From: an uncultured Rhodospirillaceae bacterium
GTDB taxonomy: Bacteria > Pseudomonadota > Alphaproteobacteria > Dongiales > Dongiaceae
Assembly (NCBI GenBank): GCA_902826565.1
Contig: CADEFF010000005.1
Location: 39,837 to 103,836 of the forward strand
Direction of reading: 5' to 3'
Length of the DNA stretch: 64,000 nt
Shown: piece by piece, positions 1-64,000 of the stretch
Numbering within the stretch: position 1 is the first letter of the stretch
Layout of the letters: each line of letters starts with the position of its first letter
Position numbers and translations under genes: made by a program
Notes under the pieces: model-generated
The model's database searches: none
What the model saw: only the letters and a program-made list of their open reading frames with translations
Told to the model about the DNA's origin: nothing

Positions 1-84
1 AACTACTTCGACACCGGCGAACAGGAAGAGGGCGCCAGCGCATTCCTGCAAAAGCGCAAGCCGAACTTCGAGCCCTATCGCTAG
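1..84 (+). CDS. Crotonase (enoyl-CoA hydratase/isomerase) family protein, C-terminal fragment
   Basis: Only the last 27 codons and a TAG stop lie in the window. The tail contains EEGASAFLQKRKPNF, the usual ending of crotonase-fold acyl-CoA hydratases, hydrolases and naphthoyl-CoA synthases. The next two genes, an SDR and an acyl-CoA ligase, fit a CoA-thioester ring or fatty acid degradation cluster such as cyclohexanecarboxylate (badI/badH-like) breakdown, but that pathway is inference. The exact reaction cannot be read from this fragment. Confidence 0.6.
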   Translation, partial: NYFDTGEQEEGASAFLQKRKPNFEPYR

Positions 85-258
85 CCGCGACGGGATCGCG
101 ACCGGTCGAAGGCGCGCCGCCCGGCGAGCGTCGGGACGGCGCGGCCTTCAGGCCGGGAACTCCGAAGCGAACGCCGTTTATCGAACAATGACGGCCGCGC
201 TGCTCGCGGCGCCCGGGCCGGAGCGATGCAAAGAAGCGAATTCAACAGGGGGAAATCC

Positions 259-999
259 ATGGCTGAGGGAAAACTCGCATTCGTGACCGGCGCGGCGGGC
301 GGCATGGGCCGCGCGGCGGTGGCGCGGCTGGTGAAGGACGGCTATCGCATCGCCGCGATGGACCGCGACCAGAAGGGCCTCGCCGAGGTCGCCAGGGAGC
401 ATGGCAAGGCAGTCGTCGCCTACCCTTGCGACCAGACCGACGAGAAGGCGGCGCGCGCCGCGGTCGGCGAGGCGATCGCGAAGCAGGGCCCGATCGATGC
501 CTTCGTGAACCTCACAGGCTGGGCCGGCACCACGCGCTTCTTCGAGGAGACCTCGGACTACTGGCGCAAGGTGATCGGCATCAATCTCGAATCGCTCTTC
601 TTCGTCGCGCAGCCGATCCTGCTCGACATGATCGAGCGCAAGCGCGGCAAGATGGTGTTCGTCGCCTCCGACGCCGGCCGCGTCGGCACCAGCGGCGAGG
701 CGGTCTATGCCGCGACCAAGGGCGGCGTGATCGCCTTCGGCAAGAGCCTCGCGCGCGAAAACGCCCGCCATAACATCCATGTGAATGTGGTCTGCCCCGG
801 GCCGACCGAGACTCCGCTCCTCAAGGCGGAGATGGAGGAGAATCCGGACCTGATCCAGCGCATGACCCGGATCATCCCGTTCCGCCGGCTCGGCCAGCCG
901 GACGACATGGCCGGCGTGATCGCCTTCCTTTGCTCGCCCGATTCCGATTACATGACCGGCCAGACGGTCAGCGTAAGCGGCGGATTGACCATGGTCTGA
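259..999 (+). CDS. Short-chain dehydrogenase/reductase (SDR)
   Basis: A 246-residue classical SDR oxidoreductase, probably a cytosolic NAD-dependent hydroxyacyl-CoA dehydrogenase. The cofactor loop TGAAGGMG is at residues 10-17. Asp35 after the second strand favours NAD(H) over NADP(H). Asn84 lies in the NLTG strand, and the catalytic set is Ser137, Tyr150 and Lys154 (YAATK). The ATG at 259 was chosen because GGGGGAA precedes it at good spacing; an in-frame ATG at 226 adds residues that fit no SDR start. It lies between a crotonase and a CoA ligase, which suggests oxidation of a hydroxyacyl-CoA as BadH does, but the substrate is not determined. Confidence 0.85.
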   Translation: MAEGKLAFVTGAAGGMGRAAVARLVKDGYRIAAMDRDQKGLAEVAREHGKAVVAYPCDQTDEKAARAAVGEAIAKQGPIDAFVNLTGWAGTTRFFEETSDYWRKVIGINLESLFFVAQPILLDMIERKRGKMVFVASDAGRVGTSGEAVYAATKGGVIAFGKSLARENARHNIHVNVVCPGPTETPLLKAEMEENPDLIQRMTRIIPFRRLGQPDDMAGVIAFLCSPDSDYMTGQTVSVSGGLTMV

Positions 1000-1020
1000 C
1001 GGCGAGCCCCGGAAAATCCC

Positions 1021-2358
1021 ATGGAACGGCGATATCAGGACGAACGGTTCGAAAAGGCCGAACCGGCGCATATTCGCGCCTATCAGCTCGAGCGCGTCGG
1101 GAAGATGGTGGCGCATGCCTGGCGGACCAACCCCTTCTACCGCGACCATTGGCTCGCCCGCGGCGGCAAGCGCGGCAAGATCGGCTCCTTCGAGGAGTTT
1201 CGCGACAAGATCCCGATTGTCCGCAAGAAGGACTATGTCGCGGATCAGGCGGCTTACCCACCCTATGGCAAGCGGCTCGCCAGGGTGATCGACGGCAAGG
1301 AGCCCTTCTACATCTTCAATACCAGCGGTACCAGCGGCCAGGGTGTCGAGGTGCACGCCATGACCGAGCGCGAGCGCCGCGCCGGATATGCGGTCAGCGC
1401 CTATTGCTATCGCTGGGCGGGGCTGGAGCCGGGAGACAAGTTCTTCCTCTGCTTTGGAATCTCGATGCTCGGCGGCGGCCGAATCGAGCTTTACGGCCTC
1501 GAGAATTACGGCCTCACTGTGTTCCCGGTCGGCAACTACGACGTCAATCGCAAGCTCGAGCTTATGCAGCGCTTCAAGCCGCAGGCGGTGATGGCGACGA
1601 CCTCCTACATCGGGCATCTTGGCGCCGTCGGCGTCGAGAAGGGGAGCCTGCACAGGCCGAAGGTGCTGTTCGGCGGCGGCGAAGGTGCGAGCTTCTCCTG
1701 GTTCGAGATGCAGCAGGAGATCTGGGGTGCGCCCTTCTTCAACCATTACGGCGCGACCCAGAACCGCGTCGATCTGATCTATCCCTGCGAGCGCGGCATC
1801 GGCACGCGCGACCATCCGGGGATGCTGCACAATATCGACCCCGGCTTCTTCCTCGAGGTGCTGGATCCGGAAACCGGGCGCCAGGTGAAGGACGGCGAGC
1901 GGGGCGAGCTGGTGGTGACCAGCCTCATCCATCCCGACTTCCCGCTGATCCGCTACGCCATGGGCGACGCCGCGGTCTATCACACCCCCAACTACTGTAG
2001 CTGCGGCCGACCCTTCTGCGGCATCGAGCTCGCCACGGTCGGGCGGATCGACGACATGAAGAAGATCAAGGGCATCAATGTCTGGCCGGATGCGGTCGAC
2101 GAGGCGCTCTTCGTGCATGGCGGCGTCGACGAATATCAGGTCGTGCTGAGCCGCGACGCCACGCAGTCCGACGTGGCGACGGTCCGCCTCATGGCGAAAC
2201 CGGAGCTCGATGCAGGGGCGGTCGAAGCGCTGTGCGAGAAGGCCCGCTGCGCGCTTCGCGAGAAGATCGGCATCCGCTTCGAGGTGGTGAGCGTGCCGCA
2301 GGGCGGGATCGCCCGCAGCGAATACAAGGCCCGCCGCTGGATCGATCAGCGGAGCTGA
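1021..2358 (+). CDS. PaaK-like acyl/aryl-CoA ligase (AMP-forming)
   Basis: A 445-residue adenylate-forming enzyme of the phenylacetate-CoA ligase branch, expected to activate a carboxylic acid to its CoA thioester through an acyl-AMP. The ATP loop NTSGTSGQG is at residues 100-108, and a CSCGR motif around 326-330 is typical of PaaK proteins. The hinge GRIDDMKKIKG follows, and the end carries the Lys-containing segment SEYKARR. The usual YGxTE motif is YGATQ at 243-247, so the conserved acid is Gln. The gene starts 21 nt after the SDR stop, so the two are probably co-transcribed. The substrate is unknown. Confidence 0.8.
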   Translation: MERRYQDERFEKAEPAHIRAYQLERVGKMVAHAWRTNPFYRDHWLARGGKRGKIGSFEEFRDKIPIVRKKDYVADQAAYPPYGKRLARVIDGKEPFYIFNTSGTSGQGVEVHAMTERERRAGYAVSAYCYRWAGLEPGDKFFLCFGISMLGGGRIELYGLENYGLTVFPVGNYDVNRKLELMQRFKPQAVMATTSYIGHLGAVGVEKGSLHRPKVLFGGGEGASFSWFEMQQEIWGAPFFNHYGATQNRVDLIYPCERGIGTRDHPGMLHNIDPGFFLEVLDPETGRQVKDGERGELVVTSLIHPDFPLIRYAMGDAAVYHTPNYCSCGRPFCGIELATVGRIDDMKKIKGINVWPDAVDEALFVHGGVDEYQVVLSRDATQSDVATVRLMAKPELDAGAVEALCEKARCALREKIGIRFEVVSVPQGGIARSEYKARRWIDQRS

Positions 2359-2383
2359 AACGCGGGGACCTCAAGGATCGAGC

Positions 2384-2412
2384 GAGGGCGCCGGATCCGG
2401 CGCCCTCTTCTT
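2384..2412. terminator. Bidirectional intrinsic terminator
   Basis: A perfect GC-rich palindrome (GAGGGCGCCGGA and its complement, 2384-2407) followed by TTCTTTT lies between the convergent CoA ligase gene and the polyamine-type ATPase gene. It could end transcription from both sides. Confidence 0.7.
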
Positions 2413-2419
2413 TTGCGGA

Positions 2420-3586
2420 TCAACCGGCGAGGAAAGCCCGGCAATCCCGCCGGTCCCAGCCGACCGTCACCGTCTCGCCGACGCTCGGCACGCCGTCGAT
2501 CTCCGAGCGCGGCACCTTGATCATGAAATCCTGCGACCCGCCGAGAGCGGTCCGCAACCGCACATGGTCGCCGTGATAGATCAGCTCCAGCAGCCTTGCC
2601 GACACGCGGTTCTGGCGCCCCGTCGCGCGCAGGCCGACCGCCACGCTCTCCGGGCGGATCGAGAGCAGCACCCCCTGCCCGGCCGCCAGCGGATCGACCG
2701 CCGTGGCGCCGACCTCGCTTCCATCCGATGTGCGGATCCTGCAGCCGCCCGCCTCGGCCGCGACCACCGTGCCGGCAAGCTGATTGTTCTCGCCGATGAA
2801 ACCGGCGACGAAGACGTTGGCCGGTTCCTCGTAGAGCTGGCGCGGCGTGGCGAGCTGCTGGATGCGGCCGTTGCTGAAGACCGCGATGCGGTCCGACATG
2901 GTCAGCGCCTCGTCCTGGTCGTGCGTGACATAGACGATGGTGATGCCGAGCCGCGCATGCAGATGCTTGATCTCGAGCTGCATATGCTCGCGAAGCTGCT
3001 TGTCGAGCGCGCCCAGCGGCTCGTCCATCAGCACGAGCTTCGGCTCGAACACGAGCGCGCGGGCGAGCGCCACGCGCTGCTGCTGCCCGCCGGAGAGCTC
3101 CTGCGGCCGCCGCTTGCCGAAGCCGCCGAGCCGCACCATCTCGAGCGCCGCCGCCGCACGCATCGCGATCTCCGCCTTCGGCCGCCGGCGCGCAAGGAGC
3201 GGGAAGCCGACATTCTCCTCCACCGTCATGTGGGGAAAGAGCGCGTAGTTCTGGAACACCACCCCGATGTCGCGCTTGTGCGGCGGCAGGTCCTTGATGG
3301 ACTTTCCCTGCAGGCTGATGTCGCCGCGCGTCGGCACCTCAAAGCCCGCGAGCATCATGAGGGTGGTGGTCTTTCCCGAACCCGACGGGCCCAGCATGGT
3401 CAGGAACTCGCCCTGCCGGATATCGAGATCGAGGTCGCGCACCACCAGGGTTTCGCCGTCGAAGGTCTTCTGGACATCGGCGAAGCGCACGAAGCCCTCG
3501 GGCCTTGCTTGACCTGCCTGGGCCGGTGGCGGCGTCTCGCGCTGCTGCATGGGGCGTGGGCTCCGTTCTCTCGGTTCGGCCGGCAT
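2420..3586 (-). CDS. Polyamine-type ABC transporter ATP-binding protein (PotA-like)
   Basis: About 388 residues, the ATPase of a spermidine/putrescine-class importer on the inner face of the membrane. The N-terminal nucleotide-binding domain carries the Walker A GPSGSGKTTT, a Q-loop, the signature LSGGQQQRVALARAL, the Walker B LVLMDEP and the switch THDQ. A C-terminal TOBE-type regulatory domain follows. The ATG at 3586 is 6 nt past the upstream permease stop; a second ATG at 3550 with GGAG 11 nt before it is also possible. It is the last gene of the minus-strand transporter operon. Confidence 0.88.
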   Translation of the reverse strand: MPAEPRERSPRPMQQRETPPPAQAGQARPEGFVRFADVQKTFDGETLVVRDLDLDIRQGEFLTMLGPSGSGKTTTLMMLAGFEVPTRGDISLQGKSIKDLPPHKRDIGVVFQNYALFPHMTVEENVGFPLLARRRPKAEIAMRAAAALEMVRLGGFGKRRPQELSGGQQQRVALARALVFEPKLVLMDEPLGALDKQLREHMQLEIKHLHARLGITIVYVTHDQDEALTMSDRIAVFSNGRIQQLATPRQLYEEPANVFVAGFIGENNQLAGTVVAAEAGGCRIRTSDGSEVGATAVDPLAAGQGVLLSIRPESVAVGLRATGRQNRVSARLLELIYHGDHVRLRTALGGSQDFMIKVPRSEIDGVPSVGETVTVGWDRRDCRAFLAG

Positions 3587-3591
3587 CGGGC

Positions 3592-4422
3592 TCAGCTCGG
3601 GCGAACGCCGCGGAGCCGCTCGCTCCGCCGGCGAAGATATTCCATCGTGCCCATCATGACGATGGAAACGAGGATCAGCACCGTCGCCGCGGCCGCGATG
3701 GTCGGGCTGATGTTCTCGCGAATGCCGGCGAAGATCTGCCGCGGCAAGGTGCGCTGCTCCGGCGTCGCGAGGAAGAGCGCCACCACGACCTCGTCGAAGG
3801 AGGTGGCGAAGGCGAAGATCGCGCCGGCCACGACCGCGGGCAGGATCAGCGGCAGGGTCACATGGAAAAACACGAAGAAGGGCCTGCCGCCGAGGCTCGA
3901 GCCCGCGCGCAGCAGCGTCCGGTCGAAGCCCTGCAGCGCGGCCGAGACGGTGATGACGACGAACGGCATCGCCAGGACGGTATGGCCGAGGATCAGGCTG
4001 AAATAGGTCCCCACCACCCCGAGCCAGGCATAGAAGAAGAAGAGCCCGACGGCGGTGATGACGATCGGCACCACCATCGGCGAGATCAGCAACGCCATGA
4101 TGAGGGCCTTGCCGCGGAACTCGGCGCGCACGAGGCCGAGTGCCGCAAGCGTGCCGAGCACCGTCGCGATCACCGTGGTGAAGCCGCCGACGATCAGGCT
4201 GTTCTTCAGCGGCACCAGCCAGGCATCGTCGGTAAAGAAGGTCACGTACCACTGGTCCGACCAGCCGGTCGGCGGGAAGGTCAGGATCCTGCTGTCGGTG
4301 AAGGAGAGCGGCAGGATGATGAAGAGCGGCAGGATGAGGAAGGTGAGGACGAGCCCCAGCACCAGGAAGAGCAGCCTGCGGAAATGTCGCTGCGAGGGTA
4401 GCACGGCGCCGCTCATGCTCAT
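3592..4422 (-). CDS. Polyamine-type ABC transporter permease (PotC-like)
   Basis: A 276-residue membrane protein with about six hydrophobic segments and the binding-protein-dependent permease loop (SSLGGRPFFVFFHVTLPLI) that contacts the ATPase. It is the second channel subunit of the importer. Its start overlaps the stop of the other permease by one base (TGATG), a sign of translational coupling. Confidence 0.87.
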   Translation of the reverse strand: MSMSGAVLPSQRHFRRLLFLVLGLVLTFLILPLFIILPLSFTDSRILTFPPTGWSDQWYVTFFTDDAWLVPLKNSLIVGGFTTVIATVLGTLAALGLVRAEFRGKALIMALLISPMVVPIVITAVGLFFFYAWLGVVGTYFSLILGHTVLAMPFVVITVSAALQGFDRTLLRAGSSLGGRPFFVFFHVTLPLILPAVVAGAIFAFATSFDEVVVALFLATPEQRTLPRQIFAGIRENISPTIAAAATVLILVSIVMMGTMEYLRRRSERLRGVRPS

Positions 4423-5696
4423 CAGGCGAGCCTCATCTTGCCGAGCCCGACCAGCCGGCTATAGAGCGCGAAAAGTACGAAGGTCGCGATCAGCAACCAG
4501 GCGCCGAGGGCAGCCGCCTGGCCCCAATTGATCGTCTGGTTGGTGAAGAGCGCGATGAAGTAGCTGACCATCTGGTCGTCCTGACCGCCGACGATCGCGG
4601 GAGTGATGTAATAGCCGAGCGCCAGGATGAAGACGAGCAGCGCGCCGGCCGCGACCCCCGGCACGGTCTGCGGGAAATAGACCTTGCAGAAGACGAGCAG
4701 CGGATGGGCGCCGAGCGAGCTTGCGGCGCGCGTCTGCGCGGCCGGGATCGCCTTCATCACGCTGTAGAGCGGCAGGATGAAGAAGGGCAGCAGCACATGC
4801 GTCATGGCGATGAGCACGCCGGCGCGATTGAACATCAGCGGCAGCGGCTCGGCGATGATGCCGGCCCAGAGCAAGGCGCCGTTCACCGGCCCGGATTCCT
4901 GCAGCATGATGGCCCAGGCCATGGTGCGCACCAGGATCGAGGTCCAGAACGGGATCATCACCAGGATCATCAGGAGATTGGTGATGCGAGCCGGCAGGAG
5001 ACTGAGCGCGTAGGCGGTCGGATAGCCGAGCAGGAAGCAGAGCGCGGTCACGCAGGCGCTGATCCAGAAGGTCCGGATGAAGAGCAAGACGTAGAGCGCC
5101 TGCTCGGGCGCGACGCGTTCGATCTCCCCGGTGGGTGCGCGCTCGAGGTCGAGCGAGGCCAGCAGATAGAAGGGCGTGATCGCCCCCGACTCCTGCTTGA
5201 TCGTGGCCCACCACTCGTTCTGGCCCCAGCGCGGGTCGATCTCGACCAGCGCCTCGCGCGCGGGCCGGGCCTCGACGGCAGCGAGGTTCCTGCCCGTGCC
5301 GAGCACCAGCTCGCGAAAGCCGGTGCGGCTGTAGTTGAGACGGCGAGCGAGCCGGCCGAGCGCCTGGGTTTCCTTGCCGGCGGCGAGGTCCGCCAGCAGC
5401 GCGTCATAGGCGGCATCGGGCGGCAGGCCGGCGCCGTCCCATGCGGCGAGCGCCGCGGTGGTCTGCGGCATGAGCTCGGGCATGATCGCGTTGTCGATCG
5501 CGCGATAGAGATAGAGCCCGATCGGCGCGAGGAAGGTGATGGCGACGAGCAGGAGCGCGGGCAACAGCAGGCCGATCGCGCGGCGTTTCTCCTGCCGCTC
5601 GGCCTGTCGCAACTCGCGTTTCAAGTCCTGACCGTATCCGTCGTCGACCGATCGACGGCCGGCGCCATCGTTTTCCGCCATGAGGCCTTGCAACAC
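4422..5696 (-). CDS. Polyamine-type ABC transporter permease (PotB-like) with long periplasmic loop
   Basis: A 424-residue inner-membrane permease, longer than the roughly 280 residues of E. coli PotB. A charged N-terminus is followed by a first membrane helix near residues 41-65. A soluble stretch of about 130 residues (68-200) comes next, then the remaining helices and the permease loop SSLGAHPLLVFCKVYFPQT. ATG at 5681 (MAENDG) is an alternative start. It sits between the binding protein and the second permease, 33 nt after the binding-protein stop, with a strong hairpin in that gap. Confidence 0.86.
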   Translation of the reverse strand: MLQGLMAENDGAGRRSVDDGYGQDLKRELRQAERQEKRRAIGLLLPALLLVAITFLAPIGLYLYRAIDNAIMPELMPQTTAALAAWDGAGLPPDAAYDALLADLAAGKETQALGRLARRLNYSRTGFRELVLGTGRNLAAVEARPAREALVEIDPRWGQNEWWATIKQESGAITPFYLLASLDLERAPTGEIERVAPEQALYVLLFIRTFWISACVTALCFLLGYPTAYALSLLPARITNLLMILVMIPFWTSILVRTMAWAIMLQESGPVNGALLWAGIIAEPLPLMFNRAGVLIAMTHVLLPFFILPLYSVMKAIPAAQTRAASSLGAHPLLVFCKVYFPQTVPGVAAGALLVFILALGYYITPAIVGGQDDQMVSYFIALFTNQTINWGQAAALGAWLLIATFVLFALYSRLVGLGKMRLA

Positions 5697-5719
5697 GGGG
5701 AGGGCACGGAGCCCTCCCC
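5697..5719 (-). promoter_or_regulatory. Intercistronic hairpin between binding protein and permease
   Basis: A perfect 9-bp stem (GGGGAGGGC/GCCCTCCCC) with a 5-nt loop fills most of the gap between the binding-protein stop and the permease start. Such hairpins commonly stabilise the upstream mRNA so that the binding protein is made in excess over the permeases. There is no T-tract, so it is not a strong terminator. Confidence 0.55.
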
Positions 5720-5729
5720 GCGGAGCATG

Positions 5730-6776
5730 CTACTTCGCAGCCCAGGCGTTCAAGCGTTCGGTCAGGCTGTCGTAGTTCTCGGCCCAGAATTCGTCATCGA
5801 TGGCAACGCCATAGGCGACGTTCTCGGGCGACAGCGGCAGGACCGCCCGCCGCTCGGGAGTCAGCAGATCGGCCGCCCCTTCATGCGTGCTGCTGTAGGG
5901 CACATGCCGCATGAATTCGGCATTCGGCTCCGGCGAGGCCAGGCTCCCCATGAGCGCGTAGGCCTTGTCGACGTTCGGCGAGCCTTTGACGATGACGAGC
6001 TGGTCGATCACATAGGTGAAGCCCGCCGGATAAGCGATCTTGAAATTGCGCTTGTCCTGCTCGTTCGCCACCACGATGCGGCCGTTCCAGGCGAAGGTCA
6101 TCGCATATTCCCCGGAGGCGAGGCGGTTGATCATCTCGGCGCCGGTATCCCAGAAGAGGAGGTTCGGCTTCAGCTCGTCGAGCTTCGCGAAGGCGCGGTC
6201 GATACCGCCGTCCGAACGAAGCACCTTGTAGACGTCCGCGGGCGCGACGCCGTCCGCCATGAGCGCCGACTCGAGCGTGCCCTTCGGCGTGTTCCAGAAG
6301 CCGCGCTTGCCGGGGAACTTGTTCACGTCCCAGAAATCGGCCCAGCTCGTCGGACCTTCGGGGAAGCGATCGCCGTCATAGGCGAGGATGTTGCCGGCGA
6401 TGTAGACGCCCATGCCGCAGTCGCTCATGGTGCCGGGGAAGAAATCGTCCTTGTTGATGCCGATCTTGGCGTAGTCGAGCTTCTCGTAGAGGCCCTCGTC
6501 GCAGCCCGTGGTCGCTTCCGAGGATTCCTGATCGAGCACGTCCCAGGTGATGTTGCCGGTCTCGACCATCGCGCGCACCTTCGCGAGGCTCGGACTCTCG
6601 TCCTCCGCGATGTTTTCGCCGGTCGCGGCGGTGAAGGGCTTGAGCCACGCTTCGCGCATGCCGGCCTGCGTGGCGCCGCCATAGGCGACGAATGTCAGAT
6701 CGCGGTCGGCCAGGACTTCGCCGGCGATTGCCGCCGCCGCGATGCCGGTCGCCGCCAAAAGCAACTTGAACTTCAT
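5730..6776 (-). CDS. Polyamine-type ABC transporter substrate-binding protein (PotD-like)
   Basis: A 348-residue periplasmic binding protein of the family 1 extracellular type. Residues 1-23 form a Sec signal peptide (MKFKLLLAATGIAAAAIAG, cleavage near EVLA). The mature part opens with DLTFVAYGGATQAG, as in spermidine/putrescine and related small-cation binding proteins. The ATG at 6776 was chosen over an upstream start because it begins the signal peptide and follows AGGGAGGT. First gene of the minus-strand transporter operon. The ligand could be a polyamine or another small charged compound. Confidence 0.87.
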   Translation of the reverse strand: MKFKLLLAATGIAAAAIAGEVLADRDLTFVAYGGATQAGMREAWLKPFTAATGENIAEDESPSLAKVRAMVETGNITWDVLDQESSEATTGCDEGLYEKLDYAKIGINKDDFFPGTMSDCGMGVYIAGNILAYDGDRFPEGPTSWADFWDVNKFPGKRGFWNTPKGTLESALMADGVAPADVYKVLRSDGGIDRAFAKLDELKPNLLFWDTGAEMINRLASGEYAMTFAWNGRIVVANEQDKRNFKIAYPAGFTYVIDQLVIVKGSPNVDKAYALMGSLASPEPNAEFMRHVPYSSTHEGAADLLTPERRAVLPLSPENVAYGVAIDDEFWAENYDSLTERLNAWAAK

Positions 6777-7050
6777 CGAATACCTCCCTGTTGCGTCATC
6801 GATCGCGACGTTGCGCGAACCCGCCCTATCCGGGCCCGTCGATAGCCGTTGCCGCGCGCCAGCGGCCGGCATCGCAGGCCGGATTCTACCCATCGAGCCT
6901 AAGGGCCCGTGCGGCCCCGCCGCAAACGAGCAAATCTACGCATCCCTAAAGTTTAGCTTGGCCGACGCGCGCGATCGGCTGATGGGCGGCATCAAGGCCG
7001 CTGATGGCGGAGGAAATGCGCGGCACCGCGAGCATCGCCCCGACACCGCC
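6777..7050 (-). promoter_or_regulatory. Leader and promoter region of the polyamine-type transporter operon
   Basis: 274 bases without a gene. The region lies downstream of the class II aldolase gene and upstream of the binding protein. It contains the near-perfect palindrome CTAAAGTTTAG (6946-6956) inside a locally AT-rich stretch, which could be an operator. No clear -35/-10 pair was recognised. Confidence 0.3.
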
Positions 7051-7803
7051 TCAATCGAGAAAATCGGGCTCGCGCCGCAGCAGCTTCCGTTTCATCGCCG
7101 CGAGATAGATGAAGGGCGCATCGCCCTCGTCCGCATAGTCGGCAAGGACGCTCTCCGCGACATGCGCGGGGATGAGGTTCGGCTCCCGGCCCGAGCAGGC
7201 CAGCATGTATTGCTCTTCGCAGGAAACCTCGAGGTAGTAGAGGTTGTAGAGCGCCTCCGCGACGCTGCCGCCGATCGAGATCGCGCCATGGTTCGAGAGG
7301 ATCGCGAGATCGTTCTCGCCGAGTACATTCGCGATGCGCTGCCCCTCGTCGAGATTCGTCGCCATCCCCGGAAAGTGGTCGTCATAGCCGATGCGGCCAT
7401 AGAAGCGGAGGTCGTTCTGATGGATCGGCATCACGCGGCCGCCCTTCACCGTGCTGAGCCAGCTCGCATGGCGCATATGGCTATGGAGCACGCAGGCCGC
7501 CCGCGGGACCGTGTCGTGGATCCGCGAATGGATGCAGATGGCGCTGCGCTCCGCATGACCGTCGCCCTCGACGACGTTGCCGTCGCGATCGACGACGAGG
7601 AGATTGCTCGCCGTGATCTCCTCGAACAGCAACCCGTGCCGCTTCACCAGGAAGAGATGCTCGCGGCCGGGCACCCGCAGGCTGAAATGGTTCCAGATCG
7701 TGTCGTCGAAGCCGAGCCAGCCGGCGATGCGGTAGGCGGCGGCGAGGTCGATCCGCGCCTCGCGGACGGGATCCGCGATCTCGGCGAGGGCTGGGCGTGC
7801 CAT
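7051..7803 (-). CDS. Class II aldolase/adducin family protein
   Basis: A 250-residue cytosolic protein of the fuculose-phosphate aldolase fold. The metal-site signature is visible as the HSHMRHA segment and the later NHG (LAILSNHGAISIGG). Members are zinc aldolases, epimerases or decarboxylases; this one lacks the strong features of sugar-phosphate enzymes, so its substrate is open. It starts 11 nt after the stop of the TauD-type dioxygenase, so the two are probably one operon in which the dioxygenase product may feed the aldolase (inference). Confidence 0.75.
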   Translation of the reverse strand: MARPALAEIADPVREARIDLAAAYRIAGWLGFDDTIWNHFSLRVPGREHLFLVKRHGLLFEEITASNLLVVDRDGNVVEGDGHAERSAICIHSRIHDTVPRAACVLHSHMRHASWLSTVKGGRVMPIHQNDLRFYGRIGYDDHFPGMATNLDEGQRIANVLGENDLAILSNHGAISIGGSVAEALYNLYYLEVSCEEQYMLACSGREPNLIPAHVAESVLADYADEGDAPFIYLAAMKRKLLRREPDFLD

Positions 7804-7814
7804 GGTCCGGCGCC

Positions 7815-8693
7815 TCAGGCGACTTGCGCCACGCCCGCCTGACGGCGGGCGGCGGCGCGGCGGTCGTCGGCGATGGTGACGCGCTCTACCACGCGATACT
7901 GGGGATAGTGGTCGCCGACGGCGAGATGCTGCGTCGCGTAGTTGTCCCAGACCACCACGGTGTCGGGCTCCCAGTGCAGCCGGAAGGAATAGTGCGGGTT
8001 GCTGGAGATCGCATAGAGGTTCTCCAGAACGCGCCGGCTCTCGACCTCCGGCAGACCAATGATCCGTGCCGTGTATGGGCCGGTCACATAGATCCGCGGA
8101 CGACCCGTCGAGGGGTGCGCCATCACCACCGGATGCGGGACGGCGAGCTCTTCCGGCGTTGCGTTGCGCAGCGTCTCGGCGCGGTTGGGGGCCTTGTTCC
8201 AGTCGAGCGTATGGCCGTAGCTGGCCATAAGCTCGTGCGATGCCTCCAGGCCCTCGAGATAGCGCTTCATCGCGGGCGACAGCGAATCGTAGACCGCGTG
8301 CATGCTGCACCAGAGGGTGTCGCCGCCGATCGGAGGGATCACCCTGCTGCGCAGCACGGAGCCGAAAGGCGGCTTCTTCGTGGCGCTGAGGTCGCTGTGC
8401 CACATGTCGTTCTCGGGCGGGCTGTCCTTCTTATCGGTGATGACGGCGATGGGTCCGTGGCCGTCGACCGAGGGATAGAAGGGGTGGAACGGCACGACCG
8501 GGCCGATGCTGTCGGCAAAGGCGATATGCGCTTCCGGCGTCAGGGCCTGTTTCCGGAAGACGAGCGTGTGATGCTTCATCAGCGCTTCGTAGAGCTCGTC
8601 CGCGACGGCCGCGGTCAGGTCCTTGTTGAGGTCGATTCCCTCCACCGTCGCACCGATCGCCTTGGTGATCGGCTGGATACGCATCGCGCCCAT
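7815..8693 (-). CDS. TauD/TfdA-family Fe(II)/2-oxoglutarate dioxygenase
   Basis: A 292-residue 2-oxoglutarate-dependent oxygenase. The iron ligands are the HxD pair in MWHSDLS and a distal His in YATQHLAVGDH; a later Arg would bind 2-oxoglutarate. Relatives hydroxylate taurine, 2,4-D, alpha-ketoglutarate-coupled amines and similar small acids. Of the close ATGs at 8699, 8693 and 8684, 8693 has GAGGGAG at the best spacing. It is transcribed with the aldolase and lies downstream of an XRE-cupin regulator, with a likely operator and promoter between them. Confidence 0.82.
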   Translation of the reverse strand: MGAMRIQPITKAIGATVEGIDLNKDLTAAVADELYEALMKHHTLVFRKQALTPEAHIAFADSIGPVVPFHPFYPSVDGHGPIAVITDKKDSPPENDMWHSDLSATKKPPFGSVLRSRVIPPIGGDTLWCSMHAVYDSLSPAMKRYLEGLEASHELMASYGHTLDWNKAPNRAETLRNATPEELAVPHPVVMAHPSTGRPRIYVTGPYTARIIGLPEVESRRVLENLYAISSNPHYSFRLHWEPDTVVVWDNYATQHLAVGDHYPQYRVVERVTIADDRRAAARRQAGVAQVA

Positions 8694-8758
8694 CGTCATC
8701 TCCCTCGCGTCATCTCCCTCGAACGTGCCGCGGCCGGGCACTGGCTCGATTGTAATAA

Positions 8759-8787
8759 ACTGTAATCGCTTCACTAAAATGAGACAA
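8759..8787 (-). promoter_or_regulatory. Predicted sigma-70 type promoter of the dioxygenase operon
   Basis: On the minus strand TTGTCT (8782-8787) and TACAGT (8759-8764) are separated by 17 bp, giving a start of transcription about 60 nt before the dioxygenase ATG. The -35 box lies inside the inverted repeat listed next. Confidence 0.5.
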
Positions 8788-8794
8788 TAGTGAA
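8770..8794. promoter_or_regulatory. Inverted repeat, candidate operator for the XRE-cupin regulator
   Basis: Exact 7-bp arms TTCACTA and TAGTGAA with an 11-bp spacer, in an AT-rich gap between the regulator gene and the dioxygenase gene. It overlaps the predicted -35 box, so binding would block transcription of the dioxygenase-aldolase pair. Confidence 0.5.
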
Positions 8795-8832
8795 ATTTTG
8801 TCGCCGAATTCCGCCTTTGCCGCAATCGCCTC

Positions 8833-9483
8833 TCAATAGGTCGGCGGGGTGTGGGTCCAGACCACGACCGTCTTCCGCCGGCCCGGGTTGCCGTAGCGAT
8901 GCTGCAGCGAACCCGGAAAGCCGAAGCTGTCCCCCGCCTTCAGGAGGAAGCGCTTGCCGTTCAGCATGAGCTCGAACTCGCCCTCGAGCACGAGACCGGC
9001 ATGCTCGCTGTTGGGCGCGATCTTGGCGTCGCCGCTGAAGGCGCCGGGCGGAAACTCGATGACGAAGAGCGCCAGCGCGCCATTGAGATGCGGCACCAGG
9101 AGCTGATCCAGCATGCCCGTGCCATAGCGAAGCTGACGGCGCCGGTCCGCGCGCACGACGTAGTGGCGCTCGCCCATGAGGTCGCCGTCGCCGGCATGGA
9201 AGAACCAGGTAAGGTTGACGCCGAGCGCCTTGCCGATCTTGTAGAGCGCCGCGACCGAAAGATTGGAGGCGTCGCGTTCCACCTGGCTGAGGAAGCTGAC
9301 CGACAGGCCGCACGCCTTGGCGAGCTCGGCGAGCGTCATGCCGCGCTGCTTGCGCAGAGTCCGGATCTCGGTGCCGAATCTCGGCATCCCCTCCGGCGGC
9401 ACGGATTCCTCGGCGAGCGCGGCCCGGGGCTCGCGGCGCCGGAGGTCGGAACGTTTCGGCTTCGGTTTCGGCAGTTTCGTCAT
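8833..9483 (-). CDS. XRE-family regulator with C-terminal cupin domain
   Basis: A 216-residue cytosolic transcription factor. A basic N-terminal tail precedes a helix-turn-helix at about residues 40-95 (LRKQRGMTLAELAKACGLS, then SFLSQVERDASN). A cupin sensor domain follows at about 130-210 (SEHAGLVLEGEFELMLNG). This layout is that of PuuR-like regulators of amine and amino acid catabolism, in which the cupin binds a ligand. The ATG at 9483 is the first that starts the basic tail. It probably controls the downstream dioxygenase operon through the inverted repeat in the gap. Confidence 0.85.
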   Translation of the reverse strand: MTKLPKPKPKRSDLRRREPRAALAEESVPPEGMPRFGTEIRTLRKQRGMTLAELAKACGLSVSFLSQVERDASNLSVAALYKIGKALGVNLTWFFHAGDGDLMGERHYVVRADRRRQLRYGTGMLDQLLVPHLNGALALFVIEFPPGAFSGDAKIAPNSEHAGLVLEGEFELMLNGKRFLLKAGDSFGFPGSLQHRYGNPGRRKTVVVWTHTPPTY

Positions 9484-9622
9484 GATCGGGTCCGGCCGGG
9501 AGAAACGGGAAGGCGCATCGGTCGCCTTCCGAACGCCCGATGCCAGCGAGAATACAGGGAATCCCGGGCAATCCAATGGCGATCCCCGCGACGCCAGGTC
9601 CCCGTTTTGGCGCCAGAATTCC

Positions 9623-9877
9623 TCAGTCCAGTTCCTTCGCCAGCAGCATCGCGCGGAACTTGCGGTCGCGCTTGATGTGCCATTCCCGGCGCATCGCCTC
9701 GCTCCGCGTGTCGAACCGTTCGGCATAAAGCAGGCTCCAGCCGCGTCCGCGCGTCGATCTGGCGCCGAGCCCTGCATTGTGCTGCGCAAGCCGCTTCTCG
9801 AGATCGACGGTCCAGCCGACATAGGTGCGGTGGTCGCGCCCGCGCCGGCTCCCCAGCACATAGACGAAGCAGCTCAT
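9623..9877 (-). CDS. GIY-YIG nuclease superfamily protein (YhbQ-like)
   Basis: An 84-residue single-domain protein. The GIY-YIG elements are present as FVYVLGS and RTYVGWT, followed by the conserved Arg and His in LEKRLAQHNAG and later EWHIKRDRKFR. Small stand-alone members are widespread and their cellular role is poorly known; nuclease activity is not assured. It starts 19 nt after the ABC-F stop, so it is probably in the same transcript. Confidence 0.8.
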   Translation of the reverse strand: MSCFVYVLGSRRGRDHRTYVGWTVDLEKRLAQHNAGLGARSTRGRGWSLLYAERFDTRSEAMRREWHIKRDRKFRAMLLAKELD

Positions 9878-9896
9878 CGGTCCCCTTCGCCGGCGA

Positions 9897-11699
9897 TCAG
9901 ATCCCCTCGAGCTCCTCGCGCTTGAGCGCGAGGGCGAGCCATTCCTCCTCCGCGGCGGCGAGCGCGGATTGGGACTGGCGCAGGCCGGCCGCAGCCTTAT
10001 CGAAGCCGGCCCGGTCGCGGCCATAGAGCGCCGGGTCCGCGAGCGCCGCCTGCAGCGTCGCGATCTCCGCCTGGAGCGCATCGATGCGGCCGGGCAGCGT
10101 CTTCAGCGCATGCTCCTCCTTGAAGGAGAGCCTGCGGCGCACGGCGTCCGGGCGCGGCGATCCGGTCGGTTTCGCGCGGCGCGGCCGCTCCGGGGCGGGC
10201 GCAGCCGCCCGGCCGCCGCGCTGCAGCGCCATGTCGCTATAGCCGCCCGCATATTCGCGCCACCGCCCCTGCCCTTCGGCGGCGATCACGGAGGTGACGA
10301 CACGATCGAGGAAATCGCGATCATGGCTCACCAGCAGAACCGTGCCGGCGTAGTCCGACAGCATCTCCTGCAACAGATCGAGCGTCTCGAGATCGAGATC
10401 GTTGGTGGGCTCGTCCAGCACCAGCAGGTTCGAGGGGCGCGCCAGCAGGCGCGCGAGGGCGAGCCGGCCGCGCTCGCCGCCGGAGAGCGCGCCGACCGGC
10501 GTGTTGGCCTGTTCCGGCAGGAAGAGGAAGTCCTTCATGTAGCTGACGACGTGGACCGGCGTCTCGCCGACGAAGACCGTGTCGCCGCGGCCCGCGGTGA
10601 GGGTCGCGCTCAGGCTCCGGCTCGGATCGAGGCTGTCGCGCCCCTGTTCCAGCGCGGCGATCTGGAGATTGGTGCCGCGCCTGACGCTGCCGCCGTCCGG
10701 CGCCAGGTCCCCGATGAGGAGCTTCAGCAGCGTGGTCTTGCCGGCGCCGTTGGGCCCGATGATGCCGATCCGGTCGCCGCGCTTGATGCGCGTGGAGAAG
10801 TCGGCGACGACCGGGGTCGTGCCGTAGGATTTCGCGATCCCTTTCGCCTCGATCACCATCTGGCCCGAAATGTCGCCGGCGCTCGCGACGAGATTGACCT
10901 CGCCCACGGCCCGTCGCTCCTCCCGGCGCCGGGCACGGAGCTCGAAAAGCGCGCGAAGCCGACCCTGGTTGCGCTTGCGCCGCGCCGTCACGCCCTTGTG
11001 CAGCCACTCGGTCTCGGCCGCGATCTTTCGATCGAGCTTGTGCCGGGCGACCGCCTCCTGGGAAACGATCTCGTCGCGCCAGGCTTCGAAACCGGCGAAG
11101 CCCTGCTCCCGCCGGCGCGTCCGACCCTGGGCGAGCCAGACGGTCGCCTGCGACAGGGTTTCGAGGAAGCGCCGGTCATGGCTGATCAATACGAGGGCGG
11201 CGCGGGAGGATCCGAGCTCCCGCTCCAGCCACTCGATCGCCGGCAGGTCGAGATGGTTGGTCGGCTCGTCCAGCAGCAGAATGTCCGGCGCGGGCGCGAG
11301 GCATCGGGCGAGCGCGCAGCGACGCGCCTCGCCGCCCGAAAGCCGCGACGGCGCCTCCTCGCCGGTGAGGCCGAGCTGCTCCAGAAGATAGCGGGCGCGA
11401 TGCGGATCGCTGGCGGGATCGAGGCCGGCCTCGACATAGGCCAGCGTCGTCGGAAAGCCGGCGAGGTCGGGTTCCTGGGGGAGATATCGCAGCGTCGCAT
11501 CGGGTTGCAGGAAACGCTCGCCGCCATCGGGCTGCACGGTGCCGGCGGCGATCCGGAGCAGGGTCGACTTGCCGGAGCCGTTCCGGCCGACGAGGCAGAC
11601 ACGTTCCGCCGCCGACACCGAAAGCTCCGCCGCTTCGAGCAGCGGCGTGCCGCCGAAGGTGAGGCTGATGTCGCGGAGAAGGAGAATCGGCGGCGCCAT
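9897..11699 (-). CDS. ABC-F family ATPase (Uup-like)
   Basis: A 600-residue soluble protein with two nucleotide-binding domains and no membrane segments. Walker A motifs GRNGSGKST and GPNGAGKTT, two ABC signatures (LSGGEARRCALARCL and LSGGERGRLALARLL) and Walker B LLLDEPTNHLDL and LVLDEPTNDLDL are visible. A linker joins the domains and a charged, probably coiled-coil, C-terminal region follows (about 520-600). The C-terminal extension points to Uup rather than the shorter EttA. These proteins act on the ribosome or DNA, not in transport. Confidence 0.85.
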   Translation of the reverse strand: MAPPILLLRDISLTFGGTPLLEAAELSVSAAERVCLVGRNGSGKSTLLRIAAGTVQPDGGERFLQPDATLRYLPQEPDLAGFPTTLAYVEAGLDPASDPHRARYLLEQLGLTGEEAPSRLSGGEARRCALARCLAPAPDILLLDEPTNHLDLPAIEWLERELGSSRAALVLISHDRRFLETLSQATVWLAQGRTRRREQGFAGFEAWRDEIVSQEAVARHKLDRKIAAETEWLHKGVTARRKRNQGRLRALFELRARRREERRAVGEVNLVASAGDISGQMVIEAKGIAKSYGTTPVVADFSTRIKRGDRIGIIGPNGAGKTTLLKLLIGDLAPDGGSVRRGTNLQIAALEQGRDSLDPSRSLSATLTAGRGDTVFVGETPVHVVSYMKDFLFLPEQANTPVGALSGGERGRLALARLLARPSNLLVLDEPTNDLDLETLDLLQEMLSDYAGTVLLVSHDRDFLDRVVTSVIAAEGQGRWREYAGGYSDMALQRGGRAAAPAPERPRRAKPTGSPRPDAVRRRLSFKEEHALKTLPGRIDALQAEIATLQAALADPALYGRDRAGFDKAAAGLRQSQSALAAAEEEWLALALKREELEGI

Positions 11700-11865
11700 G
11701 GCGCTCGTTTACCCGAGCCCGCTGCCAGCCGGCAAGCCGCGCACCGCCGATCGGCGATCCGGATCCGCGGAACCTCCGCAAAGCGCAATGTCGGGCTGTT
11801 GCCAGCGGCGACGCCGGAACATGCCCGGGTTGAGGACGATGCCGGATTTCACCGTCGTGCCGGGA

Positions 11866-12306
11866 TCAGGCGCGGCGAGGAACGATCGAGCGCATGGTGG
11901 CGACCTGGACCGGCTCGCCATGCTGGTTCAGCGTCTCGATCCGGATGGTCGCGGTCCCGCGCTCGGGTCGCGTCTTCGAGGGCGTCACGGCGATGATCTC
12001 GGTTTCCACCCGCAGCCGATCGCCGGGCCGCGTGGGTCGCGGCCAGGTGATCTCGCCGCCGGCCCCGATCAGCCCGCCGCTGATCGGAAGGCTCGCCACC
12101 AGCAGGCGCATGGTGAGCGCGGCCGTATGCCAGCCGCTCGCGGCGAGGCCCGCGAACAGCGTGTGTTTCGCGGCCTCGGGATCGAGATGGAAGGGCTGCG
12201 GGTCGTATTCGGCCGCAAAGGCCCGGATCGCCGATTCGTCGAGGACCAGCGATTCGCTCACAAAGCGCTGTCCGACCTTGAGGTCTTCGAGATAGAGCTC
12301 TGCCAT
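11866..12306 (-). CDS. MaoC-like dehydratase (hot-dog fold)
   Basis: A 146-residue single hot-dog domain. The hydratase 2 motif is recognisable in EYDPQPFHLDPEAA, where Asp and His form the catalytic pair of (R)-specific enoyl-CoA hydratases. Such proteins hydrate or dehydrate acyl-CoA thioesters in the cytosol. It is on the same strand as, and about 190 nt downstream of, the M24 gene, so it may belong to the long catabolic operon or be read separately. Confidence 0.8.
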   Translation of the reverse strand: MAELYLEDLKVGQRFVSESLVLDESAIRAFAAEYDPQPFHLDPEAAKHTLFAGLAASGWHTAALTMRLLVASLPISGGLIGAGGEITWPRPTRPGDRLRVETEIIAVTPSKTRPERGTATIRIETLNQHGEPVQVATMRSIVPRRA

Positions 12307-12495
12307 ACCAAGCTTCCGATGCCGACGTTCCCCCGCAGCTTAGACGAACCTTCTGACGGAATCCCGCGGGGAACGCCCCGCGAGCCCGGCCGTATCGACA
12401 GGCCGCAAGGAAATGGCCGGAGCCCCGATCGGAACCCCGGCCAAGCGTCTTTCGGGTCGGGGCGATCCGCCCGACCGCGTCGGCGTCGAGATCGA

Positions 12496-13710
12496 TCAGT
12501 CCCAGATCACCGGCGTGGTGGTGATGAGCTCGATGCCCTTCTTGGTGACGATGTAGTTCTGCTCCCAGCCGGCCGAGCCGACGCCGTCGCGGGTCATGAA
12601 GGACTCCGCGGAGGCGACCATACCCTCCTCGAAGATCTCGTCCTCGCTGACGGCGCCTTCGCAGATCATCGGATGTTCCCACATCATGCCGTTGCCATGG
12701 CCGTTATAGGGCCATTGCTGGCTGGCGTGGTCGTAGCCGGCACCGACCTTCTTCTTGACCTTGTTCGCCGCGCGCGCGACCGCCAGCACCTTCACCCCAT
12801 CCTTCACGGTGTCGAGCACCGCCTGGCAGATGGCGTAGGAATCCTCGAGCAGCGAGCGCTGCGCCGCGCTCGGCTTGCCGCCGCAGACGAGGCTGCGACC
12901 GGGGTCGATCCAGTAGCCCTGATGCACGGGGCCGTAGATCCAGGTGCGGACGAAGTCGCCCCGCTTCGGCGCGTAGTTCGGATAGCCCGGGATATTGTCC
13001 CGCTCGAAATAGATGCTTTCCTTGTCGTTGCCGAAATTGATCGGGGTGCGAAGCCAGGAGGCGCCGCGGAGCGTGAGCTCGTGCGCCGCGTCCGCCGCCG
13101 CTTCCGCGCCGGTCTTGCCGTGATAGAGCCCGTCGCAGAGACGGTAAAGCGCGCTCGAGACGATCTGGCCGGATTCCCGATACATGTCGAGCTCGCGCGG
13201 GCTCTTGATGCGGCGGCATTCGCGGATCAGGTCGTCGTCGAAGACATATTCGATCTTCGGAGTCATGGCCTGGAGCTGCTGGAAGTATTTCACCGGCAGG
13301 CAGTCCGAGCCGACGAAGGCCACGCGGCGATAGCCCCTCGCCTTCAGCGACTTGGCAGTCGTCGCCACGATGTCGTCGCTATAGACGTACTTGCCGCAAT
13401 GGACCCAGCGCCGCTTGCCTTCCGGCATCTCGCCATGCAGCTCCGGCGCCTTGCCCGGCTCCATGATCACCGCGCAGAAGGCATGGGCATTCCACAAGGG
13501 GGAGTCGGGCTCCTGCCCGGAACGCTCGCTGAAGAACTGCGTCAGGTAGAGCGTCTCCATGGCGCGCTCGTAGTGACCGCCGGTTTTGCCGAAAACGACG
13601 GCGATGTCGTATTTCTTCCGCTTCATGGCGGCGTAGGTCTTCTTCCAACGGGCCTCGTACTCGTCCTTCGGAAAATAGCCGTTGGGATAATTCCAACGCT
13701 GGATGGTCAT
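12496..13710 (-). CDS. M24 (pita-bread fold) family protein with an altered metal site
   Basis: A 404-residue two-domain protein of the aminopeptidase P/creatinase/DddP fold. The N-terminal domain (about 1-160) is creatinase-like and the C-terminal domain carries the M24 core. Four of the five usual metal ligands are seen: Asp269 (WIDPGRS), His338 (GHGNG), Glu369 (SAES) and Glu383 (GWEQN). The first Asp position is Ile258 (WIYGP). Creatinase lacks metal use and DddP cleaves DMSP, so a C-N or C-S bond enzyme is possible; ordinary peptidase activity is doubtful. The ATG at 13710 follows GGGGAGG. It lies downstream of the betaine-type transporter and aldehyde dehydrogenase genes. Confidence 0.72.
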   Translation of the reverse strand: MTIQRWNYPNGYFPKDEYEARWKKTYAAMKRKKYDIAVVFGKTGGHYERAMETLYLTQFFSERSGQEPDSPLWNAHAFCAVIMEPGKAPELHGEMPEGKRRWVHCGKYVYSDDIVATTAKSLKARGYRRVAFVGSDCLPVKYFQQLQAMTPKIEYVFDDDLIRECRRIKSPRELDMYRESGQIVSSALYRLCDGLYHGKTGAEAAADAAHELTLRGASWLRTPINFGNDKESIYFERDNIPGYPNYAPKRGDFVRTWIYGPVHQGYWIDPGRSLVCGGKPSAAQRSLLEDSYAICQAVLDTVKDGVKVLAVARAANKVKKKVGAGYDHASQQWPYNGHGNGMMWEHPMICEGAVSEDEIFEEGMVASAESFMTRDGVGSAGWEQNYIVTKKGIELITTTPVIWD

Positions 13711-13915
13711 GGTCCGGTGTCCTCCCCTGTGGACATGTTGATGACCTTGCGGGCGCCGATATGGGAACCCCATGCGGCGGCGCGACCGTCATTCTCGATT
13801 CGCGCCCGCGCATCCTGCCGTCAAGCCTGCGGCCGTTCAAGGCGAGGCGGGATATGCATCGGGCCGGCCATCGCGCACGGCGGCTTCAGGCCCATGCCGC
13901 CGCCCGGGAAAGCTC

Positions 13916-15355
13916 TCAGACCGTCTGAGTGTTGACCGTCTTCACCGAGAAGAACTCGTCGAGCCCTTCGCGGCCGCCTTCATAGCCATAGCCGCTCTCC
14001 TTCTTGCCACCCATGGGCACATCGGCGAAGGCCGGGGCCAGCACATTCACGCAGACCGTGCCCGCCTCAAGCTGCTCCACCACCCGGGAGGCGGTGGCGG
14101 TGGCGTTCGAGAACACATAGGCGGCGAGGCCGTATCGCGTGCCGTTGGCGCGCGCGATCACCTCGTCCGTATCGCTGAACTTCGCGAGCGGAGCGATCGG
14201 CCCGAAGATTTCCTCCTGCATCGGCGTGTCATCGTCCTTCAGGCCAGTGACGACGGTCGGTTGCCAGAAATAGCCCCGGTTGGCGGCCCGCTCGCCGCCA
14301 TGGAGGATTTCGGCACCCGCTTCGCGGCTCTGCTGCATCACCTTTTCCATCGCGCCGATGCGTCGCGCGTTCGCCATCGGCCCCATGGTGGTGGCGGTGT
14401 CGGTGCCGTCGCCGAGCTTCACCTTCCTTGCGAGCCCGCACATTTCCTCCACAAAGCGGTCGTAAATCCGTTCATGCAGGTAGAAGCGGTTCGGCGCGAT
14501 GCAGACCTGCCCCGCATTGCGGAACTTGAAGGCCGCCGTCTGCTTTGCGACCTCGACGAGGTCGACGTCGTCGAACACGATAACCGGCGAATGGCCTCCG
14601 AGCTCGAGCGTGCATTTCTGCAAGTTGGCGCTCGCGAGACGCGCGATCTCCGCGCCGACCGGAACCGAGCCCGTGAAACTCACCTTGCGCACCTTCGGCG
14701 ACGCGAGGATCGTCGAGGAGACGACGGCGGGCACACCGAAGACGAGGTTCACCACCCCGCGCGGCAAGCCGGCATCCTCCAGCGCCCGAACGATCGCCAC
14801 GGCGCTGCCCGGCGTTTCCTCCGCCGCCTTCAGGATGACGGAACAGCCGGCTGCGAGCGCAGGCGCGAGCTTCCGCGCCGGCATGAAGGCCGGGAAGTTC
14901 CAGGGCGTGAGGGCGAGAACGATGCCGACCGGCTCCGGGATCGTACGCGGCCGAATGCCGGCACCGCGGATCGGGTAGATCCGGCCCTGGGCGCGCGTCG
15001 CCTCCGCCGCATACCAGTCGAAGGTTTCCACCACGCGATCGACCTCGAGCCGCGCTTCACCGAGCGGCTTGCCCTGCTCCAGCGTGATGGTGATCGCGAT
15101 CGCTTCGCGCCGATCCGCCATCAGCCGCGCCGCCTGCCTCAGGATGTTGGCGCGGTCCGCGGCGCTGGTGGCGCGCCAGACTCGAAAGCCCCGCTCCGCC
15201 GAGTCGATCGCCGCCTCGAGATCCGTCTCGGTCGCATGCGGAAGCCAGGCGATCTCGCGCTCGGTTGCCGGGTTGAGGACGGCCTCGCCGCTCCCGCTCT
15301 CCTTTTTCCACGCGCCGTCGATCAGCAGCCCAAGGGTCGGATAGCCGTTTTGCAT
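13916..15355 (-). CDS. NAD(P)-dependent aldehyde dehydrogenase (succinate-semialdehyde type)
   Basis: A 479-residue ALDH superfamily enzyme, cytosolic. The general-base Glu is in LELGGHSPVIVF, the catalytic Cys in NAGQVCIAPNRFYL and the cofactor loop FTGSVPVG. The overall pattern resembles GabD-type succinate-semialdehyde dehydrogenases, though similar enzymes oxidise other short semialdehydes such as trimethylaminobutyraldehyde. It begins 38 nt after the ATPase gene of the betaine-type transporter, so it probably oxidises an aldehyde formed from the imported compound. Confidence 0.83.
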   Translation of the reverse strand: MQNGYPTLGLLIDGAWKKESGSGEAVLNPATEREIAWLPHATETDLEAAIDSAERGFRVWRATSAADRANILRQAARLMADRREAIAITITLEQGKPLGEARLEVDRVVETFDWYAAEATRAQGRIYPIRGAGIRPRTIPEPVGIVLALTPWNFPAFMPARKLAPALAAGCSVILKAAEETPGSAVAIVRALEDAGLPRGVVNLVFGVPAVVSSTILASPKVRKVSFTGSVPVGAEIARLASANLQKCTLELGGHSPVIVFDDVDLVEVAKQTAAFKFRNAGQVCIAPNRFYLHERIYDRFVEEMCGLARKVKLGDGTDTATTMGPMANARRIGAMEKVMQQSREAGAEILHGGERAANRGYFWQPTVVTGLKDDDTPMQEEIFGPIAPLAKFSDTDEVIARANGTRYGLAAYVFSNATATASRVVEQLEAGTVCVNVLAPAFADVPMGGKKESGYGYEGGREGLDEFFSVKTVNTQTV

Positions 15356-15393
15356 GGCGTCAATCTCCGGTAATGCACGAACAGAGGGGGCGT

Positions 15394-16536
15394 CTAGCCG
15401 GCGGTCGAACGCAGCGCGAGCACGATATCGTCGCGCGACACCGTGCCGATCACGGCACCGGCGTCATCGGTCACTGCGATGGGTTCCGGCGTTTCCGCGA
15501 GAGCGTCGATCACCTGCTGCAGAATGGTGTCCTGCGAAATCTGGCGAAGCGTCGCGCCGCCATGAGCGACGGCGATCGGACGCATGACATGCGCCGCCGT
15601 CAGGATCCGGAGCGGCGAGATCTCCTTCACGAAGTCCGCCACATAGGCGTTCGCCGGATGCAGCACCACCTCCTCCGGCGTGCCGACCTGGACGAAGGCA
15701 CCGTCCTTCATGATGGCGATGCGGTCGCCAAGGCGGACGGCCTCCTCGAGATCGTGCGTGATGAACAGCGTCGTCTTGCGCATCTGCTCCGAAAGCTTCG
15801 CGAACTCGGTCTGGAGCTGCCGCCGGATCAGCGGATCGAGGGCGCTGAAGGGCTCGTCCATCAACAGGATGTCGGGATCGATCGCCAGCGCACGGGCAAG
15901 CCCGACTCGCTGTTGCATGCCGCCCGAAAGTTCGTCCGCATAACGCTGCTGCCAGTCGATCAGTCCGACCATTTCGAGCTTCTCCCGCGCGACCGCATGG
16001 CGCTCGTCGCGGCCGAGCCCTCGGACCTCGAGTCCATAGGCCACGTTCTCGATGACCGTTTTGTGCGGCAGCAGCGCCACGTTCTGGAACACCATCCCGA
16101 TCTGGTGCGAACGGACATGGCGCAGCTCCGCGGCGTTGAGCCCCGCGAGATCCTTGCCGAACAGCCGCACATGGCCGGAAGTCGGCTGGATGAGCCGATT
16201 GACATGACGAACGAGAGTCGACTTGCCGCTGCCGGAGAGACCCATGATGCAGAAGATCTCGCCGGTCCCGACGCTGAAGGTCACATCGGCGACGGCCGCG
16301 ACGCAGCCATGCGTCCTGTAGGCTTCGCGGGGCGAGATCCGGCCGGCGGCGAGATCGGCCATCAGCGCCGGCGAGGGATCGCCATAGACCTTCCACAGCT
16401 TCTCGCATTCGATCGGTCGCGTCTCCTGCGCGCCCGAGGGGGAGAGGCCGGCCGTCGGACGCGCCTGCCGCGCCGGATCCGCATTCGGCGCGCCGAGCGA
16501 CCGAGACGGACGTTTGATGTGACGGACGATCGACAT
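15394..16536 (-). CDS. Glycine betaine/quaternary amine ABC transporter ATP-binding protein (ProV-like)
   Basis: A 380-residue ATPase. The domain carries Walker A GLSGSGKSTLVRH, signature LSGGMQQRVGLARAL and Walker B ILLMDEPFSALDPL, and a C-terminal CBS pair (from about residue 290) follows, the hallmark of osmoprotectant ProV/OpuA ATPases. The ATG at 16536 follows GGGGAGAG; the upstream in-frame codons are not needed for the domain. It follows the binding-protein gene by 34 nt in the same operon. Confidence 0.9.
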   Translation of the reverse strand: MSIVRHIKRPSRSLGAPNADPARQARPTAGLSPSGAQETRPIECEKLWKVYGDPSPALMADLAAGRISPREAYRTHGCVAAVADVTFSVGTGEIFCIMGLSGSGKSTLVRHVNRLIQPTSGHVRLFGKDLAGLNAAELRHVRSHQIGMVFQNVALLPHKTVIENVAYGLEVRGLGRDERHAVAREKLEMVGLIDWQQRYADELSGGMQQRVGLARALAIDPDILLMDEPFSALDPLIRRQLQTEFAKLSEQMRKTTLFITHDLEEAVRLGDRIAIMKDGAFVQVGTPEEVVLHPANAYVADFVKEISPLRILTAAHVMRPIAVAHGGATLRQISQDTILQQVIDALAETPEPIAVTDDAGAVIGTVSRDDIVLALRSTAG

Positions 16537-16570
16537 GCCGGCTCTCCCCAACGGGTTCAGCGAAGGATCC

Positions 16571-17614
16571 TCATTGCGCCTTCGCCGCCTCCGCGAGCCA
16601 GGCCGATACCTGCTCCTCATGCGCATCGACCCATTCCTGGGCGTGGCGGCGGACATCTTCGAAGGAATCCTCGCCTTCATGCGCCTTGAGGTTCTCGGCA
16701 TTCACGTCCTCGACCGGGACGGTGACCAGCTCGAACCAGGCCCTGGCGGCGGGATTCTCGGCCAAGAACTCGTTGTTGGCCATCACCCGCATCACATTCA
16801 CCGGATAGCCGATATTGCGGCCGTCGGGCAGCTTGGTGTTGAGGTCGAGGTCCTGCTGCTCCTCCGGCAGGTCGGTCCTCGGCACTTCGAGCCACTCGAC
16901 GTCCTTGCCGGGGATCAGCACCTGCGAGAGCCAGAGCGGCGTGTAGGTATAGTAGAGGACGCGCTCGCCCGCCTTAAAGCGGGTCACGGTGTCCGCCGCC
17001 ATGGCGCCGAACTGGCCTTGGCGATGGGTGACCGTCTTGCGAAGATCATAGGCGTCCATGTGGTGCTCGACCACGCGCTCGCAGCCCCAGCCAGGCGGGC
17101 AGCCGGCGAGGTCCGCCTTGCCGTCGCCGTCGGAATCGAAGAGCTTGGCGATCTCCGGATCGCGAAGCTGATCGATGTTGGTGATGTGGTACTCGTCGGC
17201 GGTCCGCTTGTCGATCAGGTAGCCCTGCATGCAGCCCTCGACCAGCGTGCCGACCTTGGTCACGGTGTCCGGACCGCCCGCCTGGGTGTAGAAGGCGGTC
17301 TGCAGCGGGTCCCAATGGGCGGCGATGAAGTCGAGGTCGCCCTGGCCGGTCGCCACATGCAGCGCCGGCACGTCCATCAGCTTCATCTCCTCGACCTCGT
17401 AGCCGAGGCGCTCGAGGCCGATGATCACGACCTCTGTCTGGAAGCGCTCCTCGAGCAGGCCCGTGTAACCCGGGCGAACGGTCTTGCCCTCGCCCGGAAG
17501 ATCGGCCGACAGGCCGGAACTAGGCAGCGCCAGCAGGGCCGCCGCCATCGCCGACAGCGCCATCGCCGACAGCGCCGATCGACGCGAAGCAAGCACGCCA
17601 TTCCTCGGTTTCAT
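16571..17614 (-). CDS. Glycine betaine/quaternary amine ABC transporter binding protein (ProX-like)
   Basis: A 347-residue periplasmic protein with an N-terminal signal (MKPRNGVLASRRSALSAMAL, then alanine-rich to about residue 35). The mature part has the OpuAC/ProX pattern, including FIAAHWDPLQ, a segment that supplies a tryptophan to the aromatic cage for quaternary ammonium groups in this family. AGGGAGG precedes the ATG. Its gene lies between the permease and the ATPase genes. Confidence 0.88.
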   Translation of the reverse strand: MKPRNGVLASRRSALSAMALSAMAAALLALPSSGLSADLPGEGKTVRPGYTGLLEERFQTEVVIIGLERLGYEVEEMKLMDVPALHVATGQGDLDFIAAHWDPLQTAFYTQAGGPDTVTKVGTLVEGCMQGYLIDKRTADEYHITNIDQLRDPEIAKLFDSDGDGKADLAGCPPGWGCERVVEHHMDAYDLRKTVTHRQGQFGAMAADTVTRFKAGERVLYYTYTPLWLSQVLIPGKDVEWLEVPRTDLPEEQQDLDLNTKLPDGRNIGYPVNVMRVMANNEFLAENPAARAWFELVTVPVEDVNAENLKAHEGEDSFEDVRRHAQEWVDAHEEQVSAWLAEAAKAQ

Positions 17615-17648
17615 GGTCTAGTCCTCCCTAGTCTCGTATGGTTGGCGA

Positions 17649-18587
17649 TTATCGGGCGACGGCGGGTCGCGGCCGCGCCATGAGCGATCGCACGAAGCCG
17701 ATGGGCCCGCGATCGGTCATCCGGATGGAATGCCTCGCCTGCGCGCCGAGCGCCTGGGTGAGCCGGTCAAGGATCATGGCGAGCAGCACGATGCCGATCC
17801 CGCCGAGTGCGGCGAGGCCCATGTCGAGCCGACCGATGCCGCGCAGCACGAGCTGGCCCAGCCCTTCGACGGCGATCATCGAGGCATAGACCACCATCGC
17901 CAGCGCCATCATGAGGGTCTGGTTGAGGCCCGCCATGATGCTTCGAACGGCGAGCGGCATCTGCACCTTGGTCAGCACCTGCCGGTGGCTGGAGCCGAAA
18001 GCATAGGCCGCTTCCACCGCGGTCGGCGGCACCCCGCGAATGCCGAGGCTGGTAAGGCGGATGATCGGCGGCAGCGCAAAGAACACGGTAACGAACACGC
18101 CCGGCACGTTTCCGATTCCCACCAGCATCACGATCGGCACGAGATAGACGAAGGCCGGCAGCGTCTGCAGCACGTCGAGGAACGGACGCAGTATTGTGTC
18201 GAACCGGTCGTTGCGGCCCGCCATGATGCCGATCGGCACGCCGATCAACGCGCAGACCGATACCGCCGTCAGAATGATGGCGAGCGTGACGAGCGTGTCC
18301 TGCCAGATCCCGATCAGGCCGATCGTAAACATCGCAACCGTCACGAAGATGGCGGTTCCGAAGCCCGCGATCTGCCAGGCGAACAGGAACAGCACGCCGA
18401 GGAAGATCGTCGGCGGCACCGACATCAGCAACGACGTCATGTGATCGAGGAAGAAGGCCACCGGCCAGCGGATCGCCTGGAAGAAGGGACGGAAGTTGCT
18501 CGCCGTCCAGTCGACCGCAATCTGGATCCATTGCTTCAGGGGAAGCGTGTAGTACTGGAACGGATCCAGCAGCATGTCGCTTTCCAT
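17649..18587 (-). CDS. Glycine betaine/quaternary amine ABC transporter permease (ProW-like)
   Basis: A 312-residue inner-membrane permease with about six helices. The N-terminal soluble helix, a transmembrane core and the loop AYAFGSSHRQVLTKVQMPLA are as in ProW. With the downstream ProX- and ProV-like genes (gaps of 34 nt each) it makes a full importer for betaine-like compounds. Confidence 0.88.
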   Translation of the reverse strand: MESDMLLDPFQYYTLPLKQWIQIAVDWTASNFRPFFQAIRWPVAFFLDHMTSLLMSVPPTIFLGVLFLFAWQIAGFGTAIFVTVAMFTIGLIGIWQDTLVTLAIILTAVSVCALIGVPIGIMAGRNDRFDTILRPFLDVLQTLPAFVYLVPIVMLVGIGNVPGVFVTVFFALPPIIRLTSLGIRGVPPTAVEAAYAFGSSHRQVLTKVQMPLAVRSIMAGLNQTLMMALAMVVYASMIAVEGLGQLVLRGIGRLDMGLAALGGIGIVLLAMILDRLTQALGAQARHSIRMTDRGPIGFVRSLMARPRPAVAR

Positions 18588-18620
18588 CGCGTGATCCTCC
18601 CTGATGCGCGCACGCGGGCG

Positions 18621-18995
18621 CTATTTCAGCGGCTTGTAGGCCGTGACCTCGACTTCGATCTTGCAGTCGAACATGAGATCGGCGCGCACCGTGGCGCGGG
18701 TCGGCGAGTTTTCGGCGAAGAACTCGCTATAGACCTTGTTGTAGCCGATGAAATCCCTCGTATCCTGGAGCCATACCGTCACCTTCACGACGTCGGCGAG
18801 CGTGCAGTCGACCTCCCCAAGCGTGCGCTTGATGTTCTGCAGCACCTGCCGCGTTTCGGCCTCTATGCCGCCATGGATCAGGATGCCGTCCGGTCCGAGC
18901 GCGAGCTGGCCGGAAAGGAACACGAAGTCGCCGGCGCGTACCGCCTTCGAGTAGGCGTAGGGCGACTTGGAATCGGGATAAGTGATCTGCTTCAT
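18621..18995 (-). CDS. RidA family (YjgF/YER057c/UK114) protein
   Basis: A 124-residue trimeric-type protein. RidA members deaminate reactive enamines/imines or act in catabolism of amines. The substrate Arg is in SPTRATVRADL and the Glu in KIEVEVTAYK; both are those of active RidA-type members. It is encoded between a FadR-type regulator and the quaternary-amine permease with gaps of about 31-33 nt, so it probably handles an imine or enamine intermediate of this operon's substrate. Confidence 0.85.
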   Translation of the reverse strand: MKQITYPDSKSPYAYSKAVRAGDFVFLSGQLALGPDGILIHGGIEAETRQVLQNIKRTLGEVDCTLADVVKVTVWLQDTRDFIGYNKVYSEFFAENSPTRATVRADLMFDCKIEVEVTAYKPLK

Positions 18996-19026
18996 CGTTC
19001 GCTTGCCTTGCTGCTGTTGCGTGATC

Positions 19027-19794
19027 TCAGAATCGCGAGCCGCTCGGGAGCGGCGTCTCTTCCTGCTCTTTCCGTATTTGTCGTTTTTCGGAACCGGACG
19101 GCTCCCGGTCCGTGCCGAACATGTTGGCGCGTACCGCGTCGATATGGAGCCGCATCAGCCGCTCGGCGGTGAGCGCGTCGCGTTGCGCGATCGCTTCGAC
19201 CACGCCGCAATGATGCTCCCAGTAACGCCGCGGCCCGTAGGAGGATAGGGCGAGCTTCTGCAGCTTGCCCCAGGCGGTCTGGGTGCGGACCGCATTGATC
19301 GCGTCGAAGAGGGCCAGCATCAGCGCGTTATGCGCGGCTTCCGCGATCAGGCGGTGGAGCGTGCCGTCCCATAGCTCGTAGGTCGATACGTCGACGGCGG
19401 CCTCGCTTCGCCGCAGCGCGCGCTGCATGTTCCGGATCTCGACCGGCGTTGCCCGGATCGCCGCCAGCCGCGCGATGATCGGCTCGAGATAGCCGCGGAC
19501 CTCCATCAGCTCCGCCGGGCTCGTGCCGCCGCTGACCATGATGAGGTCGCGCTCGTTCCGGAGCGGCCGGTTGCCGACGAAGGTCCCTTGGCCGACATGG
19601 CGCCAGATGGCGCCCTCGGCCTCCATCAGCGCGAGCGCTTCGCGCAGCGCCGCGCGGCTGACCCCCAGCTCGACCGCGAGCTCGCGCTCCGCCGGCAGGC
19701 GGCTATTGAGCGGCTGATTGTTTCCGATGAGATAGGCACGAAGCTTCGCCAGCGCATCATCGCTTCTGGAGATCCGGCGGCCGGCGGACATCAT
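19027..19794 (-). CDS. GntR-family transcriptional regulator (FadR/FCD type)
   Basis: A 255-residue regulator. An N-terminal winged helix (about 10-75; LPAERELAVELGVSRAALRE) is followed by an all-helical FCD ligand domain (about 90-225). Its ATG overlaps the stop of the FAH-family gene (ATGATG/TGA), so translation is probably coupled. Its place within the operon suggests it senses a pathway intermediate and controls the Rieske promoter; no operator was assigned with confidence. Confidence 0.86.
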   Translation of the reverse strand: MMSAGRRISRSDDALAKLRAYLIGNNQPLNSRLPAERELAVELGVSRAALREALALMEAEGAIWRHVGQGTFVGNRPLRNERDLIMVSGGTSPAELMEVRGYLEPIIARLAAIRATPVEIRNMQRALRRSEAAVDVSTYELWDGTLHRLIAEAAHNALMLALFDAINAVRTQTAWGKLQKLALSSYGPRRYWEHHCGVVEAIAQRDALTAERLMRLHIDAVRANMFGTDREPSGSEKRQIRKEQEETPLPSGSRF

Positions 19795-20600
19795 GCTCTC
19801 GCTTTCTCGAAGGTAGCGAAGACGGGCTCGAAGGCGCGGAAGCGCGCGACGACCGCATCGCCGGGTTCGGCGTGGAAATTGCCCGTGCAGGTGCCGGTGC
19901 TGATGATCTGACCCTTCCGCAGGAAATCGCCGCGCTTGATCCGGTCGTTCGCGAGCCAGAGCAGGGAGTTCAGCGGGTGGCCGAGCACGCGCCCGCCCGT
20001 GCCCTCCGCGACGAGCCGGTCATTGACGAAGAGCTGCGTCGGCTCGGCGGCGAGATCGATCGCTTGCCAGTTCTCGACCGGGCTGCCGAACACCATCAAA
20101 CCGTCCTTGGCGTTGTCGGCAATGAGCGACGCCACACCGACGCTCGCCCAATCCGCATAGCGTGTATCAGCGATCTCGACGGTCGGGATCGCCGCCGCCA
20201 CCGCCGCAGCCGCCGCCTCGCGCCCGATTTCGCCGGGTCCCGTCAGGTCGCGGCCGAGGCGCAGCGCGAACTCGAGCTGCAGCGAGCGCAGGAAGTTTTC
20301 CTGAGGCGCGATCCTGGCGCCGTTCGGCCGGACCTGGTCCGCGAGTATCCGGCCGGCAAAAGGCTCGGTCGCGCCGACGCGCTCCTGGGCCGTGCGTCCC
20401 GTGCTGCCGATCTTCCAGCCGAGAACCGGGGCCCCGACGAGCCGTATGAGCTCGTCCTGGATCGCATAGCCCTCGTCCACCGTCGCGGGATGCGCAGGAG
20501 CGACGAGCCCCGGAATGCGCCGGCCCTCGCGGCGGGCGGCGAGGAGCATGCCGGCGGCGGCCCGCCGGTCCAGCGATTCGGTCACACTGGATGGCTGCAT
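19791..20600 (-). CDS. FAH-superfamily 2-keto-4-pentenoate hydratase-like protein
   Basis: A 269-residue enzyme of the fumarylacetoacetase fold, nearest in look to 2-oxopent-4-enoate hydratases and 4-oxalocrotonate decarboxylases (MhpD type). Conserved parts include GWKIGSTGRTAQERVG, the metal-site region LQLEFALRLG and the GRVLGHPLNSLLWLAN segment. It probably acts on a 2-oxo acid in a catabolic pathway. The ATG at 20600 overlaps the Rieske gene by 19 nt, which fits tight operon packing. Confidence 0.8.
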   Translation of the reverse strand: MQPSSVTESLDRRAAAGMLLAARREGRRIPGLVAPAHPATVDEGYAIQDELIRLVGAPVLGWKIGSTGRTAQERVGATEPFAGRILADQVRPNGARIAPQENFLRSLQLEFALRLGRDLTGPGEIGREAAAAAVAAAIPTVEIADTRYADWASVGVASLIADNAKDGLMVFGSPVENWQAIDLAAEPTQLFVNDRLVAEGTGGRVLGHPLNSLLWLANDRIKRGDFLRKGQIISTGTCTGNFHAEPGDAVVARFRAFEPVFATFEKARA

Positions 20601-21805
20601 GCGCGGAGATCGCCCGGCAGGGCGGCCTCGTCGGGGTCGAGGGGAAGCGCGTTCGTCGATTCCATCATCTTGCTCACCCACCAGGCGGCCATTTGCGGTA
20701 TGAGCGGCTCGAGATGCGAGAGGCGCCCAGGCTGCGCGAAAGGCGATTTCAGGCCGAGAAGCTGCTGCTCGGTGATGTCGTTGTCCTCGGAGACGGCGAT
20801 CTTCCAGCGCTTGAAGTAGTAGGCGGCGCGCTCTGCGAAATCGGCCTCCGCCATGGATTCGCGCGGGAAGCAGCCGCCGAGCGTGACCCTGGTGCGGTGC
20901 GGACCCTGGGGGCTGAGCTCGACGTACCAGACGCAGTCGACGGTGAGCGCGATCAGGGTCGAGGGAAAAAGACAGACGAAGTTGGTGCCTTCGGCGGCGT
21001 GGCCGTAGAGGCCGGGGATGCGGGGGAGGGCGTGCCGAACGTCCTCGTTCAGCAGGGCGCGCGTGCCGGCATGCCGTTCGCGCATTACGAGCCAGTTGCC
21101 GCGCGTCTCGGGGCTGAAATGCTCGTAGCCGCCTTCGAGCTTGTTCAGCGTGGTCGAGTGGACCATGGGCACATGGAAGTCCTCCACCGAGTTTTCGATA
21201 TGGTTCTTCCAGTTGCAGGCGACGTCGAACTCGACGCGATCGGCCAGCACCAGGTTCTCGCAGCGATAGGCGGCAAGCTGCTCGGGCATGTCGCCGAGAT
21301 GCGCATCGACCGAGCCTGCCTCCTCGCCGAGCCGCACGAAGATGAAACCGCAGCGGCACTGGGTTTCGAATTCGATGAGCCCGTACTCTTCGGCGTCGAA
21401 TTCCTGGGTCTGGTCCATGCCGACGGCGCCACGCAGCCTGCCGTCGAGGTCGTAGTTCCAGAAGTGATAGGGACAGCGGAAGCCACGGCAGTTCCCCGCC
21501 CCCTTCGCCACCCGGGTACCGCGATGCCGGCAACTATTCGCGAAAGTCTTCACCTGCCCCCCGCGGTTGCGGACGAAGAGCAGCGGAACGCCGAGAAAGG
21601 TTTCGCTGAAAAAATCGCCCGGATTGGGAATCCGGCTTTCGTGACCGAAGAAATTCCAGGTCCGGGCGAACAGATGCTTTAGCTCGGCGTCGTAGAAGGC
21701 CTGCGACGTATAGGCGGCGGGCGGTAGTGTTTCTGCCTGGAGCAGCGGCTTGAACACATTGGCGAAACGAGCGCCGTTCCCGTCACGCCTGTTGTCTCGC
21801 AGCAT
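20582..21805 (-). CDS. Rieske-type non-haem iron oxygenase, large subunit
   Basis: A 407-residue oxygenase. The Rieske cluster ligands are Cys92, His94, Cys111 and His114 (SCRHRG and CPYHFW). The catalytic domain has NWK (198-200) and the iron ligands His211 and His216, with a likely third Asp in SEDNDITEQQ. The bridging residue three before the first His is Glu208 rather than Asp, as known for carnitine monooxygenase and stachydrine demethylase. With the ProVWX-type genes downstream, an N-demethylase or monooxygenase of a quaternary amine is likely. No reductase gene is nearby. First gene of the operon. Confidence 0.85.
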   Translation of the reverse strand: MLRDNRRDGNGARFANVFKPLLQAETLPPAAYTSQAFYDAELKHLFARTWNFFGHESRIPNPGDFFSETFLGVPLLFVRNRGGQVKTFANSCRHRGTRVAKGAGNCRGFRCPYHFWNYDLDGRLRGAVGMDQTQEFDAEEYGLIEFETQCRCGFIFVRLGEEAGSVDAHLGDMPEQLAAYRCENLVLADRVEFDVACNWKNHIENSVEDFHVPMVHSTTLNKLEGGYEHFSPETRGNWLVMRERHAGTRALLNEDVRHALPRIPGLYGHAAEGTNFVCLFPSTLIALTVDCVWYVELSPQGPHRTRVTLGGCFPRESMAEADFAERAAYYFKRWKIAVSEDNDITEQQLLGLKSPFAQPGRLSHLEPLIPQMAAWWVSKMMESTNALPLDPDEAALPGDLRACSHPV

Positions 21806-22057
21806 CGCGTTCGTTCCTCGATCATCCTGCGCAAAGCCCGAGGCGATACGCTCCAGAAAAACCGAACCATACGCAAGCCATTGATGACATCGGTGGAAAA
21901 TTCCAGGGGATTGTTTCTTAAATCATTCATATGGCGATATTTTTTGAGACCGAAATTAGAACCAATTATCCGATTGGCATCAAACTCGACATTGACTCCC
22001 GGCGCGACGGAATGGGATATGCGAGGGCCTTACGAACGTGACCGAAGCAGGTGGATC
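21806..22057. promoter_or_regulatory. Divergent promoter region between the Rieske operon and gamma-glutamyltransferase
   Basis: 252 bases, clearly AT-richer than the flanks, with runs such as CGATATTTTTTGAG. It must hold the promoters of both directions. For the plus strand TTGACT (21992-21997) and GATATG (22016-22021) with 18 bp between is a weak candidate. No regulator site could be assigned. Confidence 0.45.
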
Positions 22058-23827
22058 ATGGGTAGCCGGACGTTTCGCAGCAGAGACACAACGGCGACCA
22101 CCTACTACCCCCGGTTGTTTGGACGAAATTTCGCGGTAGCGGCCCATCATTATCTTGCGGCCTATGCGGGTGCTGAAATCCTGCGCGAGGGCGGAAACGC
22201 GGTCGATGCGGCGGTCGCCGCCACGCTGGTCGAAGGATTGGTGGATCCGCACATGCACACGCTCGGCGGCGAGTGTCCGATGCTGATCTATGACGCCGGG
22301 GCGGATCGCGTCTGGAGCGTGAACGGCAACACCGTCGCTCCGGCGCGTGCGACGCCCGATGCCTATCGCGCCCGCGGATACACCGATGTGCCGGACGAGG
22401 GCGTGCTCGCGGCCGGCGTGCCGGCCGCCTTCGGCGCGCTGATAACCGCTCTTCGCCGATTCGGCTCCTTGCCCTTCGCCACGGTCGCAGCGCCGGCAAT
22501 GGCCCATGCAGGAGCGGGCTTTCCGGCGCATCGCGGTCTCATCGCGCAGGAGGGTTTCGGCCTTGCCGATCTTGCGCCGCGATTGAGATCCGAGTGGCAC
22601 GGCGGTGCGGCGATCTACCTCCCGGAAGGCCGGCTGCCGCGCGAGGGCGAGCTGGTCCGCAACGGGGCGCTTCACGACATGCTGGAGCAGGCCTGCCACG
22701 CCGAACGCGCCGCCGCGTCTCGCGATGCGGGGCTGCAGGCGGTGTTCGACTGCTTCTACAGGGGCGACGTCGCGGCCGCGCTTCATGCCCATACCTCGGC
22801 TCATGACGGGCTGTTCTCGCGCGAGGATTTCGCAGATTTCACGGTCGGGGTCGAGGCGCCGGTCGCTTACGGGTTTGGCGGGTACGAGGTCTACAAATGC
22901 GGTCCCTGGAATCAGGGGCCGGCGCTGCTGCTCGCTCTTGGGATGCTGGAGCGGTTCGAGCTCGAAAGGCTCGGCCACAACTCCGCCGACTACATCCATG
23001 TCGTGCTCGAGGCGATCAAGCTCGCCTATGCCGACCGCAACCAGTATTTCGGCGATCCGAGCTTCATCCAGGTGCCGATCGCGGAGATGCTTTCCCGCCG
23101 CTACGGCGAACTCCGCGCCGGCCTGATCGACATCGAGAGAGCGAGCGCCGAGATCCGCCCAGGCGACCCCGCCCGCGGCGCGGCGGCCCTCGCCGCGACG
23201 CGCACGCCCTTCCTCAGCCACGGCTCACCCGGCACGGTCCATGTCGACGTGATCGACGCCCAAGGCAACATGGCGGCCTTCACGCCGAGTGGCGGCTGGC
23301 TCAAATCCTCGCCCGTCGTAGCGACGCTGGGCTTCCCTATGACCAACCGGCTGATGACCTTCTATCTCGGGCCGGACGACCATCCGAACCAGGTGCGTCC
23401 GGGCAAGCAACCGCGCACGACGATCAGCCCCTCTCTTGCCTGCGGGAAGCATGCGCGCATGGCGTTCGGCAGCATGGGTGGCGACCAGCAGGACCAGTGG
23501 CAGCTCCAGTTCCTGCTGAACATGATTGTATTCGGGATGAACATGCAGGCCGCCATCGAAGCGCCGAAATTCAGCAGCTCGCATTTCTCGGCGTTTTTCG
23601 CGCCCCACGACAGCGCACCCAAGGCGGTCCGCATGGAGCCTCGTATAGCAGCCGCCTCCATCGACGAGCTCCGTCGGCGTGGCCATGAGATCGAGCTCGC
23701 CGCCGACTGGACAGAGGGCTTCATTCTGGGCGCCCGGCACGACCTCGAGACCGGATCGCGCGAGGCCGCCTGCGACCCGCGCTGCGCCAAGAGCGAGATC
23801 TTTGCCGCCGCGGCGTTGAGCTGGTAG
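22058..23827 (+). CDS. Gamma-glutamyltransferase family protein (Ntn-hydrolase)
   Basis: A 589-residue self-cleaving amidohydrolase. The large-subunit opening AGAEILREGGNAVDAAVAA is typical. The small subunit should begin at Thr393 in SPGTVHVDVID, where the usual TTH is TVH but the nucleophilic Thr is kept. The oxyanion-site Gly-Gly is in PSGGW. No clear signal peptide is seen, so it may be cytosolic, unlike periplasmic Ggt. The ATG at 22058 follows AGGTGGA; the upstream in-frame region is AT-rich and not protein-like. Relatives cleave gamma-glutamyl amides or act as acylases; the substrate is not known. Confidence 0.82.
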   Translation: MGSRTFRSRDTTATTYYPRLFGRNFAVAAHHYLAAYAGAEILREGGNAVDAAVAATLVEGLVDPHMHTLGGECPMLIYDAGADRVWSVNGNTVAPARATPDAYRARGYTDVPDEGVLAAGVPAAFGALITALRRFGSLPFATVAAPAMAHAGAGFPAHRGLIAQEGFGLADLAPRLRSEWHGGAAIYLPEGRLPREGELVRNGALHDMLEQACHAERAAASRDAGLQAVFDCFYRGDVAAALHAHTSAHDGLFSREDFADFTVGVEAPVAYGFGGYEVYKCGPWNQGPALLLALGMLERFELERLGHNSADYIHVVLEAIKLAYADRNQYFGDPSFIQVPIAEMLSRRYGELRAGLIDIERASAEIRPGDPARGAAALAATRTPFLSHGSPGTVHVDVIDAQGNMAAFTPSGGWLKSSPVVATLGFPMTNRLMTFYLGPDDHPNQVRPGKQPRTTISPSLACGKHARMAFGSMGGDQQDQWQLQFLLNMIVFGMNMQAAIEAPKFSSSHFSAFFAPHDSAPKAVRMEPRIAAASIDELRRRGHEIELAADWTEGFILGARHDLETGSREAACDPRCAKSEIFAAAALSW

Positions 23828-23892
23828 GGCGGCGCGATGGTCCGCAGGCGCCGGCGCTCATGCGTCGACGAGCCGCTGCGGATTGCCGACGC

Positions 23893-24702
23893 TCAGTCGT
23901 CGAGCGCTGCGGCGGCGAGCGCGGCCACCTGAAGATCGACCACGGGATCCTCGCCGTCGCCGATGATCCAGGCTGCCGACAGGCCGGTCCAAGCGAGGAT
24001 CCACTGCAATAGCCGAACGCGATCCTGGCCGGATCGCGCGATCACGATCTCCAGCCGTCGCCGGAAGCGCTCCGGCCGCGTGGCGACCGGCCGCGACGGA
24101 TCCTCCATGTCCGGATTGCAGAAGAGGTTCGCATAGTCGAACCCGCGCTCGCCCCAAAGGCGCTTCGGGTCGATCGCGAGCCAGCCGCGTTCCTCGAAAT
24201 CGAGGACATTGTCGTGATGGATGTCGCCATGGAGCACGCCCGTCTCCTGCGGGGTCGAGAGCAGCAGCCGTGCCGTCTCCCCTGCCCGACCCAACAGACC
24301 GCCCTCTGCGTTCGCGACCGGCTCGAGCGCCGCGAACCAGACCGGCAAAGGCACGAGTTTCGGCAGCGGCTTCGCGCGCGGCGCGTGGAGCGCCGCGATG
24401 GCGTCGCAGAGAATGATCGTCGCCTCGTCGTCGCGACCTTCGCGCGCATAGGCGGAAAGCGACCGCCTGCCGAGGGCGCGTTCGAGCAGGATCGCCGCCC
24501 CATCCTGTTCCAGCAGGCGGACGGCGCCCTCGCCTTCCCACCAACGCAGCAACAGGCCGCCGAAGCCCTCCTCCGCCTCTGTCGCGATCTTCAGCATCGC
24601 CGCCCGGCCCTGCCGCCGCACCGGCAGGAGGCGCGCCCGCGGCGTCGCCACGGGATCGCCGTCAGGCACGAGATTCCACAGCGAGAGATAGCGATCGAAC
24701 AT
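23893..24702 (-). CDS. Aminoglycoside/hydroxyurea phosphotransferase family kinase (APH(6)-like)
   Basis: A 269-residue protein-kinase-fold enzyme. The catalytic loop GVLHGDIHHDNVLDF (His-Gly-Asp) and the metal-binding segment AIDPKRLWGERGFDYANLF match the streptomycin 6-kinase/hydroxyurea resistance family. Chromosomal members in soil bacteria often have unknown small-molecule substrates, so drug resistance is only one possibility. The ATG at 24702 begins MFDRYLSLWN; longer in-frame extensions run into the divergent promoter region. Divergent from the luciferase-like monooxygenase gene. Confidence 0.75.
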   Translation of the reverse strand: MFDRYLSLWNLVPDGDPVATPRARLLPVRRQGRAAMLKIATEAEEGFGGLLLRWWEGEGAVRLLEQDGAAILLERALGRRSLSAYAREGRDDEATIILCDAIAALHAPRAKPLPKLVPLPVWFAALEPVANAEGGLLGRAGETARLLLSTPQETGVLHGDIHHDNVLDFEERGWLAIDPKRLWGERGFDYANLFCNPDMEDPSRPVATRPERFRRRLEIVIARSGQDRVRLLQWILAWTGLSAAWIIGDGEDPVVDLQVAALAAAALDD

Positions 24703-24836
24703 GAAAGGGGCTTTGCGACACGACCCAAGACGAGAAATTCGGGAGCGACACCGTGCCCTCAGACGGGAGAGTGCCGCGGTCGATCCGGCCCCGGACGATG
24801 CGCGGCGCGCTTTACCTGTCCGCCGGGATATGGTAA

Positions 24837-24852
24837 TTGTATGATTGTATGA
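24837..24852 (+). promoter_or_regulatory. Tandem-octamer operator, site 1 (TTGTATGATTGTATGA)
   Basis: Two exact copies of TTGTATGA in direct repeat, 50 nt before the luciferase-like monooxygenase ATG and in the divergent gap with the kinase gene. The same 16-mer stands before the peptide-binding-protein gene and a 15/16 match before the phytanoyl-CoA dioxygenase gene. The repeats contain TATGAT, which resembles a -10 box, so a bound regulator would block polymerase. Confidence 0.7.
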
Positions 24853-24901
24853 CAGAACAGGTTTCCGACGGCGCGTCTCTCGGTCCGCGAAGGCATGCAC
24901 A

Positions 24902-26095
24902 ATGAAGATCGGCTATTTCTGCAATCCCAGCAATCCGGGGCATCAGCGCGACTATCGCAGCGTGATGAACGAGGTGCGCAACCTCTCGATCTTCTGCGAC
25001 AGGGCTGGCTTCGACAGCATCTGGTACGCCGAGCATCATTTCAGCATCTGGGGCCGCGAGGTTCTGCCCAACCCGCTGATCATGGCAGCCGATATCGCGG
25101 CGCGCACGCAACGCATCCGGATCGGCCTCGCGGCGGCGATCATCACCTTCTGGCATCCGCTGCGGCTCGCCGAAGACCTCGCGCTGCTTGACCAGCTCCT
25201 GGACGGTCGGCTCGAGATCGGCCTCGGGCGCGGCAATTACGGTATCGAAGGCACGAACCTCAATCCGAAGGCGGATCCGCGGAACCCCAAGCAGAACTTC
25301 GAGGTGTTCGCCGAGACGTTGCAGATCCTGAAGAAGGCTTTCACGGAGCGGCTCTTCAACCACCAGGGCACGCACTACACGGTGCCGACGCCCGGCTTCC
25401 AGTGGGACCGTGCGCATCCGGTCGACGACGCCGACTATATCGATGCGGCGACCAAGGAACTGAAATACATGTCGGTCTATCCGCGGCCGCTGCAGCAGCC
25501 CTACCCGCCGCTCTGGCAGGTGGTGGATTCGCCGCTCGCGATCGAATATGCGGCGCAGAACGACATGGGCATCATCATGTGGCGGCCGCCGGTGGAGACG
25601 CTGAAGGAGCGCTTCCGCCTCTATCAGGAAACGGCGGCCAAGGCGACCGGCAAGCCGGTGGCCTGGGGCGCCCGCACCAGCGTCGTGCGCGATACGTTCG
25701 TCGCGGACACCATGGAGCAGGCGCGCGACATGGCCGAACGCCATGTGATGCGCTACCTCAACTGGAGCAACTGGCGCGGGCCCAAGATCTATCTGAAGCC
25801 GGGCGAGGTGCTGACGCCGGCGCAGGAGCAGCAGCAGGTGAAGGAGCTCACCTTCGAGTTCGTGAAGGAGCGCTCGCTGCTCTTCGGCACGCCGGACTAT
25901 GTGGTCGACAAGATCGCCGAGCTGGAGGAGGAGCTCAGCATGGAGCAGCTCCTCGTCAACTCGACCTGGCTCGACATTCCGCACGATATCGCGATGCGCA
26001 GCATGCAGCTCTTCGCCGACAAGGTGCTGCCCCGCGTCCGGGGCGGCGCGCAGCCCGCGGCGATATCGCAGAAGATCGGCGCCGCCGCGCGGTAG
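24902..26095 (+). CDS. Luciferase-like flavin monooxygenase (LLM family)
   Basis: A 397-residue TIM-barrel monooxygenase that would use reduced FMN/F420-type flavin and O2. The start MKIGYFCNPSNPG, the AEHHF segment, DQLLDGRLEIGLGRGNYG and the later KATGKPVAWG region are typical of the bacterial luciferase alkanal/alkane monooxygenase group. The ATG at 24902 follows GAAGG and starts the first barrel strand; an in-frame ATG at 24845 lies within the operator region and is unlikely. It heads an operon with an amidohydrolase and a GFA protein. A flavin reductase gene is not seen nearby. Substrate unknown. Confidence 0.83.
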   Translation: MKIGYFCNPSNPGHQRDYRSVMNEVRNLSIFCDRAGFDSIWYAEHHFSIWGREVLPNPLIMAADIAARTQRIRIGLAAAIITFWHPLRLAEDLALLDQLLDGRLEIGLGRGNYGIEGTNLNPKADPRNPKQNFEVFAETLQILKKAFTERLFNHQGTHYTVPTPGFQWDRAHPVDDADYIDAATKELKYMSVYPRPLQQPYPPLWQVVDSPLAIEYAAQNDMGIIMWRPPVETLKERFRLYQETAAKATGKPVAWGARTSVVRDTFVADTMEQARDMAERHVMRYLNWSNWRGPKIYLKPGEVLTPAQEQQQVKELTFEFVKERSLLFGTPDYVVDKIAELEEELSMEQLLVNSTWLDIPHDIAMRSMQLFADKVLPRVRGGAQPAAISQKIGAAAR

Positions 26096-26168
26096 AATCC
26101 CCGGCGAGCGACCGGAAGCGTCGCGCCACCGCCTTCGCGCGGGCCCGCAACGGAGGCAAAACTTGGCT

Positions 26169-27032
26169 ATGGCCGGCAATGCCCGCGCACTGATCGACTG
26201 GCACAGCAATCTGTGGCTGCCCGAGCATCTGGGGCCCGAGCAGCGCGCCGAGATGGGTAGCAAGACCGGACGCAGCGTCGATGCGAGCCCGGCTGCCCAC
26301 AAGCGGCACGTGGCCGACATCTGCGAGAAGTTCGTGCTGGTCGCGATGCGGTGGAACCGGCTCGGCATCCATATCCCGAACGAGTTCGTCGCCGAGTATG
26401 CCGCCGACTACAAGGGCCGCGCCGTGGGCTTCGCCTGCGTCGATCCGCACGACGCGAACGCCCCCACCGAGCTCGAGCATGCGGTGGTCAAGCTCGGACT
26501 GCGCGGCCTCAAGCTCTCGCCCGTCTATGCCGGGTTCGATCCCTGGTCGCCGGAAGCCTGGCGGCTCTACGAGGTCGCGAACGCCCTCAAGGTGCCGCTG
26601 CTCTGGCACCAGTCGGCCGCCTATGCGCAGCAATCGATGCTCGAGTACGGCAACCCGATCCTGGTCGACCGGATCGCGCGGGCGTTCCCGCATCTGCGCA
26701 TGATCCTCGCCCATGTCGGCCAGCCCTGGACTGCCGAGACGGTCGTGCTGCTGCGCAAGCACAAGCAGATCTATGCCGATCTCTCGGCGCGCTACTATCG
26801 CAAATGGCAGTGCTACAACGCGCTGATGCTGGCGATCGACTATGGCGTGACGGGCCAGCTTCTGTTCGGCTCCGACTTCCCCATCCAGACGCCGAGCGCG
26901 GCACTCGACTCCTTCCGCGCCATCAACGACTGGGGAGAAGGCGTCACCATGCCGCGGATCCCGGACAGCCTCATCGACGACATCGTCTATAACCGTCCGC
27001 TCGAGCTGCTCTGGCCGGACGGGATCGGATGA
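26169..27032 (+). CDS. Amidohydrolase 2 family metal-dependent hydrolase/decarboxylase
   Basis: A 287-residue TIM-barrel enzyme of the amidohydrolase 2 (ACMSD-like) type. The N-terminal strand ALIDWHSNLW has the usual first metal His, and the later strands LLWHQS, RMILAHVGQ and LLFGSDFPI supply further His and Asp ligands. The first motif is DWHSN rather than the usual HxH, so the metal site is slightly altered. Members decarboxylate aromatic acids or hydrolyse lactones. GGAGG lies 7 nt before an in-frame TTG at 26163, which may be the true start; ATG at 26169 is given. Its stop overlaps the start of the GFA gene. Confidence 0.8.
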   Translation: MAGNARALIDWHSNLWLPEHLGPEQRAEMGSKTGRSVDASPAAHKRHVADICEKFVLVAMRWNRLGIHIPNEFVAEYAADYKGRAVGFACVDPHDANAPTELEHAVVKLGLRGLKLSPVYAGFDPWSPEAWRLYEVANALKVPLLWHQSAAYAQQSMLEYGNPILVDRIARAFPHLRMILAHVGQPWTAETVVLLRKHKQIYADLSARYYRKWQCYNALMLAIDYGVTGQLLFGSDFPIQTPSAALDSFRAINDWGEGVTMPRIPDSLIDDIVYNRPLELLWPDGIG

Positions 27033-27454
27033 CGGACGAAACCGAATGGCGGGGCGGCTGTCTCTGCGGCCATATCCGGTTCCGGGCGACCGGCACGCCC
27101 GTTCGCGTCGCCCATTGCCATTGCAGCATGTGCCGAAAGGCGAGCGGCGCCGTCGCCCTGACCTTCGCGACCTTTCCTGTGACTGCCGTCGTCTGGGAAA
27201 GTCCGCCGGCACGGCACGAGTCGAGCAAGGTCGCCTGGCGGGGTTTCTGCAGGCGCTGCGGCGGCACCCTCAGCTACATCTTCCGCCACCGCCCGACCGA
27301 GGTGATGCTGACCGTCGGCAGCTTCGACGAGCCCGAACGCCTGCCGCCGGCGCAATATCACTCCTGGACCTCGGAGCGGATCGGCTGGGCGCATCTCGAT
27401 CCCGAGCTTCCGGGCCATGAGCGCTGGCGCTACACCCCGAGCGCGCTCACGTGA
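27029..27454 (+). CDS. GFA/CENP-V family zinc protein
   Basis: A 141-residue protein of the glutathione-dependent formaldehyde-activating fold. Zinc-binding cysteines are seen in GGCLCGHIRF, HCHCSMCRKASG and FCRRCGGTLSY. The family name comes from spontaneous S-hydroxymethylglutathione chemistry; true enzymatic function is disputed. The ATGA overlap with the amidohydrolase stop shows operon coupling. A role in removing an aldehyde or thiol adduct made by the monooxygenase is an inference. Confidence 0.85.
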   Translation: MTDETEWRGGCLCGHIRFRATGTPVRVAHCHCSMCRKASGAVALTFATFPVTAVVWESPPARHESSKVAWRGFCRRCGGTLSYIFRHRPTEVMLTVGSFDEPERLPPAQYHSWTSERIGWAHLDPELPGHERWRYTPSALT

Positions 27455-27459
27455 GCGGG

Positions 27460-27879
27460 TCAGCGGGCGAGCGCCGCCTCGTTCTCCAGGATCGCCTTCT
27501 CCATAGAGGCGGAGTCGGTATAGGCCCTGACCTCGACCACCTTCCCGCCGGCGAAGCGGCAGATCCAGACATAGTTATTCTCGATCGGCTTGCCGTTCAG
27601 CGCTTCGGAGATCGAATGCATCTCGACGATGCCGTGATCGCCGGAGACGAACACGTTGCGGAGCGTGATCTTGAGCGGCACGTTCGGATTGCGGATCCTG
27701 TTGATCCGGCCATGCGCCTTGGCGAGGAACTCCTGCTTGCCGTTGTAGGTGGCGGCGAGCGTGTGCCTGCCCATGATGGTGACCTGGACGTCGTCGGAGA
27801 GCCCGGCGAAGTAGGCCTCGCGATTACCGGCTTCCAGATTGCGGAACAGGGCTTCGACATGGTCCTTGGTAAGGGTCAT
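27460..27879 (-). CDS. SnoaL-like (NTF2 superfamily) protein
   Basis: A 139-residue single-domain protein with the cone-shaped alpha+beta fold pattern: VEALFRNLEAGNREAYFAGL, then strand-rich VQVTIMGRHTLAATYNGK and FVSGDHGIVEMH. Family members are ketosteroid isomerase-like enzymes, polyketide cyclases or binding proteins; the catalytic residues cannot be assigned. It ends 5 nt from the convergent GFA gene. Function unknown. Confidence 0.75.
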   Translation of the reverse strand: MTLTKDHVEALFRNLEAGNREAYFAGLSDDVQVTIMGRHTLAATYNGKQEFLAKAHGRINRIRNPNVPLKITLRNVFVSGDHGIVEMHSISEALNGKPIENNYVWICRFAGGKVVEVRAYTDSASMEKAILENEAALAR

Positions 27880-27926
27880 CGATCGGGGTCCTTTGCGAGT
27901 GGCGGAGAAAGGCGGATGGAAGCGGC

Positions 27927-28802
27927 ATGACGGAGCTCGAGGCGCCCGAGGGGAAGTTCATCGAGGTGGCGGGCTACCGCACCTTCTATATCGATCGGGG
28001 CGAAGGACCGGTGCTGCTGCTCCTGCATGGGGCATCGGTCGCGATCGACGCCTATTCCACCTGGCATTCGCTGATCGAGGCGCTCGCGTCGCGCTTTCGC
28101 GTGGTCGCCTTCGACCAGCCCGGTTTCGGCCGCAGCGACATGGTGAAGGACCGGCGCTACGTGAACCGCCTCGGACGCGTGCCGCACGCCCTTGGCTTCC
28201 TCGATGCGCTCGGCATCCGGCGCGCGACCCTGGTCGGGCATTCCGAGGGCGCCTTCATGGCCACCCGCATGGCGATCGAACGGCCGGCTCTCGCGGCGGG
28301 TCTCGTCATCGTCACCAGCGGCGGCACGGCGCCGCGGCTCGGCGGTGCGCTCGACCGCGGCTGGATGGAGGCGAGCAAATCCGCCTACGACTATGGCGGC
28401 GGCGCCGACACCGAGGACGGATTCATCCGGGCGAACGGCAGTCTCAGCCGCGCCGCCGATCCCGCGCTGGAGCGGCTGCTGCGCGGGAACTACCGACGCG
28501 CCGCGGCGGCAGGGCAGATCGAGATGTTCCGCAACCTGTCGGCGGACGAGCGCGACCTCGATCTCTATGTCCGGCTTCAGGAAACCCATATCCATCCGCA
28601 TCTTGCCGCCCTCGAAACCCCGACCCTCATCGTCTGGGCCTCGAGCGACCCGACCGTGCCGGTCGAGCGCGGCGTCGCGCTCATGCGGCTCTTTCCGCGG
28701 GCGGACTTGCATGTGTTCGGCGGCGCGTCGCATATGGTGATGCTCGACCGCGCCGAGGGCTTCAATCGGTTGCTCGCCGGCTGGTGCGCCGGGCGCCGCT
28801 AG
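27927..28802 (+). CDS. Alpha/beta hydrolase
   Basis: A 291-residue serine hydrolase fold. The nucleophile elbow is GHSEGAF, the oxyanion loop LLHGAS, an acidic residue follows WASSDPTVP and a His lies in GASHMVML. Similar proteins are meta-cleavage product hydrolases and haloalkane- or epoxide-type hydrolases. It is divergent from the SnoaL-like gene (47 nt apart) and converges on another alpha/beta hydrolase, with which it shares four bases of overlapping stop codons. Confidence 0.84.
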   Translation: MTELEAPEGKFIEVAGYRTFYIDRGEGPVLLLLHGASVAIDAYSTWHSLIEALASRFRVVAFDQPGFGRSDMVKDRRYVNRLGRVPHALGFLDALGIRRATLVGHSEGAFMATRMAIERPALAAGLVIVTSGGTAPRLGGALDRGWMEASKSAYDYGGGADTEDGFIRANGSLSRAADPALERLLRGNYRRAAAAGQIEMFRNLSADERDLDLYVRLQETHIHPHLAALETPTLIVWASSDPTVPVERGVALMRLFPRADLHVFGGASHMVMLDRAEGFNRLLAGWCAGRR

Positions 28803-29596
28803 CGCGCGCATCGCCCGGCGAAGTCGCGCAAGGTCGCGACGAGCGTGTCGGCCGCTTCCAGCGGCAGCATATGCCGGATTCCCGGCAGGATGATCCGTTC
28901 GGCGCCCGCGATCCGGGATTGCATCGCTTCGGCCATGCGGGGCGTCTGGCCGGCATCCTCGTCGCCGGTCAGGATCAGGGTCGGTGCCTTGATGTCGGAC
29001 AAGCGGTGCAATAGCTGGCGGTCGTTGTCGGCATAGAGCCGATAGACATCGACATAGGATTGCGGATCGTTCGCGAGTGTTTTTGCGCGCCAGTAGGCGA
29101 CGACCTCGGGGTGCGCGGCCGCGTAGCCGGGCCCGAACCAGCGGCCGAGGGCACCATCGACCACGGCCGGCGCACCGCCGGCCGCAACCTGCTCGACGCG
29201 GAGATCGACGCGGGCCTGTTCCTCCGGCATGCGGGCGCAGGCCGATGCGGCGATCGCGAGCCCCGCGCAGCGCGCTGGGTAATCGAGGGCGAAGCACTGG
29301 GCGATGTTGCCGCCGAGCGAGAAGCCGCAGACCGTCGCCCGCTCGATGCCGACGTGATCGAGCAGGCCCGCGAGCTGCGCCGCGAACTGCGTGAAGCACC
29401 AGGGCGCCGGCACCCGCCCGCTGCGGCCATGGCCCCAGATATCGTAGCGGATGACCCGAAACCGGTCCTCGAGGGCGGCGGCATGCCGATCCCAAAGCGT
29501 GGCGTCTCCACCCATGCCGTGGATGAGCACGAGCGCGGGTCCCCGACCCGCGCTTTCGAAATAGGTCGGTCCTTGCGGCAGCGCTGCGACGGGCAT
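28799..29596 (-). CDS. Alpha/beta hydrolase (3-oxoadipate enol-lactonase-like)
   Basis: A 265-residue alpha/beta hydrolase. The elbow is GFSLGGN, the oxyanion loop LIHGMGGDATLW, the acid LTGDEDAG and the His GIRHMLPLEA, an order typical of PcaD-like lactonases and esterases. The ATG at 29596 begins MPVAALPQG; upstream codons merge with the regulator's tail region. It lies 76 nt downstream of the GntR regulator on the same strand. Confidence 0.82.
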   Translation of the reverse strand: MPVAALPQGPTYFESAGRGPALVLIHGMGGDATLWDRHAAALEDRFRVIRYDIWGHGRSGRVPAPWCFTQFAAQLAGLLDHVGIERATVCGFSLGGNIAQCFALDYPARCAGLAIAASACARMPEEQARVDLRVEQVAAGGAPAVVDGALGRWFGPGYAAAHPEVVAYWRAKTLANDPQSYVDVYRLYADNDRQLLHRLSDIKAPTLILTGDEDAGQTPRMAEAMQSRIAGAERIILPGIRHMLPLEAADTLVATLRDFAGRCAR

Positions 29597-29672
29597 CAGG
29601 AGACGGTCCGGAAAGGGAACGGGGTCGGGGTCCGATCGGGCACGGGCGGCGTGCCCAAGCCCGGGGCCGAAG

Positions 29673-30383
29673 CTAGGCCTTCGCCAGGGCGGCTTCGCTT
29701 CGAAGCAATTCGAGCGCGATCGCGCCCGCATGATCGACCTGCGCCACGCAGGCCGCCGCCGCCGCATCGGGATCCTTCGCCTTGATCGCCGCCACGATGC
29801 ACCGGAAATTCTCCACCGATCGGTGCTGGTCCTCGGCGGTATAGCGAAGCGTCGTGGTGGTGCGGAGATACTGCATGCGGGCCCGGAGCGAGCGGATCAT
29901 CGCGGCGGCCAGGTCGTTGCCGCAGCCGTCGAACATGATGTCGTAGAATGTGATCAGCGCCTCCAGGACCGTATCGACGTCGCGCGCCTTGATCGCCGTT
30001 TCGTAGCGCTTCGCCGCGTCCGCGAGGGCCGCCTGCTCGGCCGCCGTCGCCCGCTCCGCGAAGAGCCGTCCGACGAGCCCTTCGATCGCGCCGCGGAGCT
30101 GATAGATCTGCCGCGCATCGTCCACCGTCACCGTCGCCACCACCGTGCCGCGATGGGGAATGTTCTGCACCAGCCCCTCGGCCTCGAGATGCCGCAGCGC
30201 CTCGCGGAGCGAGGTCCGGCTCACCCCCGTGAGGTCGCAGAGCTCGCGCTCCACCAGCCGGTCGCCCGGCTTGAAATGCTGATCGAGAATCGCCTTGCGA
30301 AGCGCGTCGACGGTACGCTCGCGCGTCGTGGTGGTGGTGCCCGCAACCCGATAGGCATTTCTGTCCGGTGCGCCGGTCGCCAT
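29673..30383 (-). CDS. GntR-family transcriptional regulator (FadR/FCD type)
   Basis: A 236-residue regulator: winged helix at about 15-85 (DRLVERELCDLTGVSRTSLRE) and FCD ligand domain at about 95-225. It is encoded just downstream of the peptide-type binding protein and inside the region whose promoters share the TTGTATGA tandem repeat, so it is the best candidate for the protein that binds those sites. FadR-type operators usually contain TNGTNNNACNA-like half sites; TTGTATGA resembles one half. No copy of the repeat lies before this gene itself. Confidence 0.87.
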   Translation of the reverse strand: MATGAPDRNAYRVAGTTTTTRERTVDALRKAILDQHFKPGDRLVERELCDLTGVSRTSLREALRHLEAEGLVQNIPHRGTVVATVTVDDARQIYQLRGAIEGLVGRLFAERATAAEQAALADAAKRYETAIKARDVDTVLEALITFYDIMFDGCGNDLAAAMIRSLRARMQYLRTTTTLRYTAEDQHRSVENFRCIVAAIKAKDPDAAAAACVAQVDHAGAIALELLRSEAALAKA

Positions 30384-30560
30384 GACCCCGTGTCTCTCCA
30401 GATTGCAATCCGCTCATAATGCCGGCTTCCGAGGCGATGCGAAACCGTCGCGCGTGAAGCGCACGGGTCATTCTTGTGCCCGACGGCATCGAAATTTCCG
30501 ACGGGCGCGCCAGGCGGGCGACGGGACCTGGGCCGCCGACCCGCCGAGGCGAGCGCAATG

Positions 30561-32138
30561 CTAGCTCGTGAAGTGGAGCTGCTCGCCGATCCGATAGCCG
30601 GTGAAGACGAGCGTCGGGATCAGGCCCTTCAGGTTGCTGGCGCTGGCGAACAGAAAGTTGTTGAAGGCCGGGATCATGACGCCGCTGTCCTCCGACATCA
30701 TGAGCTGCAGCTCGCGATACATCTGCTTGCGCTTGGCATTGTCGAGCTCGGCGCGCGCCTGAAGCACCAGCTTGTCGAAATCGTCCCGGCGCCAGTGCGA
30801 TTCGTTCCAGTCGGCGCTCGAGATGAACATCAGCGACATGATCATGTCGGCCGTCGGCCGGCCGGCCCAGTAGGAACCGCAGAACGGCTTCTTCATCCAG
30901 ACGTCCGACCAGTAGCCATCCTCCGGCACCTTGTCGACGGCGATCTCGATGCCGGCCTTGGCCGCGCTCTCCTTGAAGAGCAGCGCGGCATCGACGGCAC
31001 CGGGGAAGGCGGCATCGGCGATGGTGAGCGTTACCGGACCGCTATGGCCCGATTTCTCGAAATGGAACTTCGCCTTGTCGGGGTCGTAACTGTGTTGCGG
31101 CAGGTCGTCGGCATAGAAGCGGTCGAGCGAGCTTACCGGCTGGTCGTTGCCGACCACGCCATAGCCGCCGAGCACCTTCTCCAGGATCTCCTCGCGGTCG
31201 AGCGCCCATTTCATCGCGAGGCGCATGTCGGCATTGTCGAACGGCTTGGCGTCGCAGAGCATCGACAGGGTGTAGAAGCCCGCGCTGGGGATATCGAGGA
31301 TCGTCAGGTCCGGGTTGTTCTTCAGCAGCCCCACGGTCTTCGGATCGACGCGGTTGATGAAATGCACCGTACCGGACTGCAGCGCGCTGGTCCGCGAGGT
31401 GAGGTCGTTGATGCCGACCGTCTCGACGCTGTCGACGAAACCGCGATTCTCCTTCCAGTAGTTCGGATTGCGCTTGGTGATCGCCCGAACGCCCGGATCG
31501 AAGGATTCGATCACGTAGCCGCCGGTGCCGATGCCCGCCTTCGGATCGCCACCCGCCGGCAGGATCAGCAGATGATAGTCCGTCAGGATGTAGGGCATGT
31601 CGGCGTTCGGCCCGTTCAGCGTAATGGTGACCTCGTGCGTATCGGTCGCCTTCATCTCCGTGACCGGCTCGAAGAAGGCCTTGGCGGCGGAGGTCGAATC
31701 CGGCTTGCGGTGATAGTTGAGGGAATCGATGACGTCTTCCGCCGTCAGCTCCTTGCCGTTGTGGAACTGCACGCCCTTGCGGATCTTGAAGACCCACTTG
31801 GTGGCCGTCGCATCGGTGTCCCAGCTTTCGGCCAGCTCCGGATCGAGCTCGCCCTTCTCGTTCAGTTCGACCAGCGAGTTCGCGAACTGATAGCCGAGGG
31901 TGTATTGCGCCGTGCAGCAATAGCTCATCGGGTCGAGCGTGTCGGTCGAGGATGAACCATCGAGACCGAGCACGAGATGCCCGCCCTTCTTCGGCGCGTC
32001 GTCGGCGAAGGCGGCGTTGCCGGCGAGCGTGCTCGCGAGCGCGGTCGAGACGCCGAGCGCCGCGGCGCGGCCCATGAACTCGCGGCGCGTCACGCGACCA
32101 TGCGTGGCGAGCCATTTCAGTTCGTCATGCCCAGACAT
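30561..32138 (-). CDS. Peptide/nickel-type ABC transporter substrate-binding protein (family 5)
   Basis: A 525-residue periplasmic binding protein. A Tat-type signal is visible (TRREFMGRAAALGVS, then alanine-rich to about 45), so it is probably exported folded. The body has the DppA/OppA layout, with FKIRKGVQFHNGKELTAEDV and later NPNYWKENRGF typical of the family. The ATG at 32138 follows GGAGG. A tandem-octamer operator sits 86-101 nt upstream. The ligand need not be a peptide; this family also imports opines, sugars and amines. Confidence 0.88.
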   Translation of the reverse strand: MSGHDELKWLATHGRVTRREFMGRAAALGVSTALASTLAGNAAFADDAPKKGGHLVLGLDGSSSTDTLDPMSYCCTAQYTLGYQFANSLVELNEKGELDPELAESWDTDATATKWVFKIRKGVQFHNGKELTAEDVIDSLNYHRKPDSTSAAKAFFEPVTEMKATDTHEVTITLNGPNADMPYILTDYHLLILPAGGDPKAGIGTGGYVIESFDPGVRAITKRNPNYWKENRGFVDSVETVGINDLTSRTSALQSGTVHFINRVDPKTVGLLKNNPDLTILDIPSAGFYTLSMLCDAKPFDNADMRLAMKWALDREEILEKVLGGYGVVGNDQPVSSLDRFYADDLPQHSYDPDKAKFHFEKSGHSGPVTLTIADAAFPGAVDAALLFKESAAKAGIEIAVDKVPEDGYWSDVWMKKPFCGSYWAGRPTADMIMSLMFISSADWNESHWRRDDFDKLVLQARAELDNAKRKQMYRELQLMMSEDSGVMIPAFNNFLFASASNLKGLIPTLVFTGYRIGEQLHFTS

Positions 32139-32223
32139 CGAGAATCCTCCCCTTCTTCTTTGAGTCGTGCCCGTCGCGACACCCGCTGCCGCTCGGAAGT
32201 CGGCCTTCCATGATGGTTTATAA

Positions 32224-32239
32224 TCATACAATCATACAA
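32224..32239 (-). promoter_or_regulatory. Tandem-octamer operator, site 2 (TTGTATGATTGTATGA)
   Basis: Identical over 16 bases to site 1 and in the same orientation relative to its gene, in the 193-nt gap between the ATPase stop and the binding-protein ATG. It implies that the binding-protein gene has its own regulated promoter. A TTGCCA (32248-32253, minus strand) upstream of a TATGAT is a possible promoter with wide (19 bp) spacing. Confidence 0.68.
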
Positions 32240-32331
32240 TCCTGGCCTGGCAAGCTAAATCGGGGCCGGGGCCGGCTTTGCCGGTCGCTCCCGGTTTTGC
32301 GCGCCGAAGGCGCCGCACCCGAGCGTGAAAC

Positions 32332-33999
32332 TTACGGCCGGGGGGCGGGGAGGCTGGCCGCGGGCTCGGGCGCGGTCGATGACACCTCGCGGGCGGCGAG
32401 GAGCCGGTCGAGCCAGCGCACATCCATCTCCGGAACCGAGGACAGCAGGAGCTCGGTATAGGGATGCCAGGGCGGGCTCAGGAGCTGCCGCTTGGCGCCG
32501 CGCTGCACGATCTCGCCCCGATACATCACGACGATCTCGTCGGCGATCGCCTTCACCGTCGCGAGATCGTGGGTGATGAAGAGATAGGAGAGGCCGGACT
32601 CGTTCTGGATGCGCAGCAGCAGCTTCAGGATTCCGTCGGCAACCAGCGGATCGAGCGCGCTCGTTATCTCGTCGCAGATCACGATCTCGGGCTCGGCCGC
32701 GAGCGCGCGGGCGATGCAGACGCGCTGCTTCTGCCCGCCCGAGAGCTCACCGGGCAGCCGTCGGACGAGGTCGCGCGGCAGCTCCACCATCTCGAGCAGG
32801 CCCTCGACCTTGCGAAGCTGCTCGGCGCCGCGCTGCCCGAAATAGAACTCCAGCGGGCGACCGAGAATCTCGCGGACAGTCTGGCGCGGATTGAGCGCGA
32901 TATCCGGCATCTGATAGATCATCTGCAGGCGCCGCAGCTCGGATTTCGACCGGCGCTTCAGCCGCTTGGCGAGCGGCCGTCCGTCGAGCAGGCATTCCCC
33001 CGCTTCCCACGGCAGGAGCCCGGTGAGCACGCGGGCGAGCGTCGATTTCCCCGATCCGGATTCGCCGACGATCGCAAGCGTGGTACCGCGATGCAGCTCG
33101 ATCGAGACGTCGCGCAGCACCCTTATGCCGTTTCCGTAGCTCGCCGTGACATGGCGCGCCTCGAGCTGGGGCGGCGTGGCGGGCTCGGGCTTTTCCGGCG
33201 CCATGGCGCGCCGCACATTGACGAGCTCGCGCGTGTAAGGCTCGGCCGGTTCCCGCAGAATCCGCTCCGCGGGGCCGGCCTCCACGAGCTTCCCGTGGCG
33301 CAGCACCATGATGCGGTCCGCGACCTGGGCGACCACCGCGAGATCGTGGCTGATATAAAGCGCCGCCATCCCCTCGCCCCGCATCGCCTCGCGGATCGCG
33401 GCCAGCACCTCGATCTGGGTGGTGACGTCGAGCGCGGTCGTCGGCTCGTCGAACACGATGAGGTCGGGCTTGCAGATCATCGCCATGGCGGTCATCGCCC
33501 GCTGTAGCTGCCCGCCCGACACCTGATGCGGGAAGCGCCGGCCGAAATGCTCCGGATCCGGCAGGCGCAGGCGGCGATAGAGGCGCTTTGCCGTCGCCAG
33601 TGCCTGCTCCGCCGACATGAGCCCGTGCGAAACCGGCACCTCGCAGATCTGCCGGTCGATGCGATGGGCGGGGTTGAAGGCGGCGGCCGCGCTCTGCGCG
33701 ACATAGGCCATCCGCACGCCCCGCAGCCGCCGGAGCTCGTCGCGGTCGGCGCCCGCGAGCTCCTGCCCGTTCGCCACGATCGAGCCGCCGGCGATGCGGC
33801 AGCCGCCGCGGGCATAGCCCATCGCCGCGAGGCCGATGGTGGATTTCCCGGCGCCGGATTCGCCGATCAGCCCCAGCACCTCGCCGCGATCGAGCTCGAG
33901 CGAGACGCCCTTGACGATCCCGTGCCACTGGCCCTGGCTGTCCTGTGCCTCGACATGCAGGTCCGCAATGCGGAGCACCTTGGCGTCGGCGGCCGTCAT
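32332..33999 (-). CDS. Fused peptide-type ABC transporter ATPase (DppD-DppF-like)
   Basis: A 555-residue protein with two nucleotide-binding domains in one chain. The first (about 10-265) has GESGAGKST and SGGQLQRAMTAMAM; the second (about 280-520) has GESGSGKST and LSGGQKQRVCIARAL. It replaces the separate D and F subunits of Dpp/Opp systems. The start overlaps the end of the permease gene by 4 nt (ATGA). Second-domain linker residues are typical and both domains look intact. Confidence 0.89.
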   Translation of the reverse strand: MTAADAKVLRIADLHVEAQDSQGQWHGIVKGVSLELDRGEVLGLIGESGAGKSTIGLAAMGYARGGCRIAGGSIVANGQELAGADRDELRRLRGVRMAYVAQSAAAAFNPAHRIDRQICEVPVSHGLMSAEQALATAKRLYRRLRLPDPEHFGRRFPHQVSGGQLQRAMTAMAMICKPDLIVFDEPTTALDVTTQIEVLAAIREAMRGEGMAALYISHDLAVVAQVADRIMVLRHGKLVEAGPAERILREPAEPYTRELVNVRRAMAPEKPEPATPPQLEARHVTASYGNGIRVLRDVSIELHRGTTLAIVGESGSGKSTLARVLTGLLPWEAGECLLDGRPLAKRLKRRSKSELRRLQMIYQMPDIALNPRQTVREILGRPLEFYFGQRGAEQLRKVEGLLEMVELPRDLVRRLPGELSGGQKQRVCIARALAAEPEIVICDEITSALDPLVADGILKLLLRIQNESGLSYLFITHDLATVKAIADEIVVMYRGEIVQRGAKRQLLSPPWHPYTELLLSSVPEMDVRWLDRLLAAREVSSTAPEPAASLPAPRP

Positions 34000-34805
34000 C
34001 GGACCCTCTTCAGGCCGGAACGGCTGAGCTGCCAGTCCACCAGCAGGTTGACGGCGATGGTGAGGGCGAAGATCGCGCCGGCCGGGATCAGCGGCAGCAC
34101 GAGCCCGAAGCCGATGGCGTTGGCGTTTTCGCGCACCATGCCGCCCCAGTCGGCCTGCGGCGGCTGGACCCCGACGCCGAGGAAGCTGACGGCGCTGAGG
34201 AAGAGGATGATGAAGCAGAAGCGAAGACCGAACTCCGAGATCAGCGGCGGAAGAGCGTTCGGCAACACCTCGCGACGCATCACCCAGCCGAGTCCTTCGC
34301 CGCGGAGTCGCGCGGCCTCGACATAATCCATCACCGCGATGTCGAGCGCGAGCGCACGGGCGAGACGGAAAACGCGCGTCGAATCGAGGATCGCCATGAC
34401 GAGGATCAGGATCACGGCCGAGGACGGCAGCAGCGCGAGCACGACGAGCGCGAAGATCAGCATCGGAATCGACATGAGGACGTCGACCGCCCGGCTGATG
34501 ATCTGATCGACGAATCCGCCCATCACGGCGGCAGTGAAACCCAAGGTCATGCCGATGGCGAAGGAAAGCAGCGTCGCGATGAGGGCGATGGAGATGGTGG
34601 TACGCGTGCCGTAGAGGAGGCGGCTCAACACGTCGCGGCCGAGACTGTCGGTCCCCAGCAGGAACTCGTGCGAGAAGGGCAGCCAGACGTCGCCTGCCGC
34701 CTCCGATTCGCCGTAGGGCGCGATCCAGGGGCCGATGACCGCGATCACGAGGAAGAACCCCACGATCGAGGCGCCGAACCAGAAGCTGAGTGATCGCAAG
34801 GTCAA
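33996..34805 (-). CDS. Peptide-type ABC transporter permease (DppC-like)
   Basis: A 269-residue inner-membrane permease with a single N-terminal helix, a periplasmic segment with LGTDSLGRDVLSRLLYGTR (the DppC mark) and five further helices. The permease loop EAARLRGEGLGWVMRREVLPN meets the ATPase. It begins 10 nt after the DppB-like stop. Confidence 0.88.
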   Translation of the reverse strand: MTLRSLSFWFGASIVGFFLVIAVIGPWIAPYGESEAAGDVWLPFSHEFLLGTDSLGRDVLSRLLYGTRTTISIALIATLLSFAIGMTLGFTAAVMGGFVDQIISRAVDVLMSIPMLIFALVVLALLPSSAVILILVMAILDSTRVFRLARALALDIAVMDYVEAARLRGEGLGWVMRREVLPNALPPLISEFGLRFCFIILFLSAVSFLGVGVQPPQADWGGMVRENANAIGFGLVLPLIPAGAIFALTIAVNLLVDWQLSRSGLKRVR

Positions 34806-34815
34806 ACCCCGTCTC

Positions 34816-35772
34816 CTACTTCGGGTGTCGCAGCCGCGGATTGGCGAGGGTCGAGAGGATGTCGGCGATCATGTTGAGCAGCGTGTAGGTGCCGGCGAAA
34901 ACGAGGCCGCAGGCCTGCACCACCGGCAGGTCGCGCTTGGCGACGTTGTCCACCATGAGCTGGCCGACGCCCGGATAGACGAACACCACCTCGACCACCA
35001 CCACGCCGACGATCAGATAGGCGAGGTTGAGCACCACCACGGTGATGATCGGCGCCAGCGCGTTCGGCAGCGCGTGCCACATCACGATCCGCGAGGCCGT
35101 CGCGCCCTTGAGCTCCGCCATCTCCACATAGGGGCTCGACATGACGTTGATCACCGCGGCGCGGGTCATCCGCATCATGTGCGCGAGCACCACCAGCGTC
35201 AGGGTCGCGCAGGGCAGGATGATGAGGACCAGCTTGTCGCCGAGCGGCATGCTCGGCGACAGCTTGGCGAGGGACGGCAGCCAGCGCAGCTTGACCGCGA
35301 AGACGAAGATGAGGATGTAGCCGACGAAGAACTCCGGCATCGAGATGGCGGCAAGCGTCGAGATCGAGATGGTCTTGTCGAGCCAGCTACCCTGGAAACG
35401 TGCCGCCACGAGACCGAGCCCGATCGCGAGCGGGACGGCGACGAGCGCCGCGGTGCCGGCGAGGAAGAGCGTGTTCTCGAGCCGCGGCGCGATCATCTCG
35501 ATCACCGGCTTGCCGGTGGTGAGCGAAGTGCCGAGATCGCCCTGCAGCAGGGACCCGAGCCATTGCAGGTAGCGGATATGGGCCGGCAGATCGAGGCCGA
35601 GCAGCTTGCGGAGGTTGTTGACCGTCTCCTCGGTGGCGCCCTGCCCCAGCACCGCCTCGGCCACATCGCCCGGAAGAATCTCCGTGCCGACGAAGATGAC
35701 GAGCGAGACCGCCAGCAGCGTCAGCGCGCCCAGCGCCAGGCGATGCAGGATGAGGCGAACGACGCCGTTCAT
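34816..35772 (-). CDS. Peptide-type ABC transporter permease (DppB-like)
   Basis: A 318-residue inner-membrane permease. The N-terminal helix (LALGALTLLAVSLVIFVGTE) is followed by the periplasmic GQGATEETVNNLRKLLGLD segment and five more helices, as in DppB. It follows the GMC oxidoreductase stop by 49 nt and is the first transporter gene in this transcription unit. Confidence 0.88.
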   Translation of the reverse strand: MNGVVRLILHRLALGALTLLAVSLVIFVGTEILPGDVAEAVLGQGATEETVNNLRKLLGLDLPAHIRYLQWLGSLLQGDLGTSLTTGKPVIEMIAPRLENTLFLAGTAALVAVPLAIGLGLVAARFQGSWLDKTISISTLAAISMPEFFVGYILIFVFAVKLRWLPSLAKLSPSMPLGDKLVLIILPCATLTLVVLAHMMRMTRAAVINVMSSPYVEMAELKGATASRIVMWHALPNALAPIITVVVLNLAYLIVGVVVVEVVFVYPGVGQLMVDNVAKRDLPVVQACGLVFAGTYTLLNMIADILSTLANPRLRHPK

Positions 35773-35821
35773 CGCCCGCTCCCGGCTCGCGACGGTGCGC
35801 GGAGCGCTCTCCGTCCGGCGG

Positions 35822-37429
35822 TCACGATGGCGTCTCCGACGCCAACGGCATCCTGCCCCGGATGCGATCCGCGAGCTTCTCCGCGATCATGATGGTGGGG
35901 GCGTTGATGTTGCCGCTGGTGATGGCGGGCATGATCGAGGCGTCGATGACGCGGAGCCCGCGAATACCATGCACGCGTCCCTCGCCGTCGACCACGGCAT
36001 CGGGATCGGTCCCCATCGCGCAAGTCCCGCAGGGATGATGGGTCGATTTGCCGGTCGCGCGGATATAGGACTCGAGATCGCCGGCGCCATCGCCCGGCGC
36101 CAGCTCGGCGCCGCGATAGGGATCGAGGGATTTCTGGCGGATGATCCCCCGCAGCGCCTCGAGCCCCTCGCGAAGCTCGGCAAGGTCCTCGGGCCGGGAG
36201 AGGTAATCGAAACGGAGCAGCGGCGCCGCCTTCGGATCGGCGCTGGCGAGGGAGAGCCGCCCCCGGCTCTTCGGCTGCAGCGTCATCACGGTGATCTGGA
36301 ACCCGTGCGCGTTCGACGCGGCGGAGCCGTCATAATGCACCAGCAGCGGCATGAAGCAGAGCTGGACATTGGGCTGCCGGAGCTCGGGACGGGTGCGGAT
36401 ATAGCCGGCCATCTCGAACTGGTTGGTAGCGCCGGGCCCGGTCTTGAACAACAGCCATTCGAGGCCGATCAGGAATTTCCGCACAGGCCTGAGGAGCGGG
36501 CTCGCCGAGATCGGCCGGGAGCAGAACTGCTTCAGGCTGACATCGACATGATCCTGCAGATTGCCGCCGACGCCGGGCAGGTCCTGCAGCACGGCAATGC
36601 CGTGGCGGGCGAGCTCGGCCGCGGGCCCGATCCCGGACAGCATGAGGAGCTGGGGCGAGTTGATCGCTCCGCCGCTGAGAATGACCTCGCCGCCCGCCCC
36701 GGCGCGGACGAGCGCGCGGCCTTGCGCATATTCGACACCGACCGCGCGATCGCCTTCGAAGAGGATCCGGGTCGCAAGCGCGCCTGTCGCCACCGTCAGG
36801 TTGGGGCGCGCCATCGCCGGCCGCAGATAGGCGCGCGCCGTGCTGCAGCGCCGCCCGCCCGCGATGTTCTGGTCCATCGGACCGAAGCCTTCCTGCTGCG
36901 CGCCGTTGGTGTCGATCCCGGTCGGATAGCCGGCCTCCGCGCAGGCGCGTCCGAAGATTTCGTAGAGCGGGTTGGTATAGGGCGGCGCCACCACCGCTGT
37001 GGGGCCGCTGCCGCCCCGGTAGGCGCTTTCGCCGCCGCTGAACCGTTCGAGCTTCTTGAAATAGGGCAGGCAGTCCGCGTAGCGCCAGCCTTCCAGCCCG
37101 CGCGCGGCCCAGCCGTCGAAATCCAGCCGATGACCGCGCACGATGGCCATGGCGTTGATCGAGGAGGAGCCGCCGAGCACGCGGCCGCGCGGACAGAGGA
37201 TCGACCGGCCCTCGAAGCCCGCTTCCGGGGCGCTCGCATAGCCCCAGTCGAAGCGCTTGCTCTCGATCGCGAAGGCGAAGGCCGCCGGCATGTCGAGGAA
37301 GAGGTCCCGCTCGGAACCGCCGGCCTCGAGCAGCAGCACGCGTTTCTCGCGGTCCTCGGTCAGCCGGCTCGCGAGCACGCAGCCCGCCGAACCCGCGCCG
37401 ACGACGATATAGTCGTAGTGGTTTCGCAT
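35822..37429 (-). CDS. GMC-family FAD oxidoreductase (choline dehydrogenase-like)
   Basis: A 535-residue flavoprotein. The FAD motif VVGAGSAGCVLASRL is at the N-terminus, followed by GGSSSINAM and the second GMC signature GAINSPQLLMLSGIGP. The catalytic His is in STHHPCGTCAMG. Such enzymes oxidise alcohols to aldehydes with release of electrons to quinone or O2. The aldehyde dehydrogenase gene immediately upstream in the operon (28 nt) makes an alcohol-to-aldehyde-to-acid sequence like choline to betaine, but the substrate here is unknown. Confidence 0.88.
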   Translation of the reverse strand: MRNHYDYIVVGAGSAGCVLASRLTEDREKRVLLLEAGGSERDLFLDMPAAFAFAIESKRFDWGYASAPEAGFEGRSILCPRGRVLGGSSSINAMAIVRGHRLDFDGWAARGLEGWRYADCLPYFKKLERFSGGESAYRGGSGPTAVVAPPYTNPLYEIFGRACAEAGYPTGIDTNGAQQEGFGPMDQNIAGGRRCSTARAYLRPAMARPNLTVATGALATRILFEGDRAVGVEYAQGRALVRAGAGGEVILSGGAINSPQLLMLSGIGPAAELARHGIAVLQDLPGVGGNLQDHVDVSLKQFCSRPISASPLLRPVRKFLIGLEWLLFKTGPGATNQFEMAGYIRTRPELRQPNVQLCFMPLLVHYDGSAASNAHGFQITVMTLQPKSRGRLSLASADPKAAPLLRFDYLSRPEDLAELREGLEALRGIIRQKSLDPYRGAELAPGDGAGDLESYIRATGKSTHHPCGTCAMGTDPDAVVDGEGRVHGIRGLRVIDASIMPAITSGNINAPTIMIAEKLADRIRGRMPLASETPS

Positions 37430-37457
37430 CCCCGCTACGGCGTCCCGTCCTGCCGCC

Positions 37458-38981
37458 TCATGCGCGCGATGCCCCGCCGCGGAGCGAGGCCGCGACCGCC
37501 GCCTGGTTCTTCATTCGCACATTGATCGACTTAATCTGGGTATAGCCGAGCAGCTCGTCGAAGCTGCCCTCGCGGCCGAGGCCGCTCTGCTTGTAGCCGC
37601 CGAAGGGCGAGCCGAGGGCGAAGCCGACCGGGCCGTTGACCTCGACATAGCCGACCTGCAGCGCCTCCGCGGTGCGGTGCGCGACATGAAGATCGTCGGT
37701 GACCAGCACGGCGGTCAGGCCGAAATGGAGGCCGTTCGCGATCTCCATCATCCGGTCGTAGTCGTCCCAGCCGAGCACGGTGATGATCGGGCCGAAGATC
37801 TCCTCCTGCGCGATCCGCATGGCGGGTTCGGCCTCGGCGAACACCGCCGGATTCATGAAGAAGCCGCGCTGCATCGCCGGATCGGCCGGGCGGTCGCCGC
37901 CAACCACGAGGCGCGCGCCGTCGGCACGGCCCGCCGCCAGGTAGTGCTGGCAACGGTCATAGAGCGCCTTGAAGCTGATCGCGCCCATCTCCGCGGCAGG
38001 ATCGGTCGGCATGGCGACCTTGATCTTTCCCACCCGCTCCGCCAGCCGCTCGACGAACCGCTTCTCCAGCGACCGGTGCACGAGCACGCGCGAGGTCGAG
38101 CCGCAGGAATGACCCTGCCAGAGGAAGTTCATGCCGGCGATGGCGATATCGACCGCCTGCTCGAGATCGGCATCGGGAAACACGATGAGCGGGTTCTTGC
38201 CGCCGAGCTCGAGGCTGAGCGGGACCAGCCGGTCGGAAGCCGCGCGCATCACCGCGCGTCCGGCCTCGACGCTGCCGATGAGCCCGATGCGGTTCACGCC
38301 CGGATGATTGATGAGCGGGACCGCCGTGCGGTCGTTGCCGCCCACCACGATGTTCAGCACGCCCGGCGGCAGCAGGGATCGGGCCAGCTCGCCGAAGCGC
38401 AGCGCCGAGAGCGGCGAATGGGGCGACGGTTTCATCACCACGCAATTGCCGGTCAGCAGCGGCGCGGCCAGCGCCGTCGCGAAGCTCGCGATCGGATGGT
38501 TGAAGGGCAGCAGGCGCGCGACCACGCCATAGGGCTCGCGACGGGTGTAGTGGAGATTGTTGTCGAGATGGGTGACCTCGCCCTTGATCTCGTGCGCGGC
38601 CGCCGCGAAATAGTTGATCATGTCGGCGCCGCCGGCCGCGTCGCGCCGCATCCCGCTATAGACATTGCCGGTGTCGAGCGTATCCAGCATGCCGAAGGCG
38701 TCGCCCTCGCGACGCAGGATCTCGACCAGGCTCCGCACCCGCGCATGGCGTTCGCCGAAGGGGAGCGACCGCCATGCCGGGAAAGCGGCCGCGGCCGCTT
38801 TCACCGCCCGATCGACATCGGCCGGCCCCGCATCGGGAATCGCCGCGAGCTTGTCGCCGGTCGCCGGATCGATGTCGTCGTAGCTTGCGCCGTCGACGGC
38901 CGGGACGAGCTCGCCGCCGATCAGCAGACGGAAATCGCCCCGGAGTAGCGCGGCCTTGTCCGGCAAGGTCATGTCGTTCAT
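37458..38981 (-). CDS. NAD(P)-dependent aldehyde dehydrogenase
   Basis: A 507-residue ALDH superfamily enzyme. The general base is in LELGGKNPLIVF and the nucleophile in QGHSCGSTSRVLV; EEIFGPI near the C-terminus is conserved. ATGs at 38981 and 38972 are both possible; AAGGGA precedes the first. Encoded with the GMC oxidoreductase, so it probably oxidises that enzyme's aldehyde product. Confidence 0.86.
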   Translation of the reverse strand: MNDMTLPDKAALLRGDFRLLIGGELVPAVDGASYDDIDPATGDKLAAIPDAGPADVDRAVKAAAAAFPAWRSLPFGERHARVRSLVEILRREGDAFGMLDTLDTGNVYSGMRRDAAGGADMINYFAAAAHEIKGEVTHLDNNLHYTRREPYGVVARLLPFNHPIASFATALAAPLLTGNCVVMKPSPHSPLSALRFGELARSLLPPGVLNIVVGGNDRTAVPLINHPGVNRIGLIGSVEAGRAVMRAASDRLVPLSLELGGKNPLIVFPDADLEQAVDIAIAGMNFLWQGHSCGSTSRVLVHRSLEKRFVERLAERVGKIKVAMPTDPAAEMGAISFKALYDRCQHYLAAGRADGARLVVGGDRPADPAMQRGFFMNPAVFAEAEPAMRIAQEEIFGPIITVLGWDDYDRMMEIANGLHFGLTAVLVTDDLHVAHRTAEALQVGYVEVNGPVGFALGSPFGGYKQSGLGREGSFDELLGYTQIKSINVRMKNQAAVAASLRGGASRA

Positions 38982-39000
38982 GTCGTTCCCTTTCGTCCGC

Positions 39001-39402
39001 TCACCTCGCGGCGTTCGTCTCGGGCTTGTAGGCGATCACCTCGATCTCGATCCGGACATCCACGAGAAAGTCGCTCACCAGCGCCGAGCGCGCCGGCGGA
39101 GCCTCGGGAAAATACTCGGCATAGACGGCGTTGAAGCCGGGGAAATCGGCCCGCTCCTTCAGCCAGACCATGGACTTCACCACGTCGTCGAGCGTGCAGC
39201 CCGCCTCCTTCAGGGTCGCCTTGATGAGGTCGAGCGTGACCCGCGTCTGCTCCTCGATCGTGCCGGTGGTCATCGGCGCGCCGTTCGCCAGCGGTACCTG
39301 CCCGGTCAGATAGATGAAGTCGCCGGCGCGCATGGCGCGCGAAAGGGAAAGGCGGCGTCCGTTGATGACGAGCGGTTCGCCGATCGGTTGCTTGCGCTTC
39401 AT
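39001..39402 (-). CDS. RidA family protein (second copy)
   Basis: A 133-residue RidA-fold protein, only moderately like the other copy near 18.8 kb. The substrate Arg lies in APPARSALVSDF and the Glu in RIEIEVIAYK, so the active-site pair is kept. It is the first gene of the minus-strand unit with the ALDH, GMC oxidoreductase and permeases, 19 nt ahead of the ALDH. A role in hydrolysing imine or enamine intermediates is likely from the family but not proven here. Confidence 0.84.
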   Translation of the reverse strand: MKRKQPIGEPLVINGRRLSLSRAMRAGDFIYLTGQVPLANGAPMTTGTIEEQTRVTLDLIKATLKEAGCTLDDVVKSMVWLKERADFPGFNAVYAEYFPEAPPARSALVSDFLVDVRIEIEVIAYKPETNAAR

Positions 39403-39638
39403 GATTCGTCAGGCCTTCGCTGGAGGTGAATGAGACGGGGGCTCGGCCGGCGTTGGCCGAGGCGTGCCGATCCGTCCGCCGATGGGTCGCCAACGGCGAT
39501 CATCGGACATGACGATGCGTTGCGCCATCGGGTCCGATGCGCCGTTGCCGGGCAACGCTTGTCACGTCATCGGGCGCTTCCTAAATTGGCCGCGCAGCGA
39601 GGCGATCGCCGCTGCCGCCCGCACGAAGGGAGACGGTC

Positions 39639-41129
39639 ATGACGGAAGCCGTGTTGAAGCGCTACCAGATGCTGATCGACGGACATTGGGTCGACGCCTC
39701 GGACGGCGGCAGGTTCGACAGCGTCAATCCCGCGAACGGGCAAGCCTGGGCGTCGATTCCGAACGCGACCGAGGCGGACGTCGATCGCGCGGTGCGGGCC
39801 GCCGACCGCGCCTTCTCGGAGGGCGCCTGGTCGCGCATGACCCCGACCGAGCGCGGCAAGCTGCTGCGACGGCTCGGCGATCTGCTGGCCGAGAAGTCCG
39901 AGGAGCTCGGGCGCGTCGAATCGATCGACACCGGCAAGCTCCTGAAGGAGACGCGCTGGCAGGCGCGCTACATCGCCGACTTCTTCCACTTCAATGCGGG
40001 GCTCGCGGACAAGGTCCATGGCGAGACCCTGCCGATCGACAAGCCCGATCTCTTCGTCTGCACGACGCGCGAGCCGCTGGGCGTGGTGGCGGCGGTGGTG
40101 CCCTGGAACTCGCAGCTCTTCCTCGTCGCGGTGAAGCTCGGTCCCGCGCTCGCCGCCGGCAACACCATCGTGCTCAAGGCCTCGGAACATGCCTCGGCGC
40201 CGATGCTCGAGTTCGGGCGTCTCTTCGAGGAAGCGGGGTTTCCGCCCGGCGTCGTCAATATCGTCACCGGCTTCGGCGAGCCTTGCGGCCGCGCTCTCAC
40301 GTCGCATCCGCTGGTCGCCCGGATCAGCTTCACCGGCGGGCTCGGCGCCGCCAGCCAGGTGATCCACAACTCTGCGCAGAATTTCGCGCAAGTCTCGCTC
40401 GAGCTCGGCGGCAAGTCGCCGGTCATGGTGTTCGAGGACGCCGATATCGAGAGCGCGACCAACGGCGTGATGGCCGGCATCTTCGGGGCGAGCGGGCAGA
40501 GCTGCGTCGCCGGATCGCGGCTCTATCTCCAGGAGAAGATCGCCGACAAGCTGCTCTCCGGCCTCGTCGATCGCGCGAAGGCGATCCGTATCGGCGATCC
40601 GCTTGCGGACGAAACCCAGATGGGGCCGCTCGCGACGCAAGGGCAGCTCTCCCGCATCGAAACCGCGGTCGCCGGCGCCCTCAAGGAGGGAGCGAAGCTG
40701 CTGCAAGGCGGCCGGCGTCCGCAGGGCCACGAAAAGGGCTGGTTCTATGAGCCGACCATCGTCGATTGCCCGGAGCAGCGGCTGCAGATCGTCGACACCG
40801 AGATGTTCGGCCCGGTGCTGAGCGTGCTGCGCTTCAAGGACGAGGAGGAGGTGGTCCGCCTCGCCAACGACACGCAGTACGGCCTCGCTTCCGGCATCTT
40901 CACCCGCGACGTCGGCCGCGCCATGCGCGTCGCCAAACGCACCCGTGCCGGCATCGTCTGGGTGAACACCTATCGCGTGGTGTCGCCGATCGCCGAGTTC
41001 GGCGGCTTCAAGCATAGCGGCTACGGGCGCGAGGGCGGGATGCAGGCGATCTACGATTTCACGCGGCCGAAGACGATCTGGATCAACACCTCGCCGCAGC
41101 CGATCGCCAATCCCTTCGTGATGCGGTGA
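39639..41129 (+). CDS. NAD(P)-dependent aldehyde dehydrogenase
   Basis: A 496-residue ALDH superfamily enzyme. LELGGKSPVMVF supplies the base and FGASGQSCVAGSRLYL the nucleophilic Cys. The pattern is of broad-range or hydroxymuconic/betaine aldehyde type enzymes. Divergent from the RidA-ALDH-GMC unit with a 236-nt gap that should contain both promoters. GGGAGA precedes the ATG. Confidence 0.86.
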   Translation: MTEAVLKRYQMLIDGHWVDASDGGRFDSVNPANGQAWASIPNATEADVDRAVRAADRAFSEGAWSRMTPTERGKLLRRLGDLLAEKSEELGRVESIDTGKLLKETRWQARYIADFFHFNAGLADKVHGETLPIDKPDLFVCTTREPLGVVAAVVPWNSQLFLVAVKLGPALAAGNTIVLKASEHASAPMLEFGRLFEEAGFPPGVVNIVTGFGEPCGRALTSHPLVARISFTGGLGAASQVIHNSAQNFAQVSLELGGKSPVMVFEDADIESATNGVMAGIFGASGQSCVAGSRLYLQEKIADKLLSGLVDRAKAIRIGDPLADETQMGPLATQGQLSRIETAVAGALKEGAKLLQGGRRPQGHEKGWFYEPTIVDCPEQRLQIVDTEMFGPVLSVLRFKDEEEVVRLANDTQYGLASGIFTRDVGRAMRVAKRTRAGIVWVNTYRVVSPIAEFGGFKHSGYGREGGMQAIYDFTRPKTIWINTSPQPIANPFVMR

Positions 41130-41182
41130 CGGCGGGCGGCGGGGAATCGACCTTCGCCCCCCGATCCCGCAAAAGCGCGCGC

Positions 41183-41204
41183 GCATCCCCCGCGAGGGGG
41201 ATGC
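41183..41204 (+). terminator. Stable hairpin after the aldehyde dehydrogenase gene
   Basis: A perfect 9-bp stem GCATCCCCC/GGGGGATGC closes a GCGA tetraloop about 55 nt past the stop codon. There is no T-run after it, so it may be a processing or mRNA-stabilising hairpin, or a weak terminator. Confidence 0.45.
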
Positions 41205-41294
41205 GGCGCTCCGATCGGTCGCAGAACGGGGTCTGACCATCCGGGAAAATGCCCAATGCCGCGAGGATTGCAGCCAGCTCGGTATCTGTTATTG

Positions 41295-41310
41295 TCATAC
41301 AATCATACAG
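41295..41310 (-). promoter_or_regulatory. Tandem-octamer operator, site 3 (15/16 match)
   Basis: TCATACAATCATACAG, the complement of sites 1 and 2 with one change at the end, 12 nt before the phytanoyl-CoA dioxygenase ATG. It is in the opposite orientation to its gene compared with the other two sites and lies very close to the ribosome binding site, so binding would act as a roadblock or block initiation near the transcription start. Confidence 0.65.
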
Positions 41311-41321
41311 AGGGGTTGCCA

Positions 41322-42155
41322 ATGGATTTGTCGAATGCCGCGCGCCGCTATCGCGTGACCCCCGAGCAGATCGCCGCCTACGAAACCGACGGCGCCGTGC
41401 TGCTGCCGCAAGTGGCCGATCCGCACTGGATCGAGCGCTGCCGTGCGGGCATCGAGCGCGCGCTCGTCGATGACGCGAGCGATGCCGCCAGCGCCTATTT
41501 CCTGCGGCTGCGCGTCTGGGAGAAGGATCCCGACCTGCGCGACTTCTGCCTGAAATCGCCGGTTCCGGCGATCGCCGCGCAGCTTTTGCAAAGCGACAAG
41601 ATCAACATGCTCTACGACCAGGTGTTCGTGAAGGAGCCCGGCACGGACGCGCCGACGCCCTGGCACAACGACCAGCCCTACTGGCCGGTGCGCGGCTCGC
41701 AGGTGGTGACGCTCTGGGTCGCGTTCGATCCGGTGACCCTCGAGAATGGCGGGCTCGAATTCATTCGCGGCTCGCACAAGCTCGCCAAATGGTATCGCCC
41801 CTATACCAGCGACGACGACGGCAATGTCACCGAGCAGTTCCACGGCGACGACGACGACAAATATGAGGACCTTCCGGACTTCGATGCGGAGCGCGACAAG
41901 CACGATCTGCTGTCCTGGGAGATGAAGCCGGGCGATGCGATCGCCTTCCACGCCTTCACCGTTCACGGCGCCCGCGGCAACCGTCGACGCGACACCCGCC
42001 GCCGCGCCTATGCGATCCGCATGACCGGCCGCGAGGTGCGCTACTACGGCGGCAAGGTCTGGAATCAATACATCATGAACCCGGCGCTGAAGACCGGCGA
42101 TCCGCTCGACAGCGCGCAGTATCCCGTGCTGTTCGGTCCCGGCGCCGCGGCCTGA
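41322..42155 (+). CDS. Phytanoyl-CoA dioxygenase (PhyH)-like Fe(II)/2-oxoglutarate oxygenase
   Basis: A 277-residue oxygenase. The iron site is HxD in WHNDQPYWPV and a distal His in FHAFTVHGA, followed by an Arg-rich strand that would hold 2-oxoglutarate. In bacteria this family hydroxylates many small molecules and natural products, not only phytanoyl-CoA. The ATG at 41322 follows AGGGG; upstream in-frame codons run across the operator. It appears to be transcribed alone under the tandem-octamer site. Confidence 0.85.
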   Translation: MDLSNAARRYRVTPEQIAAYETDGAVLLPQVADPHWIERCRAGIERALVDDASDAASAYFLRLRVWEKDPDLRDFCLKSPVPAIAAQLLQSDKINMLYDQVFVKEPGTDAPTPWHNDQPYWPVRGSQVVTLWVAFDPVTLENGGLEFIRGSHKLAKWYRPYTSDDDGNVTEQFHGDDDDKYEDLPDFDAERDKHDLLSWEMKPGDAIAFHAFTVHGARGNRRRDTRRRAYAIRMTGREVRYYGGKVWNQYIMNPALKTGDPLDSAQYPVLFGPGAAA

Positions 42156-42309
42156 CGAGCCTGTCACGCCGCATGGCTGGGCGGTAAGCCGCTTCGGCCG
42201 CCCGCCGGCGGATCGTCGAAATCAACCCGCCTCTTCATGCGGCCGAGCGGCTCGACGAAATCCGGCTGATCGAGGACCGGCGTCGGAACGACCGGGCGCG
42301 ATCGCCGCG

Positions 42310-42714
42310 TCAGGTCGCCGTCCGGTCGGGCTGGTCCTGCCCGCCGAGACGGAAGAAGAGGGCGAGCTGCAGGCTTTCGCCGATACGTGCCGCCTTCGCC
42401 TGCAGCGTGGCCGCGGCCGCAGGCGGCATCATTTCGTCGGTAGTGCGCTTCCACAGTGCCAGCCAGCGGTCGAACAGGGCTGGCGTGATGCGGGCCTTGT
42501 GCTTCAGATGCGCCGCCATGGGATTGCCCTTGTAGCGCCCGCTGGTCAGCATCACCGACGACCAGAAGGCGGTCAGCGTCTCCAGATGCTCGGGCCAATC
42601 GCTAATCGCGTCATTGAAGATCGGGCCAAGCTCGGCATCTTCTCGAACGCGGGCGTAGAAGGCGGCGACAAGCCGCTCCAGTCCCGCCTCGTCGATGTCC
42701 AGGACAGCGTTCAC
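42310..42714 (-). CDS. Group III truncated haemoglobin
   Basis: A 134-residue haem protein. The patterns VAAFYARVREDAELGPIF, W-x-x-HL and FWSSVMLTSGRYKGNP-x-x-x-H are those of group III (Ctb-like) truncated globins; the His near residue 70 is the probable proximal ligand. Start codon is GTG at 42714 with GGAGAG upstream. Such globins manage O2 and NO under low oxygen, and the cbb3 oxidase cluster 2.5 kb away fits this. Confidence 0.87.
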   Translation of the reverse strand: MNAVLDIDEAGLERLVAAFYARVREDAELGPIFNDAISDWPEHLETLTAFWSSVMLTSGRYKGNPMAAHLKHKARITPALFDRWLALWKRTTDEMMPPAAAATLQAKAARIGESLQLALFFRLGGQDQPDRTAT

Positions 42715-42770
42715 GAGGTCACTCTCCGAATATGCATGATTGTTGACAGGGGCCGGGCGAAGCAGGGCTC

Positions 42771-43595
42771 TCAGGATCGTCGCTCCCCGCCGGCGCCCGG
42801 CGCGTGCGAAGGGATGAGACCGGGCCAGTAGTGGGCGTCGCTGCCCGGGCGGACGCCGAAGATCGCCTGTCCGACCCGCACGACGGTGGCGCCTTCTTCG
42901 ATGGCGATCTCGAAATCGCCCGACATGCCCATCGAAAGGCCGGCGAGGTGGGGATTTATCGCGATTGCCCGGTCGCGCAATGCACGCAGCAGCCGGAAGC
43001 AGGCGCGCACGCGCTCAGGATCGCCGCTGAAGATCGCCAGCGTCATCAGACCGCGCGGCTTGAGCCGGGAATAGCCGGCAAGTCGCGCGACGAAGGGCGC
43101 CAGCTCGTCCGGATGCAGGCCGAACTTGCTGGGTTCCGCGGAGGTGTTGACCTGAACGAACACGTCGAGGTCGCGCCCCTCCGCCTCGAGACGGCGGTTC
43201 AGCGCGTCGGCCAGCCGGAAGCTGTCAAGCGCCTGGAACTCGGCCGCGAACCGGGCCAGATACTTGGCCTTGTTGGTCTGGAGATGGCCGATGATGTTCC
43301 AGCGGATCGGCAGATCCCGCAGCACGGCGTGCTTGTCACGGGCTTCCTGCAGCTTGTTCTCGCCGACATCCCGCACCCCCGCCTCGAAGGCCAGCCGAAG
43401 GATATTGGCAGGGACCGTCTTGGTAACAGGCATCAGACGGACCTCTCCGGCCGACCGGCCGCTGCGTGCGCAGGCGGCGGCAATCCGCTCGCGGACGGCC
43501 TTCAAATTGATGGCAAAGGTTTCCGCAGGGTTCGATCCGAACCGATCGAGGTCGGCCGGAGACAGCGCCGTCTCGCCTTCGTTCATGTCCGCCAT
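42771..43595 (-). CDS. PLP-binding protein of the YggS/PLPBP family
   Basis: About 274 residues, longer than YggS (about 230) owing to an N-terminal extension of about 30 residues. The PLP-binding Lys is in MPVTKTVP, followed by the VGENKLQEA and HLQTNKAK segments and the end motif [16 protein letters not shown]. It controls the free pyridoxal-phosphate pool and amino acid balance. ATG at 43595 is given; ATG at 43586 has better spacing from AGGAG. Divergent from the MarR regulator gene. Confidence 0.86.
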
Positions 43596-43626
43596 GCTCC
43601 TGATACAGGCCCGCCGCGCCACTCTG

Positions 43627-43654
43627 TTGACCCCTCCCGAGAATCCATTATACA
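43627..43654 (+). promoter_or_regulatory. Predicted promoter of the marR-type gene
   Basis: TTGACC (43627-43632) and TATACA (43649-43654) are 16 bp apart, about 30 nt before the MarR start. The palindrome next to it overlaps the -10 end. Confidence 0.5.
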
Positions 43655-43666
43655 TAGGATTCCTAT
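43654..43666. promoter_or_regulatory. Palindrome ATAGGATTCCTAT, candidate MarR operator
   Basis: An almost perfect 13-bp palindrome (only the central base unpaired) in the 88-nt divergent gap between the PLP-protein and MarR genes. MarR proteins typically bind such sites over their own promoter. Confidence 0.5.
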
Positions 43667-43683
43667 CTATAATAGGGGCCGCG

Positions 43684-44310
43684 ATGACTGCCATGGCGAG
43701 CATTGCAACGGGATTGACCAGGATCGCCATGTTCCTGCGTTCGGAAGCGTGGCGGCGCGCCGAGACGACGGGACTGAGCCCGACCCAGACGCAGATCCTC
43801 GCGCTTCTTGTCCAGCGCGGTCCGGCCCGCGTGGGCGCGGTCGCCGACGAGATCGCGGTGACGCAGCCCACGGCGAGCGATGCCGTGGCGGCGCTCGTGC
43901 GCAAGGGGTATGTGGCGCGGCGCGCCGACCCCGAGGATGCGCGCGCCGCCCGGCTGCATCCCACGGCGGCGGGAAGGCGCCTCGCAGCGGAACTGGCGGT
44001 CTGGCCCGACGCGCTGCTCGGCGCGATCGATGCGCTCGATCCCCCGGAGCAGGCGGTCTTCGTCAAGGGGCTCGCCAAGATGATCCGCGCGCTGCAGATG
44101 CGCGGCGCTATCCCGGTACAGCGCATCTGCGTGTCCTGCCGGTATTTTGGCCCCCACGCCCATGCGGATGCGGCGCAGCCGCATCACTGCGCCTTCCTTG
44201 ACGCCGCTTTCGGCGATGCCGCCCTGCGGCTCGATTGCGGCGACCACCTCGAAGCCGACGCCTCGGCCCAGCGGGAAAGCTGGACCCGTTTCAACGACGC
44301 GGCGGCATGA
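43684..44310 (+). CDS. MarR-family regulator with a C-terminal cysteine motif
   Basis: A 208-residue regulator. The winged helix is at about 30-105 (SPTQTQILALLVQRG, then TQPTASDAVAALVRKGYV). The C-terminal part has Cys149, Cys152, Cys169 and Cys185 with His167-His168, a layout that could bind iron-sulfur or zinc. A longer open frame to the left is noncoding; ATG at 43684 follows AGGGGC. Divergent from the PLP-binding protein and directly before a thioredoxin-fold protein and the cbb3 oxidase genes, so redox or oxygen sensing is plausible (inference). Confidence 0.8.
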   Translation: MTAMASIATGLTRIAMFLRSEAWRRAETTGLSPTQTQILALLVQRGPARVGAVADEIAVTQPTASDAVAALVRKGYVARRADPEDARAARLHPTAAGRRLAAELAVWPDALLGAIDALDPPEQAVFVKGLAKMIRALQMRGAIPVQRICVSCRYFGPHAHADAAQPHHCAFLDAAFGDAALRLDCGDHLEADASAQRESWTRFNDAAA

Positions 44311-44389
44311 GCGCGCGCGTCTCGTCCGCGGCGGCGCGCCGTCGCCGGGCCTCGACCATCCCCTGGAGTAGCAATCGAGGATTTGCCCG

Positions 44390-44878
44390 ATGAGCCAGAA
44401 GACCAGACCGGCGCCGCCGATCGAGGCGACCCGATGGTTCAATGCCGATGAACCCGTGACGCTCGACGCCCTGCGGGGCCGCGTGGTGGTCCTCGAGGCA
44501 TTCCAGATGCTCTGTCCGGGCTGCGTCAGCCATGGGCTGCCCCAGGCCGGCCGCGTGTTCGAAACCTTCAGTCGCGACGATGTCGTTGTCCTGGGGCTGC
44601 ACAGCGTCTTCGAGCATCACGCCGCGCAGACGCCCGTCGCGCTCGAAGCCTTTCTGCACGAATATCGCATCGCCTTTCCGGTGGGCGTCGATAGGCCGGA
44701 CCCTGAGGGGCCCTTGCCGCGGACGATGAGCGTCTACGGTATGCAGGGAACGCCCACGCTCGTCCTGATCGACCGGAAGGGGCATCGTCGGGTGCAGCAT
44801 TTCGGGCATGTCGCCGACCTCCAGCTTGGCGCCGAGATCATGGCGCTGATCCACGAGGCGCCGCCCGATCCGCGTTGA
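44390..44878 (+). CDS. Thioredoxin-fold (TlpA/peroxiredoxin-like) protein
   Basis: A 162-residue protein with the redox motif CPGC at residues 42-45 (FQMLCPGCVSHG) and the cis-Pro segment MQGTPTLVLIDRKG. No signal peptide is seen, so it is probably cytosolic rather than a periplasmic TlpA. It follows the MarR gene by 79 nt on the same strand, suggesting joint control. It may reduce thiols or peroxides; the electron donor is unknown. Confidence 0.82.
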   Translation: MSQKTRPAPPIEATRWFNADEPVTLDALRGRVVVLEAFQMLCPGCVSHGLPQAGRVFETFSRDDVVVLGLHSVFEHHAAQTPVALEAFLHEYRIAFPVGVDRPDPEGPLPRTMSVYGMQGTPTLVLIDRKGHRRVQHFGHVADLQLGAEIMALIHEAPPDPR

Positions 44879-45273
44879 ACGCGGCAACTTGTGATTCTGC
44901 GCGAACATCGCGCGACGACCAACGCTCGCGATTGAGGCGAAAAAGAAAAACCGGGAGATCAGGGTCGCCGCAGGGCATGGGTGGTCATGGCGCACCGTCG
45001 CGCGGATTGGCGGCAGGCGCCGTCGTCGGCGAGGCCCTTCGCCAACGGTCCGCCAAAGGGCGAACCGCCTGGCGCAACGAAGCTCTATGCTTGCGAACGA
45101 GTCGCGGTGCGTTCACGCCACCCGGGTTTGATCCGCAGCAAACTCGGAAATAACGGTCGCCGCTAGACTAAGGCGCAGTAGCAGACGAGTCGCGGCAATA
45201 TGGCGTCTGGAGATATTTTGGCGCTTAATGCTATGGGCCGCTTAGGTTTCACGGGCACCACCGACTGGGGACG
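44879..45273 (+). promoter_or_regulatory. 395-nt gene-free region upstream of ccoN
   Basis: No coding signal was found. Its right part holds the FNR/FixK-like box and -10 box of ccoN. The left part (44890-45120) shows no terminator-like hairpin with a T-run and no recognisable RNA gene. Confidence 0.4.
45128..45169 (+). promoter_or_regulatory. FNR/FixK-type box and -10 element of the cbb3 operon
   Basis: TTGATCCGCAGCAA (45128-45141) matches the FNR box TTGAT-N4-ATCAA in nine of ten defined bases. A -10-like TAGACT (45164-45169) would start transcription near 45176, placing the box centre about 41.5 nt upstream, the classic class II position for FNR activation. This fits oxygen-limited induction of cbb3 oxidase. 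Confidence 0.6.
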
Positions 45274-46926
45274 ATGGTTTCGCAGCTGACCCTCGGAGAG
45301 CGGCAAGGCGCGCTCTGCATTCTGCTTCTGCTCGCCGCCTGCGGACTCCTCATGCTCGGCGCCGGACAGAACGACCCGCTCGGCGTGCATGGCGGCATCG
45401 TCATGCTGTTCGGCGTTCTTCTGATCTTCGTCGTCATTTCCGGATATTTTGCCCCCGAGCCGGGAACGGACGCCGCCGGTCGATATTACGACGATCCCAG
45501 CAAGGTCGGCATCGTTCTCGCCATGCTATGGGCGGTGGCGGGGTTTTTTATCGGCGATTGGGTCGCCTGGCTGCTCGTCTATCCCGAAATGACGTTCGAC
45601 GCCGCCTGGTCGAGCTTCGGCCGGCTGCGGCCCGTGCATACCACGAGCGTGATATTCGGATTCGGCGGCAACGCGCTCATTGCCACCTCCTTCCATGTGC
45701 TTCAGCGCACCACCCGTGCGCGCCTCCCGGACCAGCTCAGCCCGTGGTTCGTGCTGCTCGGCTACAACCTCTTCTGCCTGCTCGCCGTGTCGGGCTATCT
45801 GATCGGCATTACCCAGTCGAAGGAGTACGCCGAGCCGGAATGGTATGCGGACATCTGGCTGGTCGTGGTGTGGGTCGTCTACTTCCTCATCTATATGCGG
45901 ACGCTCGCCCGGCGCAAGGAACCGCATATCTACGTCGCCAACTGGTACTACATGGCGTTCATCCTGGTTGTCGCGATCCTGCACATCGTCAACAACCTGG
46001 CGATACCGGTCTCCTTCGCCGGCGCGAAGAGCTACTCGCTCTTCGCCGGCGTACAGGATGCCATGACCCAATGGTGGTACGGCCATAACGCGGTGGCGTT
46101 CTTCCTCACCGCCGGCTTCCTCGGGATGATGTACTACTACCTCCCCAAGCGTGCGGACCGGCCGATTTTCTCTTACCGGCTGTCCATCATCAGCTTCTGG
46201 GGCATCACCTTCATGTATATGTGGGCGGGCTCCCACCATCTTCACTATACGGCTCTGCCGCAATGGGTGCAGACGCTCGGCATGACCTTCTCGGTGATGC
46301 TGCTGGTGCCTTCCTGGGCATCGGCGGGCAATGCCCTGATGACGTTGAACGGCGCGTGGCACAAGGTGCGCGACGACGCCACGCTGCGCTTCATGATGAT
46401 GGCGGCGATCTTCTACGGCATCTCGACCTTCGAGGGATCGTTCATGGCGATCCGGCCCGTCAATTCGCTGTCGCACTACACGGACTGGACCATCGGCCAT
46501 GTGCATGCGGGGGCGATGGGCTGGGTCGCGCTCATCACCTTCGGGTCGTTCTATGCCGTCGTCCCCTGGCTGTGGAAGCGCGAGGCGATGTACTCGGCAC
46601 GGCTCGTCGAGGTGCATTTCTGGTTCGCCCTCGCCGGTACGCTCGTCTACGTCTTCGCCATGTGGAACTCGGGCATCACGCAGGGCCTGATGTGGCGCAC
46701 CTACAGCGAGGGCGGGACGCTCACCTACTCCTTCATCGACTCCCTCGTCGCGATGCATCCGTACTATTTCGCACGGGCGGTCGGCGGGCTGCTCTTCCTG
46801 ATCGGCGCGCTGGTGGGCGGCTACAACATCTGGATGACGATACGGACGGCCGAAGGCGTGAAGCCGGAGGTGCTCGCGGATCTGCCGGCGCCCGCCGCCG
46901 CCCGCCAGGCGTCGACGGGGCGTTGA
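45274..46926 (+). CDS. ccoN: cbb3-type cytochrome c oxidase subunit I
   Basis: A 550-residue integral membrane haem-copper subunit with about 14 helices, the catalytic core that reduces O2 to water at low oxygen. Haem and CuB histidines are seen in RPVHTTSVIFGFGGN, TQWWYGHNAVAFFL, AGSHHLHYTALP and SHYTDWTIGHVHAGAMGW. The length matches alphaproteobacterial FixN/CcoN. It heads ccoNOQP under an FNR-type box. Confidence 0.95.
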   Translation: MVSQLTLGERQGALCILLLLAACGLLMLGAGQNDPLGVHGGIVMLFGVLLIFVVISGYFAPEPGTDAAGRYYDDPSKVGIVLAMLWAVAGFFIGDWVAWLLVYPEMTFDAAWSSFGRLRPVHTTSVIFGFGGNALIATSFHVLQRTTRARLPDQLSPWFVLLGYNLFCLLAVSGYLIGITQSKEYAEPEWYADIWLVVVWVVYFLIYMRTLARRKEPHIYVANWYYMAFILVVAILHIVNNLAIPVSFAGAKSYSLFAGVQDAMTQWWYGHNAVAFFLTAGFLGMMYYYLPKRADRPIFSYRLSIISFWGITFMYMWAGSHHLHYTALPQWVQTLGMTFSVMLLVPSWASAGNALMTLNGAWHKVRDDATLRFMMMAAIFYGISTFEGSFMAIRPVNSLSHYTDWTIGHVHAGAMGWVALITFGSFYAVVPWLWKREAMYSARLVEVHFWFALAGTLVYVFAMWNSGITQGLMWRTYSEGGTLTYSFIDSLVAMHPYYFARAVGGLLFLIGALVGGYNIWMTIRTAEGVKPEVLADLPAPAAARQASTGR

Positions 46927-46932
46927 CCCGCC

Positions 46933-47664
46933 ATGTTCGGCCTCCATTACAAGCTGGAGCGCAAGGCGGTGGGGCTGGTGCTGGCCGTCATCGTGGCCGC
47001 GAGTATCGGCGGCCTCGTCGAGATCGCTCCGCTCTTCACCATCGACGAGACGGTGGAAGAAGCGCCGGACATGCGGCTCTACACCCCGCTCGAGCTCGCC
47101 GGGCGCAACATCTACATCCGCGAAGGCTGCTACGCTTGCCATTCGCAGATGATTCGCACGCTGCAGGACGAGGTGGAGCGCTACGGCCCGTTCTCGCTCG
47201 CGGTCGAATCGCGCTATGACCACCCCATGTTGTGGGGATCGAAGCGCACCGGCCCCGATCTCGCCCGCATCGGCGACAAATATTCCGACCAATGGCAGGT
47301 CGCGCATCTGATCGATCCGCGCGCCGTGGTGCCCGAGTCGAAGATGCCGGCCTATGCCTGGCTCGCCCGCACGCCGCTTGAGACGGAGAATTTCGGCGCG
47401 CACCTCGATGCGTTGCGCATCGTGGGCGTGCCCTATACCGACGAGATGATCGCCAGTGCCTCCTCCGACGCGCTCGGCCAGGCCACCCCGGACGGCCCGC
47501 GCGCCGCCGGCGTGGCGCAGCGCTACGGGGACGCCACGCAGATCCGGCTGTTCGACGGGGACGCTGCGACGGTGACCGAGATGGACGCTCTCGTCGCCTA
47601 TCTTCAGATCTTGGGCCGGCTGACCGATGCAGCAACCGCATCGACTGCGGCGAACGTCGAGTAG
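46933..47664 (+). CDS. ccoO: cbb3-type cytochrome c oxidase subunit II (monohaem cytochrome c)
   Basis: A 243-residue protein with an N-terminal membrane anchor (about 12-35) and a periplasmic cytochrome c domain. The haem c motif CYACH is at residues 66-70, followed by SQMIRTLQDEVERYGPFSLA, as in all CcoO. It starts 6 nt after ccoN. Confidence 0.94.
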   Translation: MFGLHYKLERKAVGLVLAVIVAASIGGLVEIAPLFTIDETVEEAPDMRLYTPLELAGRNIYIREGCYACHSQMIRTLQDEVERYGPFSLAVESRYDHPMLWGSKRTGPDLARIGDKYSDQWQVAHLIDPRAVVPESKMPAYAWLARTPLETENFGAHLDALRIVGVPYTDEMIASASSDALGQATPDGPRAAGVAQRYGDATQIRLFDGDAATVTEMDALVAYLQILGRLTDAATASTAANVE

Positions 47665-47668
47665 TCGC

Positions 47669-47839
47669 ATGGATATCGGCCACGAACAGCTCGTCGCCTT
47701 CGCCAAGAGCTTCGGACTCTTCTACCTCATCGCGCTCTCGGTCGGGGTGCTCGTCTACGTCTTCTGGCCCACCAACAAGAAGCGTTTCGAGAAAGCCGCC
47801 AAGACGATTCTCAGCGACGAGGACCGGCCATGGCAGTAG
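47669..47839 (+). CDS. ccoQ: cbb3-type oxidase small subunit
   Basis: A 56-residue single-span membrane peptide (helix at about 15-35, FGLFYLIALSVGVLVYVFW) with a charged cytosolic tail containing KKRFEKAAKTI, typical of CcoQ/FixQ. It stabilises CcoP in the oxidase. Its stop overlaps the ccoP start by 10 nt. Confidence 0.88.
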   Translation: MDIGHEQLVAFAKSFGLFYLIALSVGVLVYVFWPTNKKRFEKAAKTILSDEDRPWQ

Positions 47840-48708
47840 GCGAGCGGGACGCCCACACCGGCCACATGACGACGGGGCACGAGTGGAACGGGATCAAGGA
47901 GCTGAACACGCCGGTTCCGAAGCCTGTCTACTTCTTCCTCGCGGCGACGGCGCTGTTCTCGGTCGTTTACTGGCTGTTGATGCCCGCCTGGCCGACAGGA
48001 TCGAGCTACACCAAGGGGCTGCTCGGCATCGACCAGCGGCAAACCGTGGCGGAGAAGCTCGCAGCCGCTTCCCTCGATCGGGCCTCCTGGACGGCGCGGA
48101 TCGCCGGCGAGAGCTTCGAGGCGATCCGCGCAGATCCTCAGCTCATGACGATCGTTCGCGAAACCGGCCATACGCTCTTCGGCGACAACTGCGCCGCCTG
48201 TCATGGCGCAAAAGCCGCCGGAGGCCCCGGCTATCCGAACCTCGCCGAGGCGTCGTGGCTGTGGGGCGGAAGTCCGGAAGCGATCGAGGAAACCATCCGC
48301 GTCGGCATCAATTCCGCGCATCCGGATACGCGGGTGTCGCAGATGCCCGCGTTCGGGCGGGACCAGATTCTCGACCGCGACCGGATTCTCGAAGTCGTCG
48401 CCTATGTCCGCTCTCTCTCCCCGTCCGGCGAGCCGGCGGCGGATGCCGGCGTCCTGGCTGCCGGGCGGCAGGTCTTCCTGGAGAACTGCGCCTCGTGTCA
48501 TGGGGAGAGCGGCGCGGGCAACACCGAATTCGGCGCGCCGGATCTGACCGACGGGTCCTGGATCCATGGCGGGTCCCTCGACGCCGTGTTCCGGGCGGTC
48601 TATGGCGGACAGCAGGGATTGATGCCTGCCTGGGAGGGCCGGCTCTCGCCGCTCGATCGCAAGATGCTCGTGCTCTATCTTCTCGATCTGCGGTCGACGG
48701 AGAACTGA
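47830..48708 (+). CDS. ccoP: cbb3-type cytochrome c oxidase subunit III (dihaem cytochrome c)
   Basis: A 292-residue protein. The N-terminal helix (about 33-53) follows HEWNGIKELNTPVPKP, the usual CcoP opening. Two cytochrome c domains carry CAACH (121-125) and CASCH (220-224). It brings electrons from periplasmic cytochrome c to CcoO and CcoN. Confidence 0.94.
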   Translation: MAVGERDAHTGHMTTGHEWNGIKELNTPVPKPVYFFLAATALFSVVYWLLMPAWPTGSSYTKGLLGIDQRQTVAEKLAAASLDRASWTARIAGESFEAIRADPQLMTIVRETGHTLFGDNCAACHGAKAAGGPGYPNLAEASWLWGGSPEAIEETIRVGINSAHPDTRVSQMPAFGRDQILDRDRILEVVAYVRSLSPSGEPAADAGVLAAGRQVFLENCASCHGESGAGNTEFGAPDLTDGSWIHGGSLDAVFRAVYGGQQGLMPAWEGRLSPLDRKMLVLYLLDLRSTEN

Positions 48709-48711
48709 ACG

Positions 48712-48924
48712 GTGGCCGCGGGAAACCACGCGATCGACAGGGGACGACGCGGCCAGAGCCGCCGCCTTGTCTGGTATCTTGCGGGGGCGGCCGTGCTGGG
48801 GCTGCTGCTCGCCAATGCGCATCTGATCTATGTCGCGGTCGTCTCTCAGCCGGATTGCGTGCCGCACCTCAAGGAATCCGGCCGGAGCGAGGGCGGATAC
48901 AGGGCCGCCGGGTCGGCCTGCTGA
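48712..48924 (+). CDS. Small single-span membrane protein in the cco cluster
   Basis: A 70-residue protein with a GTG start 3 nt after ccoP, preceded by ACGGAG. One helix (about 20-42, VWYLAGAAVLGLLLANAHLIYVA) is flanked by an Arg-rich N-terminus; a Cys pair lies in DCVPH and at the C-terminal Cys. The family is not recognised. Its position is that normally held by ccoG or ccoH. It may be an assembly or stabilising factor (inference). Confidence 0.6.
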   Translation: MAAGNHAIDRGRRGQSRRLVWYLAGAAVLGLLLANAHLIYVAVVSQPDCVPHLKESGRSEGGYRAAGSAC

Positions 48925-48958
48925 CGGGTCGGACAATGCGCAGCCTTCGAGCGAGGAC

Positions 48959-49786
48959 ATGATGCCAACGATTCCCGCTACCGTCCCGCCCCTGCCGCGT
49001 GCCGTGAACTGGAATCGCGACCTTCCCGTCTCGGCCGCCTTTTCCTGGCTGCGGGCGGGCTGGCGCGATCTCTTCGACGGTCCGGCTCCCAGCTTCGCCT
49101 ATGGCGTCGGCGTCTTTCTGCTCTCGGTCGCCGTCATCGCCGGGATGTTCGCCTTCGGCTGGGACCACATTCTGTTTCCGGCCTTGGCGGGCTTCATGGT
49201 GGTGGCGCCGACGCTGGCGGTAGGACTCTACCAGAAGAGCCGGCGCCTCGCCGAAGGCCAGCGCGCGACCCTGACCGAGATGCTGTTCGTCGAGGCCCGA
49301 TCGGGCGGGCAGATCCTTTTCATCGGCGCGATCCTTTGCGTACTCATGCTGTTGTGGATGCGCACAGCGGTCATCATCTATGCGCTTTTCTTCGGTCTTC
49401 GCCCGTTCCCGGGGATCGAGCATATCGCCCCGACCCTGTTCGGCACCCCCGTCGGGCTCGCGATGCTCGGCGTCGGAAGCGCGGTCGGCGGGCTGTTTGC
49501 CGCTTCGGCCTTCGCCATCGGCACCCTTTCCATCCCCATGCTGCTGAACGAACGGCTCGATGCCTTCACGGCCATGGGCACCAGCGCGGCACTGATCCGG
49601 AACAACCTTCCCGTGATGCTCGTCTGGGGGGCGATCGTGCTGGCGCTTGTGCTCGCGAGCCTCGCCACGGGCATGCTGGGGCTGATCCTAGTTTTCCCGC
49701 TGCTGGGCCACGCCACCTGGCACGCCTATGTCGCCCTCCGCCAGCCGGAGGAGCGGACGAGGCCGCCAGCCGGGCCGCGGGGCTGA
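48959..49786 (+). CDS. DUF2189-type integral membrane protein
   Basis: A 275-residue protein with about six membrane helices (first near 45-65, FAYGVGVFLLSVAVIAGMFA). The segment SAAFSWLRAGWRDLF at the start is the usual opening of this family of unknown function, which is common in cco clusters of alphaproteobacteria. Two adjacent ATGs (48959, 48962) follow AGCGAGG. It sits between the small protein and ccoI. Confidence 0.72.
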   Translation: MMPTIPATVPPLPRAVNWNRDLPVSAAFSWLRAGWRDLFDGPAPSFAYGVGVFLLSVAVIAGMFAFGWDHILFPALAGFMVVAPTLAVGLYQKSRRLAEGQRATLTEMLFVEARSGGQILFIGAILCVLMLLWMRTAVIIYALFFGLRPFPGIEHIAPTLFGTPVGLAMLGVGSAVGGLFAASAFAIGTLSIPMLLNERLDAFTAMGTSAALIRNNLPVMLVWGAIVLALVLASLATGMLGLILVFPLLGHATWHAYVALRQPEERTRPPAGPRG

Positions 49787-49808
49787 ACGCCATGACGGGT
49801 CCGTGACG

Positions 49809-52064
49809 ATGCCCGCCTCCGCAGCGACGATTGCCGCTGCACCGCCCCTGTCGCGCGACGGCGCGGGCGCGACGCAAGCCTCGGGCCTCGGCGCCGGGGA
49901 GGTCGCGCTCGCGAGCCGGCTGCTGAAGGACGGCCTGCGCCAGACCGACCTGTCCGTGCCGTCGATCCATTGCGGCGGCTGCGTCGCGCGGATCGAACGC
50001 GCGCTGACGGCGGTGGACGGCGTCGTCACGGCGCGCGTGAACCTCTCCACGAAACGGCTCAGCGTTCGCTGGCGGTCCGCCGATGCGGCACCTCCGCCCT
50101 TCGTCGAGACGCTGACCGCGCTCGGCTACGCCCCGCATCTCGACGGCGGCGTCGCCGAGAAGGATCCCGCGCTCGCCGAGCTCATCCGCGCGCTCGCCGT
50201 CGCCGGCTTCGCATCCGGCAACATCATGCTGCTCTCGGTCTCCGTATGGTCGGGGGTCGGACCGGAGGCGCGCGATCTCTTCCATTGGCTCTCCGCCCTC
50301 ATCGCCTTTCCGGCGTTGCTCTATTCGGGGCGCGTGTTCTTCCGGTCGGCCTGGCGCGGCCTCCGGCGCGGACACACCAACATGGACGTGCCGATCTCGC
50401 TCGGCGTGCTGCTGGCCTTCGGGATGAGTCTCTACGACACGGCGACCCACGGCCAGCACGCCTATTTCGATGCGTCGATCACCCTGCTGTTCTTTCTGCT
50501 GATCGGGCGCACGCTCGATCATGTCATGCGGGAGCGGGCAAGGGCCGTCGTGAAGGGCCTGGCGCAGCTCGCCCCGCGGGGCGCCATGATCGAGCGCCCC
50601 GACGGCGGCTGCGACTATGTTCCGGTGGACAGGATCCGGCCCGGCATGACCGTCCTGCTCGCAGCGGGAGACCGCATACCGGTCGATGGCGTGGTCGCCG
50701 ACGGCGCGTCGGACCTCGATCGCGCGCTCGTCACCGGCGAGAGCCTGCCGCAGCCGGTGGCCGCCGGCTCGCTCCTGCAGGCCGGCACGCTCAACCTCAC
50801 GGCCCCGTTGCGGATGCGCGCCACCGCGGCGGCGGCCGATTCCTTCCTGGCCGAAACCATCCGGCTCATGGAGACGGCGGAATCCGGGCGTCCGGCCTAT
50901 CGCCGCGTGGCCGATCGCGCGGCGGCCCTCTATGCGCCCGCGATCCATGCCTGCGCACTGCTCAGCTTCGCCGGCTGGATGATCGCCACGGGCGATCTTC
51001 ACCGCGCCGCCACCATCGCGGTGGCGGTGCTCATCATTACCTGCCCTTGCGCGCTCGGGCTGGCCGTCCCGATGGTGCAGGTGGTCGCGGCGCGGCGCCT
51101 CTTCGAGAACGGCATCATGGTCCGGGACGGCGGCGCCCTCGAGCGTCTCGCCGAGATCGACACCGTCCTGTTCGACAAGACCGGGACGCTGACCCGGGGC
51201 AGGCTCCGCCTCCGGGACGCGGCCACGGTGGATCCCGCCTGTCTTGCCCTCGCCGCTGCAATGGGCCTTCGTTCCCGCCATCCCCATGCCGAGGCGCTGG
51301 CCGCCGCCGGGGCCGGATCGCCCGGCACGACGCAGATCGTTCTCTCGGACGTCACGGAGGAGCCGGGCTGCGGCATGGAAGCCAGGTCGGGGACGGACCT
51401 GCTGCGGCTCGGCCGGCGCGATTGGGCGGCCCGCCTGGAGGGCCTGCCGGGCGACCTGTCGGAGGATACCGAGACCGTGCTTGCGAGGAACGGGGTCGCG
51501 CTGCAGCGATTCCGCTTCGAGGACGATCTTCGCCCCCAAGCGGGAGAGGCGGTGGCGGCGCTGAAGCGCCTCGGCCTCGCCGTCGAGCTTATCTCCGGCG
51601 ATCGTCCGGCACCGGTGGCGGCGGTAGCGGCGGCCGCGGGAATCGAGGCGGCCCGCCCGCTTCAGCCTCCGGCCGGCAAGGTCGCCCGCATCGCGGAACT
51701 CGCGGCGGCCGGACGGAAGACGCTGATGGTCGGCGACGGGCTCAACGACGCGCCCGCTTTGATGGCGGCGCATGTCTCGATGGCGCCGGCGACCGCCGCC
51801 GACGTCGGGCGCAGCGCCGCCGACGTGGTGTTCCTGCGCGATTCCCTCGCGGCGGTGCCGCTGACGGTGCGAATCGCCCGCGCCGCAATGCGGCTGGTGC
51901 GTCAGAATTTTGGGCTTGCGATCGTCTATAACGCAGTCGCTTTGCCCGTTGCCGTCCTCGGCCAGGTCACGCCGCTCGTGGCGGCGATCGCCATGTCGTT
52001 CTCCTCGATGCTCGTGGTCGCCAACGCGCTCCGGCTCCGCGCGGCGCGCAGCGACCCGGCATGA
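49809..52064 (+). CDS. ccoI: Copper-translocating P-type ATPase for cbb3 assembly (CcoI/CopA2-like)
   Basis: A 751-residue P1B-ATPase. A metal-binding domain with CGGC (Cys55, Cys58) is followed by paired helices, an actuator domain with VTGES, the transmembrane CPC (412-414), the phosphorylation site DKTGT (Asp456) and the hinge GDGLNDAP near 642. CcoI exports copper for cbb3 CuB insertion. GTG at 49803 is an alternative start in the same frame. A second, longer upstream frame was not used. Confidence 0.9.
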   Translation: MPASAATIAAAPPLSRDGAGATQASGLGAGEVALASRLLKDGLRQTDLSVPSIHCGGCVARIERALTAVDGVVTARVNLSTKRLSVRWRSADAAPPPFVETLTALGYAPHLDGGVAEKDPALAELIRALAVAGFASGNIMLLSVSVWSGVGPEARDLFHWLSALIAFPALLYSGRVFFRSAWRGLRRGHTNMDVPISLGVLLAFGMSLYDTATHGQHAYFDASITLLFFLLIGRTLDHVMRERARAVVKGLAQLAPRGAMIERPDGGCDYVPVDRIRPGMTVLLAAGDRIPVDGVVADGASDLDRALVTGESLPQPVAAGSLLQAGTLNLTAPLRMRATAAAADSFLAETIRLMETAESGRPAYRRVADRAAALYAPAIHACALLSFAGWMIATGDLHRAATIAVAVLIITCPCALGLAVPMVQVVAARRLFENGIMVRDGGALERLAEIDTVLFDKTGTLTRGRLRLRDAATVDPACLALAAAMGLRSRHPHAEALAAAGAGSPGTTQIVLSDVTEEPGCGMEARSGTDLLRLGRRDWAARLEGLPGDLSEDTETVLARNGVALQRFRFEDDLRPQAGEAVAALKRLGLAVELISGDRPAPVAAVAAAAGIEAARPLQPPAGKVARIAELAAAGRKTLMVGDGLNDAPALMAAHVSMAPATAADVGRSAADVVFLRDSLAAVPLTVRIARAAMRLVRQNFGLAIVYNAVALPVAVLGQVTPLVAAIAMSFSSMLVVANALRLRAARSDPA

Positions 52065-52112
52065 TCGGAGCGGCGCCATGAGTCCGCCTCGTCAGCCCGT
52101 GAGGGGCCGCGG

Positions 52113-52286
52113 ATGAACGCCTTGCTCTATCTCATTCCCCTGTCCCTCTTGCTCGGCGCCATCGGGCTCGCGGCCTTTCTCTGGTCGCTTCGCCATGGCC
52201 AGTACGAGGATCTGGACGGCGCGGCCGAGCGCATTCTGTTCGAGGCGGACGATCCGCTCCGTACGAGCGACAAACAGGCTCGTTAG
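52113..52286 (+). CDS. ccoS: cbb3 oxidase maturation protein
   Basis: A 57-residue single-span membrane peptide. The helix is near residues 4-25 and the motif LWSLRHGQYEDLDGAAERIL followed by an acidic DD is the CcoS signature. It is needed for cofactor insertion into cbb3 oxidase. GAGGGG precedes the ATG. It is the last gene of the cluster. Confidence 0.9.
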   Translation: MNALLYLIPLSLLLGAIGLAAFLWSLRHGQYEDLDGAAERILFEADDPLRTSDKQAR

Positions 52287-52520
52287 CGGGCTGAATGCTT
52301 GCAGGCCCAGCGCGATCGCGATAACGCGCCGTCCGCGGGAAGCGACACCGCAGAATTGCGGGTCGGTCAGCGCCAACTCGCCGGCTCTCCGCACTTGCGC
52401 GTCAGCGCGGCAGCTTCCGATGCCCTTGTGCCGGCTTGCCGGGGTGTGCGATCCGGCATCCGGACGTTCACGGCGTGCCGTCCCATTCTGTAGAATATTG
52501 ATATGAAATAGAAAGATATG

Positions 52521-52611
52521 TGGCGGAGGGGGTGGGATTCGAACCCACGTTAGGCTTTTGACCTAAACACGCATTCCAGGCGTGCGCCTTCGACCGCTCG
52601 GCCACCCCTCC
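52521..52611 (-). tRNA. tRNA-Ser (GGA anticodon)
   Basis: On the minus strand GGAGGGGTGGCCGAGCGG opens a class II tRNA: D arm, anticodon stem with loop containing CTGGAAT (anticodon GGA), a long variable arm typical of serine tRNA, T arm GGTTCGAATCC and the acceptor end CCCCTCC followed by GCCA. The encoded CCA gives 91 nt. No integrase or att-like repeat is seen beside it. Confidence 0.95.
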
Positions 52612-52846
52612 CTGCCGGACTCCGGCGGCGCGGCAGAACCTAGCCGAACGGCGCCGCCCCAGCAACAGCGCGCGGCGACCGATCGGTTGCCTGGCTCACG
52701 CCATGCGGCGCCTTGCGGGCCGCTGACATCGGCCCGTCCGAGGTCGGCGTCCCGCGCGGGACGCCGCCCGCACCTGGAACCCTCCCGGAGCTCTCCGGTT
52801 GATCCGGGAGACGTTCGAATAAACTCATCGGAATGGAGATTTCACG

Positions 52847-53692
52847 ATGCGCGCAACCCTCTTCGGCACAACTGCCGCCATCGCCCTCGGCCTCGCGACG
52901 TTCGCCGCTCCGGCCACGCTGCGCGCCGACGATACGACCCAGACCGAGGCCACCACGACCGCTCCGGCGACAGCCGTCGATGCGGAGAAGCTCATCGGCC
53001 AGAATATCGTCAATCCGGCGGGCGAGACGGTCGGCGAAATCCAGAGCGTCGTCATCGACCAGGACGGCACGGTCCGTCACGTGATCGTCGGCGTCGGCGG
53101 CTTCCTCGGCGTCGGCGAGCGCAACGTCGCCCTGCCGTGGGAAAGCCTGACGATCTCCGACAACGGCGAAACTGTCGTCGCCGCGGCGACGAAGGAGCAG
53201 CTCGAGGCGATGCCCGAGCATCGCTATCCGGAGTCGGTCACCGGCGGCGTCTATTCCTACGATCAGGATCTGACCGCCAATCCCTATCTCGCCGAGAACA
53301 GCACCGCGGATGTGGACACCGCGGCGGATGCGGACACCACGGCGGATGTGGACACCATGGAGAACACCACCATGGAGTCCAACACCGCGCCGGCGGCGGG
53401 CACGGTCGGCGATTTCCGCGCGAGCCAGCTCGTGGGCGTGACCGTTGTCAATAGCGCCGGCGAAACGATCGGCGAGATCAACGAGCTGCTGCTTGCCCGC
53501 GAAGGCAATGTCGACGGCGTCGTCGTCGATGTGGGCGGCTTCCTCGGCATGGGCGAGCGTCCGGTGCTGATCTCGTGGAACGACATCCAGCTCGCGGACC
53601 AGAATGCGGACGACAAGCTGGAAGCCACCACGAGCATGACCAAGGAACAGCTCAACGCGCTGCCGGTTTACGAGGACAGCGCCGCCCAGTAG
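52847..53692 (+). CDS. Secreted protein with two PRC-barrel domains
   Basis: A 281-residue exported protein. Signal peptide at 1-26 (FGTTAAIALGLATFAAPATLR). Two PRC-barrel repeats are seen at about 45-140 and 190-275, each with a VxxxxGETIGEI/NPAGETVGEI strand and a VGGFLGxGER segment. Between them an acidic linker (about 154-175) is made of tandem 18-nt repeats. PRC-barrels bind other proteins or RNA in several systems, but the role of secreted alphaproteobacterial members is unknown. Preceded by GGAGA at about 7 nt. Confidence 0.8.
   Translation: MRATLFGTTAAIALGLATFAAPATLRADDTTQTEATTTAPATAVDAEKLIGQNIVNPAGETVGEIQSVVIDQDGTVRHVIVGVGGFLGVGERNVALPWESLTISDNGETVVAAATKEQLEAMPEHRYPESVTGGVYSYDQDLTANPYLAENSTADVDTAADADTTADVDTMENTTMESNTAPAAGTVGDFRASQLVGVTVVNSAGETIGEINELLLAREGNVDGVVVDVGGFLGMGERPVLISWNDIQLADQNADDKLEATTSMTKEQLNALPVYEDSAAQ
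53306..53359 (+). repeat. Three tandem 18-nt repeats inside the PRC-barrel gene
   Basis: Near-identical 18-mers starting GCGGATGYGGACACC code for ADVDTA, ADADTT and ADVDTM. They make the acidic linker between the barrels and could change in number without breaking the frame. Confidence 0.85.
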
Positions 53693-53722
53693 CGCCGGCG
53701 TCGGTTCCTGTCCTTTAGAATT

Positions 53723-53751
53723 GAAGCCCGGGGCGCGCTCTCCCGGGCTTC
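53723..53751 (+). terminator. Hairpin after the PRC-barrel gene
   Basis: GAAGCCCGGG and CCCGGGCTTC form a perfect 10-bp stem with a 9-nt loop about 30 nt after the stop. The T-tract is poor, so it could be a terminator or a stability element. Confidence 0.55.
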
Positions 53752-53918
53752 ACGCCTTTCGACCGGCGTTTCGCGATGGCGCTGCGACCGCCTGTCGCAG
53801 GCCGACGGCGATTTCGTGACCGAGTCCGGGCATCATCACAAAGCCCGCGCCGGTCGGAACGCTTCGCAACCCGCGCGGTTGATGAAGCAGCCGAGAATCA
53901 TCAACAGGAGTGTGCATC

Positions 53919-54620
53919 ATGCGTATACGTCTTTTGACGACCGCTGCTGCCATTGCGCTTTTCGCCGCGATGACGGCGCCCGGTCTCGCCATCGCCGCCG
54001 GCGAGACGCCGAGCTCGAGCACGGGCGCTACGACGGGCACCAGCACCAGCACGGGCGGCTCGCTGAGCGAGCCTGCCGGCATCGACAGCAACGCCACGAC
54101 ACCGTCGGTCTATGCGCCGTCGAGCGGCGCCGGATCGCCGGGCGTGGGCGCAGGCACCGCGGGCACGGGCGTTTCTTCGTCGGGCACGCTCGGCAACAGC
54201 ACGAGCCCGGCCTTGTCGCCGAGCGGGGTTTCGACCAACGCGTCCTCGAGCAATATCTCCGGCTCTGCCGGCACGATGGGTTCGAGCGGCTCGACGGTCA
54301 TGCCCACTCCGGGCATGCCGGGGACGGTTTCGACGCCGATCAGCGGGCCGGTCGGTAGCAATGCCGAGCCGGGGCGCTATATCGGCGCGCCTTACGAGAC
54401 GAGCATGGGCGGCACGGAGCATTTCCGTCGTACCACCCGCGGCGACCTCCAGGCGAGCAACAACCAGAGCCGCTATGACGAGCTCGTGCAGACCATCCGG
54501 GAGACCGCCGGCGACACCCGGGGCATGGCCGACCGGAATACGGCGGGTCCGCTGCCGCAGTCGCCCTTCGCCCCGTCGGCGAGCGGCGCCTCGATGGAGA
54601 GCGGCGGCTCCAGCTATTAG
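53919..54620 (+). CDS. Low-complexity Ser/Gly/Thr-rich secreted protein
   Basis: A 233-residue protein of unknown function. A signal peptide (1-26, RIRLLTTAAAIALFAAMTAPG) is followed by about 130 residues rich in Ser, Gly, Thr and Ala with short runs, then a more ordinary C-terminal part (from about 145, GRYIGAPYETSMGGTEHFRR). The ATG at 53919 has AGGAG at 8 nt. It lies alone between two hairpins. It may be a surface or matrix-type protein; no domain is recognised. Confidence 0.65.
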   Translation: MRIRLLTTAAAIALFAAMTAPGLAIAAGETPSSSTGATTGTSTSTGGSLSEPAGIDSNATTPSVYAPSSGAGSPGVGAGTAGTGVSSSGTLGNSTSPALSPSGVSTNASSSNISGSAGTMGSSGSTVMPTPGMPGTVSTPISGPVGSNAEPGRYIGAPYETSMGGTEHFRRTTRGDLQASNNQSRYDELVQTIRETAGDTRGMADRNTAGPLPQSPFAPSASGASMESGGSSY

Positions 54621-54666
54621 GCCGGCTCGCGGCGCCGATCCGAGGCCGCGACCGCCGATCGATGCG

Positions 54667-54700
54667 AAAGCCCGGGCAAGGAGCTGCCCGGGCTTTTTTT
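54667..54700 (+). terminator. Intrinsic terminator
   Basis: An 11-bp perfect stem (AAGCCCGGGCA/TGCCCGGGCTT), a 6-nt loop and a T-run of seven directly after it. Ends the low-complexity protein gene; it is close in sequence to the preceding hairpin at 53723. Confidence 0.85.
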
Positions 54701-54792
54701 GCCTGGCGGATGTTCCGTCCGAAAGGACGTCGGCCGAAAGACCTGGGCGAAAGGACGCGGGCCGAGGCGGTGCGGGATGCGGGGGCTCGCGC

Positions 54793-55167
54793 CTACCGAC
54801 CGGCCGCCGCCACGCGCTCCACCTCCTCGAGCTTGCCCGCCGCGGCGCGGTCGGCGGTGCGCCAGCGCTGCGCCACCTCGCTCAGCCGGTCGAGGATCTC
54901 GCGCAGCTCCTCGCCGCGGGTCGTCAGGCTGTAGGTGACCGAGGGCGGAATGGTCGCCTCGTAGTGACGATGGATGATGTGCGCCTCTTCCAGCATGCGC
55001 AGCCGGTCGGTCAGGACCTTCGCCGAGATGCCAGCGACGCGCCGCTTGAGCTCGCCGAAGCGTTGCGGTCCCTGGCTGCGCAGAACCCATAGGATGTAAG
55101 TGGTCCATGGCCCCATCAGGAGCCGCAGGAGCCAGTCCATCGGGCATTCGGTCTTGCATTGCTGCAT
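54793..55167 (-). CDS. HxlR-family transcriptional regulator
   Basis: A 124-residue winged-helix regulator. The family start CPMDWLLRLLMGPWTTYILWVL, the RRVAGISAKVLTDRLRMLEE recognition region and the wing IPPSVTYSLTTRGEELREIL are all seen. Two N-terminal cysteines (Cys4, Cys8) could respond to electrophiles as in HypR. No target gene is certain; the 377-nt gap to its right is the likely control region. Confidence 0.87.
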   Translation of the reverse strand: MQQCKTECPMDWLLRLLMGPWTTYILWVLRSQGPQRFGELKRRVAGISAKVLTDRLRMLEEAHIIHRHYEATIPPSVTYSLTTRGEELREILDRLSEVAQRWRTADRAAAGKLEEVERVAAAGR

Positions 55168-55544
55168 GGAAACCCTCCTCGAGGCGAAGCGGCGGGAAGG
55201 CCGTGGCCTTCGCCGGCAGCGTCAAGTTTCATTGGCGGTTACAATAAGCAATCGACTATGAAATGGCAAGTCGATAGAACCCGGAAATCAAAAAACCTAA
55301 GGAAATCCTGCGATCTACGTCCGTCCGCTGGAGTCGACGCGGGGTGGCAGGGCGGAGCGACCGACCGCACCTCCCGCTCCCGCGCAACGCGCGGTAAATC
55401 CCGACACGAACCGAAAGCAAATATTCGAGAATTTTATCAGAAATCTGAAAAATTATTGAACATAATTTATATAATCCAAATAAAACTTTCGCATATACGC
55501 CAATTCGTCTTGGGACAATTCGAGATCGGTTCTATGATATCGCC
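55168..55544. promoter_or_regulatory. 377-nt divergent region with an AT-rich core
   Basis: No gene seen. From about 55400 to 55505 the sequence is strikingly AT-rich (for example AAATCTGAAAAATTATTGAA) against a GC-rich background, and it includes a TATAAT (55470-55475). It should hold the promoters of the HxlR gene and of the small membrane protein gene; no certain -35/-10 pair or operator was assigned. Confidence 0.45.
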
Positions 55545-55895
55545 ATGGCCATGCTTACCGAGATCATCGCGTCGAGCGAAGCCATCAGGCGCAAGACCCT
55601 CGTCGCCGGATGGGTGCTGGTCGTGTTCGCCGTGGCGTTCCTCGTCTTCGATCTGGTCGAATGGCGGCTGCATGGCGGGAGCTTCGTCATCACCTCCACC
55701 GCGTGGCTCTGGTATGTCGCGCACAAGGAGAGCCTGTTGCTGGCCCAGCAGGCCATCGAAGGCTATGTCTGGCAGCCGCTCTGGAGCGTGATCGAGCTGA
55801 TGCTCGCCATGCCGGTCTTCGTGATCTTCGGCGGGCCCGGGCTCGCCCTGCTCTATCTCGGCTACTTCGGCGACGCGCGCGGCGCCCGCCGCTGA
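55545..55895 (+). CDS. Small membrane protein, function unknown
   Basis: A 116-residue protein with two strong hydrophobic segments at about 20-40 (LVAGWVLVVFAVAFLVFDLV) and about 85-105 (LMLAMPVFVIFGGPGLALLY), probably a two-span inner-membrane protein. No family was recognised. The downstream lepA gene is convergent. Its AT-rich promoter region suggests acquired or specially regulated DNA (inference). Confidence 0.6.
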   Translation: MAMLTEIIASSEAIRRKTLVAGWVLVVFAVAFLVFDLVEWRLHGGSFVITSTAWLWYVAHKESLLLAQQAIEGYVWQPLWSVIELMLAMPVFVIFGGPGLALLYLGYFGDARGARR

Positions 55896-55919
55896 GACTC
55901 AAGGCCGCCGTCGCCGCTT

Positions 55920-57725
55920 CTAGCTGTCGCCCATCTTCAGCGCGGCGAGGAAGGCGGATTGCGGGATCTCGACGTTCCCGTATTGCCGCATCCGCTTCTT
56001 GCCTTCCTTCTGCTTCTCCAGGAGCTTGCGCTTGCGGCTGATGTCGCCGCCATAGCACTTGGCGGTGACGTCCTTGCGCAGCGCGCTCACGGTCTCACGC
56101 GCGATGACGCGACCGCCGATCGCCGCCTGGATCGCGATCTTGAAGAGCTGCCTCGGGATGAGCTCCTTCAGCCGGGTGCAGAGCGCGCGGCCGCGCTGCT
56201 CCGAATGGCTGCGATGGACGATGCAGGCGAGCGCATCCACCGGCTCGGCGTTCACCAGGATCGAGAGCTTCACGAGGTCGCCGGTACGATAGCTGTCCAC
56301 CTGATAGTCGAAGCTCGCATAGCCGCGCGATACCGACTTCAGCCGGTCGTAGAAATCGAACACCACCTCGTTGAGCGGCAGGCGGTAGATCAGCATCGCG
56401 CGGTTGCCCGCATAGGTGAGGTCGATCTGCTCGCCGCGACGCTCCTCGCAGAGCTTGAGAATGGGCCCGAGATACGCGTCCGGCACCAGGATCGTGGCGC
56501 GGATCCAGGGCTCGTCGATATGGTCGATCCGCACCGGATCCGGCATGTCGGCGGGGTTGTGCAGCTCCATCATCTCGCCGTTCGTGAGATGGATATGATA
56601 GACGACCGACGGGGCCGTGGTGATGAGGTCGAGGTCGAACTCGCGCTCGAGCCGCTCCTGAATGATCTCGAGATGCAGGAGCCCGAGGAAGCCGCAGCGG
56701 AAGCCGAAGCCGAGCGCGGCCGAGGTCTCCGGTTCGAACTGGAAGCTCGCGTCGTTGAGCCGCAGCTTGGCGAGGCTTTCGCGCAGATTGCCGTAATCCG
56801 CGGCATCGATCGGGAAGAGGCCGCAGAACACCACCGGCACGGAGGGCTTGAAGCCCGGCAGCGGCTCCGCCGCAGGACGCCGTTCCTCGGTGATGGTGTC
56901 GCCGATCCGGCAATCCGCCACCTGCTTGATGCCGGCGGTGAGGAAGCCGATCTCGCCCGGCCCGAGCGCATCGGCCGTCGTCGCCTTCGGCGAGAACACG
57001 CCGACCTTCTCCACCTGGTGCGCGGCGCCGGTGGACATGAGCCGGATCTTCATGCCGGCCTTGAGCGTGCCTTCCTTGACGCGGAGCAGGATGATGACGC
57101 CGAGATAGGCGTCGTACCAACTGTCGATCAGCAGCGCCTTCAGCGGCACCGCCGGATCGCCCTCAGGCGCCGGCAGCCGGTGGACCAGCGCCTCCAGCAC
57201 CTCATCGATGCCGATGCCGGTCTTGGCCGAGATCATCACCGCGTGCGAGGCATCGAGCCCGATCACATCCTCGATCTGCTGCTTCACCTTCTCCGGCTCG
57301 GCGGCCGGCAGGTCGATCTTGTTCAGGACCGGCACGATCTCGTGGTTGTTGTCGATCGCCTGATAGACATTGGCGAGGGTTTGCGCCTCGACGCCCTGGC
57401 TCGCATCCACCACGAGGAGCGAGCCTTCGCAGGCGGCGAGGCTGCGGCTCACCTCATAGGCGAAATCGACATGGCCGGGCGTGTCGATGAGGTTGAGGAC
57501 ATAATCCTCGCCGCTCTCAGCCTTATAGGCGAGACGCACGGTCTGCGCCTTGATGGTGATGCCGCGTTCGCGCTCGATCTCCATGGAATCGAGCACCTGC
57601 TCCTTCATCTCGCGCCGGGTGAGCCCGCCGCAACGCTCGATCAGCCGGTCCGCAAGGGTGGACTTGCCGTGATCGATATGGGCGATGATCGAGAAGTTGC
57701 GGATATGCTTGAGGTCGGCGGTCAT
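55920..57725 (-). CDS. lepA: Elongation factor 4 (LepA) ribosomal GTPase
   Basis: A 601-residue translational GTPase (E. coli LepA has 599). The G domain has [29 protein letters not shown] and NKIDLPAA, and the LepA-specific C-terminal domain ends with [20 protein letters not shown]. It back-translocates or aids ribosome biogenesis. The ATG at 57725 begins [10 protein letters not shown]; a longer in-frame extension is not part of the family. Confidence 0.95.
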
Positions 57726-57869
57726 TCCGTCCCGTCGAATCGGAGAAGCGGGGCTGAGGGCGGCTGGAACATAGGGGCGGCCCCCGCTCCGCGCAACCGA
57801 AGCCGCGTGGGCCCCGGGGCCGGCTCTGATCATCGGGACGCGCCTGCCTTGCCCGGCTCTACCGAGTCT

Positions 57870-57887
57870 CCATACGTGTTAGTATGG
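57870..57887. promoter_or_regulatory. TetR operator O1 (CCATAC-N6-GTATGG)
   Basis: CCATACGTGTTAGTATGG: exact 6-bp inverted arms with a 6-bp centre, in the lepA-tetR divergent gap. The same arms recur at two more sites around this gene. Confidence 0.75.
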
Positions 57888-57914
57888 TCTTGTTGATCTT
57901 GCCTGAACTCGAAG

Positions 57915-57932
57915 CCATACGTTAACGTATGG
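57915..57932. promoter_or_regulatory. TetR operator O2 (perfect palindrome)
   Basis: CCATACGTTAACGTATGG is a perfect 18-bp palindrome ending 3 nt before the tetR start codon. A TTGATC (57893-57898) lies just upstream as a possible -35 box, so binding would block transcription and, being next to the start codon, indicates a very short leader. Confidence 0.8.
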
Positions 57933-57935
57933 GCG

Positions 57936-58484
57936 ATGGTGGATAACGCCTCTCAAGGTCCGGCGAGCTGGCTCCGGGCGGCGCTGCAGATGCTGCGCAG
58001 CGAGGGAATCGAGGCGGTCCGCATCGAACGGGTGGCCCGCGCGCTCGGCGTCACGAAGGGCAGCTTCTATTGGCATTTTCGCGACCATGACGCGCTCCTG
58101 GCGGCCATGCTGGCGGAATGGGAGCGGCGCGCCGGCCGGGCCTTCCTCGACCGGCTGGATGCCGCGAGCGCGGACCCTGTCGAGCGCCTCCGGCTGCTTT
58201 TCGAGACGGTGATCCGCGAGGGGCGAGGGGCCCTCGATCCCGCCATTCGCGCCTGGGCGCTCCACGATGTGCGGGCCGGGGAGGCGCTTGCCCGCGTCGA
58301 TCGCCTCCGGCTGGACTGGCTCGACGGCCTGTTTCGCGAGGCAGGCTTCGGGCCTGCGGATTCGCTCGTCCGATCCCGGCTCGCCTATTTCGCCCTGCTC
58401 GGCGAGCATGGCCTCAAATCCGCGGAAGACCTCGCGGAACGGCTGGGTTTTGCCAAGAAGAGCCTCCAGCTCCTGACCCGGTAA
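57936..58484 (+). CDS. TetR-family transcriptional regulator
   Basis: A 182-residue repressor. The helix-turn-helix (about 10-55) has GIEAVRIERVARALGV and the signature TKGSFYWHFRDHDALLAAML. The C-terminal ligand domain is helical. No Shine-Dalgarno is clear before the ATG at 57936, which lies next to operator O2. Autoregulation and control of the downstream 81-residue gene are expected from the three operators. Confidence 0.87.
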   Translation: MVDNASQGPASWLRAALQMLRSEGIEAVRIERVARALGVTKGSFYWHFRDHDALLAAMLAEWERRAGRAFLDRLDAASADPVERLRLLFETVIREGRGALDPAIRAWALHDVRAGEALARVDRLRLDWLDGLFREAGFGPADSLVRSRLAYFALLGEHGLKSAEDLAERLGFAKKSLQLLTR

Positions 58485-58491
58485 CGTCATA

Positions 58492-58509
58492 CCATACGGA
58501 CAAGTATGG
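58492..58509. promoter_or_regulatory. TetR operator O3 (CCATAC-N6-GTATGG)
   Basis: CCATACGGACAAGTATGG: the same arms as O1 and O2, just after the tetR stop and 132 nt before the next small gene. This makes the small gene a likely target of the regulator. Confidence 0.72.
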
Positions 58510-58640
58510 TGCTGGCGCGGACCCCTCCCCGGGAGGCCCGTGGAAAGGCGCCGGGAACTTCCACCGGCCGATTCCGGTTTTTCCGGTATGGCGGCGGGAA
58601 TTGCGAGCGCCGGAAGACGCAACGCATCAGGGAGGCCATC

Positions 58641-58886
58641 ATGACCGACATGAACAGAACTGCCCGCGCGGCCGCCTTCTGGATGGTCCAGGGCGCGGCC
58701 CTGAGCCTGAAGCTCCGGGCGCATGGCCGGGTCGACGAGGCGGAGAACCTCGATCACCTGCTGGGCGAGGTCTCGCAGATGATGTCCGCGGAATGCGGCC
58801 GGCCGAGCCTGATGCACGCGCTCGATTGGGCGAGCAGCCAGCTCTGGCAGCCGGACGTGCTGCCGGCCTCTACCACCCGCCACTGA
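58641..58886 (+). CDS. Small protein of unknown function, likely TetR target
   Basis: An 81-residue soluble protein preceded by GGGAGG. It has no signal or membrane span; the middle is helical and acidic (LRAHGRVDEAENLDHLLGEV) and a CGRPSLMHALDWASS segment follows. No family was recognised. Operator O3 upstream suggests repression by the adjacent TetR protein. It converges with pheT. Confidence 0.6.
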   Translation: MTDMNRTARAAAFWMVQGAALSLKLRAHGRVDEAENLDHLLGEVSQMMSAECGRPSLMHALDWASSQLWQPDVLPASTTRH

Positions 58887-58895
58887 AAATCCGGA

Positions 58896-61286
58896 CTAGC
58901 TTCGCAGCACCGCACCGGTCGCCTTGGCCACGGCGGCGACGATCTTCTGCGATACGGCCTCGATCTCGGCGTCGGTCAGGGTCCGTTCGGTCGGCTGCAG
59001 CACCACCGAGATCGCAACCGACTTCTTGCCCGCCCCGAGCCGCTCGCCCTCATAGAGATCGAAGAGGCCGACCGAGGCGATAAGCGCCTTGTCGGCGCCC
59101 TTCGCCGCCCGCAGCAGCTTCTCCGCCGGCACCGCGGCATCGACCAGGAAGGCGAAGTCGCGCTCGACCGGCTGCAGCGTCGAGGGCCGGAAGGCGGCGC
59201 GGCCCTTGCCGGCGCGCGGCTGCGGCACCGCCTCCAGCATCACCTCGAAGGCCACCGCCGGGCCCTCGATATCGAAGGCCTGCGCCACGCGCGGATGGAG
59301 CGCGCCGAAGCGCGCGAGCAGGGTCGGCCCCAGCCGGAACTGGCCGGACTGGCCCGGGTGGTACCAGCCGGGCGCGTCGGCGGTCGTCTGGAAATTCTCG
59401 ACCGGCGCGCCGAGCGCCGTCAGCAGCGACTGCGCATCGGCCTTCGCGACGAAGGCATCGACCGGCCTGTGCCCGTCGCGCCAGTGGCGCGGCCCGTCCT
59501 GGCCGATGCGGATGCCGGCCGCAACCAGCGCCTGGCCTTTCTCCGTGACATCCGAATAATGCGGCCCGACCTCGAAGAGGCCGATATCGGGAATGCCGCG
59601 CGCCTGGTTGCGCGCCGCCGCCATCAGCAGGTTCGGCAGGATCGAGGGCCGCATCACGTCGAGATCGGCGCTGATCGGGTTGGCGAGGCGCAGTTCCGGC
59701 TTGACCCCGCCGAAATGCCCGGCAGCGGCCGAAGCCGTGAAGGAATAGGTGACCGCTTCCAGGAGCCCACGGTCGGCGAGCAGCCGCTTCGCCTGCTGAC
59801 CGCGGCGTTGCGCCGGCGTCACGGCGGGCTCCGGCAGCGCGCTCGCCCGATCGAGCGGCACCGCCGGCACCTTGTCGAAACCTTCGACGCGCAGCACTTC
59901 CTCGACGAGATCGGGCTCGCCCGCGATGTCGGCGCGCCAGGAGGGCGGCACCGTCTCGAGCCGCCCGTCCTTCGCCGTGACCTCGAAGCCGAGCTTGGTC
60001 AGGATCTCGCTCGCGCGCGCCGCCGGCACATCGAGCCCGCCGAGATCCCGGATGCGGTCCGGACGGAGCGCGACGTGCCGGCGCCATTCCGGCAGGCTGC
60101 CCGCCCGCACCACCTCGCTCGCCTCGCCGCCGCAAAGCTCCAGGACGAGCCGCGCCGCAACCTCGGCGCCCCAGTCGGCCGAAGCCGGATCGAGCCCGCG
60201 CTCGAAGCGGTAGCGCGCATCGCTCTCGATGCCGAGCCGGCGGCCGGTCGTCGCGGTGCGTTTCGGATCGAACAGCGCCACCTCGAGGAACATCTCGGTG
60301 GTGGCTTCCGAGCAGCCGCTCGCCTCGCCGCCCATGATGCCGCCGATGCCATGCACCGCCCTCGCGTCGGCGATCACGGTCATGTCGGGGTCGAGGGCGT
60401 AGCGGCGGCCGTCGAGTGCGAGAATCGTCTCGTCCGGCTTCGCCATGCGCATGACGAGATCGCCGGCGAGTTTCTTCGCGTCGAACACATGGAGCGGCCG
60501 GTTGAGATCGAAGGTCACGAAATTGGTGATGTCGACCAGCGCCGAGATAGGGCGGAGCCCGATCGCCACCAGCCGGTCCCTCAGCCATTGCGGGCTCGGC
60601 CCGTTCCTGAGGCCGCGGAAATAGCGGCCGACCACGTAAGGACAGGCCGCCTCGTCCGCGAGATCGCGGCGCCACCGGATCGGGCTCTCGAAGCTGCCCT
60701 TTACCGGCGAGAGATCGAACGGCTTCAGCGTTCCGACGCCGGCCGCGGCAAGGTCGCGCGCGATGCCGCGCACGCCGAGACAGTCGGCGCGGTCCGGCGT
60801 GACCTTGGCATCGAACACCGGATCGTCGAGCCCCATCAGGGCGGCGAAGGGCTTGCCGACCGGGGCGTCCGCGGGCAGGTCGATGATCCCGTCATGGTCC
60901 TCGCCGAGGCCCATCTCGCGCGCCGAGCAGAGCATGCCGTTCGATTCCACGCCGCGGATGACGCCCTTCCTGAGCTCGAGGCCGGTGCCGGGGATGCGGC
61001 TGCCGGCGGGCGCGAACACGCCCTTCATGCCGGTGCGCGCATTGGGAGCGCCGCAGACGACCTGGACCTTCTCCTTGCCGGTATCGACGATGCAGACCCT
61101 GAGGCGGTCGGCGTTCGGATGCGGCTTCGCTTCCACCACATAGCCGACCGTGAAGGGCGCCAGATCCCTGGCGCGATCCGCGACGGTCTCGATCTCGATG
61201 CCGAGCGCCGTCAGCCGCTCCGCGACCGCAGCGGCATCGACATCGCTTTCAAGATGCTGGCGGAGCCAGCCGAGGGTGAATTTCAT
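58896..61286 (-). CDS. pheT: Phenylalanyl-tRNA synthetase beta subunit
   Basis: A 796-residue subunit matching the usual length. It opens with [12 protein letters not shown]; the tRNA-binding EMAP-like domain (about 40-150), the B5 domain (about 400-470) and the anticodon-like FDX-ACB domain at the C-terminus ([14 protein letters not shown]) are visible. The ATG at 61286 overlaps the pheS stop by four bases. It forms a heterotetramer with PheS to charge tRNA-Phe. Confidence 0.95.
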
Positions 61287-62359
61287 CGCCCGCCTCCCAG
61301 CACGAGGCTCGGCTGGTCGAGCGGGGCGAAGCCGTAATGGGCGAGCCAGCGCTGGTCCGCCTCGAAGAAGGTGCGCAGATCGGGGATGCCGTATTTCAGC
61401 ATGGCGATGCGCTCGATCCCCATGCCGAAGGCGAAGCCCTGGTACTTGGCGGGATCGATGCCGCAATTCTGCAGCACGCGCGGATGCACCATGCCGCAGC
61501 CGAGAATTTCGAGCCAATCGTCACCCGCGCCGATCTTCAACTCGCCGCCCGCGCGGGAACAGCCGATATCCATCTCCGCCGACGGTTCGGTGAAGGGGAA
61601 GTGGCTGGCGCGGAAGCGCACCGGCACGTCCGGCACCTCGAAATAGGTGCGGCAGAATTCGATCAGGCAGCCCTTCAGGTGCCCCATGTGGGAATGCTCG
61701 TCGATCACGAGCCCTTCCACCTGGTGGAACATGGGCGTGTGCGTCATGTCCGAATCGGAGCGGAAGGTGCGGCCGGGCACGATGATGCGGATCGGCGGCT
61801 TCACCCCTTCCATCGTGCGCACCTGCACGGGCGAGGTGTGCGTGCGCAAGAGCAGGCGGCCGCCGTCCGGCGCTTGCGGAAAGTAGAACGTGTCGTGCAT
61901 CTGCCGCGCGGGATGCTCGGGCGGGATGTTGAGGGCGGTGAAGTTGTGGAAATCGTCCTCGATGTCCGGCCCTTCGGCGATGGAGAAGCCCATCTCGCCG
62001 AAGATGGCGACCACCTCGTCGATCGTCTGGCTGATCGGATGGATGCGCCCTTCGGCCTCGGGCCGCGGGGGCAGGGTGACGTCGATGCGCTCGGCCGCGA
62101 GCTTGGCGTCGAGTGCCGCGCCTTCGAGTGACGCCTTGCGCGCGTCAATGGCACCCGCCACCGCGTCGCGCAGCGCGTTCATGGCCTGGCCGGCCGCGCG
62201 CCGTTCCTCGGCGCCCATCGCACCCAAGCCCTTCATCAGTTCGGTGACGCGGCCCTTCTTGCCCAAGGCCGAGACGCGCAACGCCTCCAGCGCGTCCAGG
62301 CCGGACGCGCCTTCGACCGCCGCCAGAAGCTCGGTCCGAAGCTGGTTCAGGTCGGTCAT
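61283..62359 (-). CDS. pheS: Phenylalanyl-tRNA synthetase alpha subunit
   Basis: A 358-residue class II synthetase subunit. Motif 2 ([19 protein letters not shown]) and motif 3 ([18 protein letters not shown]) are present, with an N-terminal coiled coil (1-90). It catalyses phenylalanine activation. It overlaps pheT in the ATGA form and follows rplT by about 70 nt. Confidence 0.96.
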
Positions 62360-62429
62360 CGCATCACCCGCGGTTTGCGCCCACGGGAGGTTCGCTCAAT
62401 TCGCGCGCCCCACCGGGGCGGCGCCGCCC

Positions 62430-62789
62430 TCACGCCTTGAGGGAAGCGCGCGCCTCTTCGACGAGCGCGCCGAACGCCGCCGGCTCGCTGACGGCAAGCT
62501 CCGCCAGGACCTTGCGGTCCAGCACGATGCCCGCCTTCTTGATGCCCGCCATGAACTGGGAATAGGTCAGTCCGTTGGCGCGGGCGCCGGCGTTGATGCG
62601 CTGAATCCAAAGCGCGCGGAAGTCGCGCTTCTTGTTGCGGCGGTCGCGATAGGCGTACTGCAACGCCTTTTCGACCCGCTCCAACGCGATGCGGTAATTG
62701 GTCGACGAGCGGCCCCGGTAACCGGAGGCCAGCGCGAGAACCTTCTTGTGCCGGGCGTGGCTCGTCACGCCCCGTTTCACGCGTGCCAT
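62430..62789 (-). CDS. rplT: 50S ribosomal protein L20
   Basis: A 119-residue protein matching the family, with [18 protein letters not shown] at the start and the [20 protein letters not shown] rRNA-binding segment. It starts 10 nt after the rpmI stop. Confidence 0.97.
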
Positions 62790-62799
62790 GGCTTATCTC

Positions 62800-63000
62800 C
62801 TACGCGTAAGGGAAGAAGCGTTTCTTGATGGAGCGCGTGTCCATCGGCGTGGCCATTTCGGGGCCGCGCGCCTTCCGCTTCATGCTTTGAGAGCGCTTGC
62901 GCAGGTTGTGCCGCTTGAAGGCAGGGCTGATCTTGACCTTGCCAGACGCGGTGAGCCGGAAGCGCTTTTTAGCGCCCGACTTGGTCTTCATCTTGGGCAT
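62800..63000 (-). CDS. rpmI: 50S ribosomal protein L35
   Basis: A 66-residue protein, [20 protein letters not shown], typical L35. It heads rpmI-rplT-pheS-pheT. A promoter with TATAAA lies 100 nt upstream. infC is not next to it in this genome, or lies elsewhere. Confidence 0.97.
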
Positions 63001-63099
63001 TTTGCGTTCCTTGGAAAAAGGTTAAAGCATTGATTCCAAACGCTTCTGAGCGGGTAGGCATGCCCGTTTTTTCAGCCGTGCCGCTCGAAGAAGGCGGGG

Positions 63100-63128
63100 T
63101 TTATACCGGCCATGCCCTTGAAGCGCAA
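63100..63128 (-). promoter_or_regulatory. Predicted sigma-70 promoter of rpmI-rplT-pheST
   Basis: On the minus strand TTGCGC (63123-63128) and TATAAA (63100-63105) have a 17-bp spacer. Transcription would begin near 63093, leaving a leader of about 90 nt before rpmI. Confidence 0.6.
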
Positions 63129-63156
63129 GGGCGGGACGCCGCCGCCGCCGGGGGCT

Positions 63157-63309
63157 TCAGGCCCGGATTTGCCCCGCGCGCTGGGCTTTCGCCGCGCCGA
63201 TGGCGAGGCCGATGACGGAGCCCAGCGCGATGCCGATCGCGACCTCGCCGAACGCCGCCCCCAGAGCCGCGCCGAACGCGAGGCCCAAGGCGAGATATTT
63301 AGCCGTCAT
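63157..63309 (-). CDS. Small glycine-zipper hydrophobic peptide
   Basis: A 50-residue peptide, almost entirely one long hydrophobic stretch (GLAFGAALGAAFGEVAIGIA and on) with Gly/Ala zipper spacing, ending in a basic AKAQRAG tail. It is probably a membrane-associated peptide of unknown function. The ATG at 63309 is used; the longer open frame has no family support. It lies between rpmI and the ArsN2-like gene on the same strand. Confidence 0.5.
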   Translation of the reverse strand: MTAKYLALGLAFGAALGAAFGEVAIGIALGSVIGLAIGAAKAQRAGQIRA

Positions 63310-63368
63310 CGCATCCCCCTGTGCCCGCCGCGCAGCCAAGCCCGAAGCGTTGCCGCGGCAAACAACGG

Positions 63369-63800
63369 CTACTCCACCAGCCGCCGCCGCATGCAGACGG
63401 CCGATGCCGGGCAAAGCGACTTGAACTCGGCGGTCGATGCAATACCAGAGGGCGCCAAGTCGCGGGCCACGGGGGCGAATCCGGCCTTCGCGAAAAATGG
63501 CGCGGCATCCAGGGTCAGCAACCATAGGTTTGCAACGCCGCGGATCGCCGCTTCGCGGGCGATTGCATCCACCAAGGCGCGTCCATGTCCGCGCCCCCTG
63601 GCGGAGGGGTCGATGACGACCGAACGCAACAGACGGTCGGAGCCCCCGCCTTCCAAACCCGCGAAGCCGAGCCCCCGCCCTGCGTTGTCCGACACGCGCC
63701 AGAAAATCTGATCCGCGCGGCCAACGTCTTCGGTCGGCAAACCGGACGCGCGCAGCGCGGCCGCCAACTCTCCCATGTCCGTCAGTTCGACCAATCGCAT
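63369..63800 (-). CDS. GNAT N-acetyltransferase, ArsN2-like
   Basis: A 143-residue acetyltransferase. The acetyl-CoA loop RSVVIDPSARGRGHGRALV, the WLLTLDAAPFFAKAGF strand and the end ATAEFKSLCPASAVCM with two cysteines match arsenic-resistance ArsN2 proteins. The ATG at 63800 has GGAG at 10 nt; GTG at 63815 is also possible. The divergent ArsR gene and its operator 43 nt away support an arsenic or metalloid link, but this is inferred from family and position. Confidence 0.78.
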   Translation of the reverse strand: MRLVELTDMGELAAALRASGLPTEDVGRADQIFWRVSDNAGRGLGFAGLEGGGSDRLLRSVVIDPSARGRGHGRALVDAIAREAAIRGVANLWLLTLDAAPFFAKAGFAPVARDLAPSGIASTAEFKSLCPASAVCMRRRLVE

Positions 63801-63842
63801 GCGTGCATTCTCCACGAATTACCGACGCGCTTGACTCTTTCT

Positions 63843-63870
63843 CCATATTTCCATACTTCTGGAAATATGG
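63843..63870. promoter_or_regulatory. ArsR operator: 11-bp perfect inverted repeat over the start codon
   Basis: CCATATTTCCA and TGGAAATATGG pair perfectly around a 6-nt centre (TACTTC). The right arm includes the arsR ATG at 63867. A regulator bound here would block both divergent promoters or translation. Confidence 0.75.
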
Positions 63871-64000
63871 AAATTGAAAAAGCCATCGACGCCCTTTCCG
63901 CCCTGGCGCAACGCAGCCGGCTGGAGGTTTTCCGCCTGCTCGTGCGGCGAGGCCCCCAAGGCATGCCGGCCGGCGAAATCGCCGAGGCGCTTGTTGTCCC
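63867..64000 (+). CDS. ArsR-family regulator, N-terminal part (cut by window end)
   Basis: Forty-four codons are visible, with MEIEKAIDALSALAQRSRLE and RLLVRRGPQGMPAGEIAEAL typical of ArsR winged-helix repressors. The metal-binding part is outside the window. Divergent from the ArsN2-like gene. Confidence 0.82.
   Translation, partial: MEIEKAIDALSALAQRSRLEVFRLLVRRGPQGMPAGEIAEALVV

Follow-up and report, generated by a model that had tools for sequence, protein, structure and literature searches.

A doubled octamer before three genes as the probable operator of a GntR/FCD regulator

Genes and repeated sites in the window

The window, that is, the whole 64-kb stretch of DNA analyzed here, carries a GntR/FCD regulator gene among genes predicted to serve oxidation and uptake, and a doubled octamer stands in front of three of its genes (table 1). 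The regulator gene and then the hydrolase gene lie on the same strand behind the solute-binding protein gene. The ATPase and permease genes (32332–35772) have no octamer copy of their own. Of the 18 regulator loci that were fetched and compared first, 5 contain relatives of the aldehyde dehydrogenase with 60–76% identity. Near site 1 there is also a gene for an APH-like kinase, on the strand opposite to the luciferase-like unit.

Table 1. Sites and genes by position in the window; distances from site to start codon were counted directly on the sequence
Feature	Position	Strand	Description
Second GntR/FCD protein	19027..19794		about 5 kb from site 1
Site 1	24837..24852	+	TTGTATGA twice, then CA (ATTGT-ATG-ACAGA); 49 nt 5' of the luciferase-like ATG (24902)
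Luciferase-like flavin monooxygenase	24902..26095	+	first gene after site 1; PF00296, 2e-50
Amidohydrolase	26169..27032	+	likely cotranscribed with the luciferase-like gene; PF04909
GFA-family protein	27029..27454	+	4-bp overlap with the amidohydrolase gene; PF04828
Alpha/beta hydrolase, PcaD-like (below the NCBIfam cut-off)	28799..29599	-	downstream of the GntR gene on the same strand
GntR/FCD regulator	29673..30383	-	proposed binder of the three sites; Pfam GntR 2.4e-19, FCD 7.3e-23
Family 5 (peptide-type) ABC solute-binding protein	30561..32138	-	first gene after site 2; PF00496, 2.9e-74
Site 2	32224..32239	-	TTGTATGA twice, clear inverted arm absent; 85 nt 5' of the binding-protein ATG (32138, - strand)
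ABC transporter DppDF-like ATPase	32332..33999	-	upstream of site 2
Two permeases	33996..34805 and 34816..35772	-	upstream of site 2
Aldehyde dehydrogenase	39639..41129	+	just upstream of site 3
Site 3	41295..41310	-	CTGTATGA-TTGTATGA, then CAAT, the complete palindrome ATTGT-ATG-ACAAT; 11 nt 5' of the PhyH-like ATG (41322)
Phytanoyl-CoA dioxygenase-like (PhyH-like)	41322..42155	+	after site 3; PF05721, 1e-33

Sites 1 and 2 are the two exact copies of the 16-mer TTGTATGATTGTATGA in a scan of the window, and site 3, CTGTATGATTGTATGA, matches it in 15 of 16 positions; all three were found at the positions given in the original prediction. Beyond these sites, no match with up to three mismatches is present in the window, and 100 shuffles of the window gave 0.04 such matches on average and at most 1. 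In the whole assembly (4,185,230 bp in 162 contigs, 94.4% complete), the 16-mer occurs with up to two mismatches only at the three sites, one additional match with three mismatches lies on a different contig, and the reversed pattern, used as a control, has none. A count of copies across the genome had been put forward as a check on the original prediction, and the lack of a further copy within two mismatches in 4.19 Mb favors a regulon. All three copies fall inside 17 kb surrounding the GntR gene, and all are intergenic, 11–85 nt 5' of a start codon. Their 40-bp surroundings have a GC content of 35–40% against 67% for the window, so that they are indeed the AT-rich islands in GC-rich DNA that had been described. 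The word points toward the gene at sites 1 and 2 and away from it at site 3. Scans for sigma-70 promoters found none at any of the three sites. By eye, the copies have no long flanking identity in common. Site 3, also by eye, adjoins the likely ribosome-binding stretch of the PhyH-like gene, GAGGGG.

Could these be chance or repeat copies that happen to lie near these genes and have no regulatory role? One-mismatch copies do occur elsewhere: 21 of 385 genomes of the class, its own included, contain the 16-mer with up to one mismatch, compared with 3 genomes for the reversed control, and many of the 20 other genomes are AT-rich. In 19 of these 20, the stretches around the copies (3.7–20 kb, some ended by contig ends) held no FCD-GntR gene at E 1e-4, and thus a copy with one mismatch does not, taken alone, mark the system; the twentieth, G280, had already been found through the protein search. 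With up to two mismatches, the pattern was uninformative among 61 relatives outside its own genome. Chance accounts for nearly all of the one-mismatch matches elsewhere but hardly for the three window sites, given the shuffles of this 67% GC window, the lack of long shared flanks, the placement of every copy just before a start codon and a core retained at a homologous promoter described below. We therefore regard this explanation as very improbable.

The regulator and its homologous loci

The protein encoded at 29673–30383 scores 69.2 bits against the GntR model (cut-off 27) and 81.8 bits against the FCD model (cut-off 24.3), which places it in the FadR (FCD) subfamily. Among the matches listed by Foldseek for its structure model (pLDDT 90.8), 7u5q, Atu1419 and 3ihu lead by E-value. 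The query TM-score is highest for AlkR (VanR) among the best 50 matches listed, at 0.79, and among the matches listed it is 0.58–0.65 for Atu1419 (VanR), 0.42–0.52 for FadR entries and 0.37–0.43 for NanR. The model has seven C-terminal helix segments, one of only 8 residues, against six for the VanR group. The best-scoring NCBIfam model, phnR_burk (TIGR03338), reaches 113.9 bits, below its cut-off of 271.5. Closer homologues, 68–98% identical, are present in the protein database. One source names some homologues "trigonelline degradation regulator"; among the papers listed in a literature search on trigonelline-type regulators none fits, and therefore we do not use the name as a function.

Among the genomes searched, the closest regulator homologue (58% identical) is encoded in G004, a genome of the same family, where its gene and a luciferase-like gene with 70% identity are transcribed divergently. 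The promoter that separates them holds TATGATTGTATGACAG, which is identical to site 1 in 16 of 16 positions. The 15-bp core ends 52 nt before the ATG there and 47 nt before it in the window, and the copy at this promoter is the only one in that genome with up to two mismatches. The first octamer is not intact in G004, and the full 16-mer matches there with three mismatches. Across G000, G004 and G280 (about 12.5 Mb), the core TATGATTGTATGACA occurs with up to two mismatches at five places. Three of these are the window sites, the fourth is the promoter in G004, and in G280 the fifth is separated from the regulator gene by about 1.7 kb; the reversed control of the core has no match in these three genomes.

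A second line of evidence, which is independent of the first, comes from seven loci that were fetched from public genomes by protein similarity alone. One of them, in Vreelandella maris, contains the exact 16-mer 1.3 kb from a regulator homologue (38% identical) and 93 nt before a TRAP-transporter operon; it is the sole exact copy in that genome, and base composition predicts about 4e-5 exact 16-mers for the seven loci combined. Inexact matches carry no weight here because, with up to three mismatches, the reversed control has more matches in the V. maris genome than the 16-mer itself (11 against 7). Among 101 genomes of the V. maris family, none but V. maris itself matches its regulator at E 1e-40.

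The V. maris regulator bears on a different assignment, in which another FCD-GntR protein of the same genome reads the three sites, either the paralogue encoded on contig C3 (49% identical) or the 19027–19794 protein. Of the proteins of this genome, it is the C3 paralogue to which the V. maris regulator, the one beside the exact 16-mer, gives its highest score (143.7 bits, and 116.7 bits against the window GntR), which makes the paralogue the strongest rival, and the gene of the 19027–19794 protein is close to site 1. Against this, the promoter of the C3 paralogue itself has another element, TAATACNGTATTA, which is common to three relatives of its branch, and its 20-kb locus contains no TTGTATGA. 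For the 19027–19794 protein, the best score within the homologue set is 60.8 bits, compared with 254 for the window GntR and its sister, and its recognition helix differs from that of the window GntR. In G004, moreover, the regulator homologue and the monooxygenase homologue have their genes on either side of the site. We consider it unlikely that either of these proteins is the reader of the sites.

Because codon bias dominated a plain count of k-mers around the regulators, we used a near/far test instead. In set A (28 of 29 homologue loci, with the window excluded and L038 left out for want of a hit at the threshold), TTGTATGA ranks first among the 9,088 8-mers present near the regulator in at least four loci, with 14 occurrences within 2 kb and 6 beyond, in 9 loci (p=4.2e-6, about 0.04 after correction). 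Without the G004 and V. maris loci (L032 and L052), 10 are near and 5 far (p=2e-4); without the G280 locus (L092) as well, 7 are near and 5 far (p=0.006), a value that would not survive correction. A phylum-wide search supplied a second set of 25 loci (29 fetched, of which L144, the V. maris contig again, and L147–L149, same-genus copies, were dropped before the count). In this set TTGTATGA was not enriched, with 1 occurrence near and 3 far, and TGGTATACCA was favored instead, so the octamer is confined to part of the regulator family. Conservation in relatives, the other check attached to the original prediction, thus holds for the core at the G004 promoter but does not extend to TTGTATGA in the second set.

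A possible reason for this failure is that the operator types sit largely in different parts of the regulator tree. Over 29 labelled rows, the tree needs 4 changes among the types TTGTATGA, TGGTATACCA-like and TAATACNGTATTA, while 200 shuffles of the labels gave 11.9 changes on average and never fewer than 7. The G004 protein is the sister of the window regulator on this tree. The tree, like the 50-locus counts below, omits L038 and also L035–L037 (below 70 bits), and the label test omits the window, L034, in which TTGTATGA lies inside the regulator gene, and rows labelled "none". The tree was built by a quick method, with 15 of its 51 inner branches starred and 21 open, and neighbours on it have DNA in common through descent; we therefore treat it as supporting but not decisive. 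Because related loci have a common ancestry, neither the tree counts nor the enrichment counts are fully independent. Within the recognition helix, the 11 TTGTATGA rows have S, L, T or C at residue 58, where 10 of 15 TGGTATACCA rows have V; it is a lead only, since six alignment columns, mostly outside the recognition helix, split the two groups even better.

Half-sites and their spacing

According to the original prediction, the element is a direct repeat and not the usual palindrome. The direct repeat is there: two octamers follow each other at an 8-bp step in all three sites, as in NanR-type operators. The denial of a palindrome fails at site 3, where the frame ATTGT-ATG-ACAAT (GT-N3-AC) is complete on the - strand, and in part at site 1, which keeps ATTGT-ATG-ACA; site 2 does not keep it. 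Likewise, the TKGT-N2/3-ACMA palindrome of the FadR (FCD) subfamily, in the form given in the available part of PMC4494728, is complete in site 3, partial in site 1 and absent from site 2. The G280 site reads TTGT-ATG-ACAA, with the second octamer opening the palindrome, while site 2 and V. maris have the exact tandem without an inverted arm. The operator is thus better described as a palindromic half-site with an in-phase extra half-site 8 bp upstream.

The 8-bp step recurs among the regulator's relatives. In 50 loci, same-strand GTAT pairs up to 2.5 kb from the regulator are most frequent at offset 8, with 16 pairs (four of them from the single locus L034); the remaining 28 offsets between 4 and 32 average 2.5 pairs, the highest of them being offset 16 with 6. 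When only loci above 50% GC are counted, offset 8 has 11 pairs and any other at most 5. Beyond 2.5 kb (673 kb), offset 8 also leads but more weakly, with 12 against a mean of about 4, and additional GTAT-N4-GTATACCA sites at that distance in loci L121–L124 account for part of this. Among 29 GntR palindromes in the homologue loci, 13 are flanked on one or both sides by a GTAT at a distance of exactly 8 bp, and the flanking consensus around the 29 is GTATTA. The step of the additional half-site is fixed at 8 bp among these relatives. Among the papers listed, our literature search found no account of a fixed 8-bp half-site register in this regulator branch beyond the boxes of PMC4494728 and the repeats of NanR, and nothing for the 15-mer TGTATGATTGTATGA or for TGGTATACCA with GntR.

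These counts also bear on the idea that the palindrome alone (ATTGT-N3-ACAAT and weaker forms) is the functional operator and that the upstream octamer is a by-product, for example of a local duplication, with no role. Such a palindrome is complete in site 3 and, in the available part of PMC12042122, is bound by AlkR of the VanR group, and a perfect GTAT at -8 is missing from both sides of 16 of the 29 palindromes that the loci of relatives contain. Yet site 2 and V. maris retain the exact tandem without the inverted arm, and in relatives 16 of 58 palindrome sides have the extra half-site at exactly 8 bp, compared with 0–3 sides for each of the other offsets between 5 and 30. Taken together, we judge this idea improbable.

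The proposed regulon and known GntR operators

We propose that the doubled octamer is probably the operator of the GntR/FCD protein encoded at 29673–30383, which would repress three transcription units until a substrate releases it from the DNA. The second octamer would be a half-site of a VanR/FadR-type palindrome (ATTGT-N3-ACAAT) and the first a same-orientation extra half-site 8 bp upstream. On comparative evidence, which went beyond what the original prediction could draw on, the predicted single regulon under the local GntR protein is well supported and the best of the readings, given the uniqueness of the sites in the genome, G004, V. maris, the enrichment and the tree. The units would be the luciferase-like monooxygenase, amidohydrolase and GFA-family genes (unit 1), the solute-binding protein, GntR and hydrolase genes (unit 2) and the PhyH-like dioxygenase gene (unit 3), which may together serve the uptake and oxidation of one compound. 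Regulator dimers would recognize TTGTATGA half-sites. At site 3, one dimer would occupy the palindrome and a second the upstream octamer, and at site 2, as in V. maris, the tandem alone would remain; by analogy with E. coli NanR, as described in the available part of PMC8012715, two dimers might sit side by side on repeated half-sites. We infer repression because the sites lie 11–85 nt before start codons, and a protein bound at site 3 would be near enough to the start codon to prevent transcription or its initiation. Autoregulation is likely, as the GntR gene lies behind site 2 on the same strand. A broader and more tentative proposal, which we find somewhat doubtful, is that this FCD-GntR branch may read DNA as an 8-bp lattice of GTAT half-sites, with dimers side by side at every step; half-sites could then be inverted, everted or tandem, and an operator could lose its palindrome and persist as a direct repeat, as may be the case at site 2 and in V. 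maris.

The proposed regulon would tie scattered oxidation and uptake genes to one regulator with a likely operator, and the substrate would therefore be testable through reporter induction. It would also provide a natural case for the role of extra half-sites beside GntR palindromes, the question left by the available part of PMC4494728, as the three sites of one genome span the range from a complete palindrome with an extra box to an extra box with hardly any palindrome.

Several known systems resemble this operator in part; the comparisons rest on the portions of the cited papers that were available. AlkR of Pseudomonas aeruginosa (VanR group) has been footprinted on ATTGTCAGACAAT, with the frame as in site 3 (PMC12042122), and Atu1419, a VanR-group FCD GntR protein, has the operator ATGTATACAT (PMC7797058). 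The window shares with both a GntR plus FCD protein and, in site 3, the half-site ATTGT with a 3-nt centre, but it differs in the same-orientation second half-site 8 bp upstream in three of three sites and in the loss of the inverted arm in site 2. The E. coli NanR operators are direct repeats, TGGTATAW or (GGTATA)3 (PMC8012715; PMC4494728); strong binding requires at least two repeats, dimers bind tandem repeats cooperatively, and cooperativity depends on a 32-residue N-terminal extension (PMC8012715). NanR and the window regulator are alike in being FCD-type GntR proteins and in the direct repeats of a short GTAT-core word. However, an N-terminal extension of that length is absent here, the GntR domain beginning at residue 21, and the score against the NanR family model is far under the cut-off (64.8 bits against 260). 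Finally, Suvorova et al. described additional half-site boxes 7–12 nt from the centre of GntR palindromes, with their function left open (PMC4494728). As in those cases, an extra box stands in register beside a GntR palindrome; here, in contrast, the extra box equals the main one (exactly in two sites, in 7 of 8 positions in the third) at an 8-bp step, and in site 2 it outlives the palindrome. The kind of operator is thus already known for FCD-GntR proteins, and the in-register extra half-site at 8 bp is a new variation on it.

Half-site arrangements in related loci

In four related FCD-GntR genes (L055, L056, L057 and L058; 47-51% identical), one of which is the source genome's own paralogue, the sequence TAATAC(C/G)GTATTA lies directly 5' of the start and constitutes an everted pair of half-sites. 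In three further homologue loci (L139, L142 and L146), TGGTATACCA is accompanied, as judged by eye, by up to three more units at 8-bp steps, for example GTATGATT, GACTTATG and GTATGATG, which form a longer array in the same 8-bp register.

Genes beside the sites

The APH(6)/hydroxyurea-kinase-like ORF that faces site 1, the tandem-octamer copy before the luciferase-like monooxygenase gene, may start at the ATG at 24702, as judged by eye, and with this start site 1 would fall in a divergent promoter. In both distant loci that carry the tandem site, a gene judged by eye to be 3-hydroxyisobutyrate-dehydrogenase-like lies close to it.

Features beside tandem sites and the second regulator
Feature	Position	Strand	Basis
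APH(6)/hydroxyurea-kinase-like protein, facing site 1	window 23893-24900	-	PF04655, 1.2e-79
3-hydroxyisobutyrate-dehydrogenase-like gene	L032 2747-3643		by eye from translation or DNA
3-hydroxyisobutyrate-dehydrogenase-like gene	L092 from about 11824 onwards		by eye from translation or DNA
GntR/FCD regulator, second in window	window 19027-19794	-	

The two GntR/FCD regulators of the window

Next to the second regulator lie an ORF with an FAA-hydrolase domain, a Rieske ring-hydroxylating oxygenase, and ABC genes together with an OpuAC-type binding protein; the group has the look of a betaine-like catabolic cluster in its own right. The regulator proposed to bind the tandem sites (29673-30383) carries YDIMFD at the motif position of the FCD domain where a metal-binding histidine is usual in other FCD proteins, so that its effector may bind without that histidine.
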